Shown here: positions 1-64,000 of the stretch, in pieces | How the letters are laid out: every line of letters begins with the position of its first letter | How positions within the stretch are numbered: the stretch's first letter is position 1 | Assembly: GCA_943736015.1 (NCBI GenBank) | Contig: OX031069.1 | Span: 18,977,235 to 19,041,234, forward strand | Direction of reading: 5' to 3' | DNA length: 64,000 bases | DNA from: Tridacna crocea | Taxonomy: Eukaryota; Mollusca; Bivalvia; Cardiida; Cardiidae | The notes under the pieces: generated by a model | Databases searched by the model: none | What the model was told of the DNA's origin: nothing | Seen by the model: the letters and a program-made list of their open reading frames with translations, nothing else | Translations under genes and position numbers: made by a program

Positions 1-273
1 ACCCTTTCTGGGAGGAGCTTTATTAAATTCCAGTACAGTCATTTTCAGTTATTCCCCGTGGCGTATCCCTCCCGCAAAGTATAGCAGAAAAGAACGCATT
101 ACAATATTACGTCAAGTGCGAGAAATGTTAGGTAAATGACGTCATATTCCATCTGGTTGTGAGTCACGCGCAATTTACCTAGGTAACTGGAAACTAGTCG
201 TACCCGTGGAATATCGAAAAATATTTTCACTGCTATTTCTCAATATCCTACCGGAAAGTATGAAATAAATATA
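1..273 (+). mobile_element. TTAA-G repeat, copy 1 (window edge)
   Basis: Starts at ACCCTTTCTGGGAGG and is alignable over its whole length with 19413-19680, where the same start is preceded by TTAA. Both copies keep a perfect CRE-like palindrome TGACGTCA (here about 137-144). No reading frame is evident. I read it as one end of a TTAA-targeting element; the preceding TTAA would lie just outside the window. Confidence 0.6.
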
Positions 274-364
274 TACTCATTTCTAGCCCGCACTACGGCA
301 ATTTTTTGGCCAGTTTTTAATTCATTCCATCCTTATTTCGTTGAATTATGTTCATTCTTATATC

Positions 365-599
365 TTAACCCTTTACTCCAAAGATATACCTACTCATTTC
401 TACGCATTGCTTGTAGAAACCTTTGGTAAACATTGTGGCAAAAGGTGAAATTGCTCGTGACGAGCAATTTCACCTTTTGTCACAATGTTTTCTATGCCAT
501 CGAAAGGTGTCATATACACATAAGAAATGGCTTCATTCTCGCAGTTATTTTGGGTCAATTAGAGATATCATAGAAAAGCTTTATGTAGTAAAGAGTTAA
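365..599 (+). mobile_element. TTAA-B palindromic MITE, copy 1
   Basis: Begins TTAACCCTTTACTCC and ends GTAAAGAGTTAA. The centre is a hairpin with arms ACATTGTGGCAAAAGGTG and CACCTTTTGTCACAATGT around GCTCGTGACGAGC. Other copies lie at 18253, 21121 and 38271. No coding capacity. The TTAA ends with inner CCC/GGG suggest a non-autonomous piggyBac-type element (inference). Confidence 0.75.
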
Positions 600-619
600 T
601 GCTAAATGTTGTCTCCAAC

Positions 620-792
620 GGCTGTTCAAGATGGCCGCAGCCAGTGGCTTGGACAGAATACTGTACGGAGCAATGGTAAAAGAAACTCCAGGAAATTATG
701 GATAGGTGCACTGGCCGCCGCGATATAACTGAAATAATGTTGAAAACGGCGTTAAACACCACACAATCAATTAATCGATCAATGTTCAAGAG
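620..792 (+). mobile_element. SINE-M, 5'-truncated copy 1
   Basis: Shares the body and 3' end of the complete SINE at 40436-40770: TAGGTGCACTGGCC, then ATAACTGAAATAATG, AACGGCGTTAAACACC, and a tail of AATC/AATT units. The tRNA-like head is missing. It lies directly after the B copy. Confidence 0.7.
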
Positions 793-915
793 ATTACGTA
801 GACGGACAGAAAATGTATGTCATGCTTTGGATGACTTCAAAGTAAAATGCTTTTTTTCTCAAACATGGTTTTCAAATATTGTCAATTGTAGAAAGTGAAA
901 AGTCATATGTATGCC

Positions 916-1188
916 TATATGGCCTTCAACACGTGAAAAGGGACATTTGGACATTTGCCTGTAGTGTCGTCTCAGATCAGCCTGCGCAGTCCGCGCAGGC
1001 TGATCCGAGACGGCACTACGTATACGTTAGATTTTGTGCTACAGTAGACTTGCACAGAATAGAAAATCACGCACAAACGGAAATTGTCGTTTCGGATTAG
1101 CCTGTGTGGACAGCGAAGGCTGATCTGAAACGACACTACGCAACTTTAGGTTCGAATGACCATTTTCGCGTGTAGCAAGCTATATGGC
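916..1188 (+). mobile_element. Palindromic element family C, copy 1
   Basis: Two palindromes in one element: GTCGTCTCAGATCAGCCTG with its complement (967-1020) and a diverged pair around 1084-1143. The outer ends are inverted: CAACACGTGAAAAGGG at left, TTTTCGCGTGTAGCAAG at right. No coding capacity. The short frames here read through the hairpins only. Confidence 0.75.
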
Positions 1189-1349
1189 AAAGGTTTATGA
1201 GGACTTAGTTAAGAGGGGAATTACGGGAGCAAACTAAATGTCTTTATTATGTCAGGAACAGACGTTTCTAAGTGTTGACCTTATTGGACGGAATAAAGAC
1301 TATATTTTTTTTGTCATTAGAGAGAAATCTACTGTGACGTTTAACGTTA

Positions 1350-1546
1350 GCATATATGCAAAAAGTATCGACGCATGTCAGCTGCGCAGTCCGCGCAGGC
1401 TGACATGAGTCGAAACTCTTTGCTATAGGTAATTTTTCTTCGTGTCAAAGGACCGGTTTAATTTCATGCTTAAGTTGGTGGATGGAAAAAAAAAAATTTA
1501 TTCAAGAATGATGAGAGGACTTGCTTGGTATCTTGAGTAACGTAGA
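1350..1546 (+). mobile_element. Palindromic element family C2, copy 1
   Basis: Hairpin CATGTCAGCTGCGCAG / CGCAGGCTGACATG is followed by AAAGGACCGGTTTAA and GACTTGCTTGGTAT, a downstream segment seen again at 25295, 39720 and 55845. The ends are not sharply defined. Confidence 0.6.
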
Positions 1547-1550
1547 TGTA

Positions 1551-1776
1551 TCAACCCTTTACCAACTAATCCCTTCTTTTAACAACCCTGAGGAAGAAGC
1601 CTTTTGAAAACATTGTTGGGAAAAAGAAGAAAATGCTGGTTACCAGCATTTCTCCTTTTCCCACAACGTTTTCTATCAAGGGCAAAAATCATTACTTGGA
1701 TTACGATTAATTTGTCCTCTGCAAACGCCTCCAATTTGGTCTAGTCTAAAAAAATTGTAGTCTGGTAAAGAGTTAA
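1551..1776 (-). mobile_element. TTAA-A palindromic MITE (1.6 kb)
   Basis: Complete minus-oriented family A copy. Left end TCAACCCTTTACCAA (one base off TTAA), right end GGTAAAGAGTTAA. Hairpin centre ATGCTGGTTACCAGCAT. Subterminal blocks AACCCTGAGGAAGAAGCC and TCTGCAAACGCC are the standard ones of the family. Confidence 0.8.
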
Positions 1777-2770
1777 AGCCCCCTTATAAGTGATGAGAAT
1801 TTTCTTTGAATTTGTGTTAAAACAACAACAACAACAACATCAACAGAAAATGCTGGGTAACTTTTTCAATAATGTTTTTTTTTTAAAAAGCATGTAAGAC
1901 GCAAAACTTGCTGCAAATGTTGATGGGTCTTTGGTTTCAACAATTAAAACTTTGTGTTCATCCTTTTAGTTAAAATTTTGTGTTCACCCTTTCAGTTCTG
2001 ATACATGACTTCCACAAAGGAAGAAAAGGTGGGAAAACTGACTGCCAATTCCTAAGAAACGGTATTTAGCCCTGAAGGTAGAGTGGTGTCCCAATTGCAC
2101 GGTCGTTTTCGACCTGCGAAATTGACCCTAATTTGCTCGATATCTCGATCTGTGTTCGGTAAACGGATTGATTATGGTAATAATCTGTATATATATATAT
2201 AGCATCATCACAGAACGTATTCATTTAGCTGTGATTTGGTACATTTTATGACAAGCTGAATCAAAATTGACCTTGTATATGCACCTTAATTCGAACCCAG
2301 TAATATCTGCCGTTCGATCAAGTTCGACCCCCTGTCTATATCGACTTACAAGATACAAAAAAAAAAAATTACTGGATCGAGTCCCTGTGATTGACACAAC
2401 GTTTCAGACTCGGCTACATAATGGACTTCAATCCTTTTAATAGACTTAAGTCCATTAGTTTGCTAAGTTGACTGTGAAATTTTATGCCAGCCTAAAATTT
2501 GAGAAAGTTCCGCAAGTCTGCTAATTTTAGTAAAATAATTCTTACGTAACAGACTCAACCTAAGTCGCAAAGGGGGTCTGCCAGTAAACTAGAGCAAAAT
2601 AAGAGACACAAGTTTTTTCCTAAAACCAGGCCTAAGTGCATAACTAGAGTAACACTGAATGTACTGTCAACAGAAACTTTGGAAGGGGCTATATTTTTCA
2701 CGTCTGGTAAAGGCAATGGCTGTTGAATACACATTTTTATTTATTAAACTAATCATTTCTATATATAGTA
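1777..2770. other. No gene seen
   Basis: AT-rich sequence with an (AAC)n run near 1820-1845 and a short (TA)n run near 2191-2203. I see no long frame, tRNA or known repeat. Confidence 0.5.
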
Positions 2771-2842
2771 GATTTACTTAAAAAAAGCCGTAACTTCAGC
2801 TTGTTTCAAGCTATAGTTACGAGGTTTTTGAAGTAAATCGAC
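2771..2842. mobile_element. Family F hairpin, copy 1
   Basis: Near-perfect 72-bp palindrome: GATTTACTTAAAAAAAGCCG at left and TTTTTGAAGTAAATCGAC at right, loop region CAGCTTGTTTCAAGCT. Other copies are at 32098, 39877 and 56134. No internal sequence beyond the two arms. Confidence 0.7.
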
Positions 2843-3214
2843 GATATTCTTACGGAGGATAACATAAAGTCCTCAGGGAAAATATTGAACACTATATTTG
2901 TTCAAGTATTTTCACAGTCCAGACGTTAGACTACTCTTTTTTTGTTCAACTTCGCTTTATCCTTAGGTCCTATGCCTTTTTATTTTACTTTTCCTGTGGC
3001 ATAAATTATTTATTGCCAAACATTACAAAAGTTTGGAGTCGTAATAAACTACAAAATACAATCCAACGTATATTGAAAAGGCACACTCAGCGTGGAAACA
3101 GGCGCTTGCTTAATAAAAGTGGCATATCAATAAATAGGCCGTACTGTCTTCTCAGTTAATGGGTCAGCGAAAACTGTCCACTATTGTCGGCCAGCGTAGA
3201 CTGAGTACTGAACT

Positions 3215-3399
3215 GGGCCAGTATTCACTAACAATTCATAAGAACGTTCTTGGTCTTATGTTTCAAGATTTCTTGATTGTGAAAGTAACAGAACTTCTGA
3301 TTGGCTAAACCATTTGGTTTCTGTTACTTTCACTCTGACAAAATTCTGAAGAATAAAGACTAAGAATGTTCTTAAGAATGGTTGGTGACTACGGACCCT
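3215..3399 (+). mobile_element. Family E TIR element, copy 1
   Basis: Inverted ends: GGGCCAGTATTCACTAAC at left, GGTTGGTGACTACGGACCC at right, with inner arms GAAAGTAACAGAACTTCTG and AGAAGTTCTG-type complement partly lost. Copies at 22205, 30542, 37550, 45240, 52738 and 61258. Confidence 0.7.
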
Positions 3400-3479
3400 G
3401 TTCTGCCTGCAATTTCAATAAGTTTTCAGACTAAAATTGGGTTTTGTGGATTTATAGATCTACTTATCTGGCAGTAAAT

Positions 3480-3560
3480 GGGTATTTTTAATCACGAAGA
3501 TTCATTGAATCCCCTCTTACCGGAACATGGCGCATATAATTCTCCTTGCCCTCTCTAGGA
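3480..3560 (+). repeat. C2 3'-end fragment
   Basis: GATTCATTGAATCCCCTC and GGAACATGGCGC match the far 3' part of the C2 copy at 39720-39835. The palindromic part is absent. Confidence 0.4.
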
Positions 3561-4115
3561 ACTCTATAGCACCATACAGACGTATGACGGCTTTAAACAG
3601 AGTGCCTGCTTGATAGAGACGTTTATAAAGACAGGTTTTGTAATTGCATTGCAGAGAAATTTTTCACGATCTGATTTGATAATCTGCCCTGTACATACAA
3701 GTCATGTAAACAAACAAGATCCACGTAAAAGTAGTTTCCCTTTTGAACGCCCCCGTTAACATGACTACACCTTCAACACAACGTCCAAAATGGCAGTGGC
3801 GACCGAGCACAAGACAAACATAACGAACACCCTGCACTGTATTATTTCTAGTTTCCCTTGAAGGTTTTTTTTTATTGAAGCGGAAATAATGGATTATACA
3901 AAATTATCGTCTGTTGTCATTCTAAAACAAATACACGGGGTTAACACGAGCCATCCCTTTGTCGGGTAAGCAAACTATGACATGTTGAAACGTATTCACT
4001 GTAACGTTAAAGGATAACCAAATTGTCGTTTTTAGTAACTCATTGTCTTTTACTTTTTGATAATGATCATTAAAATGCATAATTACTTACCTTGAAGTAA
4101 TTCACATCCATTTTT
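3561..4115. other. No gene seen
   Basis: Low-complexity, AT-rich. A 23-codon frame starts in AAAATGGC context at about 3789 but nothing supports it as a gene. Confidence 0.4.
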
Positions 4116-4143
4116 AAATAATAATAATAATAATAATAATAAT
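4116..4143. repeat. (TAA)n microsatellite
   Basis: About nine TAA units, followed by A-rich sequence. Confidence 0.9.
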
Positions 4144-4234
4144 GATAAAAGATGAAATAAAATAAAAGGCAAAATTAATGTCTATCGCAGTGACATCATC
4201 AAGTTCATCCACCAAACTTCATGTCTTACAAAGG

Positions 4235-4535
4235 TTTTCGTGACGTCATTTCACAGCACTTGACGTCATATTTCATTGAATTGAGGCACTCTGACGGGAA
4301 ATTCTTTGCCATCAGCGTACTCGATTCGGATCGGGGCGACATGATTAACCACGCTCTCTTTCACTCCGGATCATTCACATTCTCCTCTGTAGTGGGCTCA
4401 GAAAGTGGTCCGTCATTACGTGATAGTTTTGTCACATGACCAAAACTCAAAATGGCGACACAAATGCCGGTGAAAGAAAGACCAATATCGATTACTTTGT
4501 GTGCTGTTCAAACAGCATACGGCCAATCAGACTAA
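4235..4535 (+). promoter_or_regulatory. Possible regulatory patch with two CRE palindromes
   Basis: Two perfect TGACGTCA palindromes (4241-4248, 4261-4268) start 20 bp apart. They are followed by CACATGACC and by an ATG in strong context (AAAATGG, 4452) that opens a 27-codon frame ending at 4535. GC content is locally raised. This could be the promoter and first exon of a gene, or chance. I do not recognise the peptide. Confidence 0.25.
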
Positions 4536-4930
4536 GTGGTAGGTAATGTGAAAAAGACGGATTTTCTGAAAGCGTAAATTCTTTAAAAGGACCATTACTT
4601 GTATTTTAATCTTATAAACTAAGATTTATCAGTGTGTCAAAACTGTTGTCATCATCCTTGGGCGCAGCCATTTTTGTTAAAATTGGCGTAAGGGTCTAAT
4701 TAGTGAAGAGGCTCGAAAAACATAGTCCCATTGTATGCAGGTAAATTCATCAGTTTGAACGCACCTATAATGTATCCAGAATATTTCCTAAAGTTGTCTA
4801 CCTTTAATTCTACATATGAAACAGTCAAACAGTAACAAAACATCTTTTCTTCTGTTTGACAAGATTCTTGTCATTTAGCCCATCGCAGAGATGTATGGTG
4901 AGAGTAACGAACGACAACTCTGCTCGGAGA

Positions 4931-4989
4931 TTGGATTGACCACAGCCTTGAATAAGTTTCCAAATCCCCTGCCACCTGAACGTACAACT
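4931..4989 (-). repeat. Short repeat shared with 27631-27691
   Basis: About 58 bp align with 27631-27691. On the minus strand both read VV-x-SG-x-x-G-x-GNL-x-x-AV-x-N with changes mostly conservative. This suggests a coding ancestor (a duplicated exon or an element ORF), but neither copy sits in a long frame. Confidence 0.4.
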
Positions 4990-5009
4990 TACCCTACTGT
5001 CCAGTTTCA

Positions 5010-5857
5010 TCGTGTTACAGAGTTGCTTTGAAGTTCTAAATAATTTCCTTGGTGATAAAAATTGATCTACGGTAAAAACACACGTTCAAGGGCAAAAAAT
5101 AAAGCATATATGTTCATTTTGTCTGAGCCCTATAGATCTATAGTGTATAGGCTGTCGTAAAAAGCCAATTTCCGTTTTGTTTTAGAATAATTTAAGAAAG
5201 CGAAGTTTGAGCTAGAATCTCTTGTGATCTGTTTATCTTACTCAACTACTTTGAAAAGAAAAATGAATAAAAATAAAACTAATGATAGCCTTTCATAGTA
5301 ACTTATTTTTAAAAAAAAAAAGACACTGGATCAGCCAATGACACACGGAGATCAAGGAACAACAACAATTAACAGTCACACAGTTTAATTACTTTGCGAT
5401 AATGTTTCTAAGGGTGGTCCCCTGCAAGAAGAAAAACCAATTCAGCACAAGACAATGAATGTAAAAAATGACAGGACGCTGAGTAAAAAAAAAGAAGGCA
5501 AAGAGACTATGAAGCAATTAAAATAAACGAGCAAAAAGAAAATGTAAAGAATTACTTTAACACCGTCTTCAGACCATCTTATTATTGACTTAACCATGAA
5601 AATTACACGTCTGTGGAATCGTAAGAGGGTGGTTTAGCATATTACCTCCTATAGACGGCAATTTTCCCTCGAACAGCAACATAATTTTGACTTGAAAACA
5701 CTGTGACAAAAGGAGAAACTATTAATAAACGAAATCGCATTTAGCGACAGTGTTTTCGCATGTATTTACGAATAAAACCTCAAAGCAAGTTGACTTTCCC
5801 TACTCGGTAAGGATGTTTTTAAAACCTTTTGTAAATTTGTTTCCAGCTGTAATGAGT
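5010..5857. other. No gene seen
   Basis: AT-rich. Near 5695-5760 a decayed inverted pair (GAAAACACTGTGACAAAAGG / GACAGTGTTTTCGC) may be an old family A or B centre. Confidence 0.4.
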
Positions 5858-6062
5858 TAACCTTTTTAGCAAAGAATCCTGTATTTGAACGACCCTGGGG
5901 AAGATGCCGTTTGAAAATAATTGTGAGAAAGGGAAAAACAGAAAGCGGGAATGTTTCCAACTTAATCTGAAAAATTCTTTTTGTACCAATTTTGAGTTTA
6001 TCGTCGGGAAATGCTTTCATTCTAAAAGGGTCTAAAATTGGTTGCTTTAGAAACGGGTTAAA
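5858..6062 (-). mobile_element. TTAA-A MITE without hairpin (5.9 kb)
   Basis: Terminal and subterminal blocks of minus family A are present (GTTAACCTTTTTAGCAAA, ACGACCCTGGGGAAG, GTCTAAAATTGG, GGGTTAA), but the central palindrome has decayed to one arm. The overlapping 128-codon frame is a read-through of the repeat. Confidence 0.55.
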
Positions 6063-6224
6063 AAGTTTGTCTATTCCCCTGTTTCCAATGTTAATCTTCT
6101 GGCTGCAAAGTAAATGAATGAGCTTTTCAAGAAACAGACAAAAATAAATCAAACTTTTGGCTGGAGGTGTGGGTGTTGTACCCAGTTATTCTGACAGACT
6201 AACATAACGAGCAGAAAAGATCGT

Positions 6225-6452
6225 TTAACCCATTACAAAACAACCCTTACTTTTGACGACCCTGAGAAGGAAGCCTTTAGAAAACTTTGTGGGAAAAGAA
6301 GAAAATGCTGGTAACCAGCATTTTCTCCTTTTCCCACAATGATTTTTACCCTAACAAAACAAATTTCAAATTTTCAGTCACTTTTATTTTGTTGTCTGCA
6401 AATGCTTTCGATTTGGACAAACCTAAAATTTTGTCGTTTGTTAATGAGTTAA
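6225..6452 (-). mobile_element. TTAA-A palindromic MITE (6.3 kb)
   Basis: Complete copy: left TTAACCCATTACAAAAC, right GTTAATGAGTTAA, perfect TTAA at both ends. Hairpin ATGCTGGTAACCAGCAT flanked by GGAAAAG-type arms. The 100-codon frame through it also occurs in other copies and is not a gene. Confidence 0.85.
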
Positions 6453-6667
6453 AAAAAAATACATGTAAAATACATGTACAAATGCTTTTAATTCTTGGAA
6501 ATAAATGTCAAGTGTGTGTAATTACAGTCTTGATGGGAATAGAGGCCAGTGTCTTCTCTAGAACCATAGTGATTATCGATATATACTGACATTTATCTTA
6601 ATTAGAAACAAAAAAAATCACAAACATCAAGATAGAAATGCCATCGATATAACTTGACATTTATTTT

Positions 6668-6843
6668 TAGCCCGTTACCAAACGACAAAATTACAGACGA
6701 CAAATGATGCAATTTGTCGTAGGAAAAAAAAAAGGAAAACATTGTGGGAAAAGGAGAAAATGCTGGTTACCAGCATTTTCTCATTTTCAAACAATGTTTT
6801 CAAAGGTCATTAAAACACGGGACTAATTGAAAAAGGTTTAATT
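6668..6843 (+). mobile_element. TTAA-A MITE, internally shortened (6.7 kb)
   Basis: CCCGTTACCAAACGACAAAA at left, full hairpin at about 6738-6800, then TCATTAAAACACGGGACTAA. About 50 bp of the usual left interior are missing. Confidence 0.65.
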
Positions 6844-8087
6844 AAAAAGGAAAAAGAGACTAGACCAGAACTATACCTTATAAAATGACAACAGCAGGGT
6901 AAGAAGCGTGAATAGAGTGCAGGCATGATCAAATATCACCTTTACATAAGGTAACACTGTGGGAAAAGCAGCAATTTCTGTATTCTGCAACGAAAAGAAT
7001 CACTTCTCCTTGTCGTGGTTGTTGCTCCTTCGTGCCACTTATATTAAAAAAAAATGGCACCATGATAATTAATTATTGTAAGTCGAGCATTGTACAGGCA
7101 CTTAGAATAGTGTTGCACTCACCCGTATCGATGAATGTTTCATAAAATACCAATACCTTCAAAGGATCTATAGCTTAGCTTTCTCTCATACGCTACCGTT
7201 ACTATGACGATATCTACACTAGTGATGATATCATTTTTTACAAAGTGATGATATCCTTTTTGCTGAAACTTCATTTTTTGCTCAAATGAAAAACTCGAAG
7301 AAAAAGATACATAGATTTTCATAGATCGTTAGGGATTAACTCAAATAGGTCGAAGATGAACATTACCTTGGTCTTCCAGGTTTTTCAGCCAGCTTACGAT
7401 CCAATCTTGTCGCCATAGTTACAATGTATAGCGGATAATCAACTGGTTGTGTGTGATATTAAATATCTTTAACTAAAATGTGGTGTGATTAGGTTGAAAA
7501 AAAAAACCACGTTCATCTACTTTGATTATCTTATCTATTATATTCCTAATTCACCTTTTTTTATCTTAATATTTATCCAGAATGGTACAATATGAGAAAA
7601 TCAGGAAAAAAGTAGTTCCGGCAAACATTGTAAAAATATATCGTCACTAGTGATGATACCATGTTTATCAACACTAGTGGCGTTATCCGCTGTGAAATTC
7701 CAGTCATTCACTGATAAATATATAAAGAAATGTTTTACTAAGACAAAAATTTGTTGGTCATCTTGCATCTTCTGACAGAAAATACAGCCTTTCTCTCTGC
7801 ACGTCAACTGTTTTGATACGTTGATAATGTTCATCAGTACTCCATCTATAATATAAAACTTTCCATTTGCCTTTGAAGTAACATGAGAGTAACAGTTTTT
7901 GCTTTCCTTCTAGTGATCGTGGTACCAATCATTATGGTCCAACATATTTTTTCAATCCATACTATAAAAAAACAACAACAAAAACAGCAACAAACAATAA
8001 CAAATCTCCTTTGTAAGATTGAGAGATAGATTGTGGTCATACTTACTTGCTATATCAAAGTTGTCTTCGCTGAAAATTTTTTATCGT
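6844..8087. other. No gene seen; CACTAGTG motif repeats
   Basis: AT-rich. The palindrome CACTAGTG with flanking GATGATA recurs at about 7215, 7635 and 7672. A half hairpin of the A type is visible near 6955-6990. No supported frame. Confidence 0.4.
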
Positions 8088-8155
8088 ACCGGACAGTGGG
8101 AATCAAACTTCACACTGCACATTCTGTGCCGTCTGATCTTTGATTTTTCTATCGG
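8088..8155 (+). repeat. Decayed family D hairpin
   Basis: GGACAGTGGGAATCAAAC ... CTGCACATTCTGTGCCGTCTG aligns with the D hairpins at 23734 and 41245, with many substitutions in one arm. Confidence 0.4.
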
Positions 8156-8246
8156 CAACATCGCATTTGGTCGAGTTAAGCACTTAAAGGCTGGCCTTAG
8201 GGATAATAAAAAAACTTCTGTCAGATTCCAGTCTATTTGAACAAAG

Positions 8247-11200
8247 ATGTTATTTTGTAATATTTTCTGGTGTCTCGGCTGTTTTTTTAAAAGCAATCCA
8301 TCAATTAGTTTCCGTCTACCACCGATTATTTCTTGCATGTTTTCTGCAAGTGAACAACAAATAGCCCTCCAAAATTACAAAATCAATCGAAATATTTCAA
8401 CTCTGTATACCAGACAACAAAATACGAGACGCTTACAGTTGTTGAAAGCATCTACTGTCGACTTTGACTTTTTTAATGAATATATAGATGAAGATGACTA
8501 TATACCAGATAGTCCCTCAGTAAGGGCCTCTTTTGATAGCACGTGCAATTCTCACGGAATGCGACTATTAGACCTATGTAAATCCACGAGCCTTCGTATT
8601 GTCAATGGGAGGCTTAATAAGGGCGAATACACTTATATATCTGAAAACGGGGCGTCTGCTATTGACTATTTGTTGTCAAAAAGTGAAAACTTTCGTTTTA
8701 TTACCGATTTCTGTATTTCGGATTTTAATATATGGAGTGACCATTCTACGCTTAGTTTTTCGTTGCATACAAATGTAAATCGTTGTAATTTGAATAATGA
8801 TCCGCCCCTGCATATGTTTAAGTGGGATAGTGAAAATAAGGATCTGTTTCGAAGTGGTTTAATATCAATTTTATCACATTTGAATAATATAACGGGCAAT
8901 TTGAATACACGTGACAGATCTTCAGTAGATAATGCTGTTACTGATTTTACTCGGGCTATTAGGGATATAGCAGACCCTTTATTTTGTAGTACAATCTATC
9001 AAAGGGATAACCGTAGCAATATTTGTTTCACAGACACGCACATTCCAAAAAACAAAGAATGGTTTGATGATGAGTGTTTAATAGCAAAAACATCGTATAT
9101 GGATGCTTTACACGATTTCAATATTTATAAGTCTGAATACGCAAGGCTAAAATTATGCACTAAGAAAAAAGAATACAAAACATTGTTGAAAAAGAAGCGT
9201 AAACAGTATGACAATAAACTAATTAAAAAAATTGAGAACCTTAGATTTTCGAAGCCGAAACAATTTTGGCGATTTTTCAAAACACGTAAAAAATCTCTTT
9301 TGGGTAATGATTTACAGATTGGAGATTTTAAAAACTACTTTTCAGGGCTCTGGAATGATATATCTAGTGTAAAAAATGATTTGGCCGAATATTTTTGTGA
9401 AAATCACAGATTTGACGTATATAATGATTATTGTTATTCCGATTTGGACAGACCTATTTCTCTAGATGAACTATACAACGGTGTTAAAACACTAAATCGG
9501 GGTAAGGCCTACGGACCTGATTGCTTATTAAATGAATATTTCATTGAAAGTATGGACATAATTGGGGCTCATGTTTGTGATATTTTCAATTGTATTCTAG
9601 ACAGTGGTTTTTTCCCAGAAAGCTGGATGGATGGTATAATCGTACCTTTATTTAAAAAAGGTGATGTAAATAACGTGCATAATTATAGGGGTATTACTTT
9701 AGTGAGCTGCCTTTCAAAATTATTTACTTCTGTATTGAACAAACGAATAGAAAAGTTTTGTAATGAAAATAATACGATCACTGATGCGCAATTTGCATTT
9801 GTAAAAGGCCGATCAACTGTTGACGCTATGTTCATTTTACTTAGTATAATACAATCTCGTTTAAATGATAAAAAACGACTATACTGTAGTTTTGTTGATT
9901 TCACAAAGGCGTTTGATAGTGTTTATAGAAATGCTTTATGGTTAAAGCTGTATAAATGCGGGATTGGGGGGAAATGTTTAAGGATAATAAAAGATATGTA
10001 CAGTAAGGTTAAATCTTGCGTTAGATTACATGGCGGCTTGTCTGACTCATTTGAAATTCCTGTAGGCTTAAAACAAGGGGAGATAATGTCACCTTTGCTG
10101 TGGGCCCTTTTCATTGAAGACCTAGAACTTTTCCTTCAGGGTGATTTCAACTCGGGTATACAAATTGATGAATTAGAAATAATATTGTTACTTTTTGCAG
10201 ACGACCTAGTCATATTTGGAAATTCCCCCAAGGACCTACAAAATAGTTTAAATAAATTGTATGAATACTGTCAAACATGGGGACTAGAAGTAAATACACA
10301 AAAAACTAAGGTAATGGTATTTCGCAAAAAAGGGAAAATTTTACCCAATGAATGTTTTACATATAATAATATAGTACTTGAAAACGTGGATCACTTTAAT
10401 TACTTAGGGACTGTTTTTTCATATACAGGCAATTTTTGCAACAATCAAGAACAAATTACTGGTAAAGCACTGAAGGCCCTAAATGTATTATTGACAAATT
10501 GCAGCAAATATAAAATGAAACCAAAAATATTATGCCAACTATTTGATTCGTTCGTAGGATCAATTTTAAGTTACGCAGCACCAATTTGGGGCTATACGAA
10601 GTCAAAATCTATTGAACGTATACATATGAAATTTTGTAAAAGGATTCTAAATGTTAGGCAAAGTACATGTAATGCAGTTGTATATGCAGAACTTGGTAGA
10701 TACCCTTTATTCATAAATAGATATGTCCAAATTCTAAAGTACTGGTTTAAGTTAAAGTCTACAGAAAATATTATTTTGAAAACAGTGTATAGGCTTAGTC
10801 ATGAACAGTGTGAGAAAGGCTGCAGAAATTGGGTTTCAGACGTTAAAAGTATGTTGAATGAGCATGGCTTTTCCAATATATGGGAAAATCCATTTTCAGT
10901 TAACGGTAAAAATTTTGTACAATATTTTAGACAGCGACTTATTGATAATTATACCCAAAGTTGTTTTTCTTTGATTGCAAATGCTTCTTCCTTACAAGTC
11001 TATAAATATTTGAAAGATACGTTACAATATGAATTATATTTAGACATTCTGCCGCCTGATCTCAGATTCTTTATAACTAGGCTTAGAACTTCCTCTCATT
11101 CCTTAAGAATTCAAACTTGTCGTTTTAGTGAAAATAGAATTCCGAGAAATGAACGAGTATGTCTCCTCTGTACCTCGGGAGAAACGGAAGATGAATTTCA

Positions 11201-11399
11201 TTTCGTATTAAAATGTCCGTTTTTTGATCATTTAAGAAAAAAATATATTAAAGAATATTATCGTATAAGACCAAGTACCTATAAACTTTTAGAACTTTTA
11301 AATTCAACAAATAAAAATGAGATTTTCAATTTGGCTAACTATGTGAAAAACGCCCTCTTTGAAAGAACTTCATACACGCATCAATTGACTGCTGATTAA
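8247..11399 (+). CDS. LINE ORF2 protein: endonuclease C-end, reverse transcriptase, zinc motif
   Basis: The open frame runs 1050 codons without a stop. In an active element this protein nicks target DNA and reverse-transcribes the element RNA at the nick. Residues about 70-170 look like the C-terminal part of an exonuclease-endonuclease-phosphatase domain, with AIDYLL at 138-143 and SDH at 164-166. The reverse transcriptase spans about 420-720: YRGI at 480-483, first catalytic Asp D551 in FVDFTKAFDS, KQGEIMSP at 609-616, and FADD at 650-653 giving D652 and D653. A C-x2-C-x9-H-x4-C motif sits at C972, C975, H985, C990. The first 70 residues or so show no LINE similarity and probably come from flanking DNA, so the ATG at 8247 is not a native start. 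With the N-terminal endonuclease half missing, the copy is not autonomous. The intact RT frame suggests a fairly young insertion. Confidence 0.85.
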   Translation: MLFCNIFWCLGCFFKSNPSISFRLPPIISCMFSASEQQIALQNYKINRNISTLYTRQQNTRRLQLLKASTVDFDFFNEYIDEDDYIPDSPSVRASFDSTCNSHGMRLLDLCKSTSLRIVNGRLNKGEYTYISENGASAIDYLLSKSENFRFITDFCISDFNIWSDHSTLSFSLHTNVNRCNLNNDPPLHMFKWDSENKDLFRSGLISILSHLNNITGNLNTRDRSSVDNAVTDFTRAIRDIADPLFCSTIYQRDNRSNICFTDTHIPKNKEWFDDECLIAKTSYMDALHDFNIYKSEYARLKLCTKKKEYKTLLKKKRKQYDNKLIKKIENLRFSKPKQFWRFFKTRKKSLLGNDLQIGDFKNYFSGLWNDISSVKNDLAEYFCENHRFDVYNDYCYSDLDRPISLDELYNGVKTLNRGKAYGPDCLLNEYFIESMDIIGAHVCDIFNCILDSGFFPESWMDGIIVPLFKKGDVNNVHNYRGITLVSCLSKLFTSVLNKRIEKFCNENNTITDAQFAFVKGRSTVDAMFILLSIIQSRLNDKKRLYCSFVDFTKAFDSVYRNALWLKLYKCGIGGKCLRIIKDMYSKVKSCVRLHGGLSDSFEIPVGLKQGEIMSPLLWALFIEDLELFLQGDFNSGIQIDELEIILLLFADDLVIFGNSPKDLQNSLNKLYEYCQTWGLEVNTQKTKVMVFRKKGKILPNECFTYNNIVLENVDHFNYLGTVFSYTGNFCNNQEQITGKALKALNVLLTNCSKYKMKPKILCQLFDSFVGSILSYAAPIWGYTKSKSIERIHMKFCKRILNVRQSTCNAVVYAELGRYPLFINRYVQILKYWFKLKSTENIILKTVYRLSHEQCEKGCRNWVSDVKSMLNEHGFSNIWENPFSVNGKNFVQYFRQRLIDNYTQSCFSLIANASSLQVYKYLKDTLQYELYLDILPPDLRFFITRLRTSSHSLRIQTCRFSENRIPRNERVCLLCTSGETEDEFHFVLKCPFFDHLRKKYIKEYYRIRPSTYKLLELLNSTNKNEIFNLANYVKNALFERTSYTHQLTAD

Positions 11400-11454
11400 G
11401 AGTTCGTCTCTAAAACCAAACACATAATGTTTCCTTTAAAGCATAATTCAGATT

Positions 11455-11512
11455 GTGTGTGTGGGTGTGCGAGTAGGTGTGGGTGTGTGTTTGGATGTGT
11501 GTGTGTGAGGAT
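11455..11512. repeat. GT-rich low-complexity tract in LINE 3' UTR
   Basis: Runs of GTGTGTGTGG and GTGGGTGTG with interruptions, inside the LINE 3' UTR. Confidence 0.8.
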
Positions 11513-11640
11513 AAATTTCTGTTTCCTATCTCTGTTTTCTTTTGTTTTCCATAAATTATTATAGACCTTGACGTTTGACATTTTTCTTTATCATATTTAG
11601 AATGTTGCTATGACTATGTACTCTGTGCTTGTCAATAAAA

Positions 11641-11658
11641 TATCTGTATCTGTATCTG
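11641..11658 (+). repeat. LINE 3' tail, TATCTG repeats
   Basis: Three TATCTG units directly after AATAAAA. Simple-repeat tails in place of poly(A) are known for several LINE clades. Confidence 0.75.
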
Positions 11659-12167
11659 ATCATTGAAATGAGGACCAATCTCTAGTTATTTCCCCTGATT
11701 CTTCTCCAGTACTACATTGGTCCTGAAAAGGGGATTACTTGGATTTTATCCTTGACTTTCTTACACTGAACAGTTACTTTCTTGAGATAATATTGCAAGT
11801 AAATCTAAATAGATCGTTTTACAGATCAATGTATGCGTAGTTCCTGATGATTAAGAGTAGAATTCGAAATGAATTACATGTAGACCTTATACAAACATAA
11901 TAAATCATTGTTATATTTATCGCAACATACCCGAAGAGAACCAAGGATAAAAACAAAGGAACACGCTTTAAAGGACCAATCTGTTATTTAGATACATTTA
12001 GTGTTTATCTGGTAAGGGAGATAATTTAATTCCCAAGAATGCCCCTACCCCCATTGTATTTGAAAGGGCCTTACATTTGTTATGGGAAAAGGTCTGAGAA
12101 AATCTTGGTCACCAACATACCTCCTATTCCTACGATGTTGCCAAACACTGTGTTCCTCCGGTTTATT
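11659..12167. other. No gene seen
   Basis: AT-rich. A weak A-like patch near 12070-12150 (GGGAAAAGGTCTGAG) may be an old family A remnant. Confidence 0.4.
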
Positions 12168-12378
12168 TAGCCATTTACCAAACAATCTTTGATTTTTACG
12201 ACCTAGAGGAAAAAGCCTTCTGAAAACATTGTGCGAAAAGCATTTTCTCCTTTTCCCACCATTTTTTTCTTTTCTACTCTTCCAAGTTGAATTTCCAATT
12301 TTTGGTTCACTTTTATTTTGTTATCTGAAAATGCTTTCAATTTGGACAAGTCTAAAATTTTGTCGTTTGGTAAACACA
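12168..12378 (-). mobile_element. TTAA-A MITE, hairpin half lost (12.2 kb)
   Basis: Left block TAGCCATTTACCAAAC, right block TCGTTTGGTAAACAC. One hairpin arm is truncated (GCGAAAAGCATTTTCTCC). Confidence 0.6.
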
Positions 12379-12424
12379 GGGTTGACAGAATTAATACATC
12401 ATACTCTCTAGCGTCTTCCAGACG

Positions 12425-12608
12425 ATAAATACCACGGTTATCCAATTTGAAAGCATTTGCAGACGACAAAATTGTTATGGCTCAAATGGTAGAATTTGAG
12501 ATTGAAGGGTGGAAAAAATGGCGGGAAATGGAGAAAATGCTTTTGACCAGCATTTACTCCTTTTCCCCCACTTTTTAAAAAAGCTTTCTTCCCAATGATT
12601 GTTAAATG
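12425..12608 (+). mobile_element. TTAA-A MITE, decayed (12.5 kb)
   Basis: Plus-oriented blocks CAATTTGAAAGCATTTGC, GACGACAAAAT and a diverged hairpin GAGAAAATGCTTTTGACC / AGCATTTACTCC. Ends not preserved. Confidence 0.55.
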
Positions 12609-12762
12609 ATACAGTTATGAGTAAAATGATGCGATTCGCAATTGAAACGGAAAAGGTCATTGTGGGAAAAGGAGAGGATGCTCGAGATCAGAGTTTTCCC
12701 CTTTTTCCCACATTTTGTGTTTCAAAAGGCCTCTGCCACAGGGTTGTTAAAGATCGGAAATT
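12609..12762 (+). mobile_element. TTAA-A MITE, decayed (12.7 kb)
   Basis: Directly follows the previous copy. CATTGTGGGAAAAGGAGAGG and CCCTTTTTCCCACATTTTG arms, centre diverged, then AAAAGGCCTCTGCC as in family A right halves. Confidence 0.5.
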
Positions 12763-13099
12763 GCTTATTTTGAAAATCTAAATTCCAATATATAAAGTAA
12801 GATATGATTTTCTTTTTCCGTGACTGAAACCTTTATTCTTGTACTGTAAGAGATTTTTGCATTAAGTTTCTGAAAGCCCGGAACCAGTAACATTGACAAA
12901 ATGGATGCACAGATGTTGCTTGTGTTCAGGGAGCCATTATTGATGTTCTGTACAAACAGGCGCTCATTGGAAATGGTCATAAAAAAGCATAAGTTGTATG
13001 CAGTCACGCTATTGTGCTTGTTTTGTCTGCGTATCTTAGATCGGCCATTTTTCTAGGCTTGTTGGCGTCATCATGTTTGTTTGGAAATTGAACTTTTCT

Positions 13100-13262
13100 T
13101 TTATCCTTTGCCGAATACTGTCATATTTCATGGGGAAGGATGTTTTTGTAAACAGTGTGGAAAAAAGAGAAAATGTTGGTTTCCCGCACTATTTTCTATT
13201 TCTCTCCTTCAAAATACAAATACATTTATTTGAGCCACAGTTGTTCAGTCGATTATTTATAT
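13100..13262. repeat. Old family A remnant (13.1 kb)
   Basis: AACAGTGTGGAAAAAAGAGA followed by TTTTCTATTTCTCTCC and CAAAATACAAATACATTT. Only a weak match. Confidence 0.3.
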
Positions 13263-14197
13263 TCGGCAGGCTGGAAAATGAAATACACCATTACGCTGTT
13301 GAGTAAAAAATACTATTGCGTCATAATATCAGAGTAAAGAAAAACGTAAATAAAAGTATTATTGACTATATTTCGAAAGCAAGAGTATTGTTTATTCACA
13401 TTAGGCCTGCGACAATATTACCGAGACAAGGTGTTCCATATAAGCAACTGATTCGTATTTTTGAAGGAAACCCTGTTTCAGTTATTGATAGATAGAATAC
13501 TACTATTTTCTTATAGTTCCTAATTACCAAAGAGTGAAAAAAAAAAAAATTTAGTGTGTACTTAAGTTTCGGCCAGTAGAATAACGCGAATCTAAAGTTA
13601 AAGAGGTTTCATAAGGAGAAGTTAAACCTTTGTCAAGTTGGCCTTTGTCGCTGGTCTGATTGTCCAAATTATACAAGAATTTGTTTCTGTCCTCCTTATT
13701 GATTCTCCGCAAATTTTACGGTTTTTTTTTTGCAAAAGTTAATTCTAATAAAGATTGATTTAAAGGAGATGAACTGGGTTTCTATCCGGAAATTGCGTTT
13801 GAAGACTTCGATTACTACTACAGAAAAGTTACTCGAGTGTGTGTGTTTAATGAAGGTCATCCTGTTTTCTTAAAAAAAAAAAAAAAAAAGATTGACAGAG
13901 GTTTTATTTTCCTTCCTATCTCATTTTCAGTTGATATGAAGAGGAAAAAATGTGGTCTTTACGAGTTCTTTTTCGTTAACCATTACTTTGTTTCAATTTT
14001 TCGCTTTCGTCTCTATTTCTACAAGCCTTGCTTCGTTCCGTTCCTCCGTTTCTATTCAGTGAGCTGATGCAATATTTTTCTGTAATCAGTTACCATTGTT
14101 GTTATTGTTATTATTTATGTTAATTTGTAAAAGTGGTACATTACTATAATATTTTATCAATAAATTTTACAAAAATCAAAACAAAATCTGTATTAAC
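13263..14197. other. No gene seen
   Basis: AT-rich with poly(A) runs near 13540 and 13872. The 76-codon frame at 13837 lies across the A-run and has no recognisable content. Confidence 0.45.
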
Positions 14198-14410
14198 GTA
14201 GTGGACCCCTAATAGAAAACAGCTATTTCCATAATAATATTATCCTACAAAATTTGCTATGATTAAAAAAAAAGTGTTATTGTACTGCTTTAACCAAGCC
14301 ACTTTTCCCTTTTTGTCTTTTCTAGAATGATCATTTATAAAACAAAAAACTGCTACATTTTCATTACAAAGATAGGTAGGAATTACCTCCCTTTTCTGGA
14401 AACTAACAAA
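14198..14410 (-). repeat. Dispersed repeat J, copy 1
   Basis: The reverse complement aligns with 50088-50307: CATAGCAAATTTTGTAGG, then AGCTGTTTTC and AGGGGTCCACTAC at the 3' end, with AAGTGGCTTGGTTAAAG inside. No TIRs or frame seen. A further end fragment (AGGGGTCTACTACCTTAAAG) is at 14758-14777. Confidence 0.6.
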
Positions 14411-14529
14411 ACTATCTACAAATAATTTCAAGATAGGCATAAAGAAATTTCTGGTCGGTTAAAAATGTGCAAAAGTATTATACTTGTTTAAATCCGTATT
14501 TATCAACTATAAAGAAAACTTTATGCGTT

Positions 14530-14752
14530 GCAGCACTAGAGGTGTCAGGGTAGACTGGTGTCAGTCCGTTAAATACAGTCTTTTCAGTAAAACAAAATCA
14601 TCAAGTAAAACTGTAAAACGAAAACTCTGTGTTCTCAATGTTCTCAATGTTCTGATGTCTGTATTTCAGAAGAAGGGCAAGTAACAACACATGTTTCTGT
14701 GACTTTGCTGTAGTTGTGTACCTTGTTTATTAGAATGGCTTAAATGCAGGGC
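14530..14752 (+). repeat. Dispersed repeat K, copy 1
   Basis: About 210 bp align with 33954-34150: TAGACTGGTGTCAGT, AACAAAATCATCAAGTAAAA, TCTGTATTTCAGAAGAAGGG, then TGTTTATTAGAATG. TCTGTATTTCAG is a good 3' splice-site look-alike. The ORF before it is short. Either an unclassified element or a duplicated gene fragment. Confidence 0.5.
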
Positions 14753-14876
14753 TAGTATCAGGGGTCTACTACCTTAAAGTCCTTCTTGGCCTTAAATTGT
14801 TTGCTCTTTACACCAAAGACTGATGTCTCAACGACTCTGAAAATGAAGGTTTTTGAAAAAAAAAAAAAAAATGTCG

Positions 14877-15105
14877 TTAGCCCTTTACCAAACAACAACA
14901 TTTTAGACTGGTCTAAATTGAAAGCACTTGCAGACAACAAAATTAACATAATTCTAAAATTGAAATTTGTTTATAGCAGGGTATAAAACATTGTAGGAAA
15001 AGGAGAAAATGCTGGTTACCAGCATTTTCTCCTTTTCCCACAATGTTTTCAAAAGGCGTCTATCGCAGGATCGTAAAAACCAGGGATTGTTTGGTAAAGG
15101 GTTAA
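14877..15105 (+). mobile_element. TTAA-A palindromic MITE (15.0 kb)
   Basis: Complete plus copy. Left TTAGCCCTTTACCAAAC, right TTGGTAAAGGGTTAA. Long, near-perfect central palindrome at about 14990-15050. Confidence 0.85.
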
Positions 15106-15240
15106 AGAAGAAAATGTGGTTTACTATACTGTTTTCTACTGGACCAGAGACAAACCTACCATTTTTGCAACTGTTGTCTTTTCAATTTGAACCATTTCAT
15201 CCTTTTGCAAAGAGGTAATGCCATTTTTACTCTTTTTAAA

Positions 15241-15776
15241 CCTATACACATCTTCGCAAGCCAAGGATACCAAGGTAGTACCCTTGGTCGCTCGCCTCTT
15301 TAAAAATCGAAGCTGCGCCATCCCATCGGGCCCAATCAAACCATCCGTAATAAAAAATCTTTCGCAAAACAGAAAACAATAATGGTGGCGCCCGTAAAAA
15401 ACGAAAGTTGTCGTGTTTGTCACGAAAATTTGCCAAAAAAGAGTAGACGATCGGTATTTAATGAGTTTTTTTTTTTTATAGTATACGATCAATTATGTGA
15501 AATTTTAGGACGGGTTCCACAGCCAAATGATTGCGAATCATCGTAAGTCTGTTCGTCTTGTTTTTGATTGGATGAAAATGAAAGCGCAGCCATATTTGAT
15601 GCATAGCCTAACAAATTTTGATTCGTCAGAAATAACATCAGCAAAGGTTACGCAACTCGTGATAAACGATAGGTGGCGCAGCGAAAGTTTCGATTTTTAA
15701 AGAGGCGAGCGGCCAAGGGTACGTCACGAACAAAGTGGAGTTAGTATCCTTGTCTTGCGAAGATGATCTATACAAG
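15241..15776. mobile_element. Foldback element N with ~90-bp inverted ends
   Basis: Left arm 15241-15323 and right arm 15670-15776 are inverted copies: CATCTTCGCAAGCCAAGGAT at left against ATCCTTGTCTTGCGAAGATG at right, and CTCGCCTCTTTAAAAATCGA against TCGATTTTTAAAGAGGCGAG. The 350-bp interior has short inverted pieces and no supported frame. Probably non-autonomous; superfamily unknown. Confidence 0.7.
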
Positions 15777-15777
15777 G

Positions 15778-16017
15778 CCTACAACACGCCAGAAAGGGCA
15801 TTCGGATATTTGCGTAAAGTGTCGTCTCGGCAAACTTATCCGAAACGACACTTTCTGTTTTTATGTAATTTTCTGTTTTGCGCAAGTCTAATGTTCCACA
15901 AAATCAATTGCAAGCGTAAAGTGCCGTCTCGGATTAGCCTGCGAGGACTCCGCAGGCTGATCCGAGACAAAACTTTACGCAAATGTCCAAATGCCGTTTT
16001 TCACGTGTTGCAAGCCA
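15778..16017 (+). mobile_element. Family C element, copy 2
   Basis: Ends CTACAACACGCCAGAAAGGG and TTTTTCACGTGTTGCAAGC. Two palindromes, the first partly deleted (CGTCTCGGCAAACTTATCCG), the second intact around CAGCCTGCG / CCGCAGGCTG with one arm base-swapped. Abuts foldback N. Confidence 0.7.
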
Positions 16018-16159
16018 CAGAGATTCAAGGCAAGATTCTATAATTCCTCTACAACACTAACAGCTCGGTTATTGGTCTGGTTCAAAGAGAAAAGCGTAAA
16101 ATCGTTATGACAAAAGCAGATCTTTAAAGTACTACTGTCTGTGACATTTGTTTTATAAG

Positions 16160-16428
16160 TGGCCTGCAACATGAGAAAAGGGGCTTTTGGGACATTTGCG
16201 TAAAGTATCGTCTCGGATCAGCCTGCGCAGTCCGCGCAGGCTAATCCGAGACGACACCTTACGTCAACATTAATTGTTGTCCTATACAGGAGACTTGCGT
16301 GAAACAGAAAATTACACTTGATCGGGAAAATATGGTCTCGGATCAGCCTCTGTAGACTGGCCAGGCTGATCTGGGACAACACTTTACGCGAGTGTCCGAA
16401 TGCCCCTTTTTCGCGCGTAGCAGGCTTT
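16160..16428 (+). mobile_element. Family C element, copy 3
   Basis: Complete two-palindrome copy. Ends GCCTGCAACATGAGAAAAGG and TTTTTCGCGCGTAGCAGGC. First palindrome GTCTCGGATCAGCCTGCGCA with matching arm, second diverged (CTGTAGACTGGCCAGG). Confidence 0.8.
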
Positions 16429-16671
16429 TGTCATCCTTTCGGATGTAGAGCCGCTCCGCCGAGGTCGAACAGAGTTCTTATTGCCAGTCCGTACAAGTGT
16501 ATCTGACATACTTAGCGGTCGAAAGGGGCCTACTTCAATCGCCTATTTTTCCACTGGCTTTTTACGTCCTTTTTCACAGTACGGAAGTTACTAGTATGTC
16601 TCCTTCATTGTTTGCCAGTTATCATCAGTCCTTTCCTTTATTAATACCATCATTGTTTATGTCGAAAAGCA

Positions 16672-16943
16672 GCCAGTAGCTTAAAAGGAAAAATTGTGCA
16701 GAGTGCTTGTAAAAGAGACTCCAGGAAGGCATTGATAGGTGCATTGGCCATCTCGAAATAACTGAAATGATGTTGAAACCGGCATTAAACATCAATTAAT
16801 CAATCAATCAATCAATCAACGAAGTAATCAGTCAACCAAGTAATCAATCAATCAATCAATCAAATAACTGACATGACATTGAAAACGGCATTAAACATCA
16901 ATTAATCAATCAACCAATCAACCAAGTAATCAGTCAACCAAGT

Positions 16944-16982
<39 letters not shown>

Positions 16983-17085
16983 TAACTGACATGACATTGA
17001 AAACGGCATTAAACATCAATTAATCAATCAATCGATCAACCAAGTAATCAGTCAATCAGTCAATCAATCAATCAATCAGTTACCA
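16672..17085 (+). mobile_element. SINE-M copy 2 with amplified (AATC)n tail
   Basis: 5'-truncated SINE body (AGACTCCAGGAAGGCATTGA, TAGGTGCATTGGCC, ATAACTGAAATGATG, GGCATTAAACATCAATT). It is followed by three cycles in which CTGACATGACATTGAAAACG plus AAACATCAATTAATCAATC alternate with AATC/AAGT arrays. The 3' end and tail have been tandemly duplicated as a unit of about 110-120 bp. A further SINE-M-like scrap is at 17100-17160. Confidence 0.7.
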
Positions 17086-17427
17086 ATACCAGGCTATTGG
17101 GTGTTTAAGAAGCACTGGTAACTCTTGGATAGGTCCACTGACCGTTGTGTCATTCTAGCAATATACGATGACGTTGTTAATCACAAAATCGAAACACCGT
17201 TAGATCGTTAGCCCTACTGACACCTAAAGTTATACTCGACGAGACTGCCATAAATTAACCTTCTTGCCGCCATGAGCGAACACTGGGACATTTTTTGTCG
17301 GTATGGATCAAAATCAGACCGCATAGAACAAGCAGTATGATCTTAGATTCATGTCGTTCGACTTTATAATAAAACTCCTTCGATTGTTCAGTGAACTGTA
17401 CTTTCAGCTGTCGAAAGGGGGCGACTG

Positions 17428-17662
17428 TTAACCCTTTACCACACAATGCCGACTTTTGACGCTCCTGGAAAAGAACTTAGAAGCATTTGAAAGCATTGTG
17501 GGAAAAGAAGAAAATACCGGTAACCAGTATTTTCTCCTTTTCCCACAATGTTTTCTACCCCATCAAAGAAAATTTGCACCATTTGAGCCACATTGAAATT
17601 GTCGTCTGCAAATGCTTTCAACTTGGAAAAGGTTAAAACTTTGTCGTCTAGTAAAGGGTTGA
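17428..17662 (-). mobile_element. TTAA-A palindromic MITE (17.5 kb)
   Basis: Left TTAACCCTTTACCACAC, right CTAGTAAAGGGTTGA. Hairpin ATACCGGTAACCAGTAT carries a near-compensatory change relative to the ATGCTGG consensus. Confidence 0.8.
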
Positions 17663-18252
17663 CCTCTATCCTGCTAAATAAATAAAACAAGTTGACTTCT
17701 TTACTAAAGAAGCCAAGAGAGGTCAGCATCAGTGTTTTCAAATGGTTTATTAGCTTTTCATTTCAATATAGTTTGGTACATGTCAACAAACAGGTAAAAA
17801 AGTCGCCGCGTGGAAACCTCATTATGCTTTGCATGACGGGCATTTGACGTTCTTGCCGCGTCTTGTCGCATAATCTTGTACAGCGATATTCTTTCTCTTT
17901 TTAAACGAAATTCTTATTATTTTTCTTCTGCTTAGATTTATTTGTTTAATGTAAAATTACAATTATTTGAGAGGTCATTTGCAACCATGGCAAGTTAATA
18001 TAACTATTTCTTTCTGAAATTCGTCATATAGAAATAATCAAGGTCTATTTCCTGTTTCGGTTTTCTTTATTTCCTTTATTTACAAAACCATAACGGAACA
18101 TACTGTCTATCAAAACAATTTCACAAGAAAAAAAGATTTTAGACAGCAAATTCTGTGGCAGTCTGCCTTTTAAACCCACCACTGTTGGAGAGGTTTGATG
18201 AAATTTTCAATTCGATAATAAAAACTTAACTTTCAAATGGCGCATTTTTTCT
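17663..18252. other. No gene seen
   Basis: AT-rich, no supported frame or repeat. Confidence 0.45.
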
Positions 18253-18481
18253 TTAACCCTTTACCCCATAAGACATTCCTATGGCATCTCTGATTGACCC
18301 TATATAACAGGAAGGATGAAGCCGTATCTTATGTGTAAATGACACCTTTTGATAGGCTAGAAAACATTGTGACAAAAGGTGAAATTACTCGTCACGAGCA
18401 ACTTCACCTTTTGCCACAATGTTTTCCAAAGGCTCCTACAAGCAATGTGTAGATATGAGTATCTATGGAGTAAAGGGTAAA
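18253..18481 (+). mobile_element. TTAA-B palindromic MITE, copy 2
   Basis: Left TTAACCCTTTACCCCATA, right GGAGTAAAGGGTAA. Hairpin CATTGTGACAAAAGGTGAAA with GAAACTTCACC-type opposite arm around ACTCGTCACGAGC. Inverted relative to copy 1 by its flanking blocks. Confidence 0.8.
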
Positions 18482-19412
18482 TTGGGTAGTAAATATTGTG
18501 GGAACAATATCACAGAATTTCAAACGGTAAAGGTCCAAGATCTGACTGCATGCTCTCAGCGGTTGGATCCTAACTTACGCTGCTAGCATTAAACACACAG
18601 AAATGACATTATTTTCGTCAGCGTTAAATTTGAATCATTTTACTCGGTATTAATTCTATTCTAATTAATTATTTATAGCCTAGCAATATTGTGTAGTTGG
18701 TGGAGTTATTTACAACAGCGGGTACGGTTTGCTATGGTCATGACTCTTTGTTACTAATCTTAGATGATGAAATCGAATATGCTACTTTTTGCGTGCAGAT
18801 CTTGATAACAGACGATGAAAATTGCTACTAGGACAAAAAATCGAACTTTCCCTTTTCATTTTTAGAACGGCAATGGAGAAAGCTCTCAAGGTTCCAGTAA
18901 ACAGCATTGAAAATGTTGAAAACTTTGGTGGTGCAGCAAGGTTGACAAAGATTCTAACATATCGCTTTACAACACAAGTTTCTTCTCTTTATCTTTTGGG
19001 TTAGATATCTTTATTTGTGTTTACCACAAAGAGGAATATTGTTCATCCAGCCATCTAATTGGCTAAAACAGAATGTCTCAGCCAACCATATGGTTTATTT
19101 TGAAATTAAGACGTAGAAATGAATTAAGCTTTGCTTGTGAATAAGGCCCCAGGCTTTCTTTGACAGTCTTTTATATTCTATTAATTTATTGCAGTGGATT
19201 TACATTCAGATATAACATTTCTTTATGATATAGACATGGACAATCTTTACTGAGGCAAACCAATACAGGTCATAGTCATAAATACATAAAATACATAATT
19301 ACATAAAGGTTATTTGTTTTTTTCAGTGAAAGATCGAAATTTATTTTATCGAATGGACACCATCGGTAATATTTTCACGAGTGGCGCAGCCCAAATATTC
19401 TATTTCATGCTT
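18482..19412. other. No supported gene
   Basis: AT-rich. A 60-codon frame at 18822-19004 follows a splice-acceptor-like TTCATTTTTAG; see rejected items. Confidence 0.4.
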
Positions 19413-19680
19413 TTAACCCTTTCTGGGAGGAGCTTTATCAAAATCAGTACTGCTCTTTTCCGTTAGTCCCTTTGGCGTACCCCTCTCGCATAGCAACGCT
19501 TTACAATATTACGTCAAGCGCGAGAAATGTAAGGTAAATGACGTCATATTTCCATCTGGTTGTAAGTCACGCGCATTTAACCTAGGCGGTAATCGGTATT
19601 TTCATTGGTGTAAGATCGAAAAATATTTTTATTGTTATTATTCGACATACTACCTGAAAGCATGAAATAAATATACACGT
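19413..19680 (+). mobile_element. TTAA-G repeat, copy 2
   Basis: Begins TTAACCCTTTCTGGGAGG. Conserved blocks with copy 1: GCGAGAAATGT, GTAAATGACGTCATAT, CCATCTGGTTGT, GTCACGCGCA, ATCGAAAAATATTTTTA. The right end is not found, so it may belong to a longer element extending to about 20.1 kb. Confidence 0.6.
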
Positions 19681-19856
19681 AACAGTTATCAAAATTTGTA
19701 GACATTCTCCCTGGAAGAAAGCAAACGTATTTAAATCGTATTAATGGCTACTAACGATGACCTATTCATAATGAAAACTAAACTGTGCCACTGATAACTA
19801 TTTTGTTGTTTTTCTCGTTTAACGGTAGGTAACTGGCAGCCTATTTTCGGTCTTTC

Positions 19857-20124
19857 TTTACGGGAAACACAACGGGTCCCAGTTAAGGTTATCTATCGTG
19901 CTTTTGCACACGTCCGTCAGGAAGTCTAAACGACGTCTTTTCGTTCGATGGATGGAGAAAGCATGATCCCCGGTCATGCTGCACCGAACAAGTTGCTTAA
20001 TTCTCAATACCGTCCAATGAGCGGCGCCGTAATGATCCTGATCACATAGCACCAAATAAGTTGCTGCCTGGTACATCGGTACCGTCCAATGAGCACGGCG
20101 CCTTAATGTCGCAAGGCTTGTCAA
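19857..20124 (-). repeat. Local duplication with two CCAAT boxes; unrecognised 88-codon frame
   Basis: About 55-60 bp occur twice in direct order (19981-20035 and 20047-20108). Shared blocks are AAGTTGCT, ACCGTCCAATGAGC and GGCGCC followed by TAATG. GC content exceeds the surroundings. An 88-codon minus frame (19858-20124) spans both copies, giving AHWTV twice. I do not recognise the protein. The repeated CCAAT with GGCGCC would also fit promoter-type sequence. Confidence 0.4.
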
Positions 20125-20349
20125 GGCTGAGATTTCTTCGTGTAAATTGTTTAGGAAGACAAATGAGAAGCGGCGTCTCGGGGTTCAGTTCACAGAATTG
20201 AATATGTTGACTGGTTCTATCGAGGTTGACAAAAAAATTGTTGCCACGTTACAACTCAGGTCTGTGCAAACCACAGTCAATTTCACACCTTTTATGCTGC
20301 ATTTATTAGAAAGTATATAGATAGAACTCCGACTTTTCTTTGGGAAGCA

Positions 20350-20752
20350 ATATATAGAGCAGACTGGAATTTAGGCAGATCCGGAATCTACCCTGAGACA
20401 GATCTGGAATCTGCCAAGACCAAATTAGAATTATACTTTTGTCTAGCCCAAAATGCTTTTTTTTAAAATTTCTGAGTCAAATTAATCCACATATGTTTAC
20501 AAGAGGCATTTTTAAGTAAAGCAATTTATTTGTATTTTTCTGCACAATTGCTCTGTTTTCCACATTTTTTTACACTAAAGTGCAAAACATTCAAAATGTA
20601 ATCTTACTCAGAATTTCTGATTCCAGTTTGTTATAGGCAGTTGTGGAGCTGCCAAGCCAAACTGGAATCCTAATTTGGCCTAGACAGACTTCCAGTTTGG
20701 TCTGGGCAGATTCCGGATCTGCCTAGATTCCAGTTTGGACTAGACATAATAT
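20350..20752. mobile_element. Foldback element O with ~80-bp inverted ends
   Basis: The left arm contains GACTGGAATTTAGGCAGATC and CGGAATCTACC. The right arm contains its complement, GCAGATTCCGGATCTGCC then TAGATTCCAGTTTGG. Within each arm TGGAATC / GATTCCA motifs recur. The interior is AT-rich without a frame. Non-autonomous, superfamily unknown. Confidence 0.7.
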
Positions 20753-21120
20753 ACACGGAAAGGTACAGGTAAGCAATTCAATTAATGCATACCGCACGGA
20801 ATATTTACGTGGCCATTCAGGACAGAACCGAAGGCAGCCCCGTGTGGTGCCGAGGATAAAATTAGAATTTAAACTTTTAAAAATGATGTTGACCTGGGCC
20901 AGGTCAATTGAAGTGAGTTATAAAGACTTGGCAGTGCACCAAATATTTGCAAAACTTTGAAAAAAGCAGAGAGTTATTTTTTCAAACAGATTTTGCTTAT
21001 TATTTGGCATGTGTAATGAATGCATGATGAAATCGGCAAAAAAAAAACCGCACACAAAAAATTAGGGGATTGGGATTTGTTGCCAACTATTTCACAGCAT
21101 GATAAGTAGACATAGTGAAT
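20753..21120. other. No gene seen
   Basis: AT-rich, no supported feature. Confidence 0.4.
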
Positions 21121-21326
21121 TTAACCCTTTATCCCATAAGGCATTTCTAAGGTATCTCTAATTGATCCTAAATAATAGCAAGGATGAAGCCTTTTCTTAC
21201 GTGTATATGACACCTTTTGATAGCATAGAAAACATTGTGACAATCGTCATGAGCAATTTCACCTTTTGCCACAATGTTTTCCAGAGGCTCCAACAAGCAA
21301 TGTGTATCTATGGAGTAAAGTGTTAA
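21121..21326 (+). mobile_element. TTAA-B palindromic MITE, copy 3
   Basis: TTAACCCTTTATCCC at left, GAGTAAAGTGTTAA at right. The hairpin has lost about 25 bp from the left arm (CATTGTGACAATCGTCATGA). Confidence 0.8.
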
Positions 21327-22204
21327 TTTTAAGTATGATGAATCATGAAACTTGGTAAGAGTTTTTATCTGTAGGATGTTTTATACAGTCTGAAATCTGG
21401 TCACCTCCGGATCAAAAGTAGGTTGCTGGATTTAATCTTAGAAAAACCATATGTGCACCATAAAGGTCAAATTTTAAGCCATATATTCATGACTTATTTA
21501 GATATTTGTCTTGTCAAAACCACGTTTAATTCAGTTTAACTGATGTATTATAAGAATTAAGAAGCTCTCTCTCTCCCATTTAATATTACTAACTCGAAGT
21601 AATTTTGTTCAACTACATTTTGTGCCTCGTTGAAATTGTGATTCATGTACATTTACCTCTTGTTTTCTGTAAAAGGAACAGACTGCAAAAAGGAATTATA
21701 TTGTATAGAATCAAAAACCAGTCGTTTGAAATATAGCCAAATTAGAATAGGGTTTCAAAATAAAAATGAGGACATTATATCGTGTATACAAAAAGGATAA
21801 TATTTCAACATTAAAGGCTACTTTTCTCATTATAGTTATCTATCTTTTTGTCTGTCTTCCTTTCAGAATCAAAAGGATTCAAGCTATTTAAATGATACTA
21901 AGAAAATAATATTAAGCAACGAAAACCCAACCACAATGCAAGGACATGACGGGAACAACGCCATGACATGTCATGTTGGTTTTCGGCTTGTAGAGCTAAA
22001 AAGCCAACACCAGATTGATATATAACACTTGAACAGAGCACGTGACCGGATACAGAAAATAGCAACACGTATTTTCACTTTCCGTGTTAATTAAGTTGTT
22101 TGTAGAGACATTACAACTAAAATGGCTGCAACGTTCAACTGGTGATTATATCATAATATATACTCATGTAGTTTCGCCTTCCTGAGCTAACGATTTTTAA
22201 AACC
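21327..22204. other. No gene seen
   Basis: AT-rich, no supported frame or recognised repeat. Confidence 0.45.
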
Positions 22205-22402
22205 AGTGCCCGTATTCACCAATAATTCTTAGTAATTTGTTTGTCTTATTCAAGATTTAGAAAAGCAACGCAAGTTTTGACTGGCTAAACAATTTCTAGA
22301 CCAAACGGTTTAGCCAATAAGAACGTGTGTTACTTTCAAAAGAAAGGTCTTGAGAATAAGACTATGAATGTTCGTAAGAATAGTTGGTGAGTGCGGACTC
22401 GG
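22205..22402 (+). mobile_element. Family E TIR element, copy 2
   Basis: CCCGTATTCACCAATAATTC at left, GTTGGTGAGTGCGGACTCGG at right. Inner arms contain GACTGGCTAAACA and CGGTTTAGCCAATAAG. Confidence 0.75.
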
Positions 22403-22985
22403 GTATCTGCTATATATAACGCAGGCTAGAGAATTGCACCCATGTACTTGTGTCTTTCAGAAAAGAATGATCACTCGCTTTTCAGTACTTTACTTCAGAC
22501 GCTTTTTGTCTATTTGTGCAACGATGATAGGATTGAATTTACTTCATATTAGGGCATAAAATGGGAGGATTCGCCCATGTGCTTTGAATACATTGGACTT
22601 ATTTTTTAGTACATAATGCATTATGTTTGTGGTAGTCCTAATATCAGCCATCACATCCACATCAGCACAATTGATAATAACAGGAACAAGAGTTATGACG
22701 ACGAAGATGGTGATGATAATTAAGATGATTGTAATTTGTAAAAATGCTGTCTTGAAAACTGTTAAAAAAATACAGACATCATTTTTTTCTAATTGAATGA
22801 TATCGGCCTGATCAGTTTACATTTAGCTCGGACAGTGGGGCACCGTACGCAAATCTCTGCAAAGTCCCTGTTTATCCACCATAAAGGAGAACACTATCGA
22901 AAAAAGAAGTAGCAATTTCTCCTATTTTTCCACATGATGTATTTTACCCTTTAAAGACAACCCCCCATTTGACCAACTCTTATCT
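22403..22985. other. No gene seen
   Basis: AT-rich. A weak A-like centre (AGTAGCAATTTCTCCTATTT) is near 22905-22935. Confidence 0.4.
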
Positions 22986-23484
22986 GGCTGTCTTCGAATT
23001 TTATTTGATCAACACTTTGGTTGTCTTCTCAAATATTATTTGAGCAACACTTTGGTTGTCTCCGAATATTATGTGACGGACACTTTGGTTGTCTCCGAAT
23101 ATTATGTGACGGACACTTTGGTTGTCTCCGAATATTATTTGACGGACACTTTGGTTGTCTTCGAAGATTATTTGAGTAACACTTTGGTTGTCTCCGAATA
23201 TTATTTGACGGACACTTTGGTTGTCTTCGAAGATTATTTGACGGACACTTTGGTTGTCTTCGAATATTATTTGACGGACACTTTGGTTGTCTTCGAATAT
23301 TATTTGACCAACATTTACTTGGTTGTCTTCGAATATTATTTGACCGACACTTTGGTTGTCTTCGAATATCATTTGACTGACACTTTGGTTGTCTTCGAAT
23401 ATAATTTGACTCAAAATTTGGTTGTCTTCGAATACTATTTGACCACGCTTATTTGGCTGTCTTCGAATATTATTTGTCGACCAA
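22986..23484. repeat. 33-bp minisatellite, about 15 copies
   Basis: The unit is GGTTGTCTTCGAATATTATT plus TGACGGACACTTT, with scattered substitutions and one 3-bp length variant. Because 33 is a multiple of three, both strands stay open: 11-residue repeats TLVVFEYYLTD (+) and DNQSVRQIIFE (-) run for 149 and 137 codons. Codon-position-free variation and mirror-open frames argue for non-coding. Confidence 0.9.
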
Positions 23485-23692
23485 TGTAATGTTTTGCCGG
23501 CTGTTGAGAAATTAAAGCAATCGATGGCAAGAGAAATCTTTAGCCTTTACTTAAAGGAGAGAAAGAGTTAAATAAATAATCCAAATGGAAAATGTGAAGA
23601 GGAATTAATTGAAAGGAACCGTTTACAAAAAGACGACGCGGAGCGACCCAGGCCTACTAGATAATTCTGCTCTCAAAAGAAGCAATTAAACA

Positions 23693-23815
23693 TTAACCCT
23701 TGGACTGGTTAGCGCGACTCAAGGCCCTTTAGCGGACAGTCTAGATCAAGATCAGACTGCACATTACGTGCAGTCTGATCTTGGATCTACACTGTCCAGT
23801 AAGGAAACAATTCAC
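23693..23815 (+). mobile_element. TTAA-D hairpin element, copy 1
   Basis: Begins TTAACCCTTGGACTGG. Perfect hairpin AGATCAAGATCAGACTGCAC / GTGCAGTCTGATCTTGGATC with outer CGGACAGT / ACTGTCC. Right end not clear. Confidence 0.7.
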
Positions 23816-24023
23816 AGAATACACAGAAATTGGTTTTTTTTTATTGCCAGCTGTAAAATTTCATTTCATTTATTAAATAGATTAAGTGTTAAGTGGTGTG
23901 TACTCAGTCTCCCTGATAATTGTCACAGAGGAAAATCGTGAACAGTAATTAGAAATGGCGTGTTTACCCACCTTGATGGCCTCTCATCAAAGAAAAGCGC
24001 TAAATGAGACAATTGGTAACCTT

Positions 24024-24245
24024 TTACCCTGCGGAAGTAGATTTATCCCTGTACCGAACCATTCTGATATTTTACAAACCAGAAAAAAAAGCAAAGAAGA
24101 CGGAAAACATCATTGGAAAGGTAGAAAATGCTGTTAACCAGCATTTACTACCTTTTCCATGACGTTTTTTAGCTTTTCAGTCACAAATCCTAACAAATTT
24201 GTATTCTGCAAATACTCTCAATCATAGATCTGTTAAAAATTTTGT
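24024..24245 (-). mobile_element. TTAA-A MITE, diverged (24.1 kb)
   Basis: TTTTACCCTGCGG at left. Hairpin GGTAGAAAATGCTGTTAACC / AGCATTTACTACC. Right half with CAGTCACAAATCCTAACAAA and TCTGCAAATACTCTCAAT. Confidence 0.6.
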
Positions 24246-25294
24246 AATGAAATCAACTAGTGTTCTTTAGAGTTCACTCCTTGAATTTAGGTAAGATTTG
24301 GCACAGCTTCATTGTTTTCTTCTTTATTCAAAGAGGCAGCTATAATTTGCGACGAGAGTAGGTTTAGATCAGACTGCATAGCTGCTTGTGATATCGAAAT
24401 TGCATGTGTCGATACGATGGGTACACCAACTCGGGACTTGCGTGCATACGGTCCTTCCAAGTGACTACACATTTAACAACTTTTTTAAATAGAAACGAAA
24501 CTCATTGCTTCCTTCTACCTTTGATATAATCCTTCGAAACAAGTGGAAAATGTGCTCGTCACAACTTGACCGATTCCGTACCTACAACCTCGTCTATTAT
24601 AAAGGTCGTTTCCATTTGAAATGCGAATCACGTGATCTTATACATGGCGCGACAATGTGAGTCTTTTAGCCACGAAATAAACAACCTCGATGAAGATATT
24701 CACATCTGTCTGTCTGTCGGTGAAAACTTGAATTGGAATTGATAAACCACATTAGAGAATGACTGTATGAAGTGTTTGTCAACTGAAATATAGGTAGAAA
24801 GATCTCGAAAGAAAATTGAAACTAAAGTTTTTTTTGGTGAGAGGAGCCTGACAATTTTCAGACTAAAAACTGGCTTATATCCGGGCGATGAATGTACCGA
24901 ACTGCTGCATATCAACCCACCATATAGAGCCGAGGGATTTGGCGGCTCCAATCATCCGAATTATGCCGAACGCACCCTTTGCATGTGGAAAACTTACGAA
25001 ACAAGCGGAATATATGCTTTTCATGGGGAATTCTGTAACTTTATTACGTGTCATAACGTCATCAAAGTTGCGGACATAACTATTCTATTAACAGATCTTC
25101 TGGTTCATTAGCTCCTATCGTCTGCTAGTTGTTCATCAAAATAACGCGCCAATCCCAAACGGAGACACGATAATCATATACTGTATCGTCTGCAACGCAC
25201 AATTTAAGGAGGAAGTATATCATACAAGGTATTGGATTTTACATCAGACTTATTGAAATCGTTACAAATAAGTGAGCCATTCTTTCTAGATAGG
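24246..25294. other. No supported gene
   Basis: GC content is somewhat higher at 24880-25080 but the short frames there are not recognisable. Confidence 0.4.
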
Positions 25295-25490
25295 GAAAAT
25301 ATGAATCTGCAAGAGATATCGTCTCAGATCAGCCTGCGCAGTCCGCGCAGGCTGATCTGAGTCGAAACCTTTTGCAGATGGTCAATTGTCTGTATGTCGA
25401 AGGACCAATTTACCTCACGATTCGTTCGGCTGTTGGAGAAAAAATAAGTTTATAAACCTATTATTATGTGATCACTTGGTTAATTGACTG
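25295..25490 (+). mobile_element. Family C2 element, copy 2
   Basis: ATGAATCTGCAAGAG, then perfect hairpin CTCAGATCAGCCTGCGCAG with its complement at 25323-25361, then GAAGGACCAATTTACC and ATGTGATCACTTGG. Confidence 0.7.
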
Positions 25491-25493
25491 AAC

Positions 25494-25655
25494 TTGGGTT
25501 TATTTAACGTCGCCACCGGGCGACCCCCTTGAAGGCTGTTAGTATTGATACAGGGGAAATGCAGATACAGGACGAAATCCATCCTAAGTTAAACCTGGTT
25601 CTTTAACTTACTCGGCACATTGGACCTTGGTTTGACAAATGAGTCTTTCGGAAGC
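25494..25655 (-). mobile_element. SINE-S, 5'-truncated copy
   Basis: The reverse complement matches the body of the complete SINE at 39403-39711: CGAAAGACTCATTTG, AAGTTAAAGAACCAGG, GGGGGTCGCC, CGACGTTAAATAAACC. The tRNA-like head is absent. Confidence 0.75.
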
Positions 25656-26329
25656 ACTTCGATATATAATGGGAAAATGCAAGTTAGAGTACACTGGATG
25701 AGGCCATATATCGTGGAAATACTAATTTTCGATTGAAAATAGCTTCTCCCGCTCATAGCCTAATTGTGCAATGATATACACAACATTTGGTCTATTCATC
25801 CTATTATTGCGTGCTACTCCATTTGATTGTGCACGAGTTGCTATAGATCGAAATAACTGGTCGTAATGTTGAATTAAATCTTTACGGCCAAAGGTATATG
25901 AAAATCATAGTTTTCAGGTACAAACTCGATTTTATTCGATGTATTCACACGGGTCCTCTCACTATCCATCATGCATTATACTGTCAAAGAACGTTACTCC
26001 TTACTCCTCCTAATGATCAAATGTTCAAGACCACCAATACACAAATAATCCTAACTTTGCCATGAATGCTCTCCCTGGCCTTTAACTAAAAGTGTACTAA
26101 TTTGCTTAGTAGGTTGATTTTTAAGCAAATATTTTAATAATATTTCTTTTGATTTTTTTTCCAAATTGTTAATTCCATGCAATTCCATGCAATGGCTTCC
26201 GTGACAAATACCACTCCAGCGTTTTCAACGCTTTGATTGTTTACATTTACCAAAATATATTGAAATCAAAAACCAATTAACTATTGAAAACACTAGTGCA
26301 GAGCTCCCCTGACTTTTTTTGTAAAGAGG
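25656..26329. other. No gene seen
   Basis: AT-rich, no supported feature. Confidence 0.4.
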
Positions 26330-26404
26330 GTAACTTGTATAGCACAACTTTTATTTTGGAACCTTGAAGGCAGCCGGTCACTTTTAAAGTCAACGGCCCC
26401 TAAA

Positions 26405-26610
26405 CATCGACCTTTTTGGAAAAAGATATTCGGCCACATTCAGCAGCTTCCATCTTTTGCAATAAGAGTAAGGGGCCGTAGACCCACACTCTCATCGGTT
26501 AATATCGTGTAACATCGCCGTTTTCGTAAAGGTTACTCGGCCAGTCTCGGCAGCTTCCGTCTTTTAATATGAGAGTTAGGGGCCGTAGACCCTAAAGGGT
26601 GTTGTATCTC
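26405..26610. repeat. Two-copy tandem repeat of about 105 bp
   Basis: GCAGCTTCCATCTTTTGC ... AGGGGCCGTAGACCC recurs as GCAGCTTCCGTCTTTTAA ... AGGGGCCGTAGACCC about 105 bp later. A possible third partial unit precedes it at 26370-26400. Confidence 0.65.
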
Positions 26611-27232
26611 TAAAGCGCTGCTAAATTCTTGTAAACAACTGGTAAAACAAAATAACGGTTTTATAAAGTAGATGCGCCAAACATTGGACAAGGAAACCAG
26701 AATCTTTCTCCGGAAAATTCGGTATTCTGAACACAAGGGATATCATGAAAGGTTGTTTCACTCATAAACTGACGTGACTTTTAGCAGAAAAGTTCAACCA
26801 ACCGACCTCAAGACAAACATAAAAGAGAAAGGAAGAGAAGAAGAAGAACAGAGAGAAAATAATGTAAATGGCATGAGTTCCTGACTTTCACTTTGTCTTG
26901 TCCAGTTAATACGGGAAACATACGTCGCAGAGTGTCCAAATGCTTTTTGTGAGATTTTTATTCAGATTAGTTAAGATACAGGACAGACCATTTCGCCAAA
27001 AGTGGATTGCGAAGGCATATAGCCAGAACGGAATTAATAAAACACGGAAACATGATGGAAATATCAGGTTTTCTGCCCTGGGAAAGTTTATAGCAAATCC
27101 GTATCATTTAATATAGTATCAGAATCAATGCACCCTGTCTACGTCCGGTTATTTATGTCTCACTTTACCTTTGGTCTCGGTGTCGTAATATTTTCACTGC
27201 GTAAATAATACCTCATATCTCACAGCCTGCTG

Positions 27233-27297
27233 TCAAAGATGGCGGCTCACGACCACCGTCCCCGTATGTTAAGTAAATCTATTGGAGACTATTAATG
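27233..27297 (+). promoter_or_regulatory. YY1-like AAGATGGCGGC motif
   Basis: AAAGATGGCGGCTCACG resembles the YY1 core found near animal transcription starts, where the ATG is often also the start codon. The ATG here opens only 18 codons. Similar CAAGATGGCCGC occurs at 613 in SINE-M and CAAAATGGCGAC at 4448. Weak evidence for promoter activity. Confidence 0.2.
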
Positions 27298-27630
27298 GCC
27301 TTCATTTGCTGATCGTATTTTTCTGGTAAATTTATTAGGCTGGGAGAAACTGGGAGAGGACAAAATAGATAGTGTAACGATCCGTAGTATTTGATTGACA
27401 GAAAGCGAGAAGTTCAAACTTACTTTCGGTCCGGATGTCCGGTCATCATTTTACACCTAATCGTTATAATTTCTCTTCGTAAGTGTTCATAGAACTCGAA
27501 TAGGTACCCTTCAGTAACGAAACCAGTAACTTAATCGTTTTAGCCTTAGACTGATTCTTTATAAAAGTAAAAATCTTGCTCGGTCCTGTCAAATGGTTTT
27601 TATATCTGAGTTCATAATTTGGGCTTGGGG

Positions 27631-27691
27631 CGACATGATTCATCACAGCCGTGTTCAAATTTCCAAGTCCCTTGCAACCTGACGATACAAC
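27631..27691 (-). repeat. Short repeat shared with 4931-4989
   Basis: CATCACAGCCGTG and TTTCCAAGTCCCTTGCAACC correspond to CACAGCCTTG and TTTCCAAATCCCCTGCCACC in the other copy. See 4931-4989 for the shared peptide pattern. A 64-codon minus frame starts inside the repeat. Confidence 0.4.
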
Positions 27692-27699
27692 TAATATTG

Positions 27700-28447
27700 A
27701 GATGGGTATAAAACTCTGCAGAACAAGAAACTCTCAACAAATATCGGTCTGAACATTAAAAGTGTCGGAAGATGTCGGTCTGTATGTTACTTAGATAGCG
27801 ATAATTACTACTTTTTTTCGTCTTCAAATGGTGTTAGCTGGCACATAAATTTTCCCACTTTTTTAAATGTTGTATCAAGAATTGGTCGATTTCTTTGCTA
27901 TTTGTTAATTTTCTAGTTTAAACATATTTTATTGCCATGCATATGTACATGTCAACAAAAGCAATACATAAACACAATTTCTAGTACATGAAATGACAAA
28001 TGTACATTGGCAAAGGGGTCTGGCCAAAAGTTCTCATGCACAGCTTTGATTCGGCCATTCTCCTCCTCCAATTACATGTTTAAGAAACAACAGTCTTAAT
28101 GGCAGCTGAAAAAACCCAAACATTTCAGTAGTTAGGGATAATAAAGAAATACAGATAATGAAACATCTGAACACCAAAGGCTAATGTACTAGATAACATA
28201 AGAGTGATAAAGATTAAGGATATATGTTTTTAATCACATAACCTCCCTTGTTTTTAGTGTAATATACCCATTACGAATTTTCTTATCTTATACATGTTTG
28301 ATATCACATTTGTGTGACGTCATTTTTGACGACATTTTTTAAGTAGGAGTGAATGGGTCTTTTGGATACTACCGGAGGGTGCATTTATGATTGTTTTTAC
28401 ATCGTCTGATCTATATTTTGTAAATTGTATCGTTATGTGATAAAAAG
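27700..28447. other. No gene seen
   Basis: AT-rich, no supported feature. Confidence 0.4.
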
Positions 28448-28583
28448 AATCTGACAATCGTGGGCGTTTGAGATAAGATTTTATTAAACTCGTCAAGGAA
28501 AAATGTTATAAGGCTCGCTTAATAACATTTCCCTAGACTCGTTTAATAAAATCTTATCTCAAAAGCGTACTCATGTCAGATCC
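28448..28583. mobile_element. Large hairpin H (about 135 bp)
   Basis: Left arm GAGATAAGATTTTATTAAAC and right arm GTTTAATAAAATCTTATCTC are perfect complements. Pairing continues inward (AATGTTAT / ATAACATT) and outward (ATCTGACA / TGTCAGAT). Only one copy seen here. Confidence 0.7.
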
Positions 28584-28710
28584 TATATATTTTCTGTGTC
28601 TCAAAGGACCAGATGTAAACAGATAAAAGATAGTACATGTCAATTTAAGTTGATAATTCAAAAATGATTGTACAGTAAGGTGAAATGACCACTTTTTATA
28701 CAGAAAATAT

Positions 28711-28800
28711 CATAAAAGCGAAAAGTATAGATCCTGGCCAGCCTGCGCATCTGCGCAGTCTGACCAGGGTCGACACTTTTCGCAATTCCCAGAGGGTCCT
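28711..28800 (+). mobile_element. Family C2 hairpin, copy 3
   Basis: GCGAAAAGTATAGATCCTGG at left and CCAGGGTCGACACTTTTCGC at right around CCAGCCTGCGCATCTGCGCA. Arms carry CCTGG / CCAGG where other copies have CATGT / ACATG, a paired change. Confidence 0.65.
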
Positions 28801-29019
28801 TTTTTGCATGACGGGTCACATTATTTGAACTCCTTTTTGCCTACCACACTTACAATAATACTCCAATATGTCTATATGTGTGTTCCATTTTCATAAATGA
28901 AATGAGGATAATTATGCTACCTAAAACACTTGTAAAATATTGAGAGTTTAATGTCAGAGTTCAAAAGACCGAACAGTAACTGGCACATTTACAGCAAAGC
29001 TACTTGCTTTTTACCATTT

Positions 29020-29400
29020 ACATGACTGCACATAAACATGGCAAGCGTTGTTGGCTTCGCATGTCATATTCTTCGAAGATTCGATCTGTCTTATATGACG
29101 CATCACCCATTCCCCGATACTTGAGAAAAGTAGGGCTAAAACCGAAGCTAAACCCAAGCACGTAGGGACTGTTTTAATAAATGGCCGGTGCATAGGTTAC
29201 CTGCTAGCTGATCATAACTGAATAAATCGCACCTGGCAGGGTTTTACTGAGTAAACGTTTACTTTATCTTGAAATTCAAAGTAACGGTTGTCGTTTTAAA
29301 AAAAGTAGTCCGCTTATGTACCCAGAATGCCATATTTGATAGATCTGTATTTGTAGACTGCCGTCTAGCGGGAGATCATGACATGGCAAGAACACGTAGA
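29020..29400 (-). repeat. Diverged repeat L, copy 1
   Basis: The reverse complement aligns in blocks with 46300-46725: ATCTCCCGCTAGA, GTCTACAAATAC, CGTTACTTTGA, AACGTTTACTCA, GGTGCGATT, ATGATCAGC, then TCGAATCTTCGAAGAATATG and ACATGC. A minus frame (29011-29193) reads SIGEWVMRHIRQIESSKNMT and a Cys-containing tail. I do not recognise it. The same peptide can be read, with one frameshift, in copy 2. Confidence 0.55.
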
Positions 29401-29894
29401 AAGAAGAAGCGTTAATCAAATGAAAGAAGAAGAGAGATAAAACGGAGCAAGTTAACAAATGGATGACTGCAACTAACTCAATGGCTGACATGTTGTACTT
29501 TGGTGATATAAATAATTAACATGGCGCAAGGTCTAATTCCTGTAAAAATATGATCGCAATGGAAGAAATTGCTAGCTACGAGAACTGTTTCCTTTGGCAA
29601 AATCAAAGATTGGAAAAAATTTTCCGCTGCAAGAGTAATAAAAAATTATGCTAACAGAGTTTCACACAAATGTGACTTTAACTGTGGCCTCAACTGATCA
29701 TCCGTCTCGGGGGATTGCACCCATTTAATCAAGCCTTATCACGATTTCATAGAATTGCAGTGCCTTCAATAACACTTTGCAGAAACTATATCGAAATTTA
29801 AACGTAATGCATACAGCAAGATTTTCTTAACTTCTTGACATAAATGGCACTTTTCTGGTTTTCCAACTAAGTATTTTGTCCTATCAATGACAAA
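29401..29894. other. No gene seen
   Basis: AT-rich, no supported feature. Confidence 0.4.
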
Positions 29895-29985
29895 TCTGGT
29901 CATATGCATTGCAATTAATTTGTTGTCTCCCAGTGCTTTCAAATTTGACTAGTTTAAAATTTTGTCGTTTGGTAAAGTGTTAACC
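29895..29985 (-). mobile_element. TTAA-A right-half fragment (29.9 kb)
   Basis: AATTAATTTGTTGTCTCCCA, GTGCTTTCAAATTTGACTAG and TCGTTTGGTAAAGTGTTAA. It shares its terminal TTAA with the next copy. Confidence 0.6.
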
Positions 29986-30187
29986 CTTATACCACAAAAT
30001 GCCTTGTTTTAACGACCCTGAAAGAAAAAGCTTTTTAAAACATTACGGAAAAAGAAGAAAATGCTGGGTTCTATCATGTTTTCTATCATATTAAAGACAG
30101 ACATCATCATTCGAGTCTCATGTAATTTGACATCTGAAAATGCTCCAGATTTTATCCATTCCAAAAGTTTGTCGTCTGACATAGAGA
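29982..30187 (-). mobile_element. TTAA-A MITE, second of three in tandem (30.1 kb)
   Basis: TTAACCCTTATACCACAAAA at left; GACCCTGAAAGAAAAAGC; one hairpin arm (GAAAATGCTGGG) and then TTTTCTATCATATTAAAG. The second hairpin arm is deleted. Confidence 0.65.
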
Positions 30188-30415
30188 TACCTTATTACCA
30201 AACGACAAAAAAAATGGCTTGTCACAATCGAAAGGGTTTGCAGACGACAAAATGAAAGTGACTGAAAATGTGAAATTTGTTTTATGAAGGGTAGAAAACA
30301 TTGTTGGAAAAGGAGAAAATGCTGGTTACCAGCATTTTCTCCTTTTCCCACAATGTTTACTACATGCTTCTTTCTCAGGGTCGTCAAAAGTAGGAATTGT
30401 GTGGTCATGTGTTAA
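30188..30415 (+). mobile_element. TTAA-A palindromic MITE, third of three (30.3 kb)
   Basis: CTTATTACCAAACGACAAAA at left, GTGTGGTCATGTGTTAA at right. Full-length near-perfect hairpin at about 30296-30358. Confidence 0.8.
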
Positions 30416-30541
30416 ACTGCTACTCATCGATTACTTATGATAAGCGTTTCTCATTAAACGGTTCGTATTGAATATTTCGTTTGTCTTTTTCCCAAATGAC
30501 CAATTTAAAGGTATCATCGCTTTAATGAGTCATCAAATCAA

Positions 30542-30722
30542 CCTGGGTCCGTATTCACCAACCATTCTTAAGAACGTTCTTTGTCTTATTATTCAAGATT
30601 TTCTGACTCTGAAAGTAACAGAACATCTGATTGGCAAAACCGAATGGTTTAGCCAGTCAGATGTTCTGTTACTTTCACATTGACAAAATTATGAAGAATA
30701 AGACTAAGAATGTATCTAAAAA
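30542..30722 (+). mobile_element. Family E TIR element, copy 3
   Basis: GGGTCCGTATTCACCAACC at left. Perfect inner palindrome GAAAGTAACAGAACATCTGA / CAGATGTTCTGTTACTTTCA. Right end replaced after GACTAAGAATGT. Confidence 0.8.
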
Positions 30723-30887
30723 GGGGAAAAAAAAGAAATCACAAGGACGTGACTATTTTCACCCTCGTTTTGGGGAAAACAAACAAACTATTTACTTAAA
30801 GAATCAATCTGAAGATCGTAGGTTCGAGTCTTTGAAAACATAGTGGACAACCATTGAGTCATGTTAGCCGACTGATATTGCATATGT

Positions 30888-31115
30888 TAACGCTTCAATT
30901 GAAAGTATTTGCAGACGACAAAATAAACGTGGCTCAAAAATTGATAATTTCCTCCTGATACAAATCAGAAATAAACTAAAAGTGTTAAAGTATTTAATGA
31001 TATTTTGACAAGAAAATTCTGACTTTTTTTCCTTGAATTTCTTCTGGTGACCCGCATTTTCTTCTTTTCCAACAAGGTTTTATACTCTTTCAAAGATATC
31101 TCTTATAATTTCATT
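30888..31115 (+). repeat. Old family A remnant (31.0 kb)
   Basis: GCTTCAATTGAAAGTATTTG, CAGACGACAAAATAAACG then a decayed centre CATTTTCTTCTTTTCC. Ends lost. Confidence 0.5.
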
Positions 31116-31128
31116 TTACATGTTTCAT

Positions 31129-31352
31129 TTTAAGCCATTACCACGCAATCTCTACTTTTGACGCCCCTGAGAAAGAAGCCTTTAGAAAACATTGTGAGAA
31201 AAGGAGAAAATGCTGGTAACCAGCATTTTCTCCTTTTCCCACAATGTTTTCTACCCTTAAATAAACAAATTTCAAATTTTCAGTCACTTTTATTTTGTCG
31301 TCTGCAAATGCTTTCAGTTTGGACCAGTCTAAAATACTGTCGTTTGGGTTAA
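31129..31352 (-). mobile_element. TTAA-A palindromic MITE (31.2 kb)
   Basis: Left TTAAGCCATTACCACGC, right GTCGTTTGGGTTAA. Full hairpin. A minus frame and a plus frame both read through it because the palindrome has no stops. Confidence 0.85.
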
Positions 31353-31419
31353 AATATTTTTCGTCGGTAACTTCTTTCATTTGAGATAGATCTGAAATCT
31401 CGATCGTATAATTTTATGG

Positions 31420-31556
31420 CTTACACCCCGCGAAAAGGGGCATTCGGTCATTTGCGCAAAGGGTCGTCTCGGATTAGCCTGTCTGGATTACACAGGCTGA
31501 TCCGAGACGGTACTTTACGCAAATGGCCAAAAGCCCCTTTTCGCATGTTGCAGACC
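31420..31556 (+). mobile_element. Family C element, short single-palindrome form
   Basis: GCTTACACCCCGCGAAAAGG and CCTTTTCGCATGTTGCAGAC at the ends, one palindrome GTCTCGGATTAGCCTGTC / CACAGGCTGATCCGAGAC. Nearly the whole element is one inverted repeat. Confidence 0.8.
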
Positions 31557-32097
31557 AGTTATGTCTAGTTGCCCCTATCAGAGTCGGTCCTGCAACACAA
31601 TTTATATAAATACAGCCAGCTCTTGTAACATTCTTCTTAGATTAAGGATCAAGATGAATAAGAATGTAATGCATGAATATTCGCGAAAGCAATGAAAGCG
31701 TGAATAAATGGAAAAGCGTTGTTTCAAAAGGCTAAAAATTGATCATTTTAATTTGTGATTTCCAAAGGTTAGTTATGGCGTGTATACGTGCAGATTTACG
31801 TGGGAACCAACAACGACCTTTTATATTATGTCCCCTCGATGGTATCATTTAGTTCTCATCATTTCTATTTTGCATATCATAGGGTCAAAATGTTTCCTTG
31901 AATAAGTTATCTCCATTCTCTGGGTAGGACTTTGGGAAAGAAGATTTTCTTTTAACAAAAAAAAAAAAGGGTGTGTGTGTGGCGACATATATTTTTCTGT
32001 CCATGCTGTTTGTATGTCAGAATTTTTCCTTATTTAGGCTAGACAGTTACAGTTTGTCCAATGCCTTAGATAATGACTCGTCCAAAATTGCATGTCG
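31557..32097. other. No gene seen
   Basis: AT-rich, no supported feature. Confidence 0.4.
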
Positions 32098-32171
32098 TCG
32101 GATTACCTCAAAAACCTCGTAACTACAGCTTGAAACAAGCGGTAGTTACGAGTTTTTTTAAGTAAATCGAC
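32098..32171. mobile_element. Family F hairpin, copy 2
   Basis: AACCTCGTAACTACAGCTTG / CAAGCGGTAGTTACGAG, then TAAGTAAATCGAC. Confidence 0.75.
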
Positions 32172-32657
32172 TAAATGTCTGGTGAAAGAAAATAATATAT
32201 ATCATTAGGAATATCTCTCAGCGGAACAGGAAAAAGAATATTGTTTATATAAATAGAGGCTGATCTGCAGTCTATACTTACTTATAACACTTGAGATTCT
32301 ACTGAACAAAATTCTAGTCTAGAGTTTTTGTGTTTGATAGGGAGAACTATTTGATTGAGTCTGGTAATTTGATAAAATAATGCACAGCTAAGCTCTGAAG
32401 TCCAAAGTGCGGCTAAAGTTTTTTTTCAATTCATTTTTCTTCCAACGATCTATATTTGGACTGAGTGTACCATAACATGATTATATTATACATGTATTTC
32501 ATGTGTCTATTTTAAGAATGTTATGGGTAAAGAAATGTAATTTAAGCTGGGGGAATATTTTCTTCCTGACGAAAATCTGGAACTACTTTTTTATTCTACC
32601 TGAGATTACTAGTTTTTAAGTGGCATTCGTTGACAAAATAATCAGAGGAAATATATA

Positions 32658-32921
32658 CAGTCAGACATAAGTTATGCATCACCAAAACAAATTTAGTCAT
32701 ATTTTTTAAATAGATAACCTTTTATTAATTTTGGTATATTTTCAAGCTATGCACGGACCCACTAGACACGTAACATGTTGCTTTATGAGCCAAGTGAAAG
32801 GATGGCTAGGAGAAAACTTTCCGAAGCCCAGAAATAACAGATTGTGGGCATGTGTAATGCTGGTCTAAGCACATAGGCTATTGCTTGTCAGTTTTGGTGA
32901 TGCTTAACTTATGTCTAACTG
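32658..32921 (+). mobile_element. Tc1/mariner element, internally deleted (264 bp)
   Basis: Terminal inverted repeats of about 30 bp: CAGTCAGACATAAGTTATGC ATCACC at left against GGTGAT GCTTAACTTATGTCTAACTG at right. A TA dinucleotide flanks each side (32656-32657, 32922-32923), the target duplication of this superfamily. Only the first part of a transposase gene remains inside. Confidence 0.85.
32802..32885 (+). pseudogene. Tc1/mariner transposase N-terminus, broken
   Basis: From ATG 32802 the frame reads MARRKLSEAQK, stop, QIVGMCNAGLST, stop, AIA. This is the pattern of the first helix-turn-helix in Tc1-type transposases, which binds the inverted repeats. Two in-frame stops, and the whole catalytic DDE region is missing, so it is not functional. 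It lies in the right place, just inside the left inverted repeat. Confidence 0.7.
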
Positions 32922-32924
32922 TAT

Positions 32925-33095
32925 ATAATTTGTTTCATCAGCTTGTGGTTAATATGGGGAAACATTTGCATCAAAAGGGAAAGGTTCGCGAAAATAACTC
33001 GTGCCTTACGACACTCGTTATTTTCACATACCTTTCCCTTTTTTAGCAAATATTTCTCCATATTAACCACAAGCTGATGAAATAAACTCTATATT
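32925..33095. mobile_element. Large hairpin I (about 165 bp)
   Basis: Arms TTTCATCAGCTTGTGGTTAA / TTAACCACAAGCTGATGAAA. Pairing continues through AATATGG, AAAGGGAAAGGT and AAAATAACGAG-type blocks to a short loop near 33010. It abuts the Tc1/mariner remnant. Confidence 0.75.
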
Positions 33096-33099
33096 GTCA

Positions 33100-33504
33100 T
33101 CTTCATCATAAGTTGAATTCTTTTCAAAGGTACGATATAAATCACCTGCATCTTAATGTCACCCACAATGTTACTGTTGCCACAATTGGGACTTTTAAAA
33201 GATAAGGAAGCTATTCTGTGGAAATATAATACAAAATTACAATTTATACGACTTCATTATTTAATTTCTAACTGAATATTTGATGATGTGAAGAGTTTAA
33301 GAACCTCTTTTACCTTGGGCATTATCGGATCAAGTGGATAATTTGAATCAAATTGACACGATTACAGAACAGTTACAAGTATGGCGACTGTTTTGAAACA
33401 AAAGTAAGACAATAGAAATTCCGCCAGAACTATAGTTCGACAGGAAACACCAATCGTTCGGGAAAAGTACTAGAAGAAACGTTTTCTTTGTGAGCATGAT
33501 GGCT
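33100..33504. other. No gene seen
   Basis: AT-rich, no supported feature. Confidence 0.4.
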
Positions 33505-33733
33505 TTAACTCATTTCCAAACGCCAAAATTTTAGGTTTGTCCATATCGAAAGCATTTGAAGACTACAACATGACAATGACTGAAAATTCGAAATTTGTCT
33601 TGTGAAGGGTAGAAAACATTGTGGGAAAAGGAGAAAATGCTGGTAACCAGCATTTTCTCCTTTTCCCGCAATATTTTCTAAAGGCTTCTTTCTCAGGGTC
33701 GTCAAAAGTAGGGATTAGGTGGTAATGGGTTAA
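33505..33733 (+). mobile_element. TTAA-A palindromic MITE (33.6 kb)
   Basis: TTAACTCATTTCCAAACG at left, GGTGGTAATGGGTTAA at right. Full hairpin; one arm has CCCGCAATATTTTC against GAAAACATTGTGGG. Confidence 0.85.
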
Positions 33734-33889
33734 AGCAGAAGAAAATGGTTGTTTCAAATTTTAAAAAGACGCAACTAAATAAGCCCATGGTCTCCAAGAG
33801 GGTTTTATTGCAACTCGGGTGATGCATTATACAAAGTCGTCAGTCACATTGTTATGGATCCATAAACCACATTTTGATTAAGAACCTTA

Positions 33890-34235
33890 CGGTAGAATGT
33901 CCTTAAACATGCAGAAAATTGACAAGTAGCAAAAACTATAGACGCATGTCAGCTAGACTGGTGTCAGTTCGTTAAATAGAGCCTTCTTATTAAAACAAAA
34001 TCATCAAGTAAAATTGCAAAATGAAAACGCTGTGTTCTCAATAATCTCATGTCTGATTTCTGTATTTCAGAAGAAGGGCAAATAACAACACATATTTCTG
34101 TGACTTCTCTGTAGAAGTGTACTGTGTTTATTAGAATGACTTAAATGCAGGACCTGAATGCCAGGCTACATGTCAGCCTGCGTGGATTCCGCAGGCTGAC
34201 ATGGGTCTATACTGTTTGCGAATGCATTAAAATCC
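33890..34235 (+). mobile_element. C2 element apparently interrupted by repeat K
   Basis: C2-type left part GCAAAAACTATAGACGCATG TCAGC ends at about 33952. The intact hairpin CATGTCAGCCTGCG / CGCAGGCTGACATG with ATACTGTTTGCG follows at 34168-34222. Repeat K lies between. The left hairpin arm is duplicated in part, so the exact event is uncertain. Confidence 0.45.
33954..34150 (+). repeat. Dispersed repeat K, copy 2
   Basis: Aligns with 14545-14745, including TCTGTATTTCAGAAGAAGGG and the following ATTAGAATGACTTAAATGCA. About 85 percent identical by eye. Confidence 0.55.
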
Positions 34236-35139
34236 CATTCCCAGAGCCTGATTCACACCATGATAAGGCGTCTTTATTACTGTGACATTCCTTGACTGCC
34301 AAAAATCTATACTGACAGATAAAAAAAATAGTAGGAAAAGAGAAAGACAAGAAAAAAAAAAAACCTTGCTGATTTATGCAATAAAACAGAAATCCCCACG
34401 GAGGGCCCCGTTAGCGATCTGTAGGATTATATACTACGATCAAAATTGTTATATTTACCGGAATTAGGTCATCATTTATCTACATCTCTAAAAACAATTT
34501 ATCGTGGACATACAAATGAAATAAACACAAGTTAATGACCACTGCCTGTTTGTTTTTCATTGACTAATTACATCCTGAGGACGATATTGTGATCTGAATA
34601 TAAATCGTCCGTTATAGCAACTGATGCTTACCTTAACGATGATTTTATTGTTGTTTATTGTATTTCATTATTCAATTTACTAATTTAGTTACTTGACCTC
34701 CCAACTATATACGAGTAAGCTAAACTTTTCTCTATAGCTAATTCTAAGGGGATATCCATCTGTGAGTTCGTGACGTGCATTGATTTGTTTAAAAATTACT
34801 CCGCCAGGCAATCAAAACCGAGTACCCACCTTTTCAACAAATTTCTGCGTTTGTGCAATTTGTGTTTGATAGGTTGAAGACAGTACAAGGTGCTGATGTA
34901 ATGTTTTTATAATGATGGACTGACCAATCAAATTTTGTATAGTAATTTGTACTTGATGATCTCTAAGTCATTTGTCAGCTATTTCATAAAAAAGGAAAAA
35001 CATCATGTAATTGCTCCTGTATCTAGAAGTATTGTTCTTGCTGTTGCAAGGTGGGGAATACCTTGATCTTTGCCACGATGCACTGTGCAGATTTAACTCT
35101 ATACCGTTCCATCATTTTCTTCTATTTCCACAGTCTTTC
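34236..35139. other. No gene seen
   Basis: AT-rich with A-runs near 34350. No supported feature. Confidence 0.4.
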
Positions 35140-35252
35140 GAATTTGTCAACTATGAATTTCAGTTGTTGAGTCTTTTCTATTATGTCGTCTTCGACAGCT
35201 TTCAATTCGGATAAGTCAAAATGTTGCTGTTTGGCCAAGAGCTAACGGTGGG
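35140..35252 (-). mobile_element. TTAA-A right-half fragment (35.2 kb)
   Basis: TTATGTCGTCTTCGACAGC, TTTCAATTCGGATAAGTC and TGCTGTTTGGCCAAGAGCTAA. Confidence 0.5.
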
Positions 35253-35542
35253 AGTTTCAAGATATGCTACAAACTAAATATGCTTTTTGCCTTTTGCTCT
35301 TAATATTATCGATTGATCCCGGCATCATAATCAAGAAAACTCGTACACCTGGATTACCATTTTGATGATAATGATACAGAAAAAAAAAAGATCCACGATT
35401 TCTGCATCCACTTTGTCATATGATATCATCATATCATATCAATCATATTAATATGATTTCAAGGGATGACGAACGAAACTTAAAGGTTATCACAAGGTTT
35501 TACATAATAGTGTGAGTGTTTATGACACCATGAGGTATCATT

Positions 35543-35608
35543 TAATCCTGCAGAACTGAACATCTAATTGGCTAATCCTGTAGAACTGGACATCAAATTG
35601 GCTGGGCA
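35543..35608 (+). repeat. Two-copy direct repeat of about 33 bp
   Basis: CCTGCAGAACTGAACATCTA then ATTGGCTAAT, repeated as CCTGTAGAACTGGACATCAA then ATTGGCTGGG. Confidence 0.7.
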
Positions 35609-35734
35609 GTCTAACGTCTAGACCACCCGGAGGACAAGCTTTGAAATTTGATAAAGAACTGAAGATGGTTGGTAAACCAAGTACCTGAAGTTTAGCAATC
35701 GTCACAGACCATTTTGTAAACCGGATTGCTAGTT

Positions 35735-35900
35735 GTACTGTGATTGAATAGTGTTTTACGCCGCTTCCGACATCATTTCAGTCATATCATGTAGACAGCG
35801 TACTTATTTACGCATGTCTTGAGTTTTACCAGTGCAAGGCTGAAGTTTTGGAGTGTCTTAGCCAAGGACTCTCTCATCAAAATCCAAGTCAAGAGCAAAC
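35735..35900 (-). mobile_element. SINE-M, diverged copy
   Basis: ATTGAATAGTGTTTTACGCC, ACATCATTTCAGTCATATCA and TTTTACCAGT match the minus-oriented SINE at 40436-40770. The tRNA head is not recognisable. Confidence 0.55.
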
Positions 35901-36179
35901 CCAAGGATTGCATATTACGAATCCCTAAACGACTTCACTGAACCATTCTAGATAGACATAGAGAACATAGCACACGTGCTAGATATACAGATAGAACTGC
36001 ATTTAGAACGGTTGGTGAAAGCGACTCATGAGGTTTAAATATCGTCACAGTAAAGGTTTCTCTGTGTCAATAATGTCGCTATAAATGTCCCCGAGCGAAC
36101 CGTTTATTTGATTACTGATGACCAGGGAGAGAAAACATTGTTATAGTGGCCGTGGAGAGGCAGTCCTTGGCATTCACCC

Positions 36180-36395
36180 GTTCCCGAAGGACAAATTTAT
36201 AGATTCTACTAAATCGAAGGTAACTATAGACAGCAAATATTGGAACAAAAGAGCTGAGGTTCTCTGACAGAGTTGAAAATATTGTGGGAAAAGGAGAAAT
36301 TGCTTGTTACAAGCAATTTCTCCTTTTTCCACAATATTTTCAAAAGATTTGTCCACAGGCATGTTAAGAATTGTGATTATTTGTAAAAGCGTTCT
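36180..36395 (+). mobile_element. TTAA-A MITE, variant hairpin (36.3 kb)
   Basis: Hairpin AAATTGCTTGTTACAAGC AATTT with arms ATATTGTGGGAAAAGG / CCTTTTTCCACAATAT. The left part is diverged. Right part CAAAAGATTTGTCC, ATTTGTAAAAGCG. Confidence 0.65.
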
Positions 36396-36515
36396 TGAAC
36401 GCCTTTGCCGATTCAGATAAAATTGATTTACAGCACATTCACAGTCGAATAACTATCAGCACATCTACAGTCGAATGGCTTTGTTCTGAAAAAAAAAAAA
36501 TGAAAAATGAAAGAC

Positions 36516-36523
36516 AGTGTTGT

Positions 36524-36554
<31 letters not shown>

Positions 36555-36568
36555 GGAAAGAGGGGGGT
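36516..36568 (+). repeat. (TG)n followed by a 19-G run
   Basis: About ten TG units, then 19 consecutive G, AAAGA and six more G. The G run could form a quadruplex. Run length is also where assembly error is likely. Confidence 0.85.
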
Positions 36569-36954
36569 GCATCAGACTGACATCAGACTGACGAATGATG
36601 TGTTTGAATCTCGTAATGAGTAATGTCAACCCTTGAAGCTACCTTCATCAGGGTTTACAGATAGCTATCATCCTGGATAATTGATATCAATGTGGAACTT
36701 GTTTTACTATCATAGCAATAACTAAAAATTGAGAAAGTTTAACTAAGAATTGAGAAAATTGTCCATTCAACGTTATTGTTCTATCAGCTCAATGATTTTC
36801 TTCAGTGTATTCAATAGGTTAATTTTGTATGTTTATACTGTAGAGGTATCCATTTTTTTTTTTTCAGTTATAGAAATCTATGTATTAAGTCAAAAATTAT
36901 TATCTTTTTCATTTGTTTGATTCACTCGAGGGTTAAAAATTCCCGTAAATAATA

Positions 36955-37125
36955 TAACTTCCGTGACGTTGGAAAAAGAAAATTCTAGTATCCAGCATTT
37001 TCTCCTTGTGCAATATTTTTTTCTATTTTATCAGAGAGCTCAAGATTATTTGTATCAGTTTTAAACGTGTCATCTACAGATGTTCTAAATTTGAAAATTT
37101 GTTGATGGAAAAGGGTCAAAAGAAA
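36955..37125 (-). repeat. Old family A remnant (37.0 kb)
   Basis: GAAAATTCTAGTATCCAGC ATTTTCTCC hairpin remnant and TGTCATCTACAGATGTTCTA. Confidence 0.45.
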
Positions 37126-37297
37126 GCAGGGTGATGAGTGAAAGAGCAAAATAAGGTCATGACGCGGACAGAAAACCGATGATATTCAGACTGAGTATAG
37201 ATTTGAGTTCCTTTGTTTATAGATTTTACATGACAACAAATTCTAGACTGATACAGTGTGATGAATCAGGAATCGACCGTGATTTCTCCTCGCCTAC

Positions 37298-37524
37298 TTA
37301 ACCCATTACCATAACAATCCGGATAGTTGAACCTTAAGACAAAGGCAGTTTGAAAACAATGTAGGGAGAGGGGAAAATTCTATTTTCAGCATTTTCTCCC
37401 TTTTCTACAATGTTTTCTCAAGTTTCAAAAGAAAGTTCCACCATTCCAGCCACATTTAATTTATCATATGCAATGCTTTTTTTTAGGGCCAGTGTTAAAA
37501 TATATCCCATGCGGTAAAAGATAA
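37298..37524 (-). mobile_element. TTAA-A palindromic MITE, diverged (37.4 kb)
   Basis: TTAACCCATTACCATAAC at left, GCGGTAAAAGATAA at right. The hairpin reads GAGAGGGGAAAATTC / CAGCATTTTCTCCC, so the arms have partly lost pairing. Confidence 0.7.
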
Positions 37525-37549
37525 TTCTTTACCAAATGAGAAATTTCAG

Positions 37550-37653
37550 AGTCCGTATTCACCAACCATTCATTACAACGTTTTTAGTCTTATTCTTCAG
37601 AATTTCGTCAATGTGAAAGGAACGGAACTTTTGATTGGCTAAACCAAATGGTT
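37550..37653 (+). mobile_element. Family E element, left half
   Basis: GAGTCCGTATTCACCAACC, GTCTTATTCTTCAGAATTTC and GATTGGCTAAACC. The right half is missing. A family A scrap follows at 37720-37785 (GGGTAGAAAAATCG, AAATGCTGGTAACC). Confidence 0.65.
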
Positions 37654-37971
37654 ATGAACGGCTGGTTATAGTTCTTACCCAGATCTGTTAATCGTGACAA
37701 ATCATATGTCACTCAACTTATGGCGTTTGTCTTTGAAAGGGTAGAAAAATCGTAGTACAGGGCTAAATGCTGGTAACCAAAATTTGGCATGAACATACAA
37801 ATACTGTAAAAGATAAATGATTATAGTTTTATAAAATAAAGATGGAATACTAATAGCTTACAAATACAAAACCATCAATAGTTAAAGGCTCAATACGGTC
37901 GCTCCAAGTATTAGTCACTGGTATAAAATAGATTTTGAAAGTACATCAAAAGTTGGTAGGTTGATCTATCT

Positions 37972-38040
37972 TTATTATTATTATTACCATTATTATTATT
38001 GTTATTACTATTATTATTATTGTTGTTGTTGGTGGTGGTG
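37972..38040. repeat. (TTA)n / (TTG)n / (GGT)n trinucleotide array
   Basis: About 23 trinucleotides grading from TTA through TTG to GGT. Confidence 0.9.
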
Positions 38041-38270
38041 TATTCTACATGATTTTAATATTAATTTTCTTGTCAGCGACTCACACTTGGACATAACGTA
38101 CATTAAAAGACTGTCATCTGCACAATAATGTCCATACTAATAAATGGTTTAATCTAAATTCATCATCACCTTATTTACTTTTGGTAGCTTTTAGGGATTT
38201 TAGTGAGAAATACTTGAGAAAGGAAAAAAATATTTTTTTATGCTTTATCCTTTGATATAATGGTATCCTC

Positions 38271-38499
38271 TTAACCCTTTACTCCATATATACTAATTTC
38301 TACGCATTGCCTGTAGGAGCCTTTTGAAAACATTGTGGCAAAAGGTGAAATTGCTCGTGACGAGCAATTTCACCTTTTGTCACAATGTTTTCTACGCTAT
38401 GAAAAGGTGTCATATACACATAAGAAACGGCTTCATCCTTGCTGTTATTTAGGGTCAATTTGAAATACCTTAGAAAAGCCTTATAGGGTAAAGGGTTAA
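38271..38499 (-). mobile_element. TTAA-B palindromic MITE, copy 4
   Basis: TTAACCCTTTACTCC at left, GGTAAAGGGTTAA at right, TTAA at both ends. Long perfect hairpin ATTGTGGCAAAAGGTG ... TCACCTTTTGTCACAAT. Best-preserved B copy. Confidence 0.85.
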
Positions 38500-39299
38500 G
38501 GTAACAAAGGTTACGCTCCAGTATTTGTTAAAGGTTTGTGAGAATGTAACATAATTGATGATACGCATAAATCATGTGAGAATGTATTCAAAATGGTACA
38601 CGTTTGATGACGTCATATCTGGCCTCTATAAAAGAGCCGAAGTTCGATTGTCAAAAACATCCGTCCCGCTTTGCAAACGCTTCAAAATTGTTTCTTTTAA
38701 CTAAAGGTTACGGAACAATTTCTCTACTCTTGCCGGAAAAAAAATATCTACATTTTTTTTCTTTTATTACTGTTTTGCAAGAATTTTTCATTCACGCCTG
38801 AACCACTTGAATCTGTTGAGAATCTGTTGAGATTACCTCGTCGCATCTATAAACGAATATGAAGTAGGTGACTTTAAAATCTTCTTTGTTAAACTGTGGT
38901 CTGTCAAAAGGAACGATGATTAATACATGTAATCATGAGAAAGCATTTAGACAAAAGAAGAAACTCATTTCGTGCAAATTCTTCTTTGTCAGAATGCTCT
39001 CAAGAGTGGTCTGATGTAAGACAAAAATCGCCTGTCTGTAGTTATCTTTTAAATGTACTGCGCATGCGCAGTTCTGCTAACGATCGGACAGATTTTAGTT
39101 TTGACGTAGACGATTTTACCCTGACATGCAATCTGAATAATGCATGAAGGCTATTAAGATCATCAAAGAACGCCGAAGGAAATAGATTAGAACAAATTCT
39201 GAGTCGGTAACTAGGGACATCTTTTTTGCTTGATGGTACCATGTCAAACAAGACATGAACCCTTTAATTGAGCGATTGAAAATGAGTCAAGCTCAGTGA

Positions 39300-39402
39300 A
39301 AAAGGGGGCTTAATGCATCTGCAAACAGTTTCAACACACGTCAGCCTGCTCAATCCGGTCGATTTTCTGCAACTTAAAGGACCGATATAACTTGTATTTC
39401 AG
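39300..39402 (+). mobile_element. C2 element, left part (split by SINE-S)
   Basis: TAATGCATCTGCAAACAG, a decayed hairpin CACGTCAGCCTGCTCAATCC, TTAAAGGACCGATATAAC. It continues at 39720 after the SINE. Confidence 0.65.
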
Positions 39403-39711
39403 TTGACCAGCCGAGATAGCTCAGTAGGTAGAGCGTAGGACTCGTGAACACAATGTTTCGGGTCACTACAGGTTGTGGTTTCGAATCCCCGGCTGGCAAA
39501 CTAAAAATTACTAAAAGTCTTTCGGATGAGACATTAAAACCTAGGTCCCGTGTGACGGTGCTATACGCCGAGCACGTTAAAGAACCAGGCGAAGCTCTCA
39601 GTAGGTTCGTCCTGTATCCTTGCACTATCCCCCGTAACAACTAACTGTCTTCTGGGGGCGTCGCTCAGACGGGCAACCGGTAGCGACGATAGATAAACGG
39701 AAATAACCAAC
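39403..39711 (+). mobile_element. SINE-S, complete, with 8-bp target duplication
   Basis: tRNA-derived head at 39410-39497 with A box TAGCTCAGTAGGTAGAGCG and B box GTTTCGAATCC, the internal RNA polymerase III promoter. The body has a conserved core TCTTTCGGATGAGACATTA, GGTCCCGTGT and GCACGTTAAAGAACC, then GGGGGCGTCGC and a short tail ATAAACGGAAATAACC. TATTTCAG is repeated exactly at 39395-39402 and 39712-39719. No coding capacity; it needs a partner LINE for movement. The intervening and irregular anticodon region shows that it is not a tRNA gene. Confidence 0.85.
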
Positions 39712-39719
39712 TATTTCAG

Positions 39720-39835
39720 TAGATTGTCGTACAAAAAGGATTTTACGGATATTTGATTATGTAATCACTTGTTTGATGCAACACACTACGGAGATTCATT
39801 GAGCTCCCTTTTGACAGAGCATGGCACCAATATAC
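39720..39835 (+). mobile_element. C2 element, right part (split by SINE-S)
   Basis: ATGTAATCACTTGTTTGAT, GGAGATTCATTGAGC and AGAGCATGGCACC continue the C2 sequence interrupted at 39402. Confidence 0.6.
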
Positions 39836-39876
39836 CCACAACCCACTGACTAGTGCAGTAGCTAAAAGGGACATAT

Positions 39877-39951
39877 CGGGGTTTACTTCAAAAACCTCAT
39901 AACTACAGCTTGAAACAAGCTGTAGTTACGAGGTTTTTCAAGTAAACCGAC
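39877..39951. mobile_element. Family F hairpin, copy 3
   Basis: GTTTACTTCAAAAACCTC with AACTACAGCTTG / CAAGCTGTAGTTACGAGG, then AAGTAAACCGACG. Best-preserved copy. Confidence 0.8.
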
Positions 39952-40132
39952 GATATGTCATAGATAGATCTGTCATAGGGAAAGAAAACTAAGTTTTGAT
40001 GATTTTGCTTATTATTTTTCTTTTTCTAATCTAAACAATTGCAGTAAAAGTAGGGGTTAGCTTGTGAAATGGAACTGTTTCTTTTGCTTCTTGCATGTCT
40101 GCTAGAGTTTTCAACGCTGGATTGGGGTGATC

Positions 40133-40355
40133 CATCACTACACAATCCCTACTGTTGACGACTCTCAGAAAGAAGCCTTTAGAAAACATTGTGGGAAAAG
40201 GAGAAAATGCTGGTAACCAGCATTTTCTCCTTTTCCCGCAATGGTTTCTGCTCTTCACAAGACATATTTCAAATTTTATGTCACTTTTAATTTGTCGTCT
40301 GCAAATGCTTTCGATTTGGACAAGCCTAAAATATCGTCGTTTGGTAATGAGTTAA
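40133..40355 (-). mobile_element. TTAA-A palindromic MITE (40.2 kb)
   Basis: Left end altered (CCATCACTACACAATCCC), right GGTAATGAGTTAA. Hairpin ATGCTGGTAACCAGCAT with full arms. Confidence 0.8.
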
Positions 40356-40435
40356 GGTTGGAGAAGCGGATATATAAATCATATAAGAGCATTTGCTTCA
40401 CAATAGATGTAGACAAAATGTTCAAATACAAAAGA

Positions 40436-40770
40436 CTGATTGATTGATTAATTGTATGGTGTTTAACGCCGTTTTTAACATTACTTCAGTTATATCGCAG
40501 CGGCAAGTGCACCTATCCATGCGTTCCTGTAGTTTCTTTTACCAGTACTTCGCACAATTTTCTTTTCAAGCTACTGGCTGCTTTCTCACTTGATCGTCGT
40601 CGAAACAATGGTCAGTAGTGGGAGAGGTATGAATCCTGTCGCAGTGACTATCATCAATCCTCGGATCGAGACTTGCCGAGCCTGGGTCGGAGCCAGGGGT
40701 AGTAGCCAGGAATCGAACCCCGGACCCCGTGTTCACGCTACAGACTGAGCTATCGGGGCTCGGCCCAAAG
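40436..40770 (-). mobile_element. SINE-M, complete, with 8-bp target duplication
   Basis: Minus-strand head at 40770-40680 with A box TAGCTCAGTCTGTAGCG and perfect B box GGTTCGATTCC. The body runs down to AACGGCGTTAAACACCAT and an (AATC/AATT)n tail ending at 40436. ACAAAAGA is repeated exactly at 40428-40435 and 40771-40778. Same family as copies at 620, 16672, 35735 and 54183. The 77-codon minus frame inside it is a shadow. Confidence 0.85.
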
Positions 40771-41059
40771 ACAAAAGAAGAATAAACTGAAGCCTCCAAT
40801 ATTCAAACACGCAATAATTCAATATAAGATAATTGTTTCTCTCAGTTCTTGTACATACAACTTGTACAGGAAAACTTGAGGTGTTACTCACGAATATAGA
40901 TATAACTAGGGAAAATGTGTATTTTGAAGAATCTGACAGAGGGAATTATGGGTATGAGTAAGGCGCTGCACAGCGTCCAAGCCCTGTATCGCTGAAACTA
41001 ACCAAAATTTATGAATTGAGTGACAAACGATAGACAAATTCATATTGAATAGATATTCA

Positions 41060-41132
41060 AAGCATTGCAGACGACAAGTTAAATAAACGGATTTATCTCT
41101 GAGTTCCTTCAAAAGGCCTTCTTTCAAGGTTC
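41060..41132 (+). repeat. Family A scrap (41.1 kb)
   Basis: TTGCAGACGACAAGTTAAAT and TTCAAAAGGCCTTCTTTC are family A blocks, with the whole hairpin deleted. Confidence 0.5.
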
Positions 41133-41344
41133 TTTAACCCTTATCTACCAAATAACTCATTTGAAAATTTCGATTCGTTAGTATAAACTCAAATATTGCT
41201 ATTCTGAAGTTATGTCTCGGGGTATAATATCTTTTTATCGGACAGTATAGATCCAAGATCAGACTGCACGTTCTGTGCAGTCTGATCTTGATCTACAGTG
41301 TCCGCTAATGGACAGTCAGTCTCGCTTAACAGCCTAAGGGTTAA
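41133..41344 (+). mobile_element. TTAA-D hairpin element, copy 2 (complete)
   Basis: TTAACCCTTATCTACC at left and CAGCCTAAGGGTTAA at right give TTAA with CCCTTA/TAAGGG ends. Hairpin ATCCAAGATCAGACTGCAC / GTGCAGTCTGATCTTGAT with outer CGGACAGT. Confidence 0.8.
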
Positions 41345-41669
41345 AACTCGAGTTGGCGTGGTAAACAGTTTGTCTAAAATACAACAGAGAAAATGCTACC
41401 CTGTTTTCTCAAGACCGCTATCGCAAGCTATGTAGTGTCTTGGGAAATTGAACAAATCTGCATATCCACAATAAACTTTGTTTTAGTGAACAAGATTTCA
41501 TTTTAGAATGATTGGCGTTTTGACACTTCTCTTCCTCTTAATTACTGGAAGTTTTACGGAACCTTTTGAAAAATGATATCAGTTTTCGGGGAGAAAAAAG
41601 TGACAGTTCCGCTCAAGATGTGATCTCGGTGTACAATCAAATCCGTGTTAATACCCTTCGCTTGTTCCT

Positions 41670-41882
41670 TTCCCAAACAATCTCTGGTTTTTAAGACCCT
41701 GAAATGGAAGCCTTTTGAAAACATTATGGGAAAAGGAGAAAATGCTGGTAACCGGCATTTCCTCCTATTCCCACAATGTTTTCCACCCTGCTGGATACAA
41801 ATTTCAATTTTTGAGTTATAGTTACTTTGTCATCTGCATGTGCTTTCATTTTGAACCATACCAAATGAAAATTTAGGACCTG
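41670..41882 (-). mobile_element. TTAA-A MITE, first of three (41.8 kb)
   Basis: CCTTTCCCAAACAATC at left, ACCCTGAAATGGAAGCC, hairpin ATGCTGGTAACCGGCAT, right half to ACCATACCAAATG. Ends degraded. Confidence 0.7.
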
Positions 41883-41889
41883 TCTTCAT

Positions 41890-42117
41890 TCTTTACCAAA
41901 AAATCCCTGGTTTCTACGACCCTGAGATAGAAGACTTTTGAAAACAGTGTGGAAAAAGGAGAAAATGCTGGTAACCGGCATTTTTTTTCCTTTTCCAACA
42001 ATGTTTTCTATCCTGCTGGAAACAAATTTCAATTTCTGAGTTACACTTATTTCAGTGTTGTCTGCAAGTGCTTTCAATTTGGACTTGTATTAAATTTTGT
42101 CGTATGGTAAAGAGTTA
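41890..42117 (-). mobile_element. TTAA-A MITE, second of three (42.0 kb)
   Basis: TTCTTTACCAAAAAATCCC at left, GTATGGTAAAGAGTTAA at right. Centre GGTAACCGGCATT shared with the previous copy, including the same A-to-G change, which suggests recent common origin or conversion between the two. Confidence 0.75.
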
Positions 42118-42119
42118 AG

Positions 42120-42285
42120 TGAAAATATTAGCAGTCTACATATCAAACGTAGCTAAAATGACGCGATTTGTCTCTAGTAACGGAGAAAGCATTGTGGAAA
42201 AATGCTGATCACCAGCATTTTAATTCTTTTTCCAGATTGTTTTTAAAAATCATCCTTCCCAGGTTGTTTAAAGTCGCGATTGTAA
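42120..42285 (+). mobile_element. TTAA-A MITE, third of three, decayed (42.2 kb)
   Basis: GAAAGCATTGTGGAAAAATG and CTGATCACCAGCATTTTAA. Half of the subterminal sequence is lost. Confidence 0.55.
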
Positions 42286-42294
42286 GGCTAATCG

Positions 42295-42511
42295 ACTTGG
42301 CATGAATTCTCTTATACGACGACTTGGTCAGAATTATCCGAAAAGCGACCCTGTCTGAATTTTCTCATATGGCGACTGCATCTAAATTTTCTCATACCCC
42401 AATTCAACCTGAATTTCTGGTACGGGAACCAGTCTGAGTTTTCACTTAGTCAAAATATTTCCATACGGGATTCCGATCTAAGTTATACCAGTGGAGACTC
42501 GGTCTAAATCA
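42295..42511 (+). repeat. 27-bp degenerate minisatellite, about 8 copies
   Basis: Unit approximates CTCATATGGCGACTG plus CATCTAAATTTT. Recurring anchors are CTCATA or TACG, GCGAC and TCTGAATTT. Confidence 0.65.
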
Positions 42512-42549
42512 GAGGGTCCCACGTGACCTTACGTTGGATTTTCAATCTA

Positions 42550-42770
42550 GAGGCACCCCGTTTGATCTCACATTGCCAGCTTTTCAGGACCCTGGGAAAA
42601 GAGCCTTTTGGAAACATTGTGGGAAAAGGAGAAAATGCTGGTGACTTTTCCCAAAATGTTTTCTACGCGATCAAAAAATTAATACACCATTTCAATCACC
42701 ATGAAACTGTGATCTGCAAGTGCTTTCAATTTGGACGAGATTAAAGCTTTTCTCGTCTGGTTAAGGGTTA
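42550..42770 (-). mobile_element. TTAA-A MITE, hairpin partly deleted (42.6 kb)
   Basis: GGACCCTGGGAAAAGAGCC, GTGGGAAAAGGAGAAAATGC then GGTGACTTTTCCC, so much of the second arm is missing. Right end CTGGTTAAGGGTTAA. Confidence 0.7.
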
Positions 42771-43617
42771 ACCGAGTCACATTTTTTTTCTTCTTTTGCG
42801 AAAATGTACTTGGTCATAGATTTAATACGTTTCAGCTAAGAACTCATACTTGTGAATCCATGGACTTATTTGAATAAGTAAAGTACCGCAAGCATTCGGT
42901 CGTTACTATCCAAAGAGCGATATATAATGCCATTTGGTCAACCATTCTGTATTATTTTGTATTAACGATCCAGTTATTTTGTCGTCAGTTTTGTTCACAA
43001 TATGATATTTCGTGATGACGAAATGTACAATTCAGATGAAAATTCAGAAAGTTTGCATATTTCATTATCAAAATACAACTAGTCAACTAATTGGTATAAA
43101 CTCATTTACTAAGACATCACTTTAAAGTCAGTATAATGCAATTTTAGGTACTAAACTTTCCGTTATACCAATATTTGTCCAATAAATTACAAAACAAACC
43201 TTATCTGCGGGATTAATTTTGTCCATTTCCGGTAATGGCGTACTTTCGCTAGAGAAATAATTGAGTGGAAGGAGAAAGATTAGCTTTAAGCGTATTCTGT
43301 GACACCTATCAGAGTTTTGATTGATGACGGTCAATAGTTTTTCAGAAAAAAATGGCAAAATGCTCTCTGTTGTCCCCGAGGGAAATCATATACAGACGGA
43401 TTTCCATTAACTTCCGCTATTTCATAAAATGGCAGTTTGGCAGACGACAATTAAATACTTCATAGAACAATTTGTAAAATATATCTTTTTCTCATTAGAA
43501 AGACTTTAAAATCCATTTATGCCATTAACAGCCAATTTGGACGGTTGTCAAAACGCCATGTTTTCATTTTTTATTTTTGAGGGAAATTTCTGAGGAATAT
43601 GACAAATAGTTTTTACT
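42771..43617. other. No gene seen
   Basis: AT-rich, no supported frame. Confidence 0.4.
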
Positions 43618-43838
43618 TTAATCCTGTACAACATAATCCCGAGTTTTAAATTCTCTGAGGAAGTGGGCTGTTGAAAACATTTTGACTAAAGGAGAAAATG
43701 CTTGTAACCAGCATTTCCACTATGTTCTCTTTCTCCTAAAAAGAACAACTTTTGATTCTTTCATTTCTTAAAGCCATAATTATTTTGTCGTCTGCTAATG
43801 CTTTGAATTAGGACTAGTCGTTTAACAAAGAGTTAACA
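43618..43838 (-). mobile_element. TTAA-A MITE, diverged (43.7 kb)
   Basis: TCTGAGGAAGTGGGC, hairpin AAATGCTTGTAACCAGCATT, TTGTCGTCTGCTAATGC and ACAAAGAGTTAA. Confidence 0.65.
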
Positions 43839-44249
43839 CAATACCGTCTGTTGAATCTTCTTTAACACAGAGGACTTTCAAACACATTAATACCAAGAAT
43901 TGTTTGCTCAAAACAAACAGTGTCTCCCTTGGCTATATCATAGTTCCACTGCGATTTATAAAGCCTGAAGTAATGATGAAAAGCCTTATGTTACAAAGAG
44001 TTTGAAAATGTTGCCAATCTAAATACAATACCTTTTGTTTTTCACCAGTTTTTAAATCTACTTGTGGGGAACATAGCAAGAAAAGTCTATAAATTTGGCC
44101 TGTTGAGACCTTTGAATTATATCCAATTAAGATCCATACGGCTGGATATCTAGCAGGCCTTACAAAACTAGCGGATGGTAGAGATTCAAGATCAGACAGC
44201 ACGATATATGCCGCCCGCGCAACCCAGTGGTTTTGCCTACGGTGCCAAA

Positions 44250-44478
44250 GGGCCAACCGCTTTTCCAAATTATACCGAGTTTTAAAGCCCCTTAGGAAAA
44301 AGCTTTTTGAAAATATTCTGAGAAAAGTAGAAAATGCTGGTAACCAGCATTTTCTCCTTTTCCCACAATTTTGTTCACCCAATCAAAGAAAAATTCCATC
44401 AGTTGGGTCATATTGATCGTCGTCTGTAAACGTTTCAATTTGGACAAGTCTATGATATCGTCATGTGGTAAAGAGTTA
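44250..44478 (-). mobile_element. TTAA-A palindromic MITE (44.3 kb)
   Basis: CCGCTTTTCCAAATTATACC at left, ATGTGGTAAAGAGTTAA at right, hairpin ATGCTGGTAACCAGCAT. A possible family D scrap (ATTCAAGATCAGACAGCACG) precedes it at 44187. Confidence 0.75.
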
Positions 44479-45008
44479 AATGCTCTCGTCTGCATAACTG
44501 GCCTTTCAACCACGGACAAGTATCTCATCCTTTGGGAGTTGTGGGAGTACCTTTTTACAGGGCACGTTGGCGCGTGGGAAATTATTTCACTATAAATAGA
44601 TTCCAGATACCAAAAGTAGATTAGTAGTCCCTTCTTTCAATGGCGACGCATTTAATTAACTTACTTATCTCCGGAAACAATGCAGTAAATGGCGATTTTG
44701 TAAGCAGTCTGGTAAAATGTTGATAACTATGATTAAATTTATGAACAGGCTACAGGTGGCAAAGATTTTTGGCAAAAATATAAATTGCCTCAAAAAAGCT
44801 GGTTTTTAAAAATGTGTGATGCAATTGTGAAAAAAAGGTTACGTACAGTGTGCGTGGGATTGGATTTTTCAGATCTTTTTGAATGGCATCTTTTCTATGA
44901 AACGACTTTACTTTTTTTTTTACTTAGCCAACATTCATTTTCAGGACAGGTAATAACCGTTCATTCTCAGAAATATTTCTACTCTGATCCCCATGAAGTT
45001 GTTAAGAT

Positions 45009-45239
45009 TTAACTCATTACCACCCGATAAAATTTTAGACTCGTCCAAATTAAAAGCATTTGCAGATGACATAATGAAGGTGACTGAAAAAAAATGAAAT
45101 TTGTTCTGGGAAGGGTAGAAAACACTGTGGGAAAAGGAGAAAATGCTGGTCACCAGCATTTTCTCCTTTTCCCACAGTGTTTTCAAAAGGCTTCTTCCTC
45201 AAGGGTGTCAAAAGTAGGGATTGTGTGGTAATGGGTTAA
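45009..45239 (+). mobile_element. TTAA-A palindromic MITE (45.1 kb)
   Basis: TTAACTCATTACCACCCG at left, GGTAATGGGTTAA at right, TTAA at both ends. The hairpin is perfect with AACACTGTGGG / CCCACAGTGTT in place of the usual ACATTGTGGG / CCCACAATGT. Confidence 0.9.
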
Positions 45240-45573
45240 AGTAACGCAGTTTCTGATTGGATAAACCAAATTGTTTAACTCTTTACCAAACGACGAAATT
45301 TTAGACTGGTCAAAATTGAAAGTACCTGCAGACGACAAAATAAACGCGACTCAAAAAATGAAATTTGTTTCAAGAAGGGTAGAAAACATTATGGGAAAAG
45401 AAGAAAATGCTGGATGCCAGCATTTACTTCTCTTCACACAATGTTTTCACAAGGCTTCTATCTCAGGGTCGTAAGCACTAGGGATCGTTTGGTTAAAGGT
45501 TAAACAGCTAATCAAAGAAATACGTTACCTTCCTCATTTAGAAAAAGATAAGAATGATTTGTGAATACGAAGC
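45240..45573 (+). mobile_element. Family E core split by a TTAA-A insertion
   Basis: Left piece 45240-45274 (GTAACGCAGTTTCTGATTGG, ATAAACCAAATTG) and right piece 45504-45573 (AGCTAATCAAAG, ATACGTTAC, TTAGAAAAAGATAAGAATG, GTGAATACGAAG) are the two halves of an E element. The A copy at 45275-45503 sits between them. Confidence 0.65.
45275..45503 (+). mobile_element. TTAA-A palindromic MITE nested in E (45.4 kb)
   Basis: TTAACTCTTTACCAAACG at left, GGTTAAAGGTTAA at right. Hairpin ATGCTGGATGCCAGCAT. Inserted in the inner palindrome of the E element. Confidence 0.85.
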
Positions 45574-45624
45574 CAAAACTTGCTGTTTGGCTCACAGACT
45601 TTTTTTTATCACAACTTCTGTTTT

Positions 45625-45812
45625 TGTGAGGCTATTAACTCCGTACCAAATGGGAAAATTTGTCTATACAAAATTAAAATCACTTATAGGCTAAAAATTA
45701 CATGCAGCTCGAAAGATTATTTCCGTCCTTTTAAGCTTAGAAAACATCGTGGGAAAAGGAAAAATGCTGGTTACCGGTGTTTTCATAAGGCTTCTTCATA
45801 ATTGTCATTTAA
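45625..45812 (+). mobile_element. TTAA-A MITE, shortened (45.7 kb)
   Basis: TTAACTCCGTACCAAATG at left, one hairpin arm to ATGCTGGTTACC, then TTTTCATAAGGCTTC. It shares its terminal TTAA with the next copy. Confidence 0.65.
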
Positions 45813-46037
45813 CTCTTTACCAAACGACAAATTTTTGCACTGGACCAATTTCAGAGTATCTGCAGACGACATATTAAATGTTGGTAAAATGATGATTTCT
45901 GACTTTCATAGGGTAGAAAATATTGTGGGAAAAGGAGAAAATGCTGGTTACCAGCATTTTCTCCTTTTCCCACAATGTTTTCTAAATGCCTCCTTCTTAT
46001 GGTCGTTAAAAGTTGGGATTGTGTGGTAAAGAGTTCA
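45809..46037 (+). mobile_element. TTAA-A palindromic MITE (45.9 kb)
   Basis: TTAACTCTTTACCAAACG at left, GGTAAAGAGTTCA at right. Full near-perfect hairpin at about 45912-45980. Confidence 0.85.
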
Positions 46038-46299
46038 CACCGGATTTTTTGTAAAATGTTAAATAACAAGAATGGGGATAAAAATCTTAATAAAAATTCA
46101 AATTATATATAAGATTATCAGGGGAGTTTAACAACATCACGTATCATTTTCAATTCAATATAATTCTTACAATTCAGAGACTAACTATCTTATCAAATAA
46201 GACGTTCAACTGCCATTAGTTTCACAGAGATTTGCTGCAAAACGTGGGCGATTCTTTCTTTTTCGTATTTTTAGCTATTTTCGAAGATTAACGTCGAGG

Positions 46300-46725
46300 T
46301 ATTGCCATAATACTGCCATCGTCTGCCTCTGCATCGTCGTGATGGTGCAAAAACTTGGACAAAGTTTTGACATTATCTCCCGCTAGATGGCATTCTACAA
46401 ATACTCATCTTTCTAATTTTGGCATCCTTAGTACAGAACCGGACCACATTTCTACGCGACAAACGTTACTTTGAGTTTCAAACTGAAATAAACGTTTACT
46501 CAATAAAACGTTACCTGGTGCGATTCACTCAGCTATGATCAGCAGTTTAGAGAAATCTGGAGCTAAAACAGGCCTGATTTTTCTTTAAACGTATTGATAA
46601 AAGCCATTTTCTCCATTGCTACTTTATAGCGCGTATTACTACAGTCTACCCGATATCGGGGAGATTGATGCGCCATGTAGGACAGGTCGAATCTTCGAAG
46701 AATATGACATGCAGAGACAACGAAA
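46300..46725 (+). repeat. Diverged repeat L, copy 2
   Basis: Aligns with the reverse complement of 29020-29400 over both ends. The conserved block TCGAATCTTCGAAGAATATG is exact. With one frameshift the peptide LMRHVGQVESSKNMTC parallels copy 1. Confidence 0.55.
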
Positions 46726-48899
46726 TTTTTATAAGATCTCCGTTCCTACTGGATGCTTTATTCAATAGAGAGGTATAGACTGAACTCATTTACTCCAAAG
46801 TCGGAAGAGACGGTAACTGCCAAGAGGAGAACCTATACAACAAGGGCAAGTAACAGTGTACGTATTTGACACAGTTAGGCCCCTTTTTCAACTTTCACGG
46901 AAAATCAAGCAATTGCAGCTGGGCGTGAGCATCTTCAAGCGGTTTCTTAAATTTCCTTGCTCCTGTTTTTTATTCTCCTTGCAAGGGTCCGTAAAGTTTT
47001 ACTAAGATTCACACACGAACAGAACCTTTTACCACAAATAATTAGGAATTTCACGCGCAATTATTGATACAAAAAACACTTTGCCTCAAACGAAAGTAGG
47101 AAAATGTCAAAACATTGGAATGTAGAATTGTTCTCGTAAATACTCCTCGGAATTTCACGTCTTGTAATAAAACATTATATTGGCTACCAGGGACATATTT
47201 GTTGTCGTAGCATAAATGTCGTAGTTTTTTCCAGTCATAAAATGCCGTCTGCAGGAGCTAATAAGGTAATACTTGCTGTTTTGTCGTAAAACAGGGATTT
47301 TCTACTTCAAATTTAAAGTTTGGTGGCACTTTATCTGGCTTGATCTTTTTCAACAACTGTTCTTATTCACGATCTTAGTGTAATTCTACAGAGTTTTGTA
47401 AATATTACGGTAACACATTTTCTGCAAGGCTACACCAAATGTTTTAGTCAGATTTATTTTTACTTTCTCAATTTTAGCTTTTGATTAAAAATGCTGTTTA
47501 AAATGCTTACTGAATGCGGACCATGTAAATGTTTGTATGTAAAGGAGGAATAATGACAAAATTATTTTCTTGTTCTTACTTGCCATAATTTAACGTCACG
47601 ATAAGAAATATTATTCTAGGTGTCAGGGACCAGTTATTTTATACCAGTGTTGATAGACTCGTTCTGTCATACAGTCCCACAGCATATTTCAGGTTATTAC
47701 TGGAGGTGTAAGAACTAATTCTGGCAAATTCTGAAGTTTTCTCTTGTTGGTTGATTGCTCCGTGTTTGGTGTAAATTGACCTGGGTTTTAAGGTTGATTG
47801 CCTTACATTTATCGTAAATGAACCCAGCTATTTTTCTGACTTGTCCTATTTCATCAGCATAATTTGTGCTGTTTTTTTTAAACGTTTCCTACTTTTTGGG
47901 AACAGTTCTCCACGCTAGTCTAATCCTCTATCCTGCCGATCCCGCGAACAAAGATTTTACATCTTGTTGGACATTAGTTTAAACATACTTTGCCATAATT
48001 TAAATATAGGGGCAAACCATGTTAACAAACAATCAAAAAAGTTCAAAAACTTACCGCTCTACCCATAGATCATTGAAATAACAGTCTTTACTATATGGCA
48101 ATATCTTTTGGTTGAAAAGAAATATTAATAACAATACTCAATCAAAGAGAGGACAGAGTGTTGGACATTGTATTCAGTTCTGTCAAAACTTTTAACAGGA
48201 AAACAAAAAAGGCATCTGAACTTTAAAGGTGGGTATTTAGAATTTTCACATCACACCGAATTAAAAAATATATATATCATTGAAATTTACATGAAAAAAA
48301 CAATAAAAATAATCAATAATTAAGAATCATAAAATTGCAAAAAAAAATCTTTTTGATGGTATTTCCTTAAAAGGCTACGTAGCCTCTTAAGCTATTTTTA
48401 GATCTCGTGCCAAAAAACAATAAAGCATTATGGGAATGGCGAATGACTGGCACGTTACTAATAACGCTTAAATTCCGTTACATAACAAACATGTAATAAT
48501 TATTTCCCATAATGTCTTCTTCGGACGGATGTTTGAAACTTTGTTTGTGTTTTCCTGTATTTAAATGAGACAATTGATTATCTAAAAATAGAACGTGTCT
48601 CCCGTTGGTGTCAACCTGGTCCGTAATAAATCTCTAATTTCTCGTGTTATCGGATGATTTTCGACTACTGGGTTTTTATGAACGCAGATTATAAGGCTTT
48701 GGGAGTATAAGGATGATTTCTTTTGCATTTTTATAAAATTTTCGTCCCAAAATCTGAAGGGCCACCTTTAACTGAACACAAAATTATAAATTTGTCTATA
48801 ATGAAAGCTTTTGTGGAAGGCAAAGTAAACATGGCTTGGTTTATATTTTTTAATTTTTATTTGCCTAAAGTATGCACACATAAAGGACATTATTCTCCT
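46726..48899. other. No gene seen
   Basis: The longest quiet stretch, about 2.2 kb. AT-rich, no frame above 75 codons and no recognised repeat. Host intron or spacer is the simplest reading. Confidence 0.5.
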
Positions 48900-50087
48900 A
48901 GAATAAATTGAGTAAGACAGGATATTCAATGAAGTACACGACAGCATAGCATCATTCAAAAACTGAATGTAGGTTAGGAAGATACAATGTTCCAAAATTC
49001 AGTGTATTATAATACAGGCAAGCGTATTTTCAAAGTAAATTTAATGACAGGATACTTAAAGTCAATAAAGTACAATAAAACGTGACACACATCCAGCAAC
49101 TGATTAAGAAAAAAATTTTTGAATAGCAAGTTTCCAGAGTTAATTTAGTACACGGTCGGATAGTCAATGTAAAGCAAGACAATGTAGCATACCGCCGAAG
49201 TCAAGAAACGATATTATATTTCAAAATTGAAGAGTATGAAAGAGGATAGAACAATACAGGATAGCATACTTCCAGAGTGAACTTGAATGAAACGGGATAG
49301 CATATTACTTCCAGAGTAAATTAGAATAAGACAGGATTAAACACTTCCAAAGTCAATTTAGAATCCAGAGTCAATTATAACTAAGACATGATACAATACT
49401 TCCAGAGTCAATTAAGAACAAGACAAGATAGCATACTTCGAGAGTCAGTTCAGAATAAGACATGATAACATACTTCCAGAGTCAATTTAGAATAAAACAG
49501 GATAGCATTATTTAAAAATCACTTCAGAACAAGACAGGATAAAACATTTCCAATGTGAGTTTAGAATAAGACATGATAGCATTCTTCAAAAGTCAATTTA
49601 GAACACGACAGGATTACAAACTCCTAGAGTCAATAAAAACAGAAAAGGATACTATACTCCCAGAGTCAATTCAGAACAAAACAGAATAACATGCATATAA
49701 AGTCAATTTAGGGGAAAAAAAGATAACACCTTTCTAGAGTCAGTTTAGAACAAGACAGGATAACATACTTCAAGACTTAGTTTAGAATAAGACATAATAG
49801 CATTCTTCAAAAGTCAATTTATAAAACGACAGGATTACAAACTCCCAGGGTCAATAAAGATCAAGAAAGGATAACATACTTCCAGTCAATTCAGAATAAA
49901 ACGGGATAACATGCTTCTGGAGTAAATTTAGGAAAGCAAAGATCACATCGTTCCAGAGTCATTTTGAGCGAGACAGGACAGCATGCTTCCAAAGTCGCTT
50001 TAGAGCAAGAAAGGACAAAACACTTTTAGAGTAGTTTAAAAAAAAAAAACAGGATAAAACTCTTCTAGAGTAATCAGGGTTATAAGT

Positions 50088-50307
50088 TCCTAACGCTTCT
50101 AGTGCAACATTGAATAAACTTTATCACCTCCCTTTGTAATGAGAATAAAGTGATTTTAGATTTATAAATGATAATTTTAGGAAGGAAACAGTGCAAAAAA
50201 GTGGCTCGGTTAAAGAAGTACAGTAAAATTCATTTTCAGTCATAGCAAATTTCGTAGGATAATATCAAAATGGATTTAGCTGTTTTCCACAAGGGGTCTA
50301 CTACCTT
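50088..50307 (+). repeat. Dispersed repeat J, copy 2, in minisatellite
   Basis: AAGTGGCTCGGTTAAAG, CATAGCAAATTTCGTAGG, TTTAGCTGTTTTCC and AGGGGTCTACTACCTTAAA match the reverse complement of 14198-14410. Minisatellite units resume directly after it. Confidence 0.65.
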
Positions 50308-50784
50308 AAAAGCAAAACAGGATAGCACCCTCCCTGGGTGAATTTAGAGTATGACAAGATAGCATACTTCATGAGTCAATTCAGAATACGACATGGTGAC
50401 AAACTTCCAGAGTAAATACAAAACAAGAAAGGAGTCGATTCGGAACAAGATAGGATTACATACTTCCAGATTTAATTCAGATCAAAACATGATAACATAC
50501 TTCTAGAGTCAATCTAGAACAAGAAAGGCCTTGAGTCAATTAAAACCAAGTTAGGCCTTGTGTCAATTTAAGACAAGAATAACACACTTCTCTTTTCATC
50601 GTGAAACGTGATAGGATAGCATACTTCAAGGGTCGATTAAGAACAAAGCATGATAACATACTTCCAGAGTCAATTCAGGACATGACAGAACAACATACTT
50701 CCAGAGTCAATTCAGGACATGACAGAACAACATACTTCCAGAGTCAATTTAGCACAAAACAGGAACAAAAGCTTCCTCAGTCAA

Positions 50785-51012
50785 CCAACCCTTTCCCCAA
50801 CGACCTATTTTGGACCCTTCCAAACCGAAAGAGTTTACAGACGACAATTTTAGATTTGGAGAAGATGGCAGAAAGTTCTCAAAAAGGGTAAAAAACACTG
50901 TGGGAAAAAGAAAAATTGCTCGTTACGAGCAATTTCTCCTTTTCCGACAGTGTTTTCAAAAGACTTTTACTGCAGACACGTAAAAACCGGGGCTTGTTTG
51001 GGAAAGGGTTAA
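50785..51012 (+). mobile_element. TTAA-A variant MITE inserted in minisatellite
   Basis: Left CCAACCCTTTCCCCAACG, right GGGAAAGGGTTAA. Hairpin AAATTGCTCGTTACGAGC AATTT with AACACTGTGGG / CGACAGTGTT. Ends carry TTTCCC where most copies have TTTACC. Removing it with one TTAA restores a normal minisatellite unit. Confidence 0.85.
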
Positions 51013-51440
51013 GAACAAAACAGGATAAACTACTTTGGACCAATTAACAACACAATAGAAAAACTATGCTGCAGAGTCGGTTTAGAACAAGACAGGATGT
51101 AAAAATACCATCTTTTTCCAAAGTGATTTTGCTCGCACATGGACAGTAAATGCTGTGCTAGACATAAAACCATATTCTGAAGTTATTTTGGCACAAGACA
51201 GGATAGATTAATGCTATATTTGGTTTAGTTGCCTGAGAAGCAAATCTAGAGCATGCGTTGTATCATTAAGGTGAACTTACAGGAAGAAAACATATTAATC
51301 GTCAGGTACAAGCATACTTTCTTTTTCAACCCAGTAAACCAATAAACTTCCGGTGTTAATGCATGGTAGGGAGGTAACTTCCGGGTTCAGTTTAAGTCTA
51401 GACAGGAAAGCAATCTTGTGAAGTCAATGTAGTACAAAGA

Positions 51441-52402
51441 TACCTACAAACCTAGGGAGAAACCATTTAGCTGTAGATTGACGGTTAGAAACGGTGATTT
51501 AATGATGACATTTTAGCTGAATGCCGTCGAATTTTCCTTTGACCTTTGAAATTCGGCCTTTCTCTTCGTGCGAAGTATAATTCTGTTTCAAGAGATTTCG
51601 ATTTGTGTCTGCAATCAGATGCGAAGTCTTTTTCAAGAGACCAGTCCTTTAGCTACAATGTAAAAAAAAGTAAAGAAAAAAAAAAAAGGAACAATAATAT
51701 AGAAAAAATGGTAGCAAGTCAGAGTCTAACCGTTTTCTATTTATTCTTGGAAGCAGCTTTACAAAATTGGCAATACATCCGTGTCTTGGGTAAAAAGTAG
51801 AAAATTACTGCTATTTATAATAATTTTGCTTTCTCCGGTGAGTGCAATAATTATTGACAATGAAAGGGTCAATTAGGTCAATAAAATAAGTACGGTCTGG
51901 TCAGGACATGTTTCATTGTCCGAGGTGTTATTTTCACACACCATAAAGTGTGTAATTACCGGACTTTGTGGTCATTATTTTTACCGAAGGTGGATGTTGA
52001 TTGCAGGCCGCAATTGATATTTTTCTCGCGAAGTAATACATGTGTCTGCCTGAAATAGTTCCGATGTTGTAAATCATTCAGGATACGTTGGTGTTGTTAA
52101 AAATTGATCCTCGTTCTGGGTCGTATTTTCTTATTTTCTTCTACGAATGTGGTGCTTTACCCTAGCTGGTGAGAGCAACACATATAGCAAACCAGAAGTT
52201 CTATTTACCCCCCCCCCCCTATTTTTTTTATCTCCAGTATTACCGTGCAGGCTCTATTGTCCAACAAGGTAAAAACATACGAGCCATTTCCCGGAAAAAG
52301 GGGACTTAATGCATCTCTGTGATACGTGGTACCAAGCGAGCCATTAAATACTACTGGATCGAGTTGACCCTTTAATATCTGCCTTATTTTTTAACGACTG
52401 AC
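51441..52402. other. No gene seen
   Basis: AT-rich. A 10-C run lies at about 52210. An 84-codon frame at 51546-51800 contains a Lys-rich A-run and is not recognisable. Confidence 0.4.
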
Positions 52403-52618
52403 TTAACTCATTACCAAACGACAAAATTTTAGACTGGTCCAAATTGACAGACAGCATTTGCAGACGACAAATTTGAAATTTGTTTTGTGAAGGGTAGAAA
52501 ACATTGTTGAAAAAGGAGAAAATGATGGTTACCAGCATTTTCTCCTTTTCCCACAATGTTTTCTAAAGCCTTCTTGCTCAGGGTCGTCAAAAGTAAGGAC
52601 TGTGTGGTAATGGGTTAA
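52403..52618 (+). mobile_element. TTAA-A palindromic MITE (52.5 kb)
   Basis: TTAACTCATTACCAAACG at left, GGTAATGGGTTAA at right, TTAA at both ends. The interior lacks about 15 bp before AATTTGAAATTTG. Confidence 0.85.
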
Positions 52619-52659
52619 TCTTGAGGTACACTGATATTTGGACATACCTAAAAATTAAC

Positions 52660-52735
52660 CAGTAGCAAAAGGTTTCGGTCCAGGTCGACCTTAGGGGACT
52701 GCTAAGGTTGATCTGGGTCGATACTTTTCAGTATT
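52660..52735 (+). mobile_element. Family C2 hairpin, diverged copy
   Basis: GCAAAAGGTTTCGGTCCAGG and GATCTGGGTCGATACTTTT around a decayed centre TTAGGGGACTGCTAAGG. Confidence 0.5.
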
Positions 52736-52737
52736 CT

Positions 52738-52886
52738 CCAGAATTTTCTATATTAGCAAGTAACAGAACATCTGATTGGCTAAAGCATTCGGTTTAGCCA
52801 ATCAGAATTTATGTTATTACAAATTTAGAAAATCAAGGAGAATAAGACCAGGAATATTCTCAAGAGTGACTGGTGAATACAGTCCC
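52738..52886 (+). mobile_element. Family E element, copy 5
   Basis: Inner palindrome AGTAACAGAACATCTGATTG / CCAATCAGAATTTATGTTAT, right end GTGACTGGTGAATACAGTCC. The left end is truncated. Confidence 0.65.
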
Positions 52887-53041
52887 TGGTGTTGTTTATG
52901 GAGGAAAGGAATCATATTTCTTAAAAATATAGTAAAAATAATAATCAGCATTCGCAAACTTTTTTTTTCTAGACCGGAAGCCTTTGACTGCAGTAGACAA
53001 TGTTGAGTATTTTGGCCAAAAAATATTTTACTAAATGATTC

Positions 53042-53234
53042 TTAACCCTTAACCTGCTAAATATAGAACCATAAAGCCGCTGGTAAAAAACCCAAACTTT
53101 GCTATTTTTATTGGGGATATCTCATTATCAGACAGTGTAGATCCAAGATCAGACTGCACGTTCTGTGCAGTCCGATCTTGATCTACACTGTCTGCAAAAG
53201 GTCCTAGAGTCACGCCCATCACCCTAAGGATTTA
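53042..53234 (+). mobile_element. TTAA-D hairpin element, copy 3
   Basis: TTAACCCTTAACCTGCT at left, CACCCTAAGGATTTA at right. Hairpin ATCCAAGATCAGACTGCACG / CGTTCTGTGCAGTCCGATCT with outer CAGACAGTGTAG / CTACACTGTCTG. Confidence 0.8.
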
Positions 53235-53499
53235 TAAAAAAGAATCTTTTCATCCATATTATATCTCCATTATGTTCAATATGATTACGTTACCAAACAG
53301 CATTTTTAGCAAAAGATCAAAATGCATCATAATAATCACGAATTTTGAATAATTTGCATTTTGTCATTGAAAACAACTTCTTGTATTAAAATGTTTTATC
53401 TCCTCAAACTTGTCATAAACTTGAATAAACATCCCATCTGGAACTTGTTACAGAGCCACAGGAAACAATATAACCATAGTTTAAATTTTGACTTGATGC

Positions 53500-54062
53500 T
53501 TTACGTTATAATCCCAAATTTTAACGACCCGGGGAAAACAGAGTATTAAAAACATTTTAGGAAAAGGTAGAAAGATGTTGGTAAGCAGCATTTTCTCCAT
53601 TTGCCACTATATTTCCCATTGGTTTTTAAAGGCATCCAATCAGTTTAGTGTAGTTCAGTGTAGTTTATAGTCCAGTTTTCAGTTCTTTATCTGAAAACAA
53701 AATTCTGCGTATTTGTAGTTTAGTCCATTACTGTATGTGTGATTCTTGTCGCATACTTTTCTTTCTTTGTAATTTCCATATGTGCTAGTCTTGCACATTT
53801 GGCTGGATAACTTTTGATGTTTATTTTGATATGGCTACACATGTCATGATATCTATAAAGTTTATGCTAGTTGTGTCACTTCAGATATTTTGTATATATG
53901 TAAATGTAAAGTATTATGGGCTGGAGGCCTTTGATACTGAATAAATTATTGTATTGTATTGTATTGTATTGTATTGTATTGTATTGTAATCACTTAATAC
54001 GTTGTCTTCAAATGCTGTCAGTTTGGTAAACTATAAAATTTGAATTACGTCGCTTGTCGAAG
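53500..54062 (-). mobile_element. TTAA-A MITE split by a LINE 3' end
   Basis: First part 53500-53640: TAACGACCCGGGGAAAAC, hairpin AGATGTTGGTAAGCAGC, TTCCCATTGGTTTTTAA. Second part 53991-54062: GTTGTCTTCAAATGCTGTCA, TTTGGTAAACTATAAAATTT. The LINE-like insert lies between. Confidence 0.6.
53641..53990 (+). mobile_element. LINE 3' UTR with (TTGTA)n tail
   Basis: AT-rich 3' UTR-like sequence ending GGCTGGAGGCCTTTGATAC, TGAATAAA, and about nine TTGTA units (53946-53989). No coding part remains, so it is a severely 5'-truncated copy. The tail differs from the TATCTG tail of the 8-kb LINE, implying a second LINE family. Confidence 0.65.
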
Positions 54063-54182
54063 GCTTTTTATCGTATCACTGTAATAAGGCGAAAGAATAG
54101 TGCATGTATATTGATTGTTTTATTGTGGGTCGAGGGTGAATAAAACAACCAAACTGTTGCTGAGAATGCATTTTTGCAAAAC

Positions 54183-54273
54183 ACTAGTAAAAAGGAACAT
54201 TAAAGCATGGGTAAGTGCACTGGCCACCACCATTTGACCGACATAGTGTTAAAGAAGGCATTAAAATCTTAGT
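54183..54273 (+). mobile_element. SINE-M fragment
   Basis: AGTAAAAAGGAAC, GGGTAAGTGCACTGGCCACC and GTGTTAAAGAAGGCATTAAA match the SINE-M body. Confidence 0.5.
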
Positions 54274-55652
54274 AGCATCCAAATGTAAAAAGACCTGTTT
54301 ATAAAATAACAGTAAATTTCATTTTGACCACGTGAAAATATGGCAATTTTTGTGGCTTTAACGATATGTAAAGGTGCAGTTCGTAAAAGGTTCAGTCAAT
54401 AATGGTAACAACCAACGTCATAGCATACGTCATCGGAGACATTTTAAATCCGCCATTTTCGTTTTAAAAGGTATGTGTTTCAGCTTGTACATTATTGTTA
54501 TTGAAGATCTGTCCAAACAAAGAAGTGCATATGGTACCTGACAACTTTCTTCGTTAGTATACATATATTTTGTTCATTAGTTTCGTTGGTTTTGCAATTA
54601 CCTCCGCACAATTTTCGAAGCCGGTGACACATGTGGGATTTAAAAATAGATTTCGTACACAATAAGTTAAGAATAATTGTGTTGAAGTGTTTCGAGCTAC
54701 AACATCGTTTCATGGCATTTTGATTTCGAGAATAGGACAAACATATTTACCGTCACCCGATGAAGTAGGCATTTTAAGTAAAGTTTAGATACATATATCT
54801 TTTTAAAGAAATTAATCGGCACTTTGCGCACAGAATGGCGGCTATTCCGACACCTCTGATATGACGTAGGTTGTCACCCTTGAGTCAATTGTAGAAAAAA
54901 GAATTTTGAAACTAAAACAGATCCTAACATGCCAAATTATCTGTTTGTTTACATCGACGATGGTCGACGAGCCGACTTTTCGTCGTAAATCTCCGCAGTG
55001 ACGTAGTAGTGACGAAAACAATTCAATGCATCGAAACTAAACTTTCATTCACTTGATCGTTTATCGACATTATAAACAGAAACAACGACACAGGGGTATT
55101 CATTTATCATCAATGCAGGAAGCGTTCACTGCATCGAAATAAGACAACAGGTTCAGAATGAGCAATCTTGCTCTCCGAAGACATAATTATTGAAGTGTAA
55201 CAGTTAGTCCTGTGCACTACGTCATAGCACTAATGAGATGCAATGTTATCACATGACGACCTCGAAGACTGGCCTAGTTCGAATATGATACACGAAAGAT
55301 AACGAAGGTTGTCTCACCAATGTCGTCCCTGAAATCGACGGGTTTCTCCATGCACTTTCGCACACGTACTATATCATGGCAACCAATGCAGTAACTGACA
55401 CGTTCGGGTTTTCTCCGATCTTATATATGTTGTGATTAGTAATCCGCTATATTTTGAGTTATAAACGGTGAAAATTACCTGTTCTTTACTTTTACTGCGG
55501 CTTTAAGTACAAACGAAGTAACCAAATCGACAAACAAACAAAACAAAACAAAATTCGAAAGATATTTTGATTCTGAATTATATGACCAAAAATGTTTCGA
55601 TTTGCATTGCAATTATATAATAAATATTAAACATTCTCTATGAAAAAGAGGG
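54274..55652. other. No supported gene
   Basis: About 1.4 kb of mostly unique sequence with more even base composition than its surroundings. Short frames only (80 codons minus at 54498). Confidence 0.4.
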
Positions 55653-55839
55653 TTAACGTTTTACCACACAGTACCGAATTTTAACGACCGTTAAACAGAA
55701 AGCTTTTGAAAAAATTGAAAACCATGTTTTCTACCCTTTCCAACTCAAATTTCAATTTTTGATTCACATTTATTTTGTCGTCTGAAAATGCTTTGAATTT
55801 GGACTAGTCCAAAATTTTGTCGTTTTGTAAAGAGATTAA
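55653..55839 (-). mobile_element. TTAA-A MITE without left hairpin arm (55.7 kb)
   Basis: TTAACGTTTTACCACACAG at left, TCGTTTTGTAAAGAGATTAA at right. ACCATGTTTTCTACCC is all that remains of the centre. Confidence 0.7.
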
Positions 55840-55844
55840 TTAAT

Positions 55845-55985
55845 GAATCTGCAAACAGTAAAGACTTATATCAGCCTCAGCAGGCTGAAAGGACCGTTCT
55901 ACCTCGGGATTCAATCGATTTTTAGATTTAATGATGTGATGACTTGCTTGGTATAAAGTGTAACACGGAGAGGCAGGAAAACAAA
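55845..55985 (+). mobile_element. Family C2 element, shrunken hairpin
   Basis: TAATGAATCTGCAAACAGTA, TCAGCCTCAGCAGGCTGA (short palindrome), AAAGGACCGTTCTACCTCG and GATGACTTGCTTGGTATAAA. Confidence 0.65.
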
Positions 55986-56009
55986 AGTTAATTTCATTTA
56001 GGGGGAAAA

Positions 56010-56125
56010 TTCCTTATCGAACAGTGTAGATCCAAGATTAGACTGCACTCTCTGTGCAGTCAGATTTTGATCTACACATTCTGCAAAAGGCCCTATAGTC
56101 AGGCTTAGCAGCCTATCGTTTGAAT
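56010..56125 (+). mobile_element. TTAA-D hairpin, copy 4
   Basis: CGAACAGTGTAGATCCAAGA then TTAGACTGCAC / GTGCAGTCAGATTTTGATC, AGCAGCCTATCGTTTGAA at right. Confidence 0.65.
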
Positions 56126-56133
56126 AGTATTTC

Positions 56134-56209
56134 GTTGATTTACTTCAAAACACTCGTAACTACAGCTTGTTTTATGCTGTGGTTACGAGGTCTTTTAAGT
56201 AAACCGACG
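56134..56209. mobile_element. Family F hairpin, copy 4
   Basis: GATTTACTTCAAAACACTCG, ACTACAGCTTG / ATGCTGTGGTTACGAGG, AAGTAAACCGACG. A family A right-end scrap follows at 56222-56275 (TTAGGGTCGTAATAAT, TTTGGTAATGGATTAA). Confidence 0.7.
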
Positions 56210-56349
56210 ATTTGCTGCTTTTTCGAGGCCATCTGCTTAGGGTCGTAATAATATGTGACTGTTTGGTAATGGATTAAAATGGATGTGTCGGACTTTATGC
56301 TACACAACTTTTTAAGCTATTCTATCAGCAAATTCCCAAATGAAATCAT

Positions 56350-56760
56350 GTGGACAATTGCAGAGGTAAACAAAAATGTTTGATCGTTTCCAGTTGCATG
56401 TTTATTTCTTTTTTTATCATCCTCAAAATAAAGAGAAGATGCAGAAAGTATAGTTCTTTTTTCATGAACCTGTTTGTGACTAAAACAAATTTGCGATACA
56501 CGACTCTGAAAAACTATTTGCAAAAAAAACTGGAAATGATTTGTCAGGTACACTTTCGCAACAATCTATGTCACGAGAAGCCAACAGCAATTTACTTGAG
56601 GGTGTCGAAATTTTTTATTGAGGATGTACAGTGGTATGATTTCAAAGACAGTAAATGTAAATTTCGTATGTTTACATTAAAATTTAGCGTTTCGGGATTG
56701 CTGGAAAAAAATGGGCAAAGCATAATCATACAAATAGACGAAACCCATTTCCTGTGTTGA
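56350..56760 (+). pseudogene. Possible Merlin/IS1595-like transposase remnant
   Basis: A 136-codon frame with no close landmark except its ends. RRCRKYSSFF near residue 30 and IIIQIDETHF at 125-134 resemble, respectively, the segment after the zinc-binding region and the first catalytic-Asp motif (V-x-IDE) of IS1595/Merlin DDE transposases. D130 would be the first catalytic residue. The segment between them is roughly the expected length. The frame stops three residues after the motif, so the rest of the catalytic core is absent. Compared only from memory of the family pattern. Could equally be a chance AT-rich frame. Confidence 0.3.
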
Positions 56761-57969
56761 AAATGTAGCTTTCTATTTTTTAAATGGGGGATATGCAAAT
56801 GATTCTATCAATCCCCCCTTTTTTCTTTACAATTTTGACCAGACGTACTAGTAATTTTCTACCAAGCCACATTTTTTCCCAATAACAAATTTGAAACTTC
56901 TTGTCATTCTTTTGGGTCTTAGATATTGATAATTCATTGATTTAAACACATTCCATATTTTTACTTAAAATGAGTAGTTAGATACTTAATTGCCATGAGC
57001 ATCTCAAAAAAGCACAGAAACATAGCGGTTCCAGTATACAGCCAAAATTAGGGGAAGCAATCTGGTCTTTTGCCATTATAAATGGGACATGTTTAAAGTT
57101 ATCTAAATGATATAAACTAGAATTTCCAAATTTCAACAAAACAATAACAACAACAAAAGCCTACCGTTGAAAGTGGACCAATGTTTACAATAATAATAAA
57201 GAATTAAGTCACTAGGTACAAAATGATCTCAAGAATAGAAAAAGAAAATTGGAGTCTTAAATAAAATAGAAATTGTCCCAGTATATAAGGCAACAGGCAC
57301 ATACTCACTATTTAATCAATTGTATTTATTGTTTAAATTCTATGTTCCAAGAGTATCTATCTGACTGAAAACAACAAAGCACTCTCTAAGCCATTCAGAA
57401 TCTTTACTCTCTCGATTTGGAATTTGTTATGTTAATAGGATATGCAGTAATCCGTTTTCAGAATATTTTAGAAATATAAAGAACATAATTTGGATTTTCC
57501 ATTGTGTTTATTTCTAGAAGCAGATTGTTAGTAAACAAGCTATTTACCAATCCATGTTGTCATCTTTCTAGAAAAGACTAATCTGGAATTTTCAAAGCTG
57601 ATATTCTCGGTGGTTTGGGTGGGGGACATTTTGAAGTTAAGACTTGCGGTTTTGAGAAAACAGAATTAGTGAAAAGTGTTGACTTTAAATTGGGATATAA
57701 ATCTGTAAGATGAAATAATTCATTTATTAAACACAGGTTGCTCATATCTGTGCATATTTTGCAAGTTAAAACTATTGTTAATTTAAGTTTTAGGAACCAG
57801 AAATTTCATACTTTTGTAGTCTAAACATAATTCTTAAATTGTCAGTTTTTTCCCAAACTTAACTCTTATTGTACTCTTTTGTCTTTATTTATTTATAATT
57901 ATTGTTCATTGTCTGGTTTTCTGGCTCGTAACACATTAAACCCTTGTTGTCTGGTTTGATAATGTGGTC
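56761..57969. other. No gene seen
   Basis: Very AT-rich, about 1.2 kb, no supported feature. Confidence 0.45.
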
Positions 57970-58198
57970 TTAACCTTTTCCCAAACAATCCGTGTGTTTA
58001 CTGGTCTGGAATAGTAACCTTTTGAAAACATTGTGGGAAAAGGAGAAAATGCTGGTAACCAGCATTTTCTCCTTTTCACACAATGTTTTCTACCCAATCA
58101 TATATAGAAAAATCATCTTTTTAGCAACTGTTAATTTGTCATTTGCAAAATGCTCTCAATTTGGTCTGGTCCAAAATTTGACGTTCGGGAAGGAGTTT
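57970..58198 (-). mobile_element. TTAA-A palindromic MITE (58.1 kb)
   Basis: TTAACCTTTTCCCAAAC at left, GACGTTCGGGAAGGAG at right. Full hairpin ATGCTGGTAACCAGCAT. Terminal TTTCCC form like the copies at 50785 and 62313. Confidence 0.8.
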
Positions 58199-59405
58199 TT
58201 TTTTTTTTCTGCTAAGTATTTATATGCTTTTTTTGTTTCCGAGTTGAAATGGGTTGGACCATAAGTTCTATCCACAAAGAATCGGAATTCTCCAAGATAA
58301 AAAAGTCATCCGTGAAAATAGCAAAATACGGAAGGATGATGGAGATAAAAGGTGGATAGATAATTATTTCAACTGATTAATTTCTTTGATGTGCTTATGA
58401 ACTTCTGATGTAATGACCAATTTCCTGCTAATGCTAAACACGTGTTTAAATCAGCTCTTGCAAACAATAATATTTTACAGAGTTTAACAGAAAAAATGCT
58501 TTTGTTTCTAGGAAAATCGCACAATGAATAATGCGATACCGATAGCTTTTTCGTATGAAAGTTTCGTGTATGTAAGCCGAATTTTGATTAAAGGAACAAG
58601 GTATTATTTCTTGATCAAGATTACATGTACTTGTCACAATTTTGGTCAAACATTAATATTTTCATAAATTTTGCTGTCTCTCAAATGGTAGTGCGATATA
58701 TTTAAATGCCAATTTACGGACGAACCATTTTTTATACGGAATTTGTGAACATACTATTTGATATTTTTTTCCATGAATCTAACCTTAGATTTTTTCTCTT
58801 TTGGTTGTCTGTCATTTCACAATTGCCGTCTCTAAAAAGATTTTCGAGAGATGTTTATCTTTCAATGCTTATTTCTTATTTCAATAGAATCTGAACATGA
58901 GACAGTGCAGCCATCCCATACTGCCTATGAATATTCAGGGATAGGTTTAACCTAAGATAGATAAATTTGATTTAAGGCTGCAGGAGTAAGGGTGATTTGA
59001 AGCATCAGCAGAATGTGTATCACTTCAGGTGCAGCCTCTAAGTATATAATTTATGGTCATTTCGAAGGCCTTAAAATTGAATCAAAGTAGGTTGTTCATT
59101 TCGGTCTGCATTTTCAATGTTGGTAGTTTGAAAACTAAGAATGGCTCATTACAGCCTTTTCGCGGATGGAACTCGGACGACCATTGCTTCGTATATTTCT
59201 AATATCATGACCCTTTCCGGCATGTAATGAAATATCAGAAAAATACTGGAATACACTACAACTGTGTCGTTGGTTTATGATCTAGTAACAGATTCCATGG
59301 TATCATTTACACAAAAAAAGAGGTCCAAGGACGAAACCCTGAGGTGCTCCTGCTTTTCAGGGAAGAAAAAAGGGGATCCTATGCTTGGATTACAACATTC
59401 TGCTT
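58199..59405. other. No gene seen
   Basis: AT-rich, short frames only, no recognised repeat. Confidence 0.4.
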
Positions 59406-59633
59406 TTAACTCTTTACCACACGAGAAAATTTTAGACTGGTCCAAATTGAAAGCATTTGCAGACGACAAAATAAAGGTGACTGAAAAATTGAAATTTGTG
59501 CCGGGAAGGGTAGAAAACACTGTGGGAAAAGGAGAAAATGCTGGTTACCAGCATTTTCTCCTTTTCCCATAGTGTTTTCAAAAGGCTTTTTCTCAGGGGC
59601 GTCAAAAGTACGGATTGTGTGGTAATGGGTTAA
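59406..59633 (+). mobile_element. TTAA-A palindromic MITE (59.5 kb)
   Basis: TTAACTCTTTACCACACG at left, GGTAATGGGTTAA at right, TTAA at both ends. Hairpin with AACACTGTGGG / CCCATAGTGTT. Close to the family consensus. Confidence 0.9.
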
Positions 59634-59784
59634 CTGATATTTCAAGTACAATAGACGTTCGTACTACTTTTTCTGTTTTGCATGTACGAACGACACATTC
59701 AAAACATTTTGCAAGATACCGGATAATGAATTGTCATAATCTGACAGCATCTATCTCTAAAGTCTGTTAAGTGTGTCAATTGTG

Positions 59785-60020
59785 TACTGAACGACCAAAT
59801 TGTAAACTTGTCCTCATTGTGAAAGCATTGACAAACACCAAATTAGATGATACTTATGTGATGACATTGGTCTTTTAAAAGATCGAAAACTTTGTAAGAA
59901 AAAAGAGAAAAGGTTGGAAAAAATGGTTTATTAAAATTCTGTCCCTTTCCCACAGTGAAATAATTCTTCTAATTGTTATGCACATGAAATAAAAAAAAAA
60001 TGCTTGTTCAACCATAAAGG
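59785..60020 (+). repeat. Old family A remnant (59.9 kb)
   Basis: GAACGACCAAATTGTAAAC, TTGTGAAAGCATTGACAAAC, AAAACTTTGTAAGAAAAAAG. Hairpin not preserved. Confidence 0.45.
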
Positions 60021-61257
60021 GTTCACACATCATCTTGAATGTTTTTTATACTAAATTTATGTCGAACAACAATGCATCTGTGCTTTATGTATTTTGTCAT
60101 GCGGCAAAGAACTTCTTAATTGCAGTTCGAGGAAAAAACAAAGACCATTTGGCAACACAAAAACAATCAGAAATCTAGTAATTACCCGTCAGACCATTCG
60201 ATAATCACAAACATGCAATTTACCAACCAGACTAATCCAATTCTGGGAGATGACATTTTTCCTATTGCCTAAGAACAGAAAATAAAAACTTGATAGTTTC
60301 CTATTTCTGGTAGTATTTAAATTCATTTTTTTTCCCTTAACTTGCTGTTTTTTTAATTAAGTATGTCTGTGTGCACGGTCCGCTTTTTCTTATTATATAA
60401 TAGCAAACTTTGTGTCTGAATCCACTTGATAACATCTCAGTAAGATCTACGATGCCACTGTTTTCATCCGAAATTTGTATCATCGCGCAAGAACAAAACT
60501 GTTTTATAACTTTTGAAGTCTTCATGTATTTAAAAATGATACGCATATGTCCTTAGGGTCGGAGGTTTTAATTTTTTATTTCTGTTTTGCTGAGAAGATT
60601 TGTTCTTTATGTACACGTCATATTTTGCGTTCTTATTTACATACATAAAGGCAACGGTATGGATATCACAGAATTCGAAATAAGCGTTTATGTACATTTC
60701 AGAGTAACTTTTATGTAAAATTTATTTAAGTTTTGCGTAGTAACTACTTTTAAAGTCCAAATTATCTAAACTTTATTTGGATACACACTAATGTCAGTAT
60801 ATTATATGATGCGTTTTATAAACAGAATCAAGAAGGACAGAAAACAAACATTCACAAATCACCGGTGCATTTTGAGTATCTCGAACAATTGATTAAATAA
60901 TTTCTTGGTCAAGAAGACATTATGTTCATATTTTTTTCTACTTACAAAAAATCTGTAGTTGGTGGTATTATTTTCTACGATAGTTGTAAATATTTTGGAC
61001 AAAAAAAGAGTGGTATTCATTTTTGATCAAGATGAATTTGCAATACTTACTTATAAAAACGACATTCTCATGAACTGTGTAACTGTTATTCTTGCACGAT
61101 GAGTATTTCGTGTGATGGTAATCTGCAATGTATTTCAGCTGTTTTTTGTTCAAAATCGACATTTTCTCTTAACTTTCTTTTTTTTCCTTTCAATTCACGT
61201 ATATTACGATACTACAGTTGTGTGTAATTGTTAGCAATTCTTTATTTTTATATACCA
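60021..61257. other. No gene seen
   Basis: Very AT-rich, no supported feature. Confidence 0.45.
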
Positions 61258-61390
61258 GGGCCTATATTCACCAACCATTTTCAAGAACGTTCTCAATTTT
61301 ATTCTCCAAATTTGTAAGTAACACAACTTCTGATTGGCTAAACCATTCGGTTTAGCTAATCAGAAGTTGTGTTACTTACAAATGTAGCAA
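61258..61390 (+). mobile_element. Family E element, copy 6
   Basis: CCTATATTCACCAACC at left. Perfect inner palindrome GTAAGTAACACAACTTCTGA / TCAGAAGTTGTGTTACTTAC with CCATTCGGTTTAG at the centre. Right TIR missing. Confidence 0.75.
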
Positions 61391-61539
61391 CTAACTACAT
61401 TGTGCTGTTATCAAGCGATGATGGCCTTGTCGTGCATCGCTGTTGACCTTTACAACTCTGAATGAAACAGACCTTTCCAATTTGAAAGAAACAGTTAAAA
61501 TGTTACTATTTCACGGTTGTTTATAGCAACAATACGAAA

Positions 61540-61620
61540 CAAAGTACCGGATAACGTTGTTCCAAGATCATATGCAGGTTGTTTGCAGTCTGATAATGAT
61601 CTACATTGTTTGATAAAGTA
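61540..61620 (+). repeat. Decayed family D hairpin
   Basis: TTCCAAGATCATATGCAGG and GCAGTCTGATAATGATCTAC. Arms no longer pair fully. Confidence 0.45.
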
Positions 61621-61642
61621 TGCTGAAGCTAGCGCTGTAAAT

Positions 61643-61859
61643 AGCTCTTTACTTCACAATTTCGAACTCTGACGACCTCAAAGACAATGACTTGGAAAGA
61701 TTGTGGGAAAAGGAGAAAACGCTGGTTACCAGCGTTTTCTCCTTTTCCCAAAATGCTTTCTATTCTTTTTCAGTCAATTTCCTGATAAGAGCCACATTTA
61801 ACTTCTCATCTGCAAATACTTTCTACTTTAATGAGTCTAAAATTTTGTTAAAGAATTAA
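61643..61859 (-). mobile_element. TTAA-A MITE with compensated hairpin (61.7 kb)
   Basis: GCTCTTTACTTCACAATTTC at left, TTGTTAAAGAATTAA at right. The hairpin reads ACGCTGGTTACCAGCGT where most copies have ATGCTGG / CCAGCAT, a paired T-A to C-G swap. Confidence 0.8.
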
Positions 61860-62312
61860 ATAGGTAGTTAGGTGTTCGGTTTATAATCAGTAAAGTTTTG
61901 CCCCTCGCCCCTTCTAGTGTTGGTAAGGTCTGAGGGAGTCCCGCAGAGAAAAGGGTTTTCATCAACGTATGTAAACCCACAAGAAAGCTACAAACACAAT
62001 TATGAACATGGTTAAGCAAATGTGATTAATTCTAGGTGAGCTGCTGTACAGAAGTCGTGATCCTGCGGTCAGAATAAATATCTGCTAACGGAAATGCAGT
62101 TCACAAAACCTGAGGAGTGTGTGTGTGGTGTCTTTTTGTGCGGAGAAAATTTCTCATCAGTTATTTCTGCTGCAGAGGACGTATTGCGTCTTGCAGCAGA
62201 CAATATATGGACACTTTGTATCTGTCGCAGAAATATAATTTACATGATATAAATCTATTTATACGGTAGTGTTATACTATCTCCAGTAGAAACTTTAGGC
62301 CCAAAATGTCTG

Positions 62313-62538
62313 TTAACCGTATCCTAAACAAGCCCTTGATTTTACGTGTCTGCGTAACAAGTCTTTGGAAAACACTGTGGGAAAAGGAGAAATTGCTCGT
62401 TAGCAATTTCTCCTTTTCCCACAGTGTTTTCTGCCCGTTTGGGTACTTTTCTGCCATTCTTATGAAAGTTAAAAATTGTCGTCTGCAAACTCTTTCAATT
62501 TGGAAGAGTCTTAAATTTGTCGTTTGGGAAAGGGTTAA
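62313..62538 (-). mobile_element. TTAA-A variant MITE (62.4 kb)
   Basis: TTAACCGTATCCTAAACAAG at left, TTTGGGAAAGGGTTAA at right. Short perfect hairpin AAATTGCTCGTTAGCAATTT with AACACTGTGGG / CCCACAGTGTT. Same subfamily as 50785-51012. Confidence 0.85.
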
Positions 62539-62689
62539 TATGTATTGTTATTGTCATTGTGGATAGTTTGAATCAATATCAGATTGTACAAAACCTCTGA
62601 TCTGATTTTGAGTCTTGGCTCTCCGTCATTGCGGATGGCACTGAAGATAATTCATTTATACGGTAGTTTACCACTATCTTTATTATGCC

Positions 62690-63800
62690 TAGGTCACAAA
62701 TAAAACGGGCGCCGGACGATTTCTTCCAACCTGCTGATTCAAAGATTTGAGACATGGTCCGGGCGCCGTACGATTTTAAGACATTTTGCTCAAGCAGTCA
62801 CAAATCAAATAGACATCGGACGGCAATTTCTTTAGAAATGCCGTGCGTGCACTTTTCAGTTCAGAAAGGCACCGGGCGGCAACCGGACGGTCATCGGGCG
62901 GCGACTGGACGGCAACCGCACGGATATCTTTCGGAATTTGTGCCGCCGTCCGGCTAGCTACAGAGGCGTGAGGCGTGTCATAATGTCCGAGGATGACACG
63001 CCTCTGTAGCCACGTTTTGACCCACATAGTCCTCACTCTGCTGCCTCGCCCAGCACGCTCCTGATCGTAAACAGCAGCAGCTGCTACTACATTTATCTGC
63101 CTTCGATGGACAGCTTGCAATCTCTCTTGAAGAAAAAAAAAAAAAGATTCAACAGATTTTGTGGCGGTATAAGTGCCATTTTTACTTCAGAACTGATAAA
63201 TTATAATGAGGTAAGATATCAGTATACACTTTTGTGATATAATCATCATGTCGCCAAAGTATATGTTTGCCGTCCGGTCGCCGTCCGGAAAGATTTAACA
63301 AAATCAATGCCGCATGGCGATCTGACGGTCACTGGACTGTGCTCGCACAAATATTCATGATCGGGCGGTACCTGTCCGGGCTCCGTCCAGTGCCAAGACG
63401 GACGGAGGCTGTCCGGTCGCCGAACTGCTGCAGTTCGATCGCCGGATGATTTGGAGATAAATGTTTTCATAAAAATCGGCCGGGTGCCGTTCGATTTCTG
63501 AAGGCATCGTCCGGTCCCCGGACAGCGCCCAAACAGAGCCCGGACGATGAGTTAACAGGCTTTCCGATGGCCAAAACTGAACTGCCGCCGTTCAAATTGA
63601 ACTGCCAACGGACGGTCACCGTGCAGTCCCCGGACGATTGCGTAAAAACCTCCTGAAAAACTCGCCGTCAGTCCGGGCGCTGTCCTGTGACCGGACGATG
63701 CCTTCAGAAATCGATCGGGGCCCGGTCGATTTTTATGAAAACGTTTATCTGCAAATCGTCTGGCGACCGAACTGCAGCCGTCCGGCGACCGGGTTTTTAT
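62690..63800. repeat. GC-rich region of CCGGACG-type repeats
   Basis: Base composition jumps relative to all flanks. CCGGACGAT, GGGCGCCG, GTCCGGTCGCCG and GACGGCAACCG motifs recur in both orientations, e.g. GGGCGCCGGACGATTT at 62708 and GGGCGCCGTACGATTT at 62760. Frames here are by-products of the repeats. An inner hairpin GCTACAGAGGCGTG / CACGCCTCTGTAGC is at 62956-63010. Confidence 0.6.
63416..63796. repeat. Inverted repeat, ~105-bp arms, within GC-rich region
   Basis: Left arm about 63416-63525 and right arm about 63685-63796 are inverted copies: TGTTTTCATAAAAATCGG against CGATTTTTATGAAAACG, and TTTCTGAAGGCATCGTCCGG against CCGGACGATGCCTTCAGAAA. As a result the same peptide (MKTFI-x-KSSGDRTAAVRRP) is readable on opposite strands. 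The spacer is about 160 bp. Confidence 0.75.
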
Positions 63801-64000
63801 AAAGTAAAACTACGTTATATTGTTGGAGAAAGGTGCCGCCGAGAAGACTCAATAAGCATAGATATCGGTCTGTAGAAGTTTTATGACTGTAAAAGATGTA
63901 GGCACTTGAATCGGTAAATAGTCCGAGATGTAATTAGTCGCAGGTGCAGAAATTCAATCCCCTTTCCGTGAAATGACAGGAATTAGATAAAAGTGCAGCT

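Follow-up and report, generated by a model that had tools for sequence, protein, structure and literature searches.

Matched changes in the arms of an abundant hairpin element of Tridacna crocea follow element lineages

Matched changes at five stem positions of the hairpin element family A were lineage differences handed down to the copies sampled here, and the one-sided changes at those five pairs were mostly private and scattered. An earlier note on the window (the whole 64-kb stretch of DNA analysed) had reported that the two arms moved together beyond what independent mutation alone would produce. This was borne out in 189 copies with at least 25 of the 33 arm pairs (from 264 copies in 314 kb), where 132 complementary double changes were counted against 38 expected from column frequencies. 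However, a flank-only tree and flank-defined groups indicated that the striking cases in that note were mostly states inherited within lineages rather than events in the copies shown.

Anatomy and abundance of family A

Non-coding and very abundant, family A shows the anatomy of a piggyBac-type MITE. The element is ~227 bp long, carries TTAA at both ends with CCCTTTACC-type tips, and has consensus ends that read TTAA then CCC at the left and GAG then TTAA at the right. The left tip is CCCTTTACC, and the right tip, read inward, is CTCTTTACC in lineage A and CCCTTTACC in lineage B. Terminal inverted repeats starting with CC[C/T]T, the terminal motif defined in PMC2872659, were present, with the lineage A right end (CTCT) one base off, as was the TTAA target duplication, with mixed bases outside TTAA. 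Among 169 near full-length copies (of 339), TTAACYC and GRGTTAA were exact at both ends in 59, at one end in 70 and at neither in 40. The centre of the element, with non-palindromic flanks on either side, is a 67 bp palindrome of two 33 nt arms and one centre base, ~50 and ~100 bp from the ends; for the copy at 45118-45184, the fold computed as DNA reaches -38 kcal/mol (z -13.7). As expected of a short, non-coding, high-copy MITE, 339 copies made up 16.6% of the bases in a 364 kb sample (30 stretches, 5 of them picked beside dense loci), and the 1.05 Gb genome contained 191,599 exact matches to the 31-base palindrome core, counted without alignment. The core had no match in IMG/VR, where records from its own genome may be excluded.

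The window held 50 family A copies, 34 of which retained at least 25 arm pairs. The copies discussed here are as follows.

36175..36393, minus strand: relative of lineage C; paired states of its own, TTGCTTG/CAAGCAA and AAATATTG/CAATATTT; palindrome 36273-36343, 1 mismatch in 33 pairs
50787..51011, minus strand: lineage C copy; palindrome 50892-50956 with 4 mismatches; TTGCTCG/CGAGCAA, and a mismatch acquired later in the outer stem ACTGTGGG/CCGACAGT
62315..62537, plus strand: lineage C copy, centre base T; arms 62368-62397 and 62402-62431 (30 nt, fully complementary), TTGCTCG with AGCAA, 3 nt absent next to the centre
61643..61857, plus strand: ACGCTGG/CCAGCGT as a paired change and T at the centre; 4 of 33 pairs mismatched in the inverted repeat 61683-61771
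45010..45238, minus strand: lineage A, paired 61C/113G type, ACTGTGGG/CCCACAGT; palindrome 45118-45184, 0 mismatches
38272..38498, plus strand: lineage B copy, arms GTGGCAAAAGGTGAAATTGCTCGT / ACGAGCAATTTCACCTTTTGTCAC; one mismatch (G.T)
367..505, plus strand: lineage B copy, partial match to the element profile
18347..18478, minus strand: lineage B copy, partial match to the element profile
21215-21291: lineage B copy, partial
31132..31348, plus strand: typical lineage A element, ATGCTGG/CCAGCAT; 1 mismatch
58024..58090, plus strand: central palindrome, 33 nt on each side of one base, within the typical lineage A element 57971-58197; 1 mismatch
59407..59632, minus strand: lineage A element, paired 61C/113G type; 1 mismatch
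33506..33732, minus strand: lineage A element with T in place of A at the centre (element orientation); 2 mismatches

The arm states on which the earlier note had built its case (TTGCTTG/CAAGCAA, TTGCTCG/CGAGCAA, ACGCTGG/CCAGCGT, and TTGCTCG with AGCAA) were all found where it had placed them, as was the outer stem ACTGTGGG/CCCACAGT in 45118-45184 and 62368-62431. These examples were real but selective: mismatches ran from 0 to 14 per copy among the 34 window copies with both arms, and 32 of the 34 had one or more. The span that it treated included one lineage B copy (38272-38498), and three more lie outside it (367-505, 18347-18478 and 21215-21291).

Inheritance of paired states and decay of single copies

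On a tree of the 189 copies built from flanks only, with 60 label shuffles per state, the paired state 61C/113G (24 carriers) required 10 changes against a shuffled mean of 23.0, 79T/95A (13 carriers) 3 against 12.7, 84C/90G (8 carriers) 5 against 8.0, 67C/107G (5 carriers) 1 against 4.9, and 74T/100A (5 carriers) 1 against 5.0. For one-sided changes at the same pairs, carriers and changes on the tree were 22 and 20 (left) and 11 and 11 (right) at pair 61, 14 and 12 (left) and 11 and 10 (right) at pair 84, 9 and 8 (left) and 4 and 3 (right) at pair 79, 19 and 18 (left) and 26 and 23 (right) at pair 67, and 11 and 11 (left) and 8 and 8 (right) at pair 74. Some one-sided clustering was detected, with the right-only changes at 79 below all 60 shuffles and the left-only changes at 84 and 79 at 0.05.

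Groups defined by flanks (at least 4 copies, at seven depths, positions lacking a 60% majority skipped) had consensuses with 0 unpaired arm positions each, and differed from the largest group by 0 one-sided and 0-4 paired arm changes against 6-73 flank differences. Paired changes were the sole arm differences between groups, as a one-step change of arm pairs would give. Lineage B combined four paired arm changes with one fixed G.T mismatch at 66/108 (13 copies). Four of the five lineage-level changes were swaps (67 G>C, 74 A>T, 79 A>T and 84 G>C), each requiring two transversions via a like-base mismatch, and are unlike the transitions expected of stepwise repair through G-U. The paired 73A/101T copies were scattered, with 10 copies counted and 8 carriers requiring 7 changes on the flank tree.

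Within single copies, pairing was lost with age almost as independent mutation predicts, at or slightly below expectation. Arm mismatches in lineage A climbed with flank divergence through 0.057, 0.104 and 0.120, against 0.083, 0.110 and 0.126 under independence, and through 0.065, 0.115 and 0.118 against 0.074, 0.119 and 0.123 when the paired 61C copies were left out. In the 116 lineage A copies without 61C, there were 18 paired changes against 7.4 +- 2.6 (500 shuffles, maximum 16) and 9 non-complementary doubles against 8.8 expected; the 18 paired cells stood among 218 left-changed and 199 right-changed cells. Joint changes numbered 27 against 15.3 in partner columns and 416 against 365.7 in non-partner arm columns. 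The paired excess was weak in 78 unclassed copies (53 against 39.5 +- 5.3, maximum 55), and was absent or too sparse to judge in lineages B (1 against 0.4) and C (1 against 1.0). Some of these seemingly private pairs may belong to small unsampled lineages. Of 20 two-mismatch cores, 3 were partner-complementary against 0.22 expected (small numbers, lineage states included). Genome-wide, one paired double change was counted in 198 copies and a pair of non-partner arrangements in 186 altogether, raw figures that cover a single partner arrangement.

Arm constraint, the centre base and competing explanations

Between lineages, the arms were 2-4 times less diverged than the flanks, the lineage consensus departing from the overall consensus by 9% in arms and 31% in flanks for lineage C and by 14% and 52% for lineage B. 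Slow arms as an effect of ascertainment were rejected, since the arms were still slower in copies picked by a profile of the 3' flank only (196 hits, 193 usable, 157 kept; 36 dropped for too few aligned 5' flank or arm columns), in which the arm to 5' flank change ratio was 0.36-0.48. Accumulation of arm mismatches at the flank rate, which the earlier note had named as the outcome contrary to its claim, was therefore not what these copies displayed. In a rate comparison with CpG and lineage-diagnostic columns removed, the strictest filter gave 5.1% in arms against 9.0 and 9.7% in flanks for lineage A, 1.6% against 3.3 and 1.3% for lineage B, and 0 throughout for lineage C, so that the small lineages show no clear arm/flank difference. 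By reasoning, unbiased arm-to-arm copying leaves mean arm divergence unchanged, and constraint must therefore also act on the less diverged arms; in principle it could also do the pairing.

The centre base went from A to T many times independently in the sample. A>T was found at the centre of 17 of 130 lineage A copies, compared with a mean of 2.7% at less variable A columns; of 52 centre changes, 35 were to T (34% expected, P 1e-6), and the 27 carriers of T needed 24 changes on the flank tree. Inversion of the spacer would predict scattered centre A>T as seen, but the spacer is only one base and two other A columns behave alike: columns 138 (12%) and 144 (20%), at A/T run junctions, also carried scattered A>T, so the centre is not unique. 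Centre T per flank-divergence quarter in lineage A was 2, 5, 3 and 7, only a loose rise with age, and private paired changes and centre flips showed no tendency to fall together in single copies (P 0.71).

The explanation that we favour, as probable though far from certain, is that in source elements one arm serves as template for renewing the other, and that copies inherit the outcome and then decay; constraint would act on the arms of the sources as well. A few sources that keep amplifying would have their palindrome re-perfected by arm-to-arm copying, as a polymerase switches template at an extruded hairpin, either in replication or in transposition-gap repair. A mutation in a source arm would be removed, or transferred to the other arm, before new copies are made from that source. 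On an already perfect hairpin, such copying would leave an inverted centre base as its sole trace, and the constraint would presumably arise because the palindrome aids transposition. The swaps in four of five lineage changes, together with the recurrent centre flips, favour such template switching. A more elaborate version, which appears unlikely, is that each amplification re-copies one arm (by snap-back synthesis at the centre in the course of gap repair after excision), giving near-perfect sources and decaying insertions, and that opposite copying directions from one imperfect ancestral hairpin gave the three lineages: A would be the left arm, B the right arm, and C a mixture with two central positions from the right and two outer ones from the left. 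Such opposite directions would explain the strict swaps.

Selection alone is a tentative alternative, less probable than the favoured explanation: only elements with matching arms would amplify, for example because a dimeric transposase or host factor uses a half-site in each arm, or because the hairpin itself is needed, and a source mutated in one arm would stay poor until a compensating mutation. The slower arms, also in the copies picked by the 3' flank (0.36-0.48), are what it predicts, and conserved internal regions in coral piggyBac-type MITEs (PMC2872659) and binding of palindromic sites by piggyBac-family transposases (PMC11707139) are in line with it. The unpaired G.T of lineage B could be its intermediate, but no other lineage among the groups examined had one, and the swaps would have to pass through like-base mismatches. 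Moreover, selection alone does not predict the centre flips, and the small paired excess is seen in scattered copies that are themselves unlikely to be selected.

Correction between arms in every inserted copy would account for the paired excess in lineage A (18 against 7.4), the scattered 73A/101T copies and the partner-complementary two-mismatch cores (3 of 20 against 0.22). As the main mode of change it is nonetheless very improbable and was set aside, because the mismatch-age relation, lying near independence, stands strongly against it and 32 of 34 window copies with both arms are mismatched; paired cells were also only 18 beside 218 left-changed and 199 right-changed ones. Of the two causes offered in the earlier note, arm-to-arm template switching fares better, acting mainly along source lineages, with the small paired excess of single copies and the recurrent centre flips on its side, and selection on a folded RNA is not supported. 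A long near-perfect hairpin (its fold here computed as DNA) could be transcribed as a small-RNA precursor or structured transcript, but one-sided changes that keep G-U pairing on the plus strand (236; A>G 80, C>T 156) equalled those that break it (236; T>C 90, G>A 146), and no Rfam family reached its gathering score within the window, leaving RNA selection still more improbable than per-copy correction. Palindromes are hard for some sequencing chemistries, and profile alignment leans toward its consensus, so a read consensus or profile might force the arms to match; such an assembly or alignment artefact is hardly credible, given that paired states follow the non-palindromic flanks, mismatches are freely visible and exact cores were counted without alignment.

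Related systems and a second palindromic family

It is debated whether hairpin stems stay paired through stepwise change under selection or through template switches that alter a pair at once, and family A constitutes a large natural test: one genome holds very many hairpin copies, presumably mostly free of selection after insertion, whose flanks give age and ancestry. With many copies and informative flanks the pairing question becomes one of counting, and this single family could show how fast arms are copied, how fast one-sided mutations arise and how often the centre flips. A warning comes with it: where the copies of a repeat covary, the cause can be shared descent, with no functional RNA behind it.

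Among known elements, the CMITEs of Acropora corals (piggyBac-like MITEs; PMC2872659) resemble family A in being short and non-coding, with TTAA duplication, CCCTTT-type ends and tandem arrays. In both, the internal region is more conserved between families than the ends (PMC2872659), as the arm and flank values of 9% and 31% (C) and 14% and 52% (B) show for family A. CMITEs differ in being about 100 bp long, with about 1600 copies estimated in A. millepora (PMC2872659), and the parts of that account compared here, by description and not by sequence, mention no central palindrome or paired arm change. The piggyBac and piggyBat ends (PMC11707139) likewise have TTAA target sites and palindromic transposase sites, but their palindromes are short and near the tips, whereas that of family A is 67 bp and lies ~50 and ~100 bp from the ends. 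In the titles and abstract openings listed by literature searches, no piggyBac MITE with such a palindrome or paired arm changes was described.

Template-switch mutation at inverted repeats offers a possible likeness in process, with an arm copied from the other arm, spacer inversion at perfect hairpins and one-step paired substitutions (PMC8604942, PMC8794818); in yeast, it is reported to yield both arm homogenisation and spacer inversion (PMC8604942). Those studies concern yeast genes and RNA genes (PMC8604942, PMC8794818), whereas family A is a mobile hairpin with very many copies and an independent flank tree; its paired changes lie mainly between lineages, and their one-step origin is inferred. 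A pair change and loop inversion together were called extremely rare in hairpins of RNA genes (PMC8794818). Perfect inverted repeats in nematomorph mitochondrial genes keep identical arms while their sequence varies between species (PMC6649704), and template switching has been discussed as a possible cause (PMC6649704), but these repeats are coding organelle sequence under protein selection and are not mobile (PMC6649704).

A second palindromic family, with a longer AGTCC spacer, was observed in the window at 936, 15893, 16177, 25288 and 31433. Literature searches by the letters of the family A arms listed one paper, on zebrafish, and those by second-family letters listed none. In two analyses of the second-family spacer, 18 of 80 and 19 of 65 places passed filters; candidate inverted spacers at 25315 and 16192 in the window were dropped, as their orientation calls were contradictory between the two analyses. 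One copy elsewhere (L015, about 7493) reads GGACT in the flank-favoured orientation, by a margin of 17 bits, as an inverted spacer would.

Anatomy and abundance of the palindromic element

The hairpins described in the earlier note are copies of a single interspersed element, family A, whose unit was defined by alignment of 33 copies in the window, with each match extended by 60 bases on both sides. The unit is ~227 bp long and comprises, in order, TTAA, CCCTTTACC..., a left flank (~50 bp), a 33 nt arm, a centre base, the mirror arm, a right flank (~100 bp), ...GGTAAAGAG, and TTAA, with both flanks non-palindromic. Similarity among copies ends at TTAA on either side, and among the 169 near full-length copies (from 339), the tips were exact at both ends in 59, at one end in 70, and at neither in 40, with mixed bases outside TTAA. 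Judged from its sequence, this anatomy is that of a piggyBac-type MITE. The coral CMITEs, as described in PMC2872659, provide a precedent for a piggyBac-type MITE with an internal region better conserved than the ends. For one copy, the central palindrome was predicted to fold along its entire length into a stem closed by a loop of three bases. In four window copies (12169-12374, 29983-30188, 42562-42770, and 55655-55834), the hairpin centre and part of one or both arms were lost, as expected if the hairpins are deletion-prone.

The genome holding the window comprises 1.05 Gb in 31 contigs. The element profile detected 264 copies in 314 kb (the window and 25 further 10-kb stretches whose places were set beforehand) and 339 copies, covering 16.6% of bases, in the 364 kb obtained by adding five stretches picked for their nearness to dense loci. 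Exact matches to the 31-base core GGAGAAAATGCTGGT-N-ACCAGCATTTTCTCC numbered 191,599 genome-wide; the 314 kb contained 41 exact cores versus 57 expected from this count, along with 25 and 20 cores with one and two mismatches, respectively. At least 25 of the 33 arm pairs were kept in 239 of the 339 copies, or 229 after near-identical copies were removed, and later counts leave out the 100 copies that did not keep both arms, along with 10 near-duplicates. In one fetched stretch (L021, 813-8376), identical flanks were shared by five copies spaced ~1.85 kb apart, and the element there seems to lie within a tandem array.

Ancestry of the paired arm states

The earlier note had claimed that the hairpin arms change in matched pairs, and the arms do covary in this way, with 132 complementary double changes (both partners changed and still complementary) versus 38 expected in 189 copies. 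Six recurrent types accounted for 83 of the 132, namely, by position along the element, 61 C-G (21), 79 T-A (17), 84 C-G (15), 67 C-G (10), 73 A-T (10), and 74 T-A (10). Read across both arms, these six sites formed symmetrical haplotypes (main type, 43 copies; 61C alone, 10; four-fold type B, 10; type C, 3), besides many one-sided haplotypes, changed in one arm only. Clustering separated lineage A (131 copies; flanks 3% and arms 0 from the overall consensus), lineage B (13 copies; 52% and 14%), and lineage C (7 copies; 31% and 9%), and smaller clusters took in the remaining 78 copies.

A FastTree phylogeny of the 189 copies was built from flank columns only, and tree changes were counted per state with 60 shuffles. 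The paired states clustered on this tree, with 24 carriers and 10 changes at 61, 5 and 1 at 67, 5 and 1 at 74, 13 and 3 at 79, and 8 and 5 at 84. The tree changes of one-sided states at these pairs nearly equalled their carriers, with small exceptions: 79 right-only (4 carriers and 3 changes) fell under every one of the 60 shuffles, and the left-only states at 84 and 79 were each at 0.05. By contrast with the clustered pairs, paired 73A/101T was scattered (8 carriers, 7 changes) and is therefore recurrent. Moreover, the consensus sequences of flank-defined groups at seven depths had 0 unpaired arm positions and, with positions lacking a 60% majority skipped, differed from the largest group by 6-73 flank bases, 0-4 paired arm changes, and 0 one-sided arm changes. 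All 13 lineage B copies taken together showed one unpaired position, G.T at 66/108. From the tree clustering and the flank groups, the paired changes of the window copies at 50892, 62368, and 45118 are therefore lineage states, inherited by copies. The copy at 36273, a relative of lineage C, has paired states of its own at 59 and 84, and the one at 61683 carries a paired change seen once among the 189 copies, with centre base T in the same copy. The element is a palindrome-centred piggyBac-type MITE with arms differing in matched pairs between lineages.

Copy decay, centre base, and the origin of pairing

Single copies decay: across thirds of lineage A (131 copies), arm mismatch was 0.057, 0.104, and 0.120 as flank divergence was 0.093, 0.153, and 0.248, at or below the independence expectation of 0.083, 0.110, and 0.126. 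In the 116 lineage A copies without paired 61C, 18 complementary doubles were found versus 7.4 +- 2.6 (maximum 16) in 500 shuffles within age thirds, and 9 non-complementary doubles versus 8.8 expected. Joint changes in these copies numbered 27 versus 15.3 expected for partner columns, 416 versus 365.7 for non-partner arm columns, 12-19 versus 10-14 for slid partners, and 171 versus 164 for mirrored flank columns. The 78 unclassed copies showed a weak excess (53 complementary doubles versus 39.5 +- 5.3, maximum 55), and the samples of lineages B (1 versus 0.4) and C (1 versus 1.0) were too small. Genome-wide, the paired 75/99 change alone was counted in 198 copies and both non-partner arrangements of 75 and 81 summed to 186, these being raw, unnormalised counts. 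The residual paired excess may reflect either occasional copying between the arms of single copies or small lineages that the sample missed.

The centre base changes recurrently. In lineage A, it was A in 105 copies, T in 17, G in 4, and C in 4, with one gap, compared with an average of 2.7% A>T at less variable A columns; it was G in 11 and C in 2 copies of lineage B, and A in 5, T in 1, and C in 1 of lineage C. When lineage A was pooled with the unclassed copies, T accounted for 35 of the 52 changes at the centre versus 34% expected (P 1e-6). Centre-T carriers in lineage A were unclustered (5-neighbour share 0.12 versus 0.116 at random), centre T was among the 17 of 53 alleles at 9-20% that did not cluster (36 did), and across the tree its 27 carriers required 24 changes versus a shuffled mean of 25.3. 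Since a hairpin centre copied off the other strand would carry T in place of A and C in place of G, the pattern is as spacer inversion predicts. Two results qualify this reading: scattered A>T was also found at two further A columns, at A/T run junctions (12% and 20%), and centre flips and private pairs did not co-occur in shared copies (P 0.71).

The earlier note had offered arm-to-arm correction or selection on a folded RNA or DNA as causes, and this interpretation is supported in part: the arms are paired, but three of its cases (50892, 62368, and 45118) are lineage states, and RNA selection is not supported. One-sided changes keeping a + strand G-U pair and those breaking one both numbered 236, a well-matched control because the two arms are mirror contexts, and an Rfam scan of the window returned no family at gathering score. 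The simplest account that takes in the pairing at lineage level, the swap-type substitutions, the flips of the centre base, and the small excess of paired changes that remains is polymerase template switching from one arm to the other in source lineages; copies would inherit the arm state produced in source elements, where we infer the copying step. Template switching at inverted repeats has been documented in other systems, with arm homogenisation and spacer inversion (PMC8604942), and has been proposed for RNA stems (PMC8794818). The main rival is that sources with matched arms were selected, with compensating mutations. The arm/flank change ratio was 0.64 for the closest copy pairs and 0.44-0.57 for others (pairs selected on odd flank sites and measured on even ones), or 0.36-0.48 with copies picked by the 3' flank only (157 of 193 usable copies). 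Part of this slower arm change stems from lineage structure among the flanks; unbiased arm copying should leave mean divergence unlowered, and source elements thus probably have a constraint on the arm sequence itself, suggesting that some selection acts. The copy number makes the question of template switching one that can be approached by counting.

Other repeats and coding frames

Further features were detected in the window and in another fetched stretch (L003; contig C2, 5000001-5010000):

Window 936-1016, 15893-15973, 16177-16257, 25288-25368, 31433-31513: second palindromic family, GTCTCGGATCAGCCTGCGC-AGTCC-GCGCAGGCTGATCCGAGAC
Window 30587-30671, 52732-52816, 61290-61394: third inverted-repeat family (AGTAACAGAACTTCTGATTGGCTAAACC and mirror)
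Window 22985-23476, 49310-50801: tandem arrays, units of 33 bp and ~37 bp
Window 8247-11399, + strand: 1050 aa open frame carrying a reverse transcriptase domain (Pfam RVT_1, E 1e-35)
L003 2968-8698, - strand: neighbouring frames matching DNA_pol_B_2 (family B DNA polymerase) and Pox_A32

The 1050 aa frame is classed as LINE-like by its predicted domain, and the L003 frames are presumably Maverick/Polinton-like. The third family had 46 nt arms with 87% complementarity at 61299-61394. Hairpins like those of the second family probably occur in bivalve genomes; one sample copy (L015, ~7493) had its spacer inverted (GGACT) in the flank-favoured orientation, by a margin of 17 bits.
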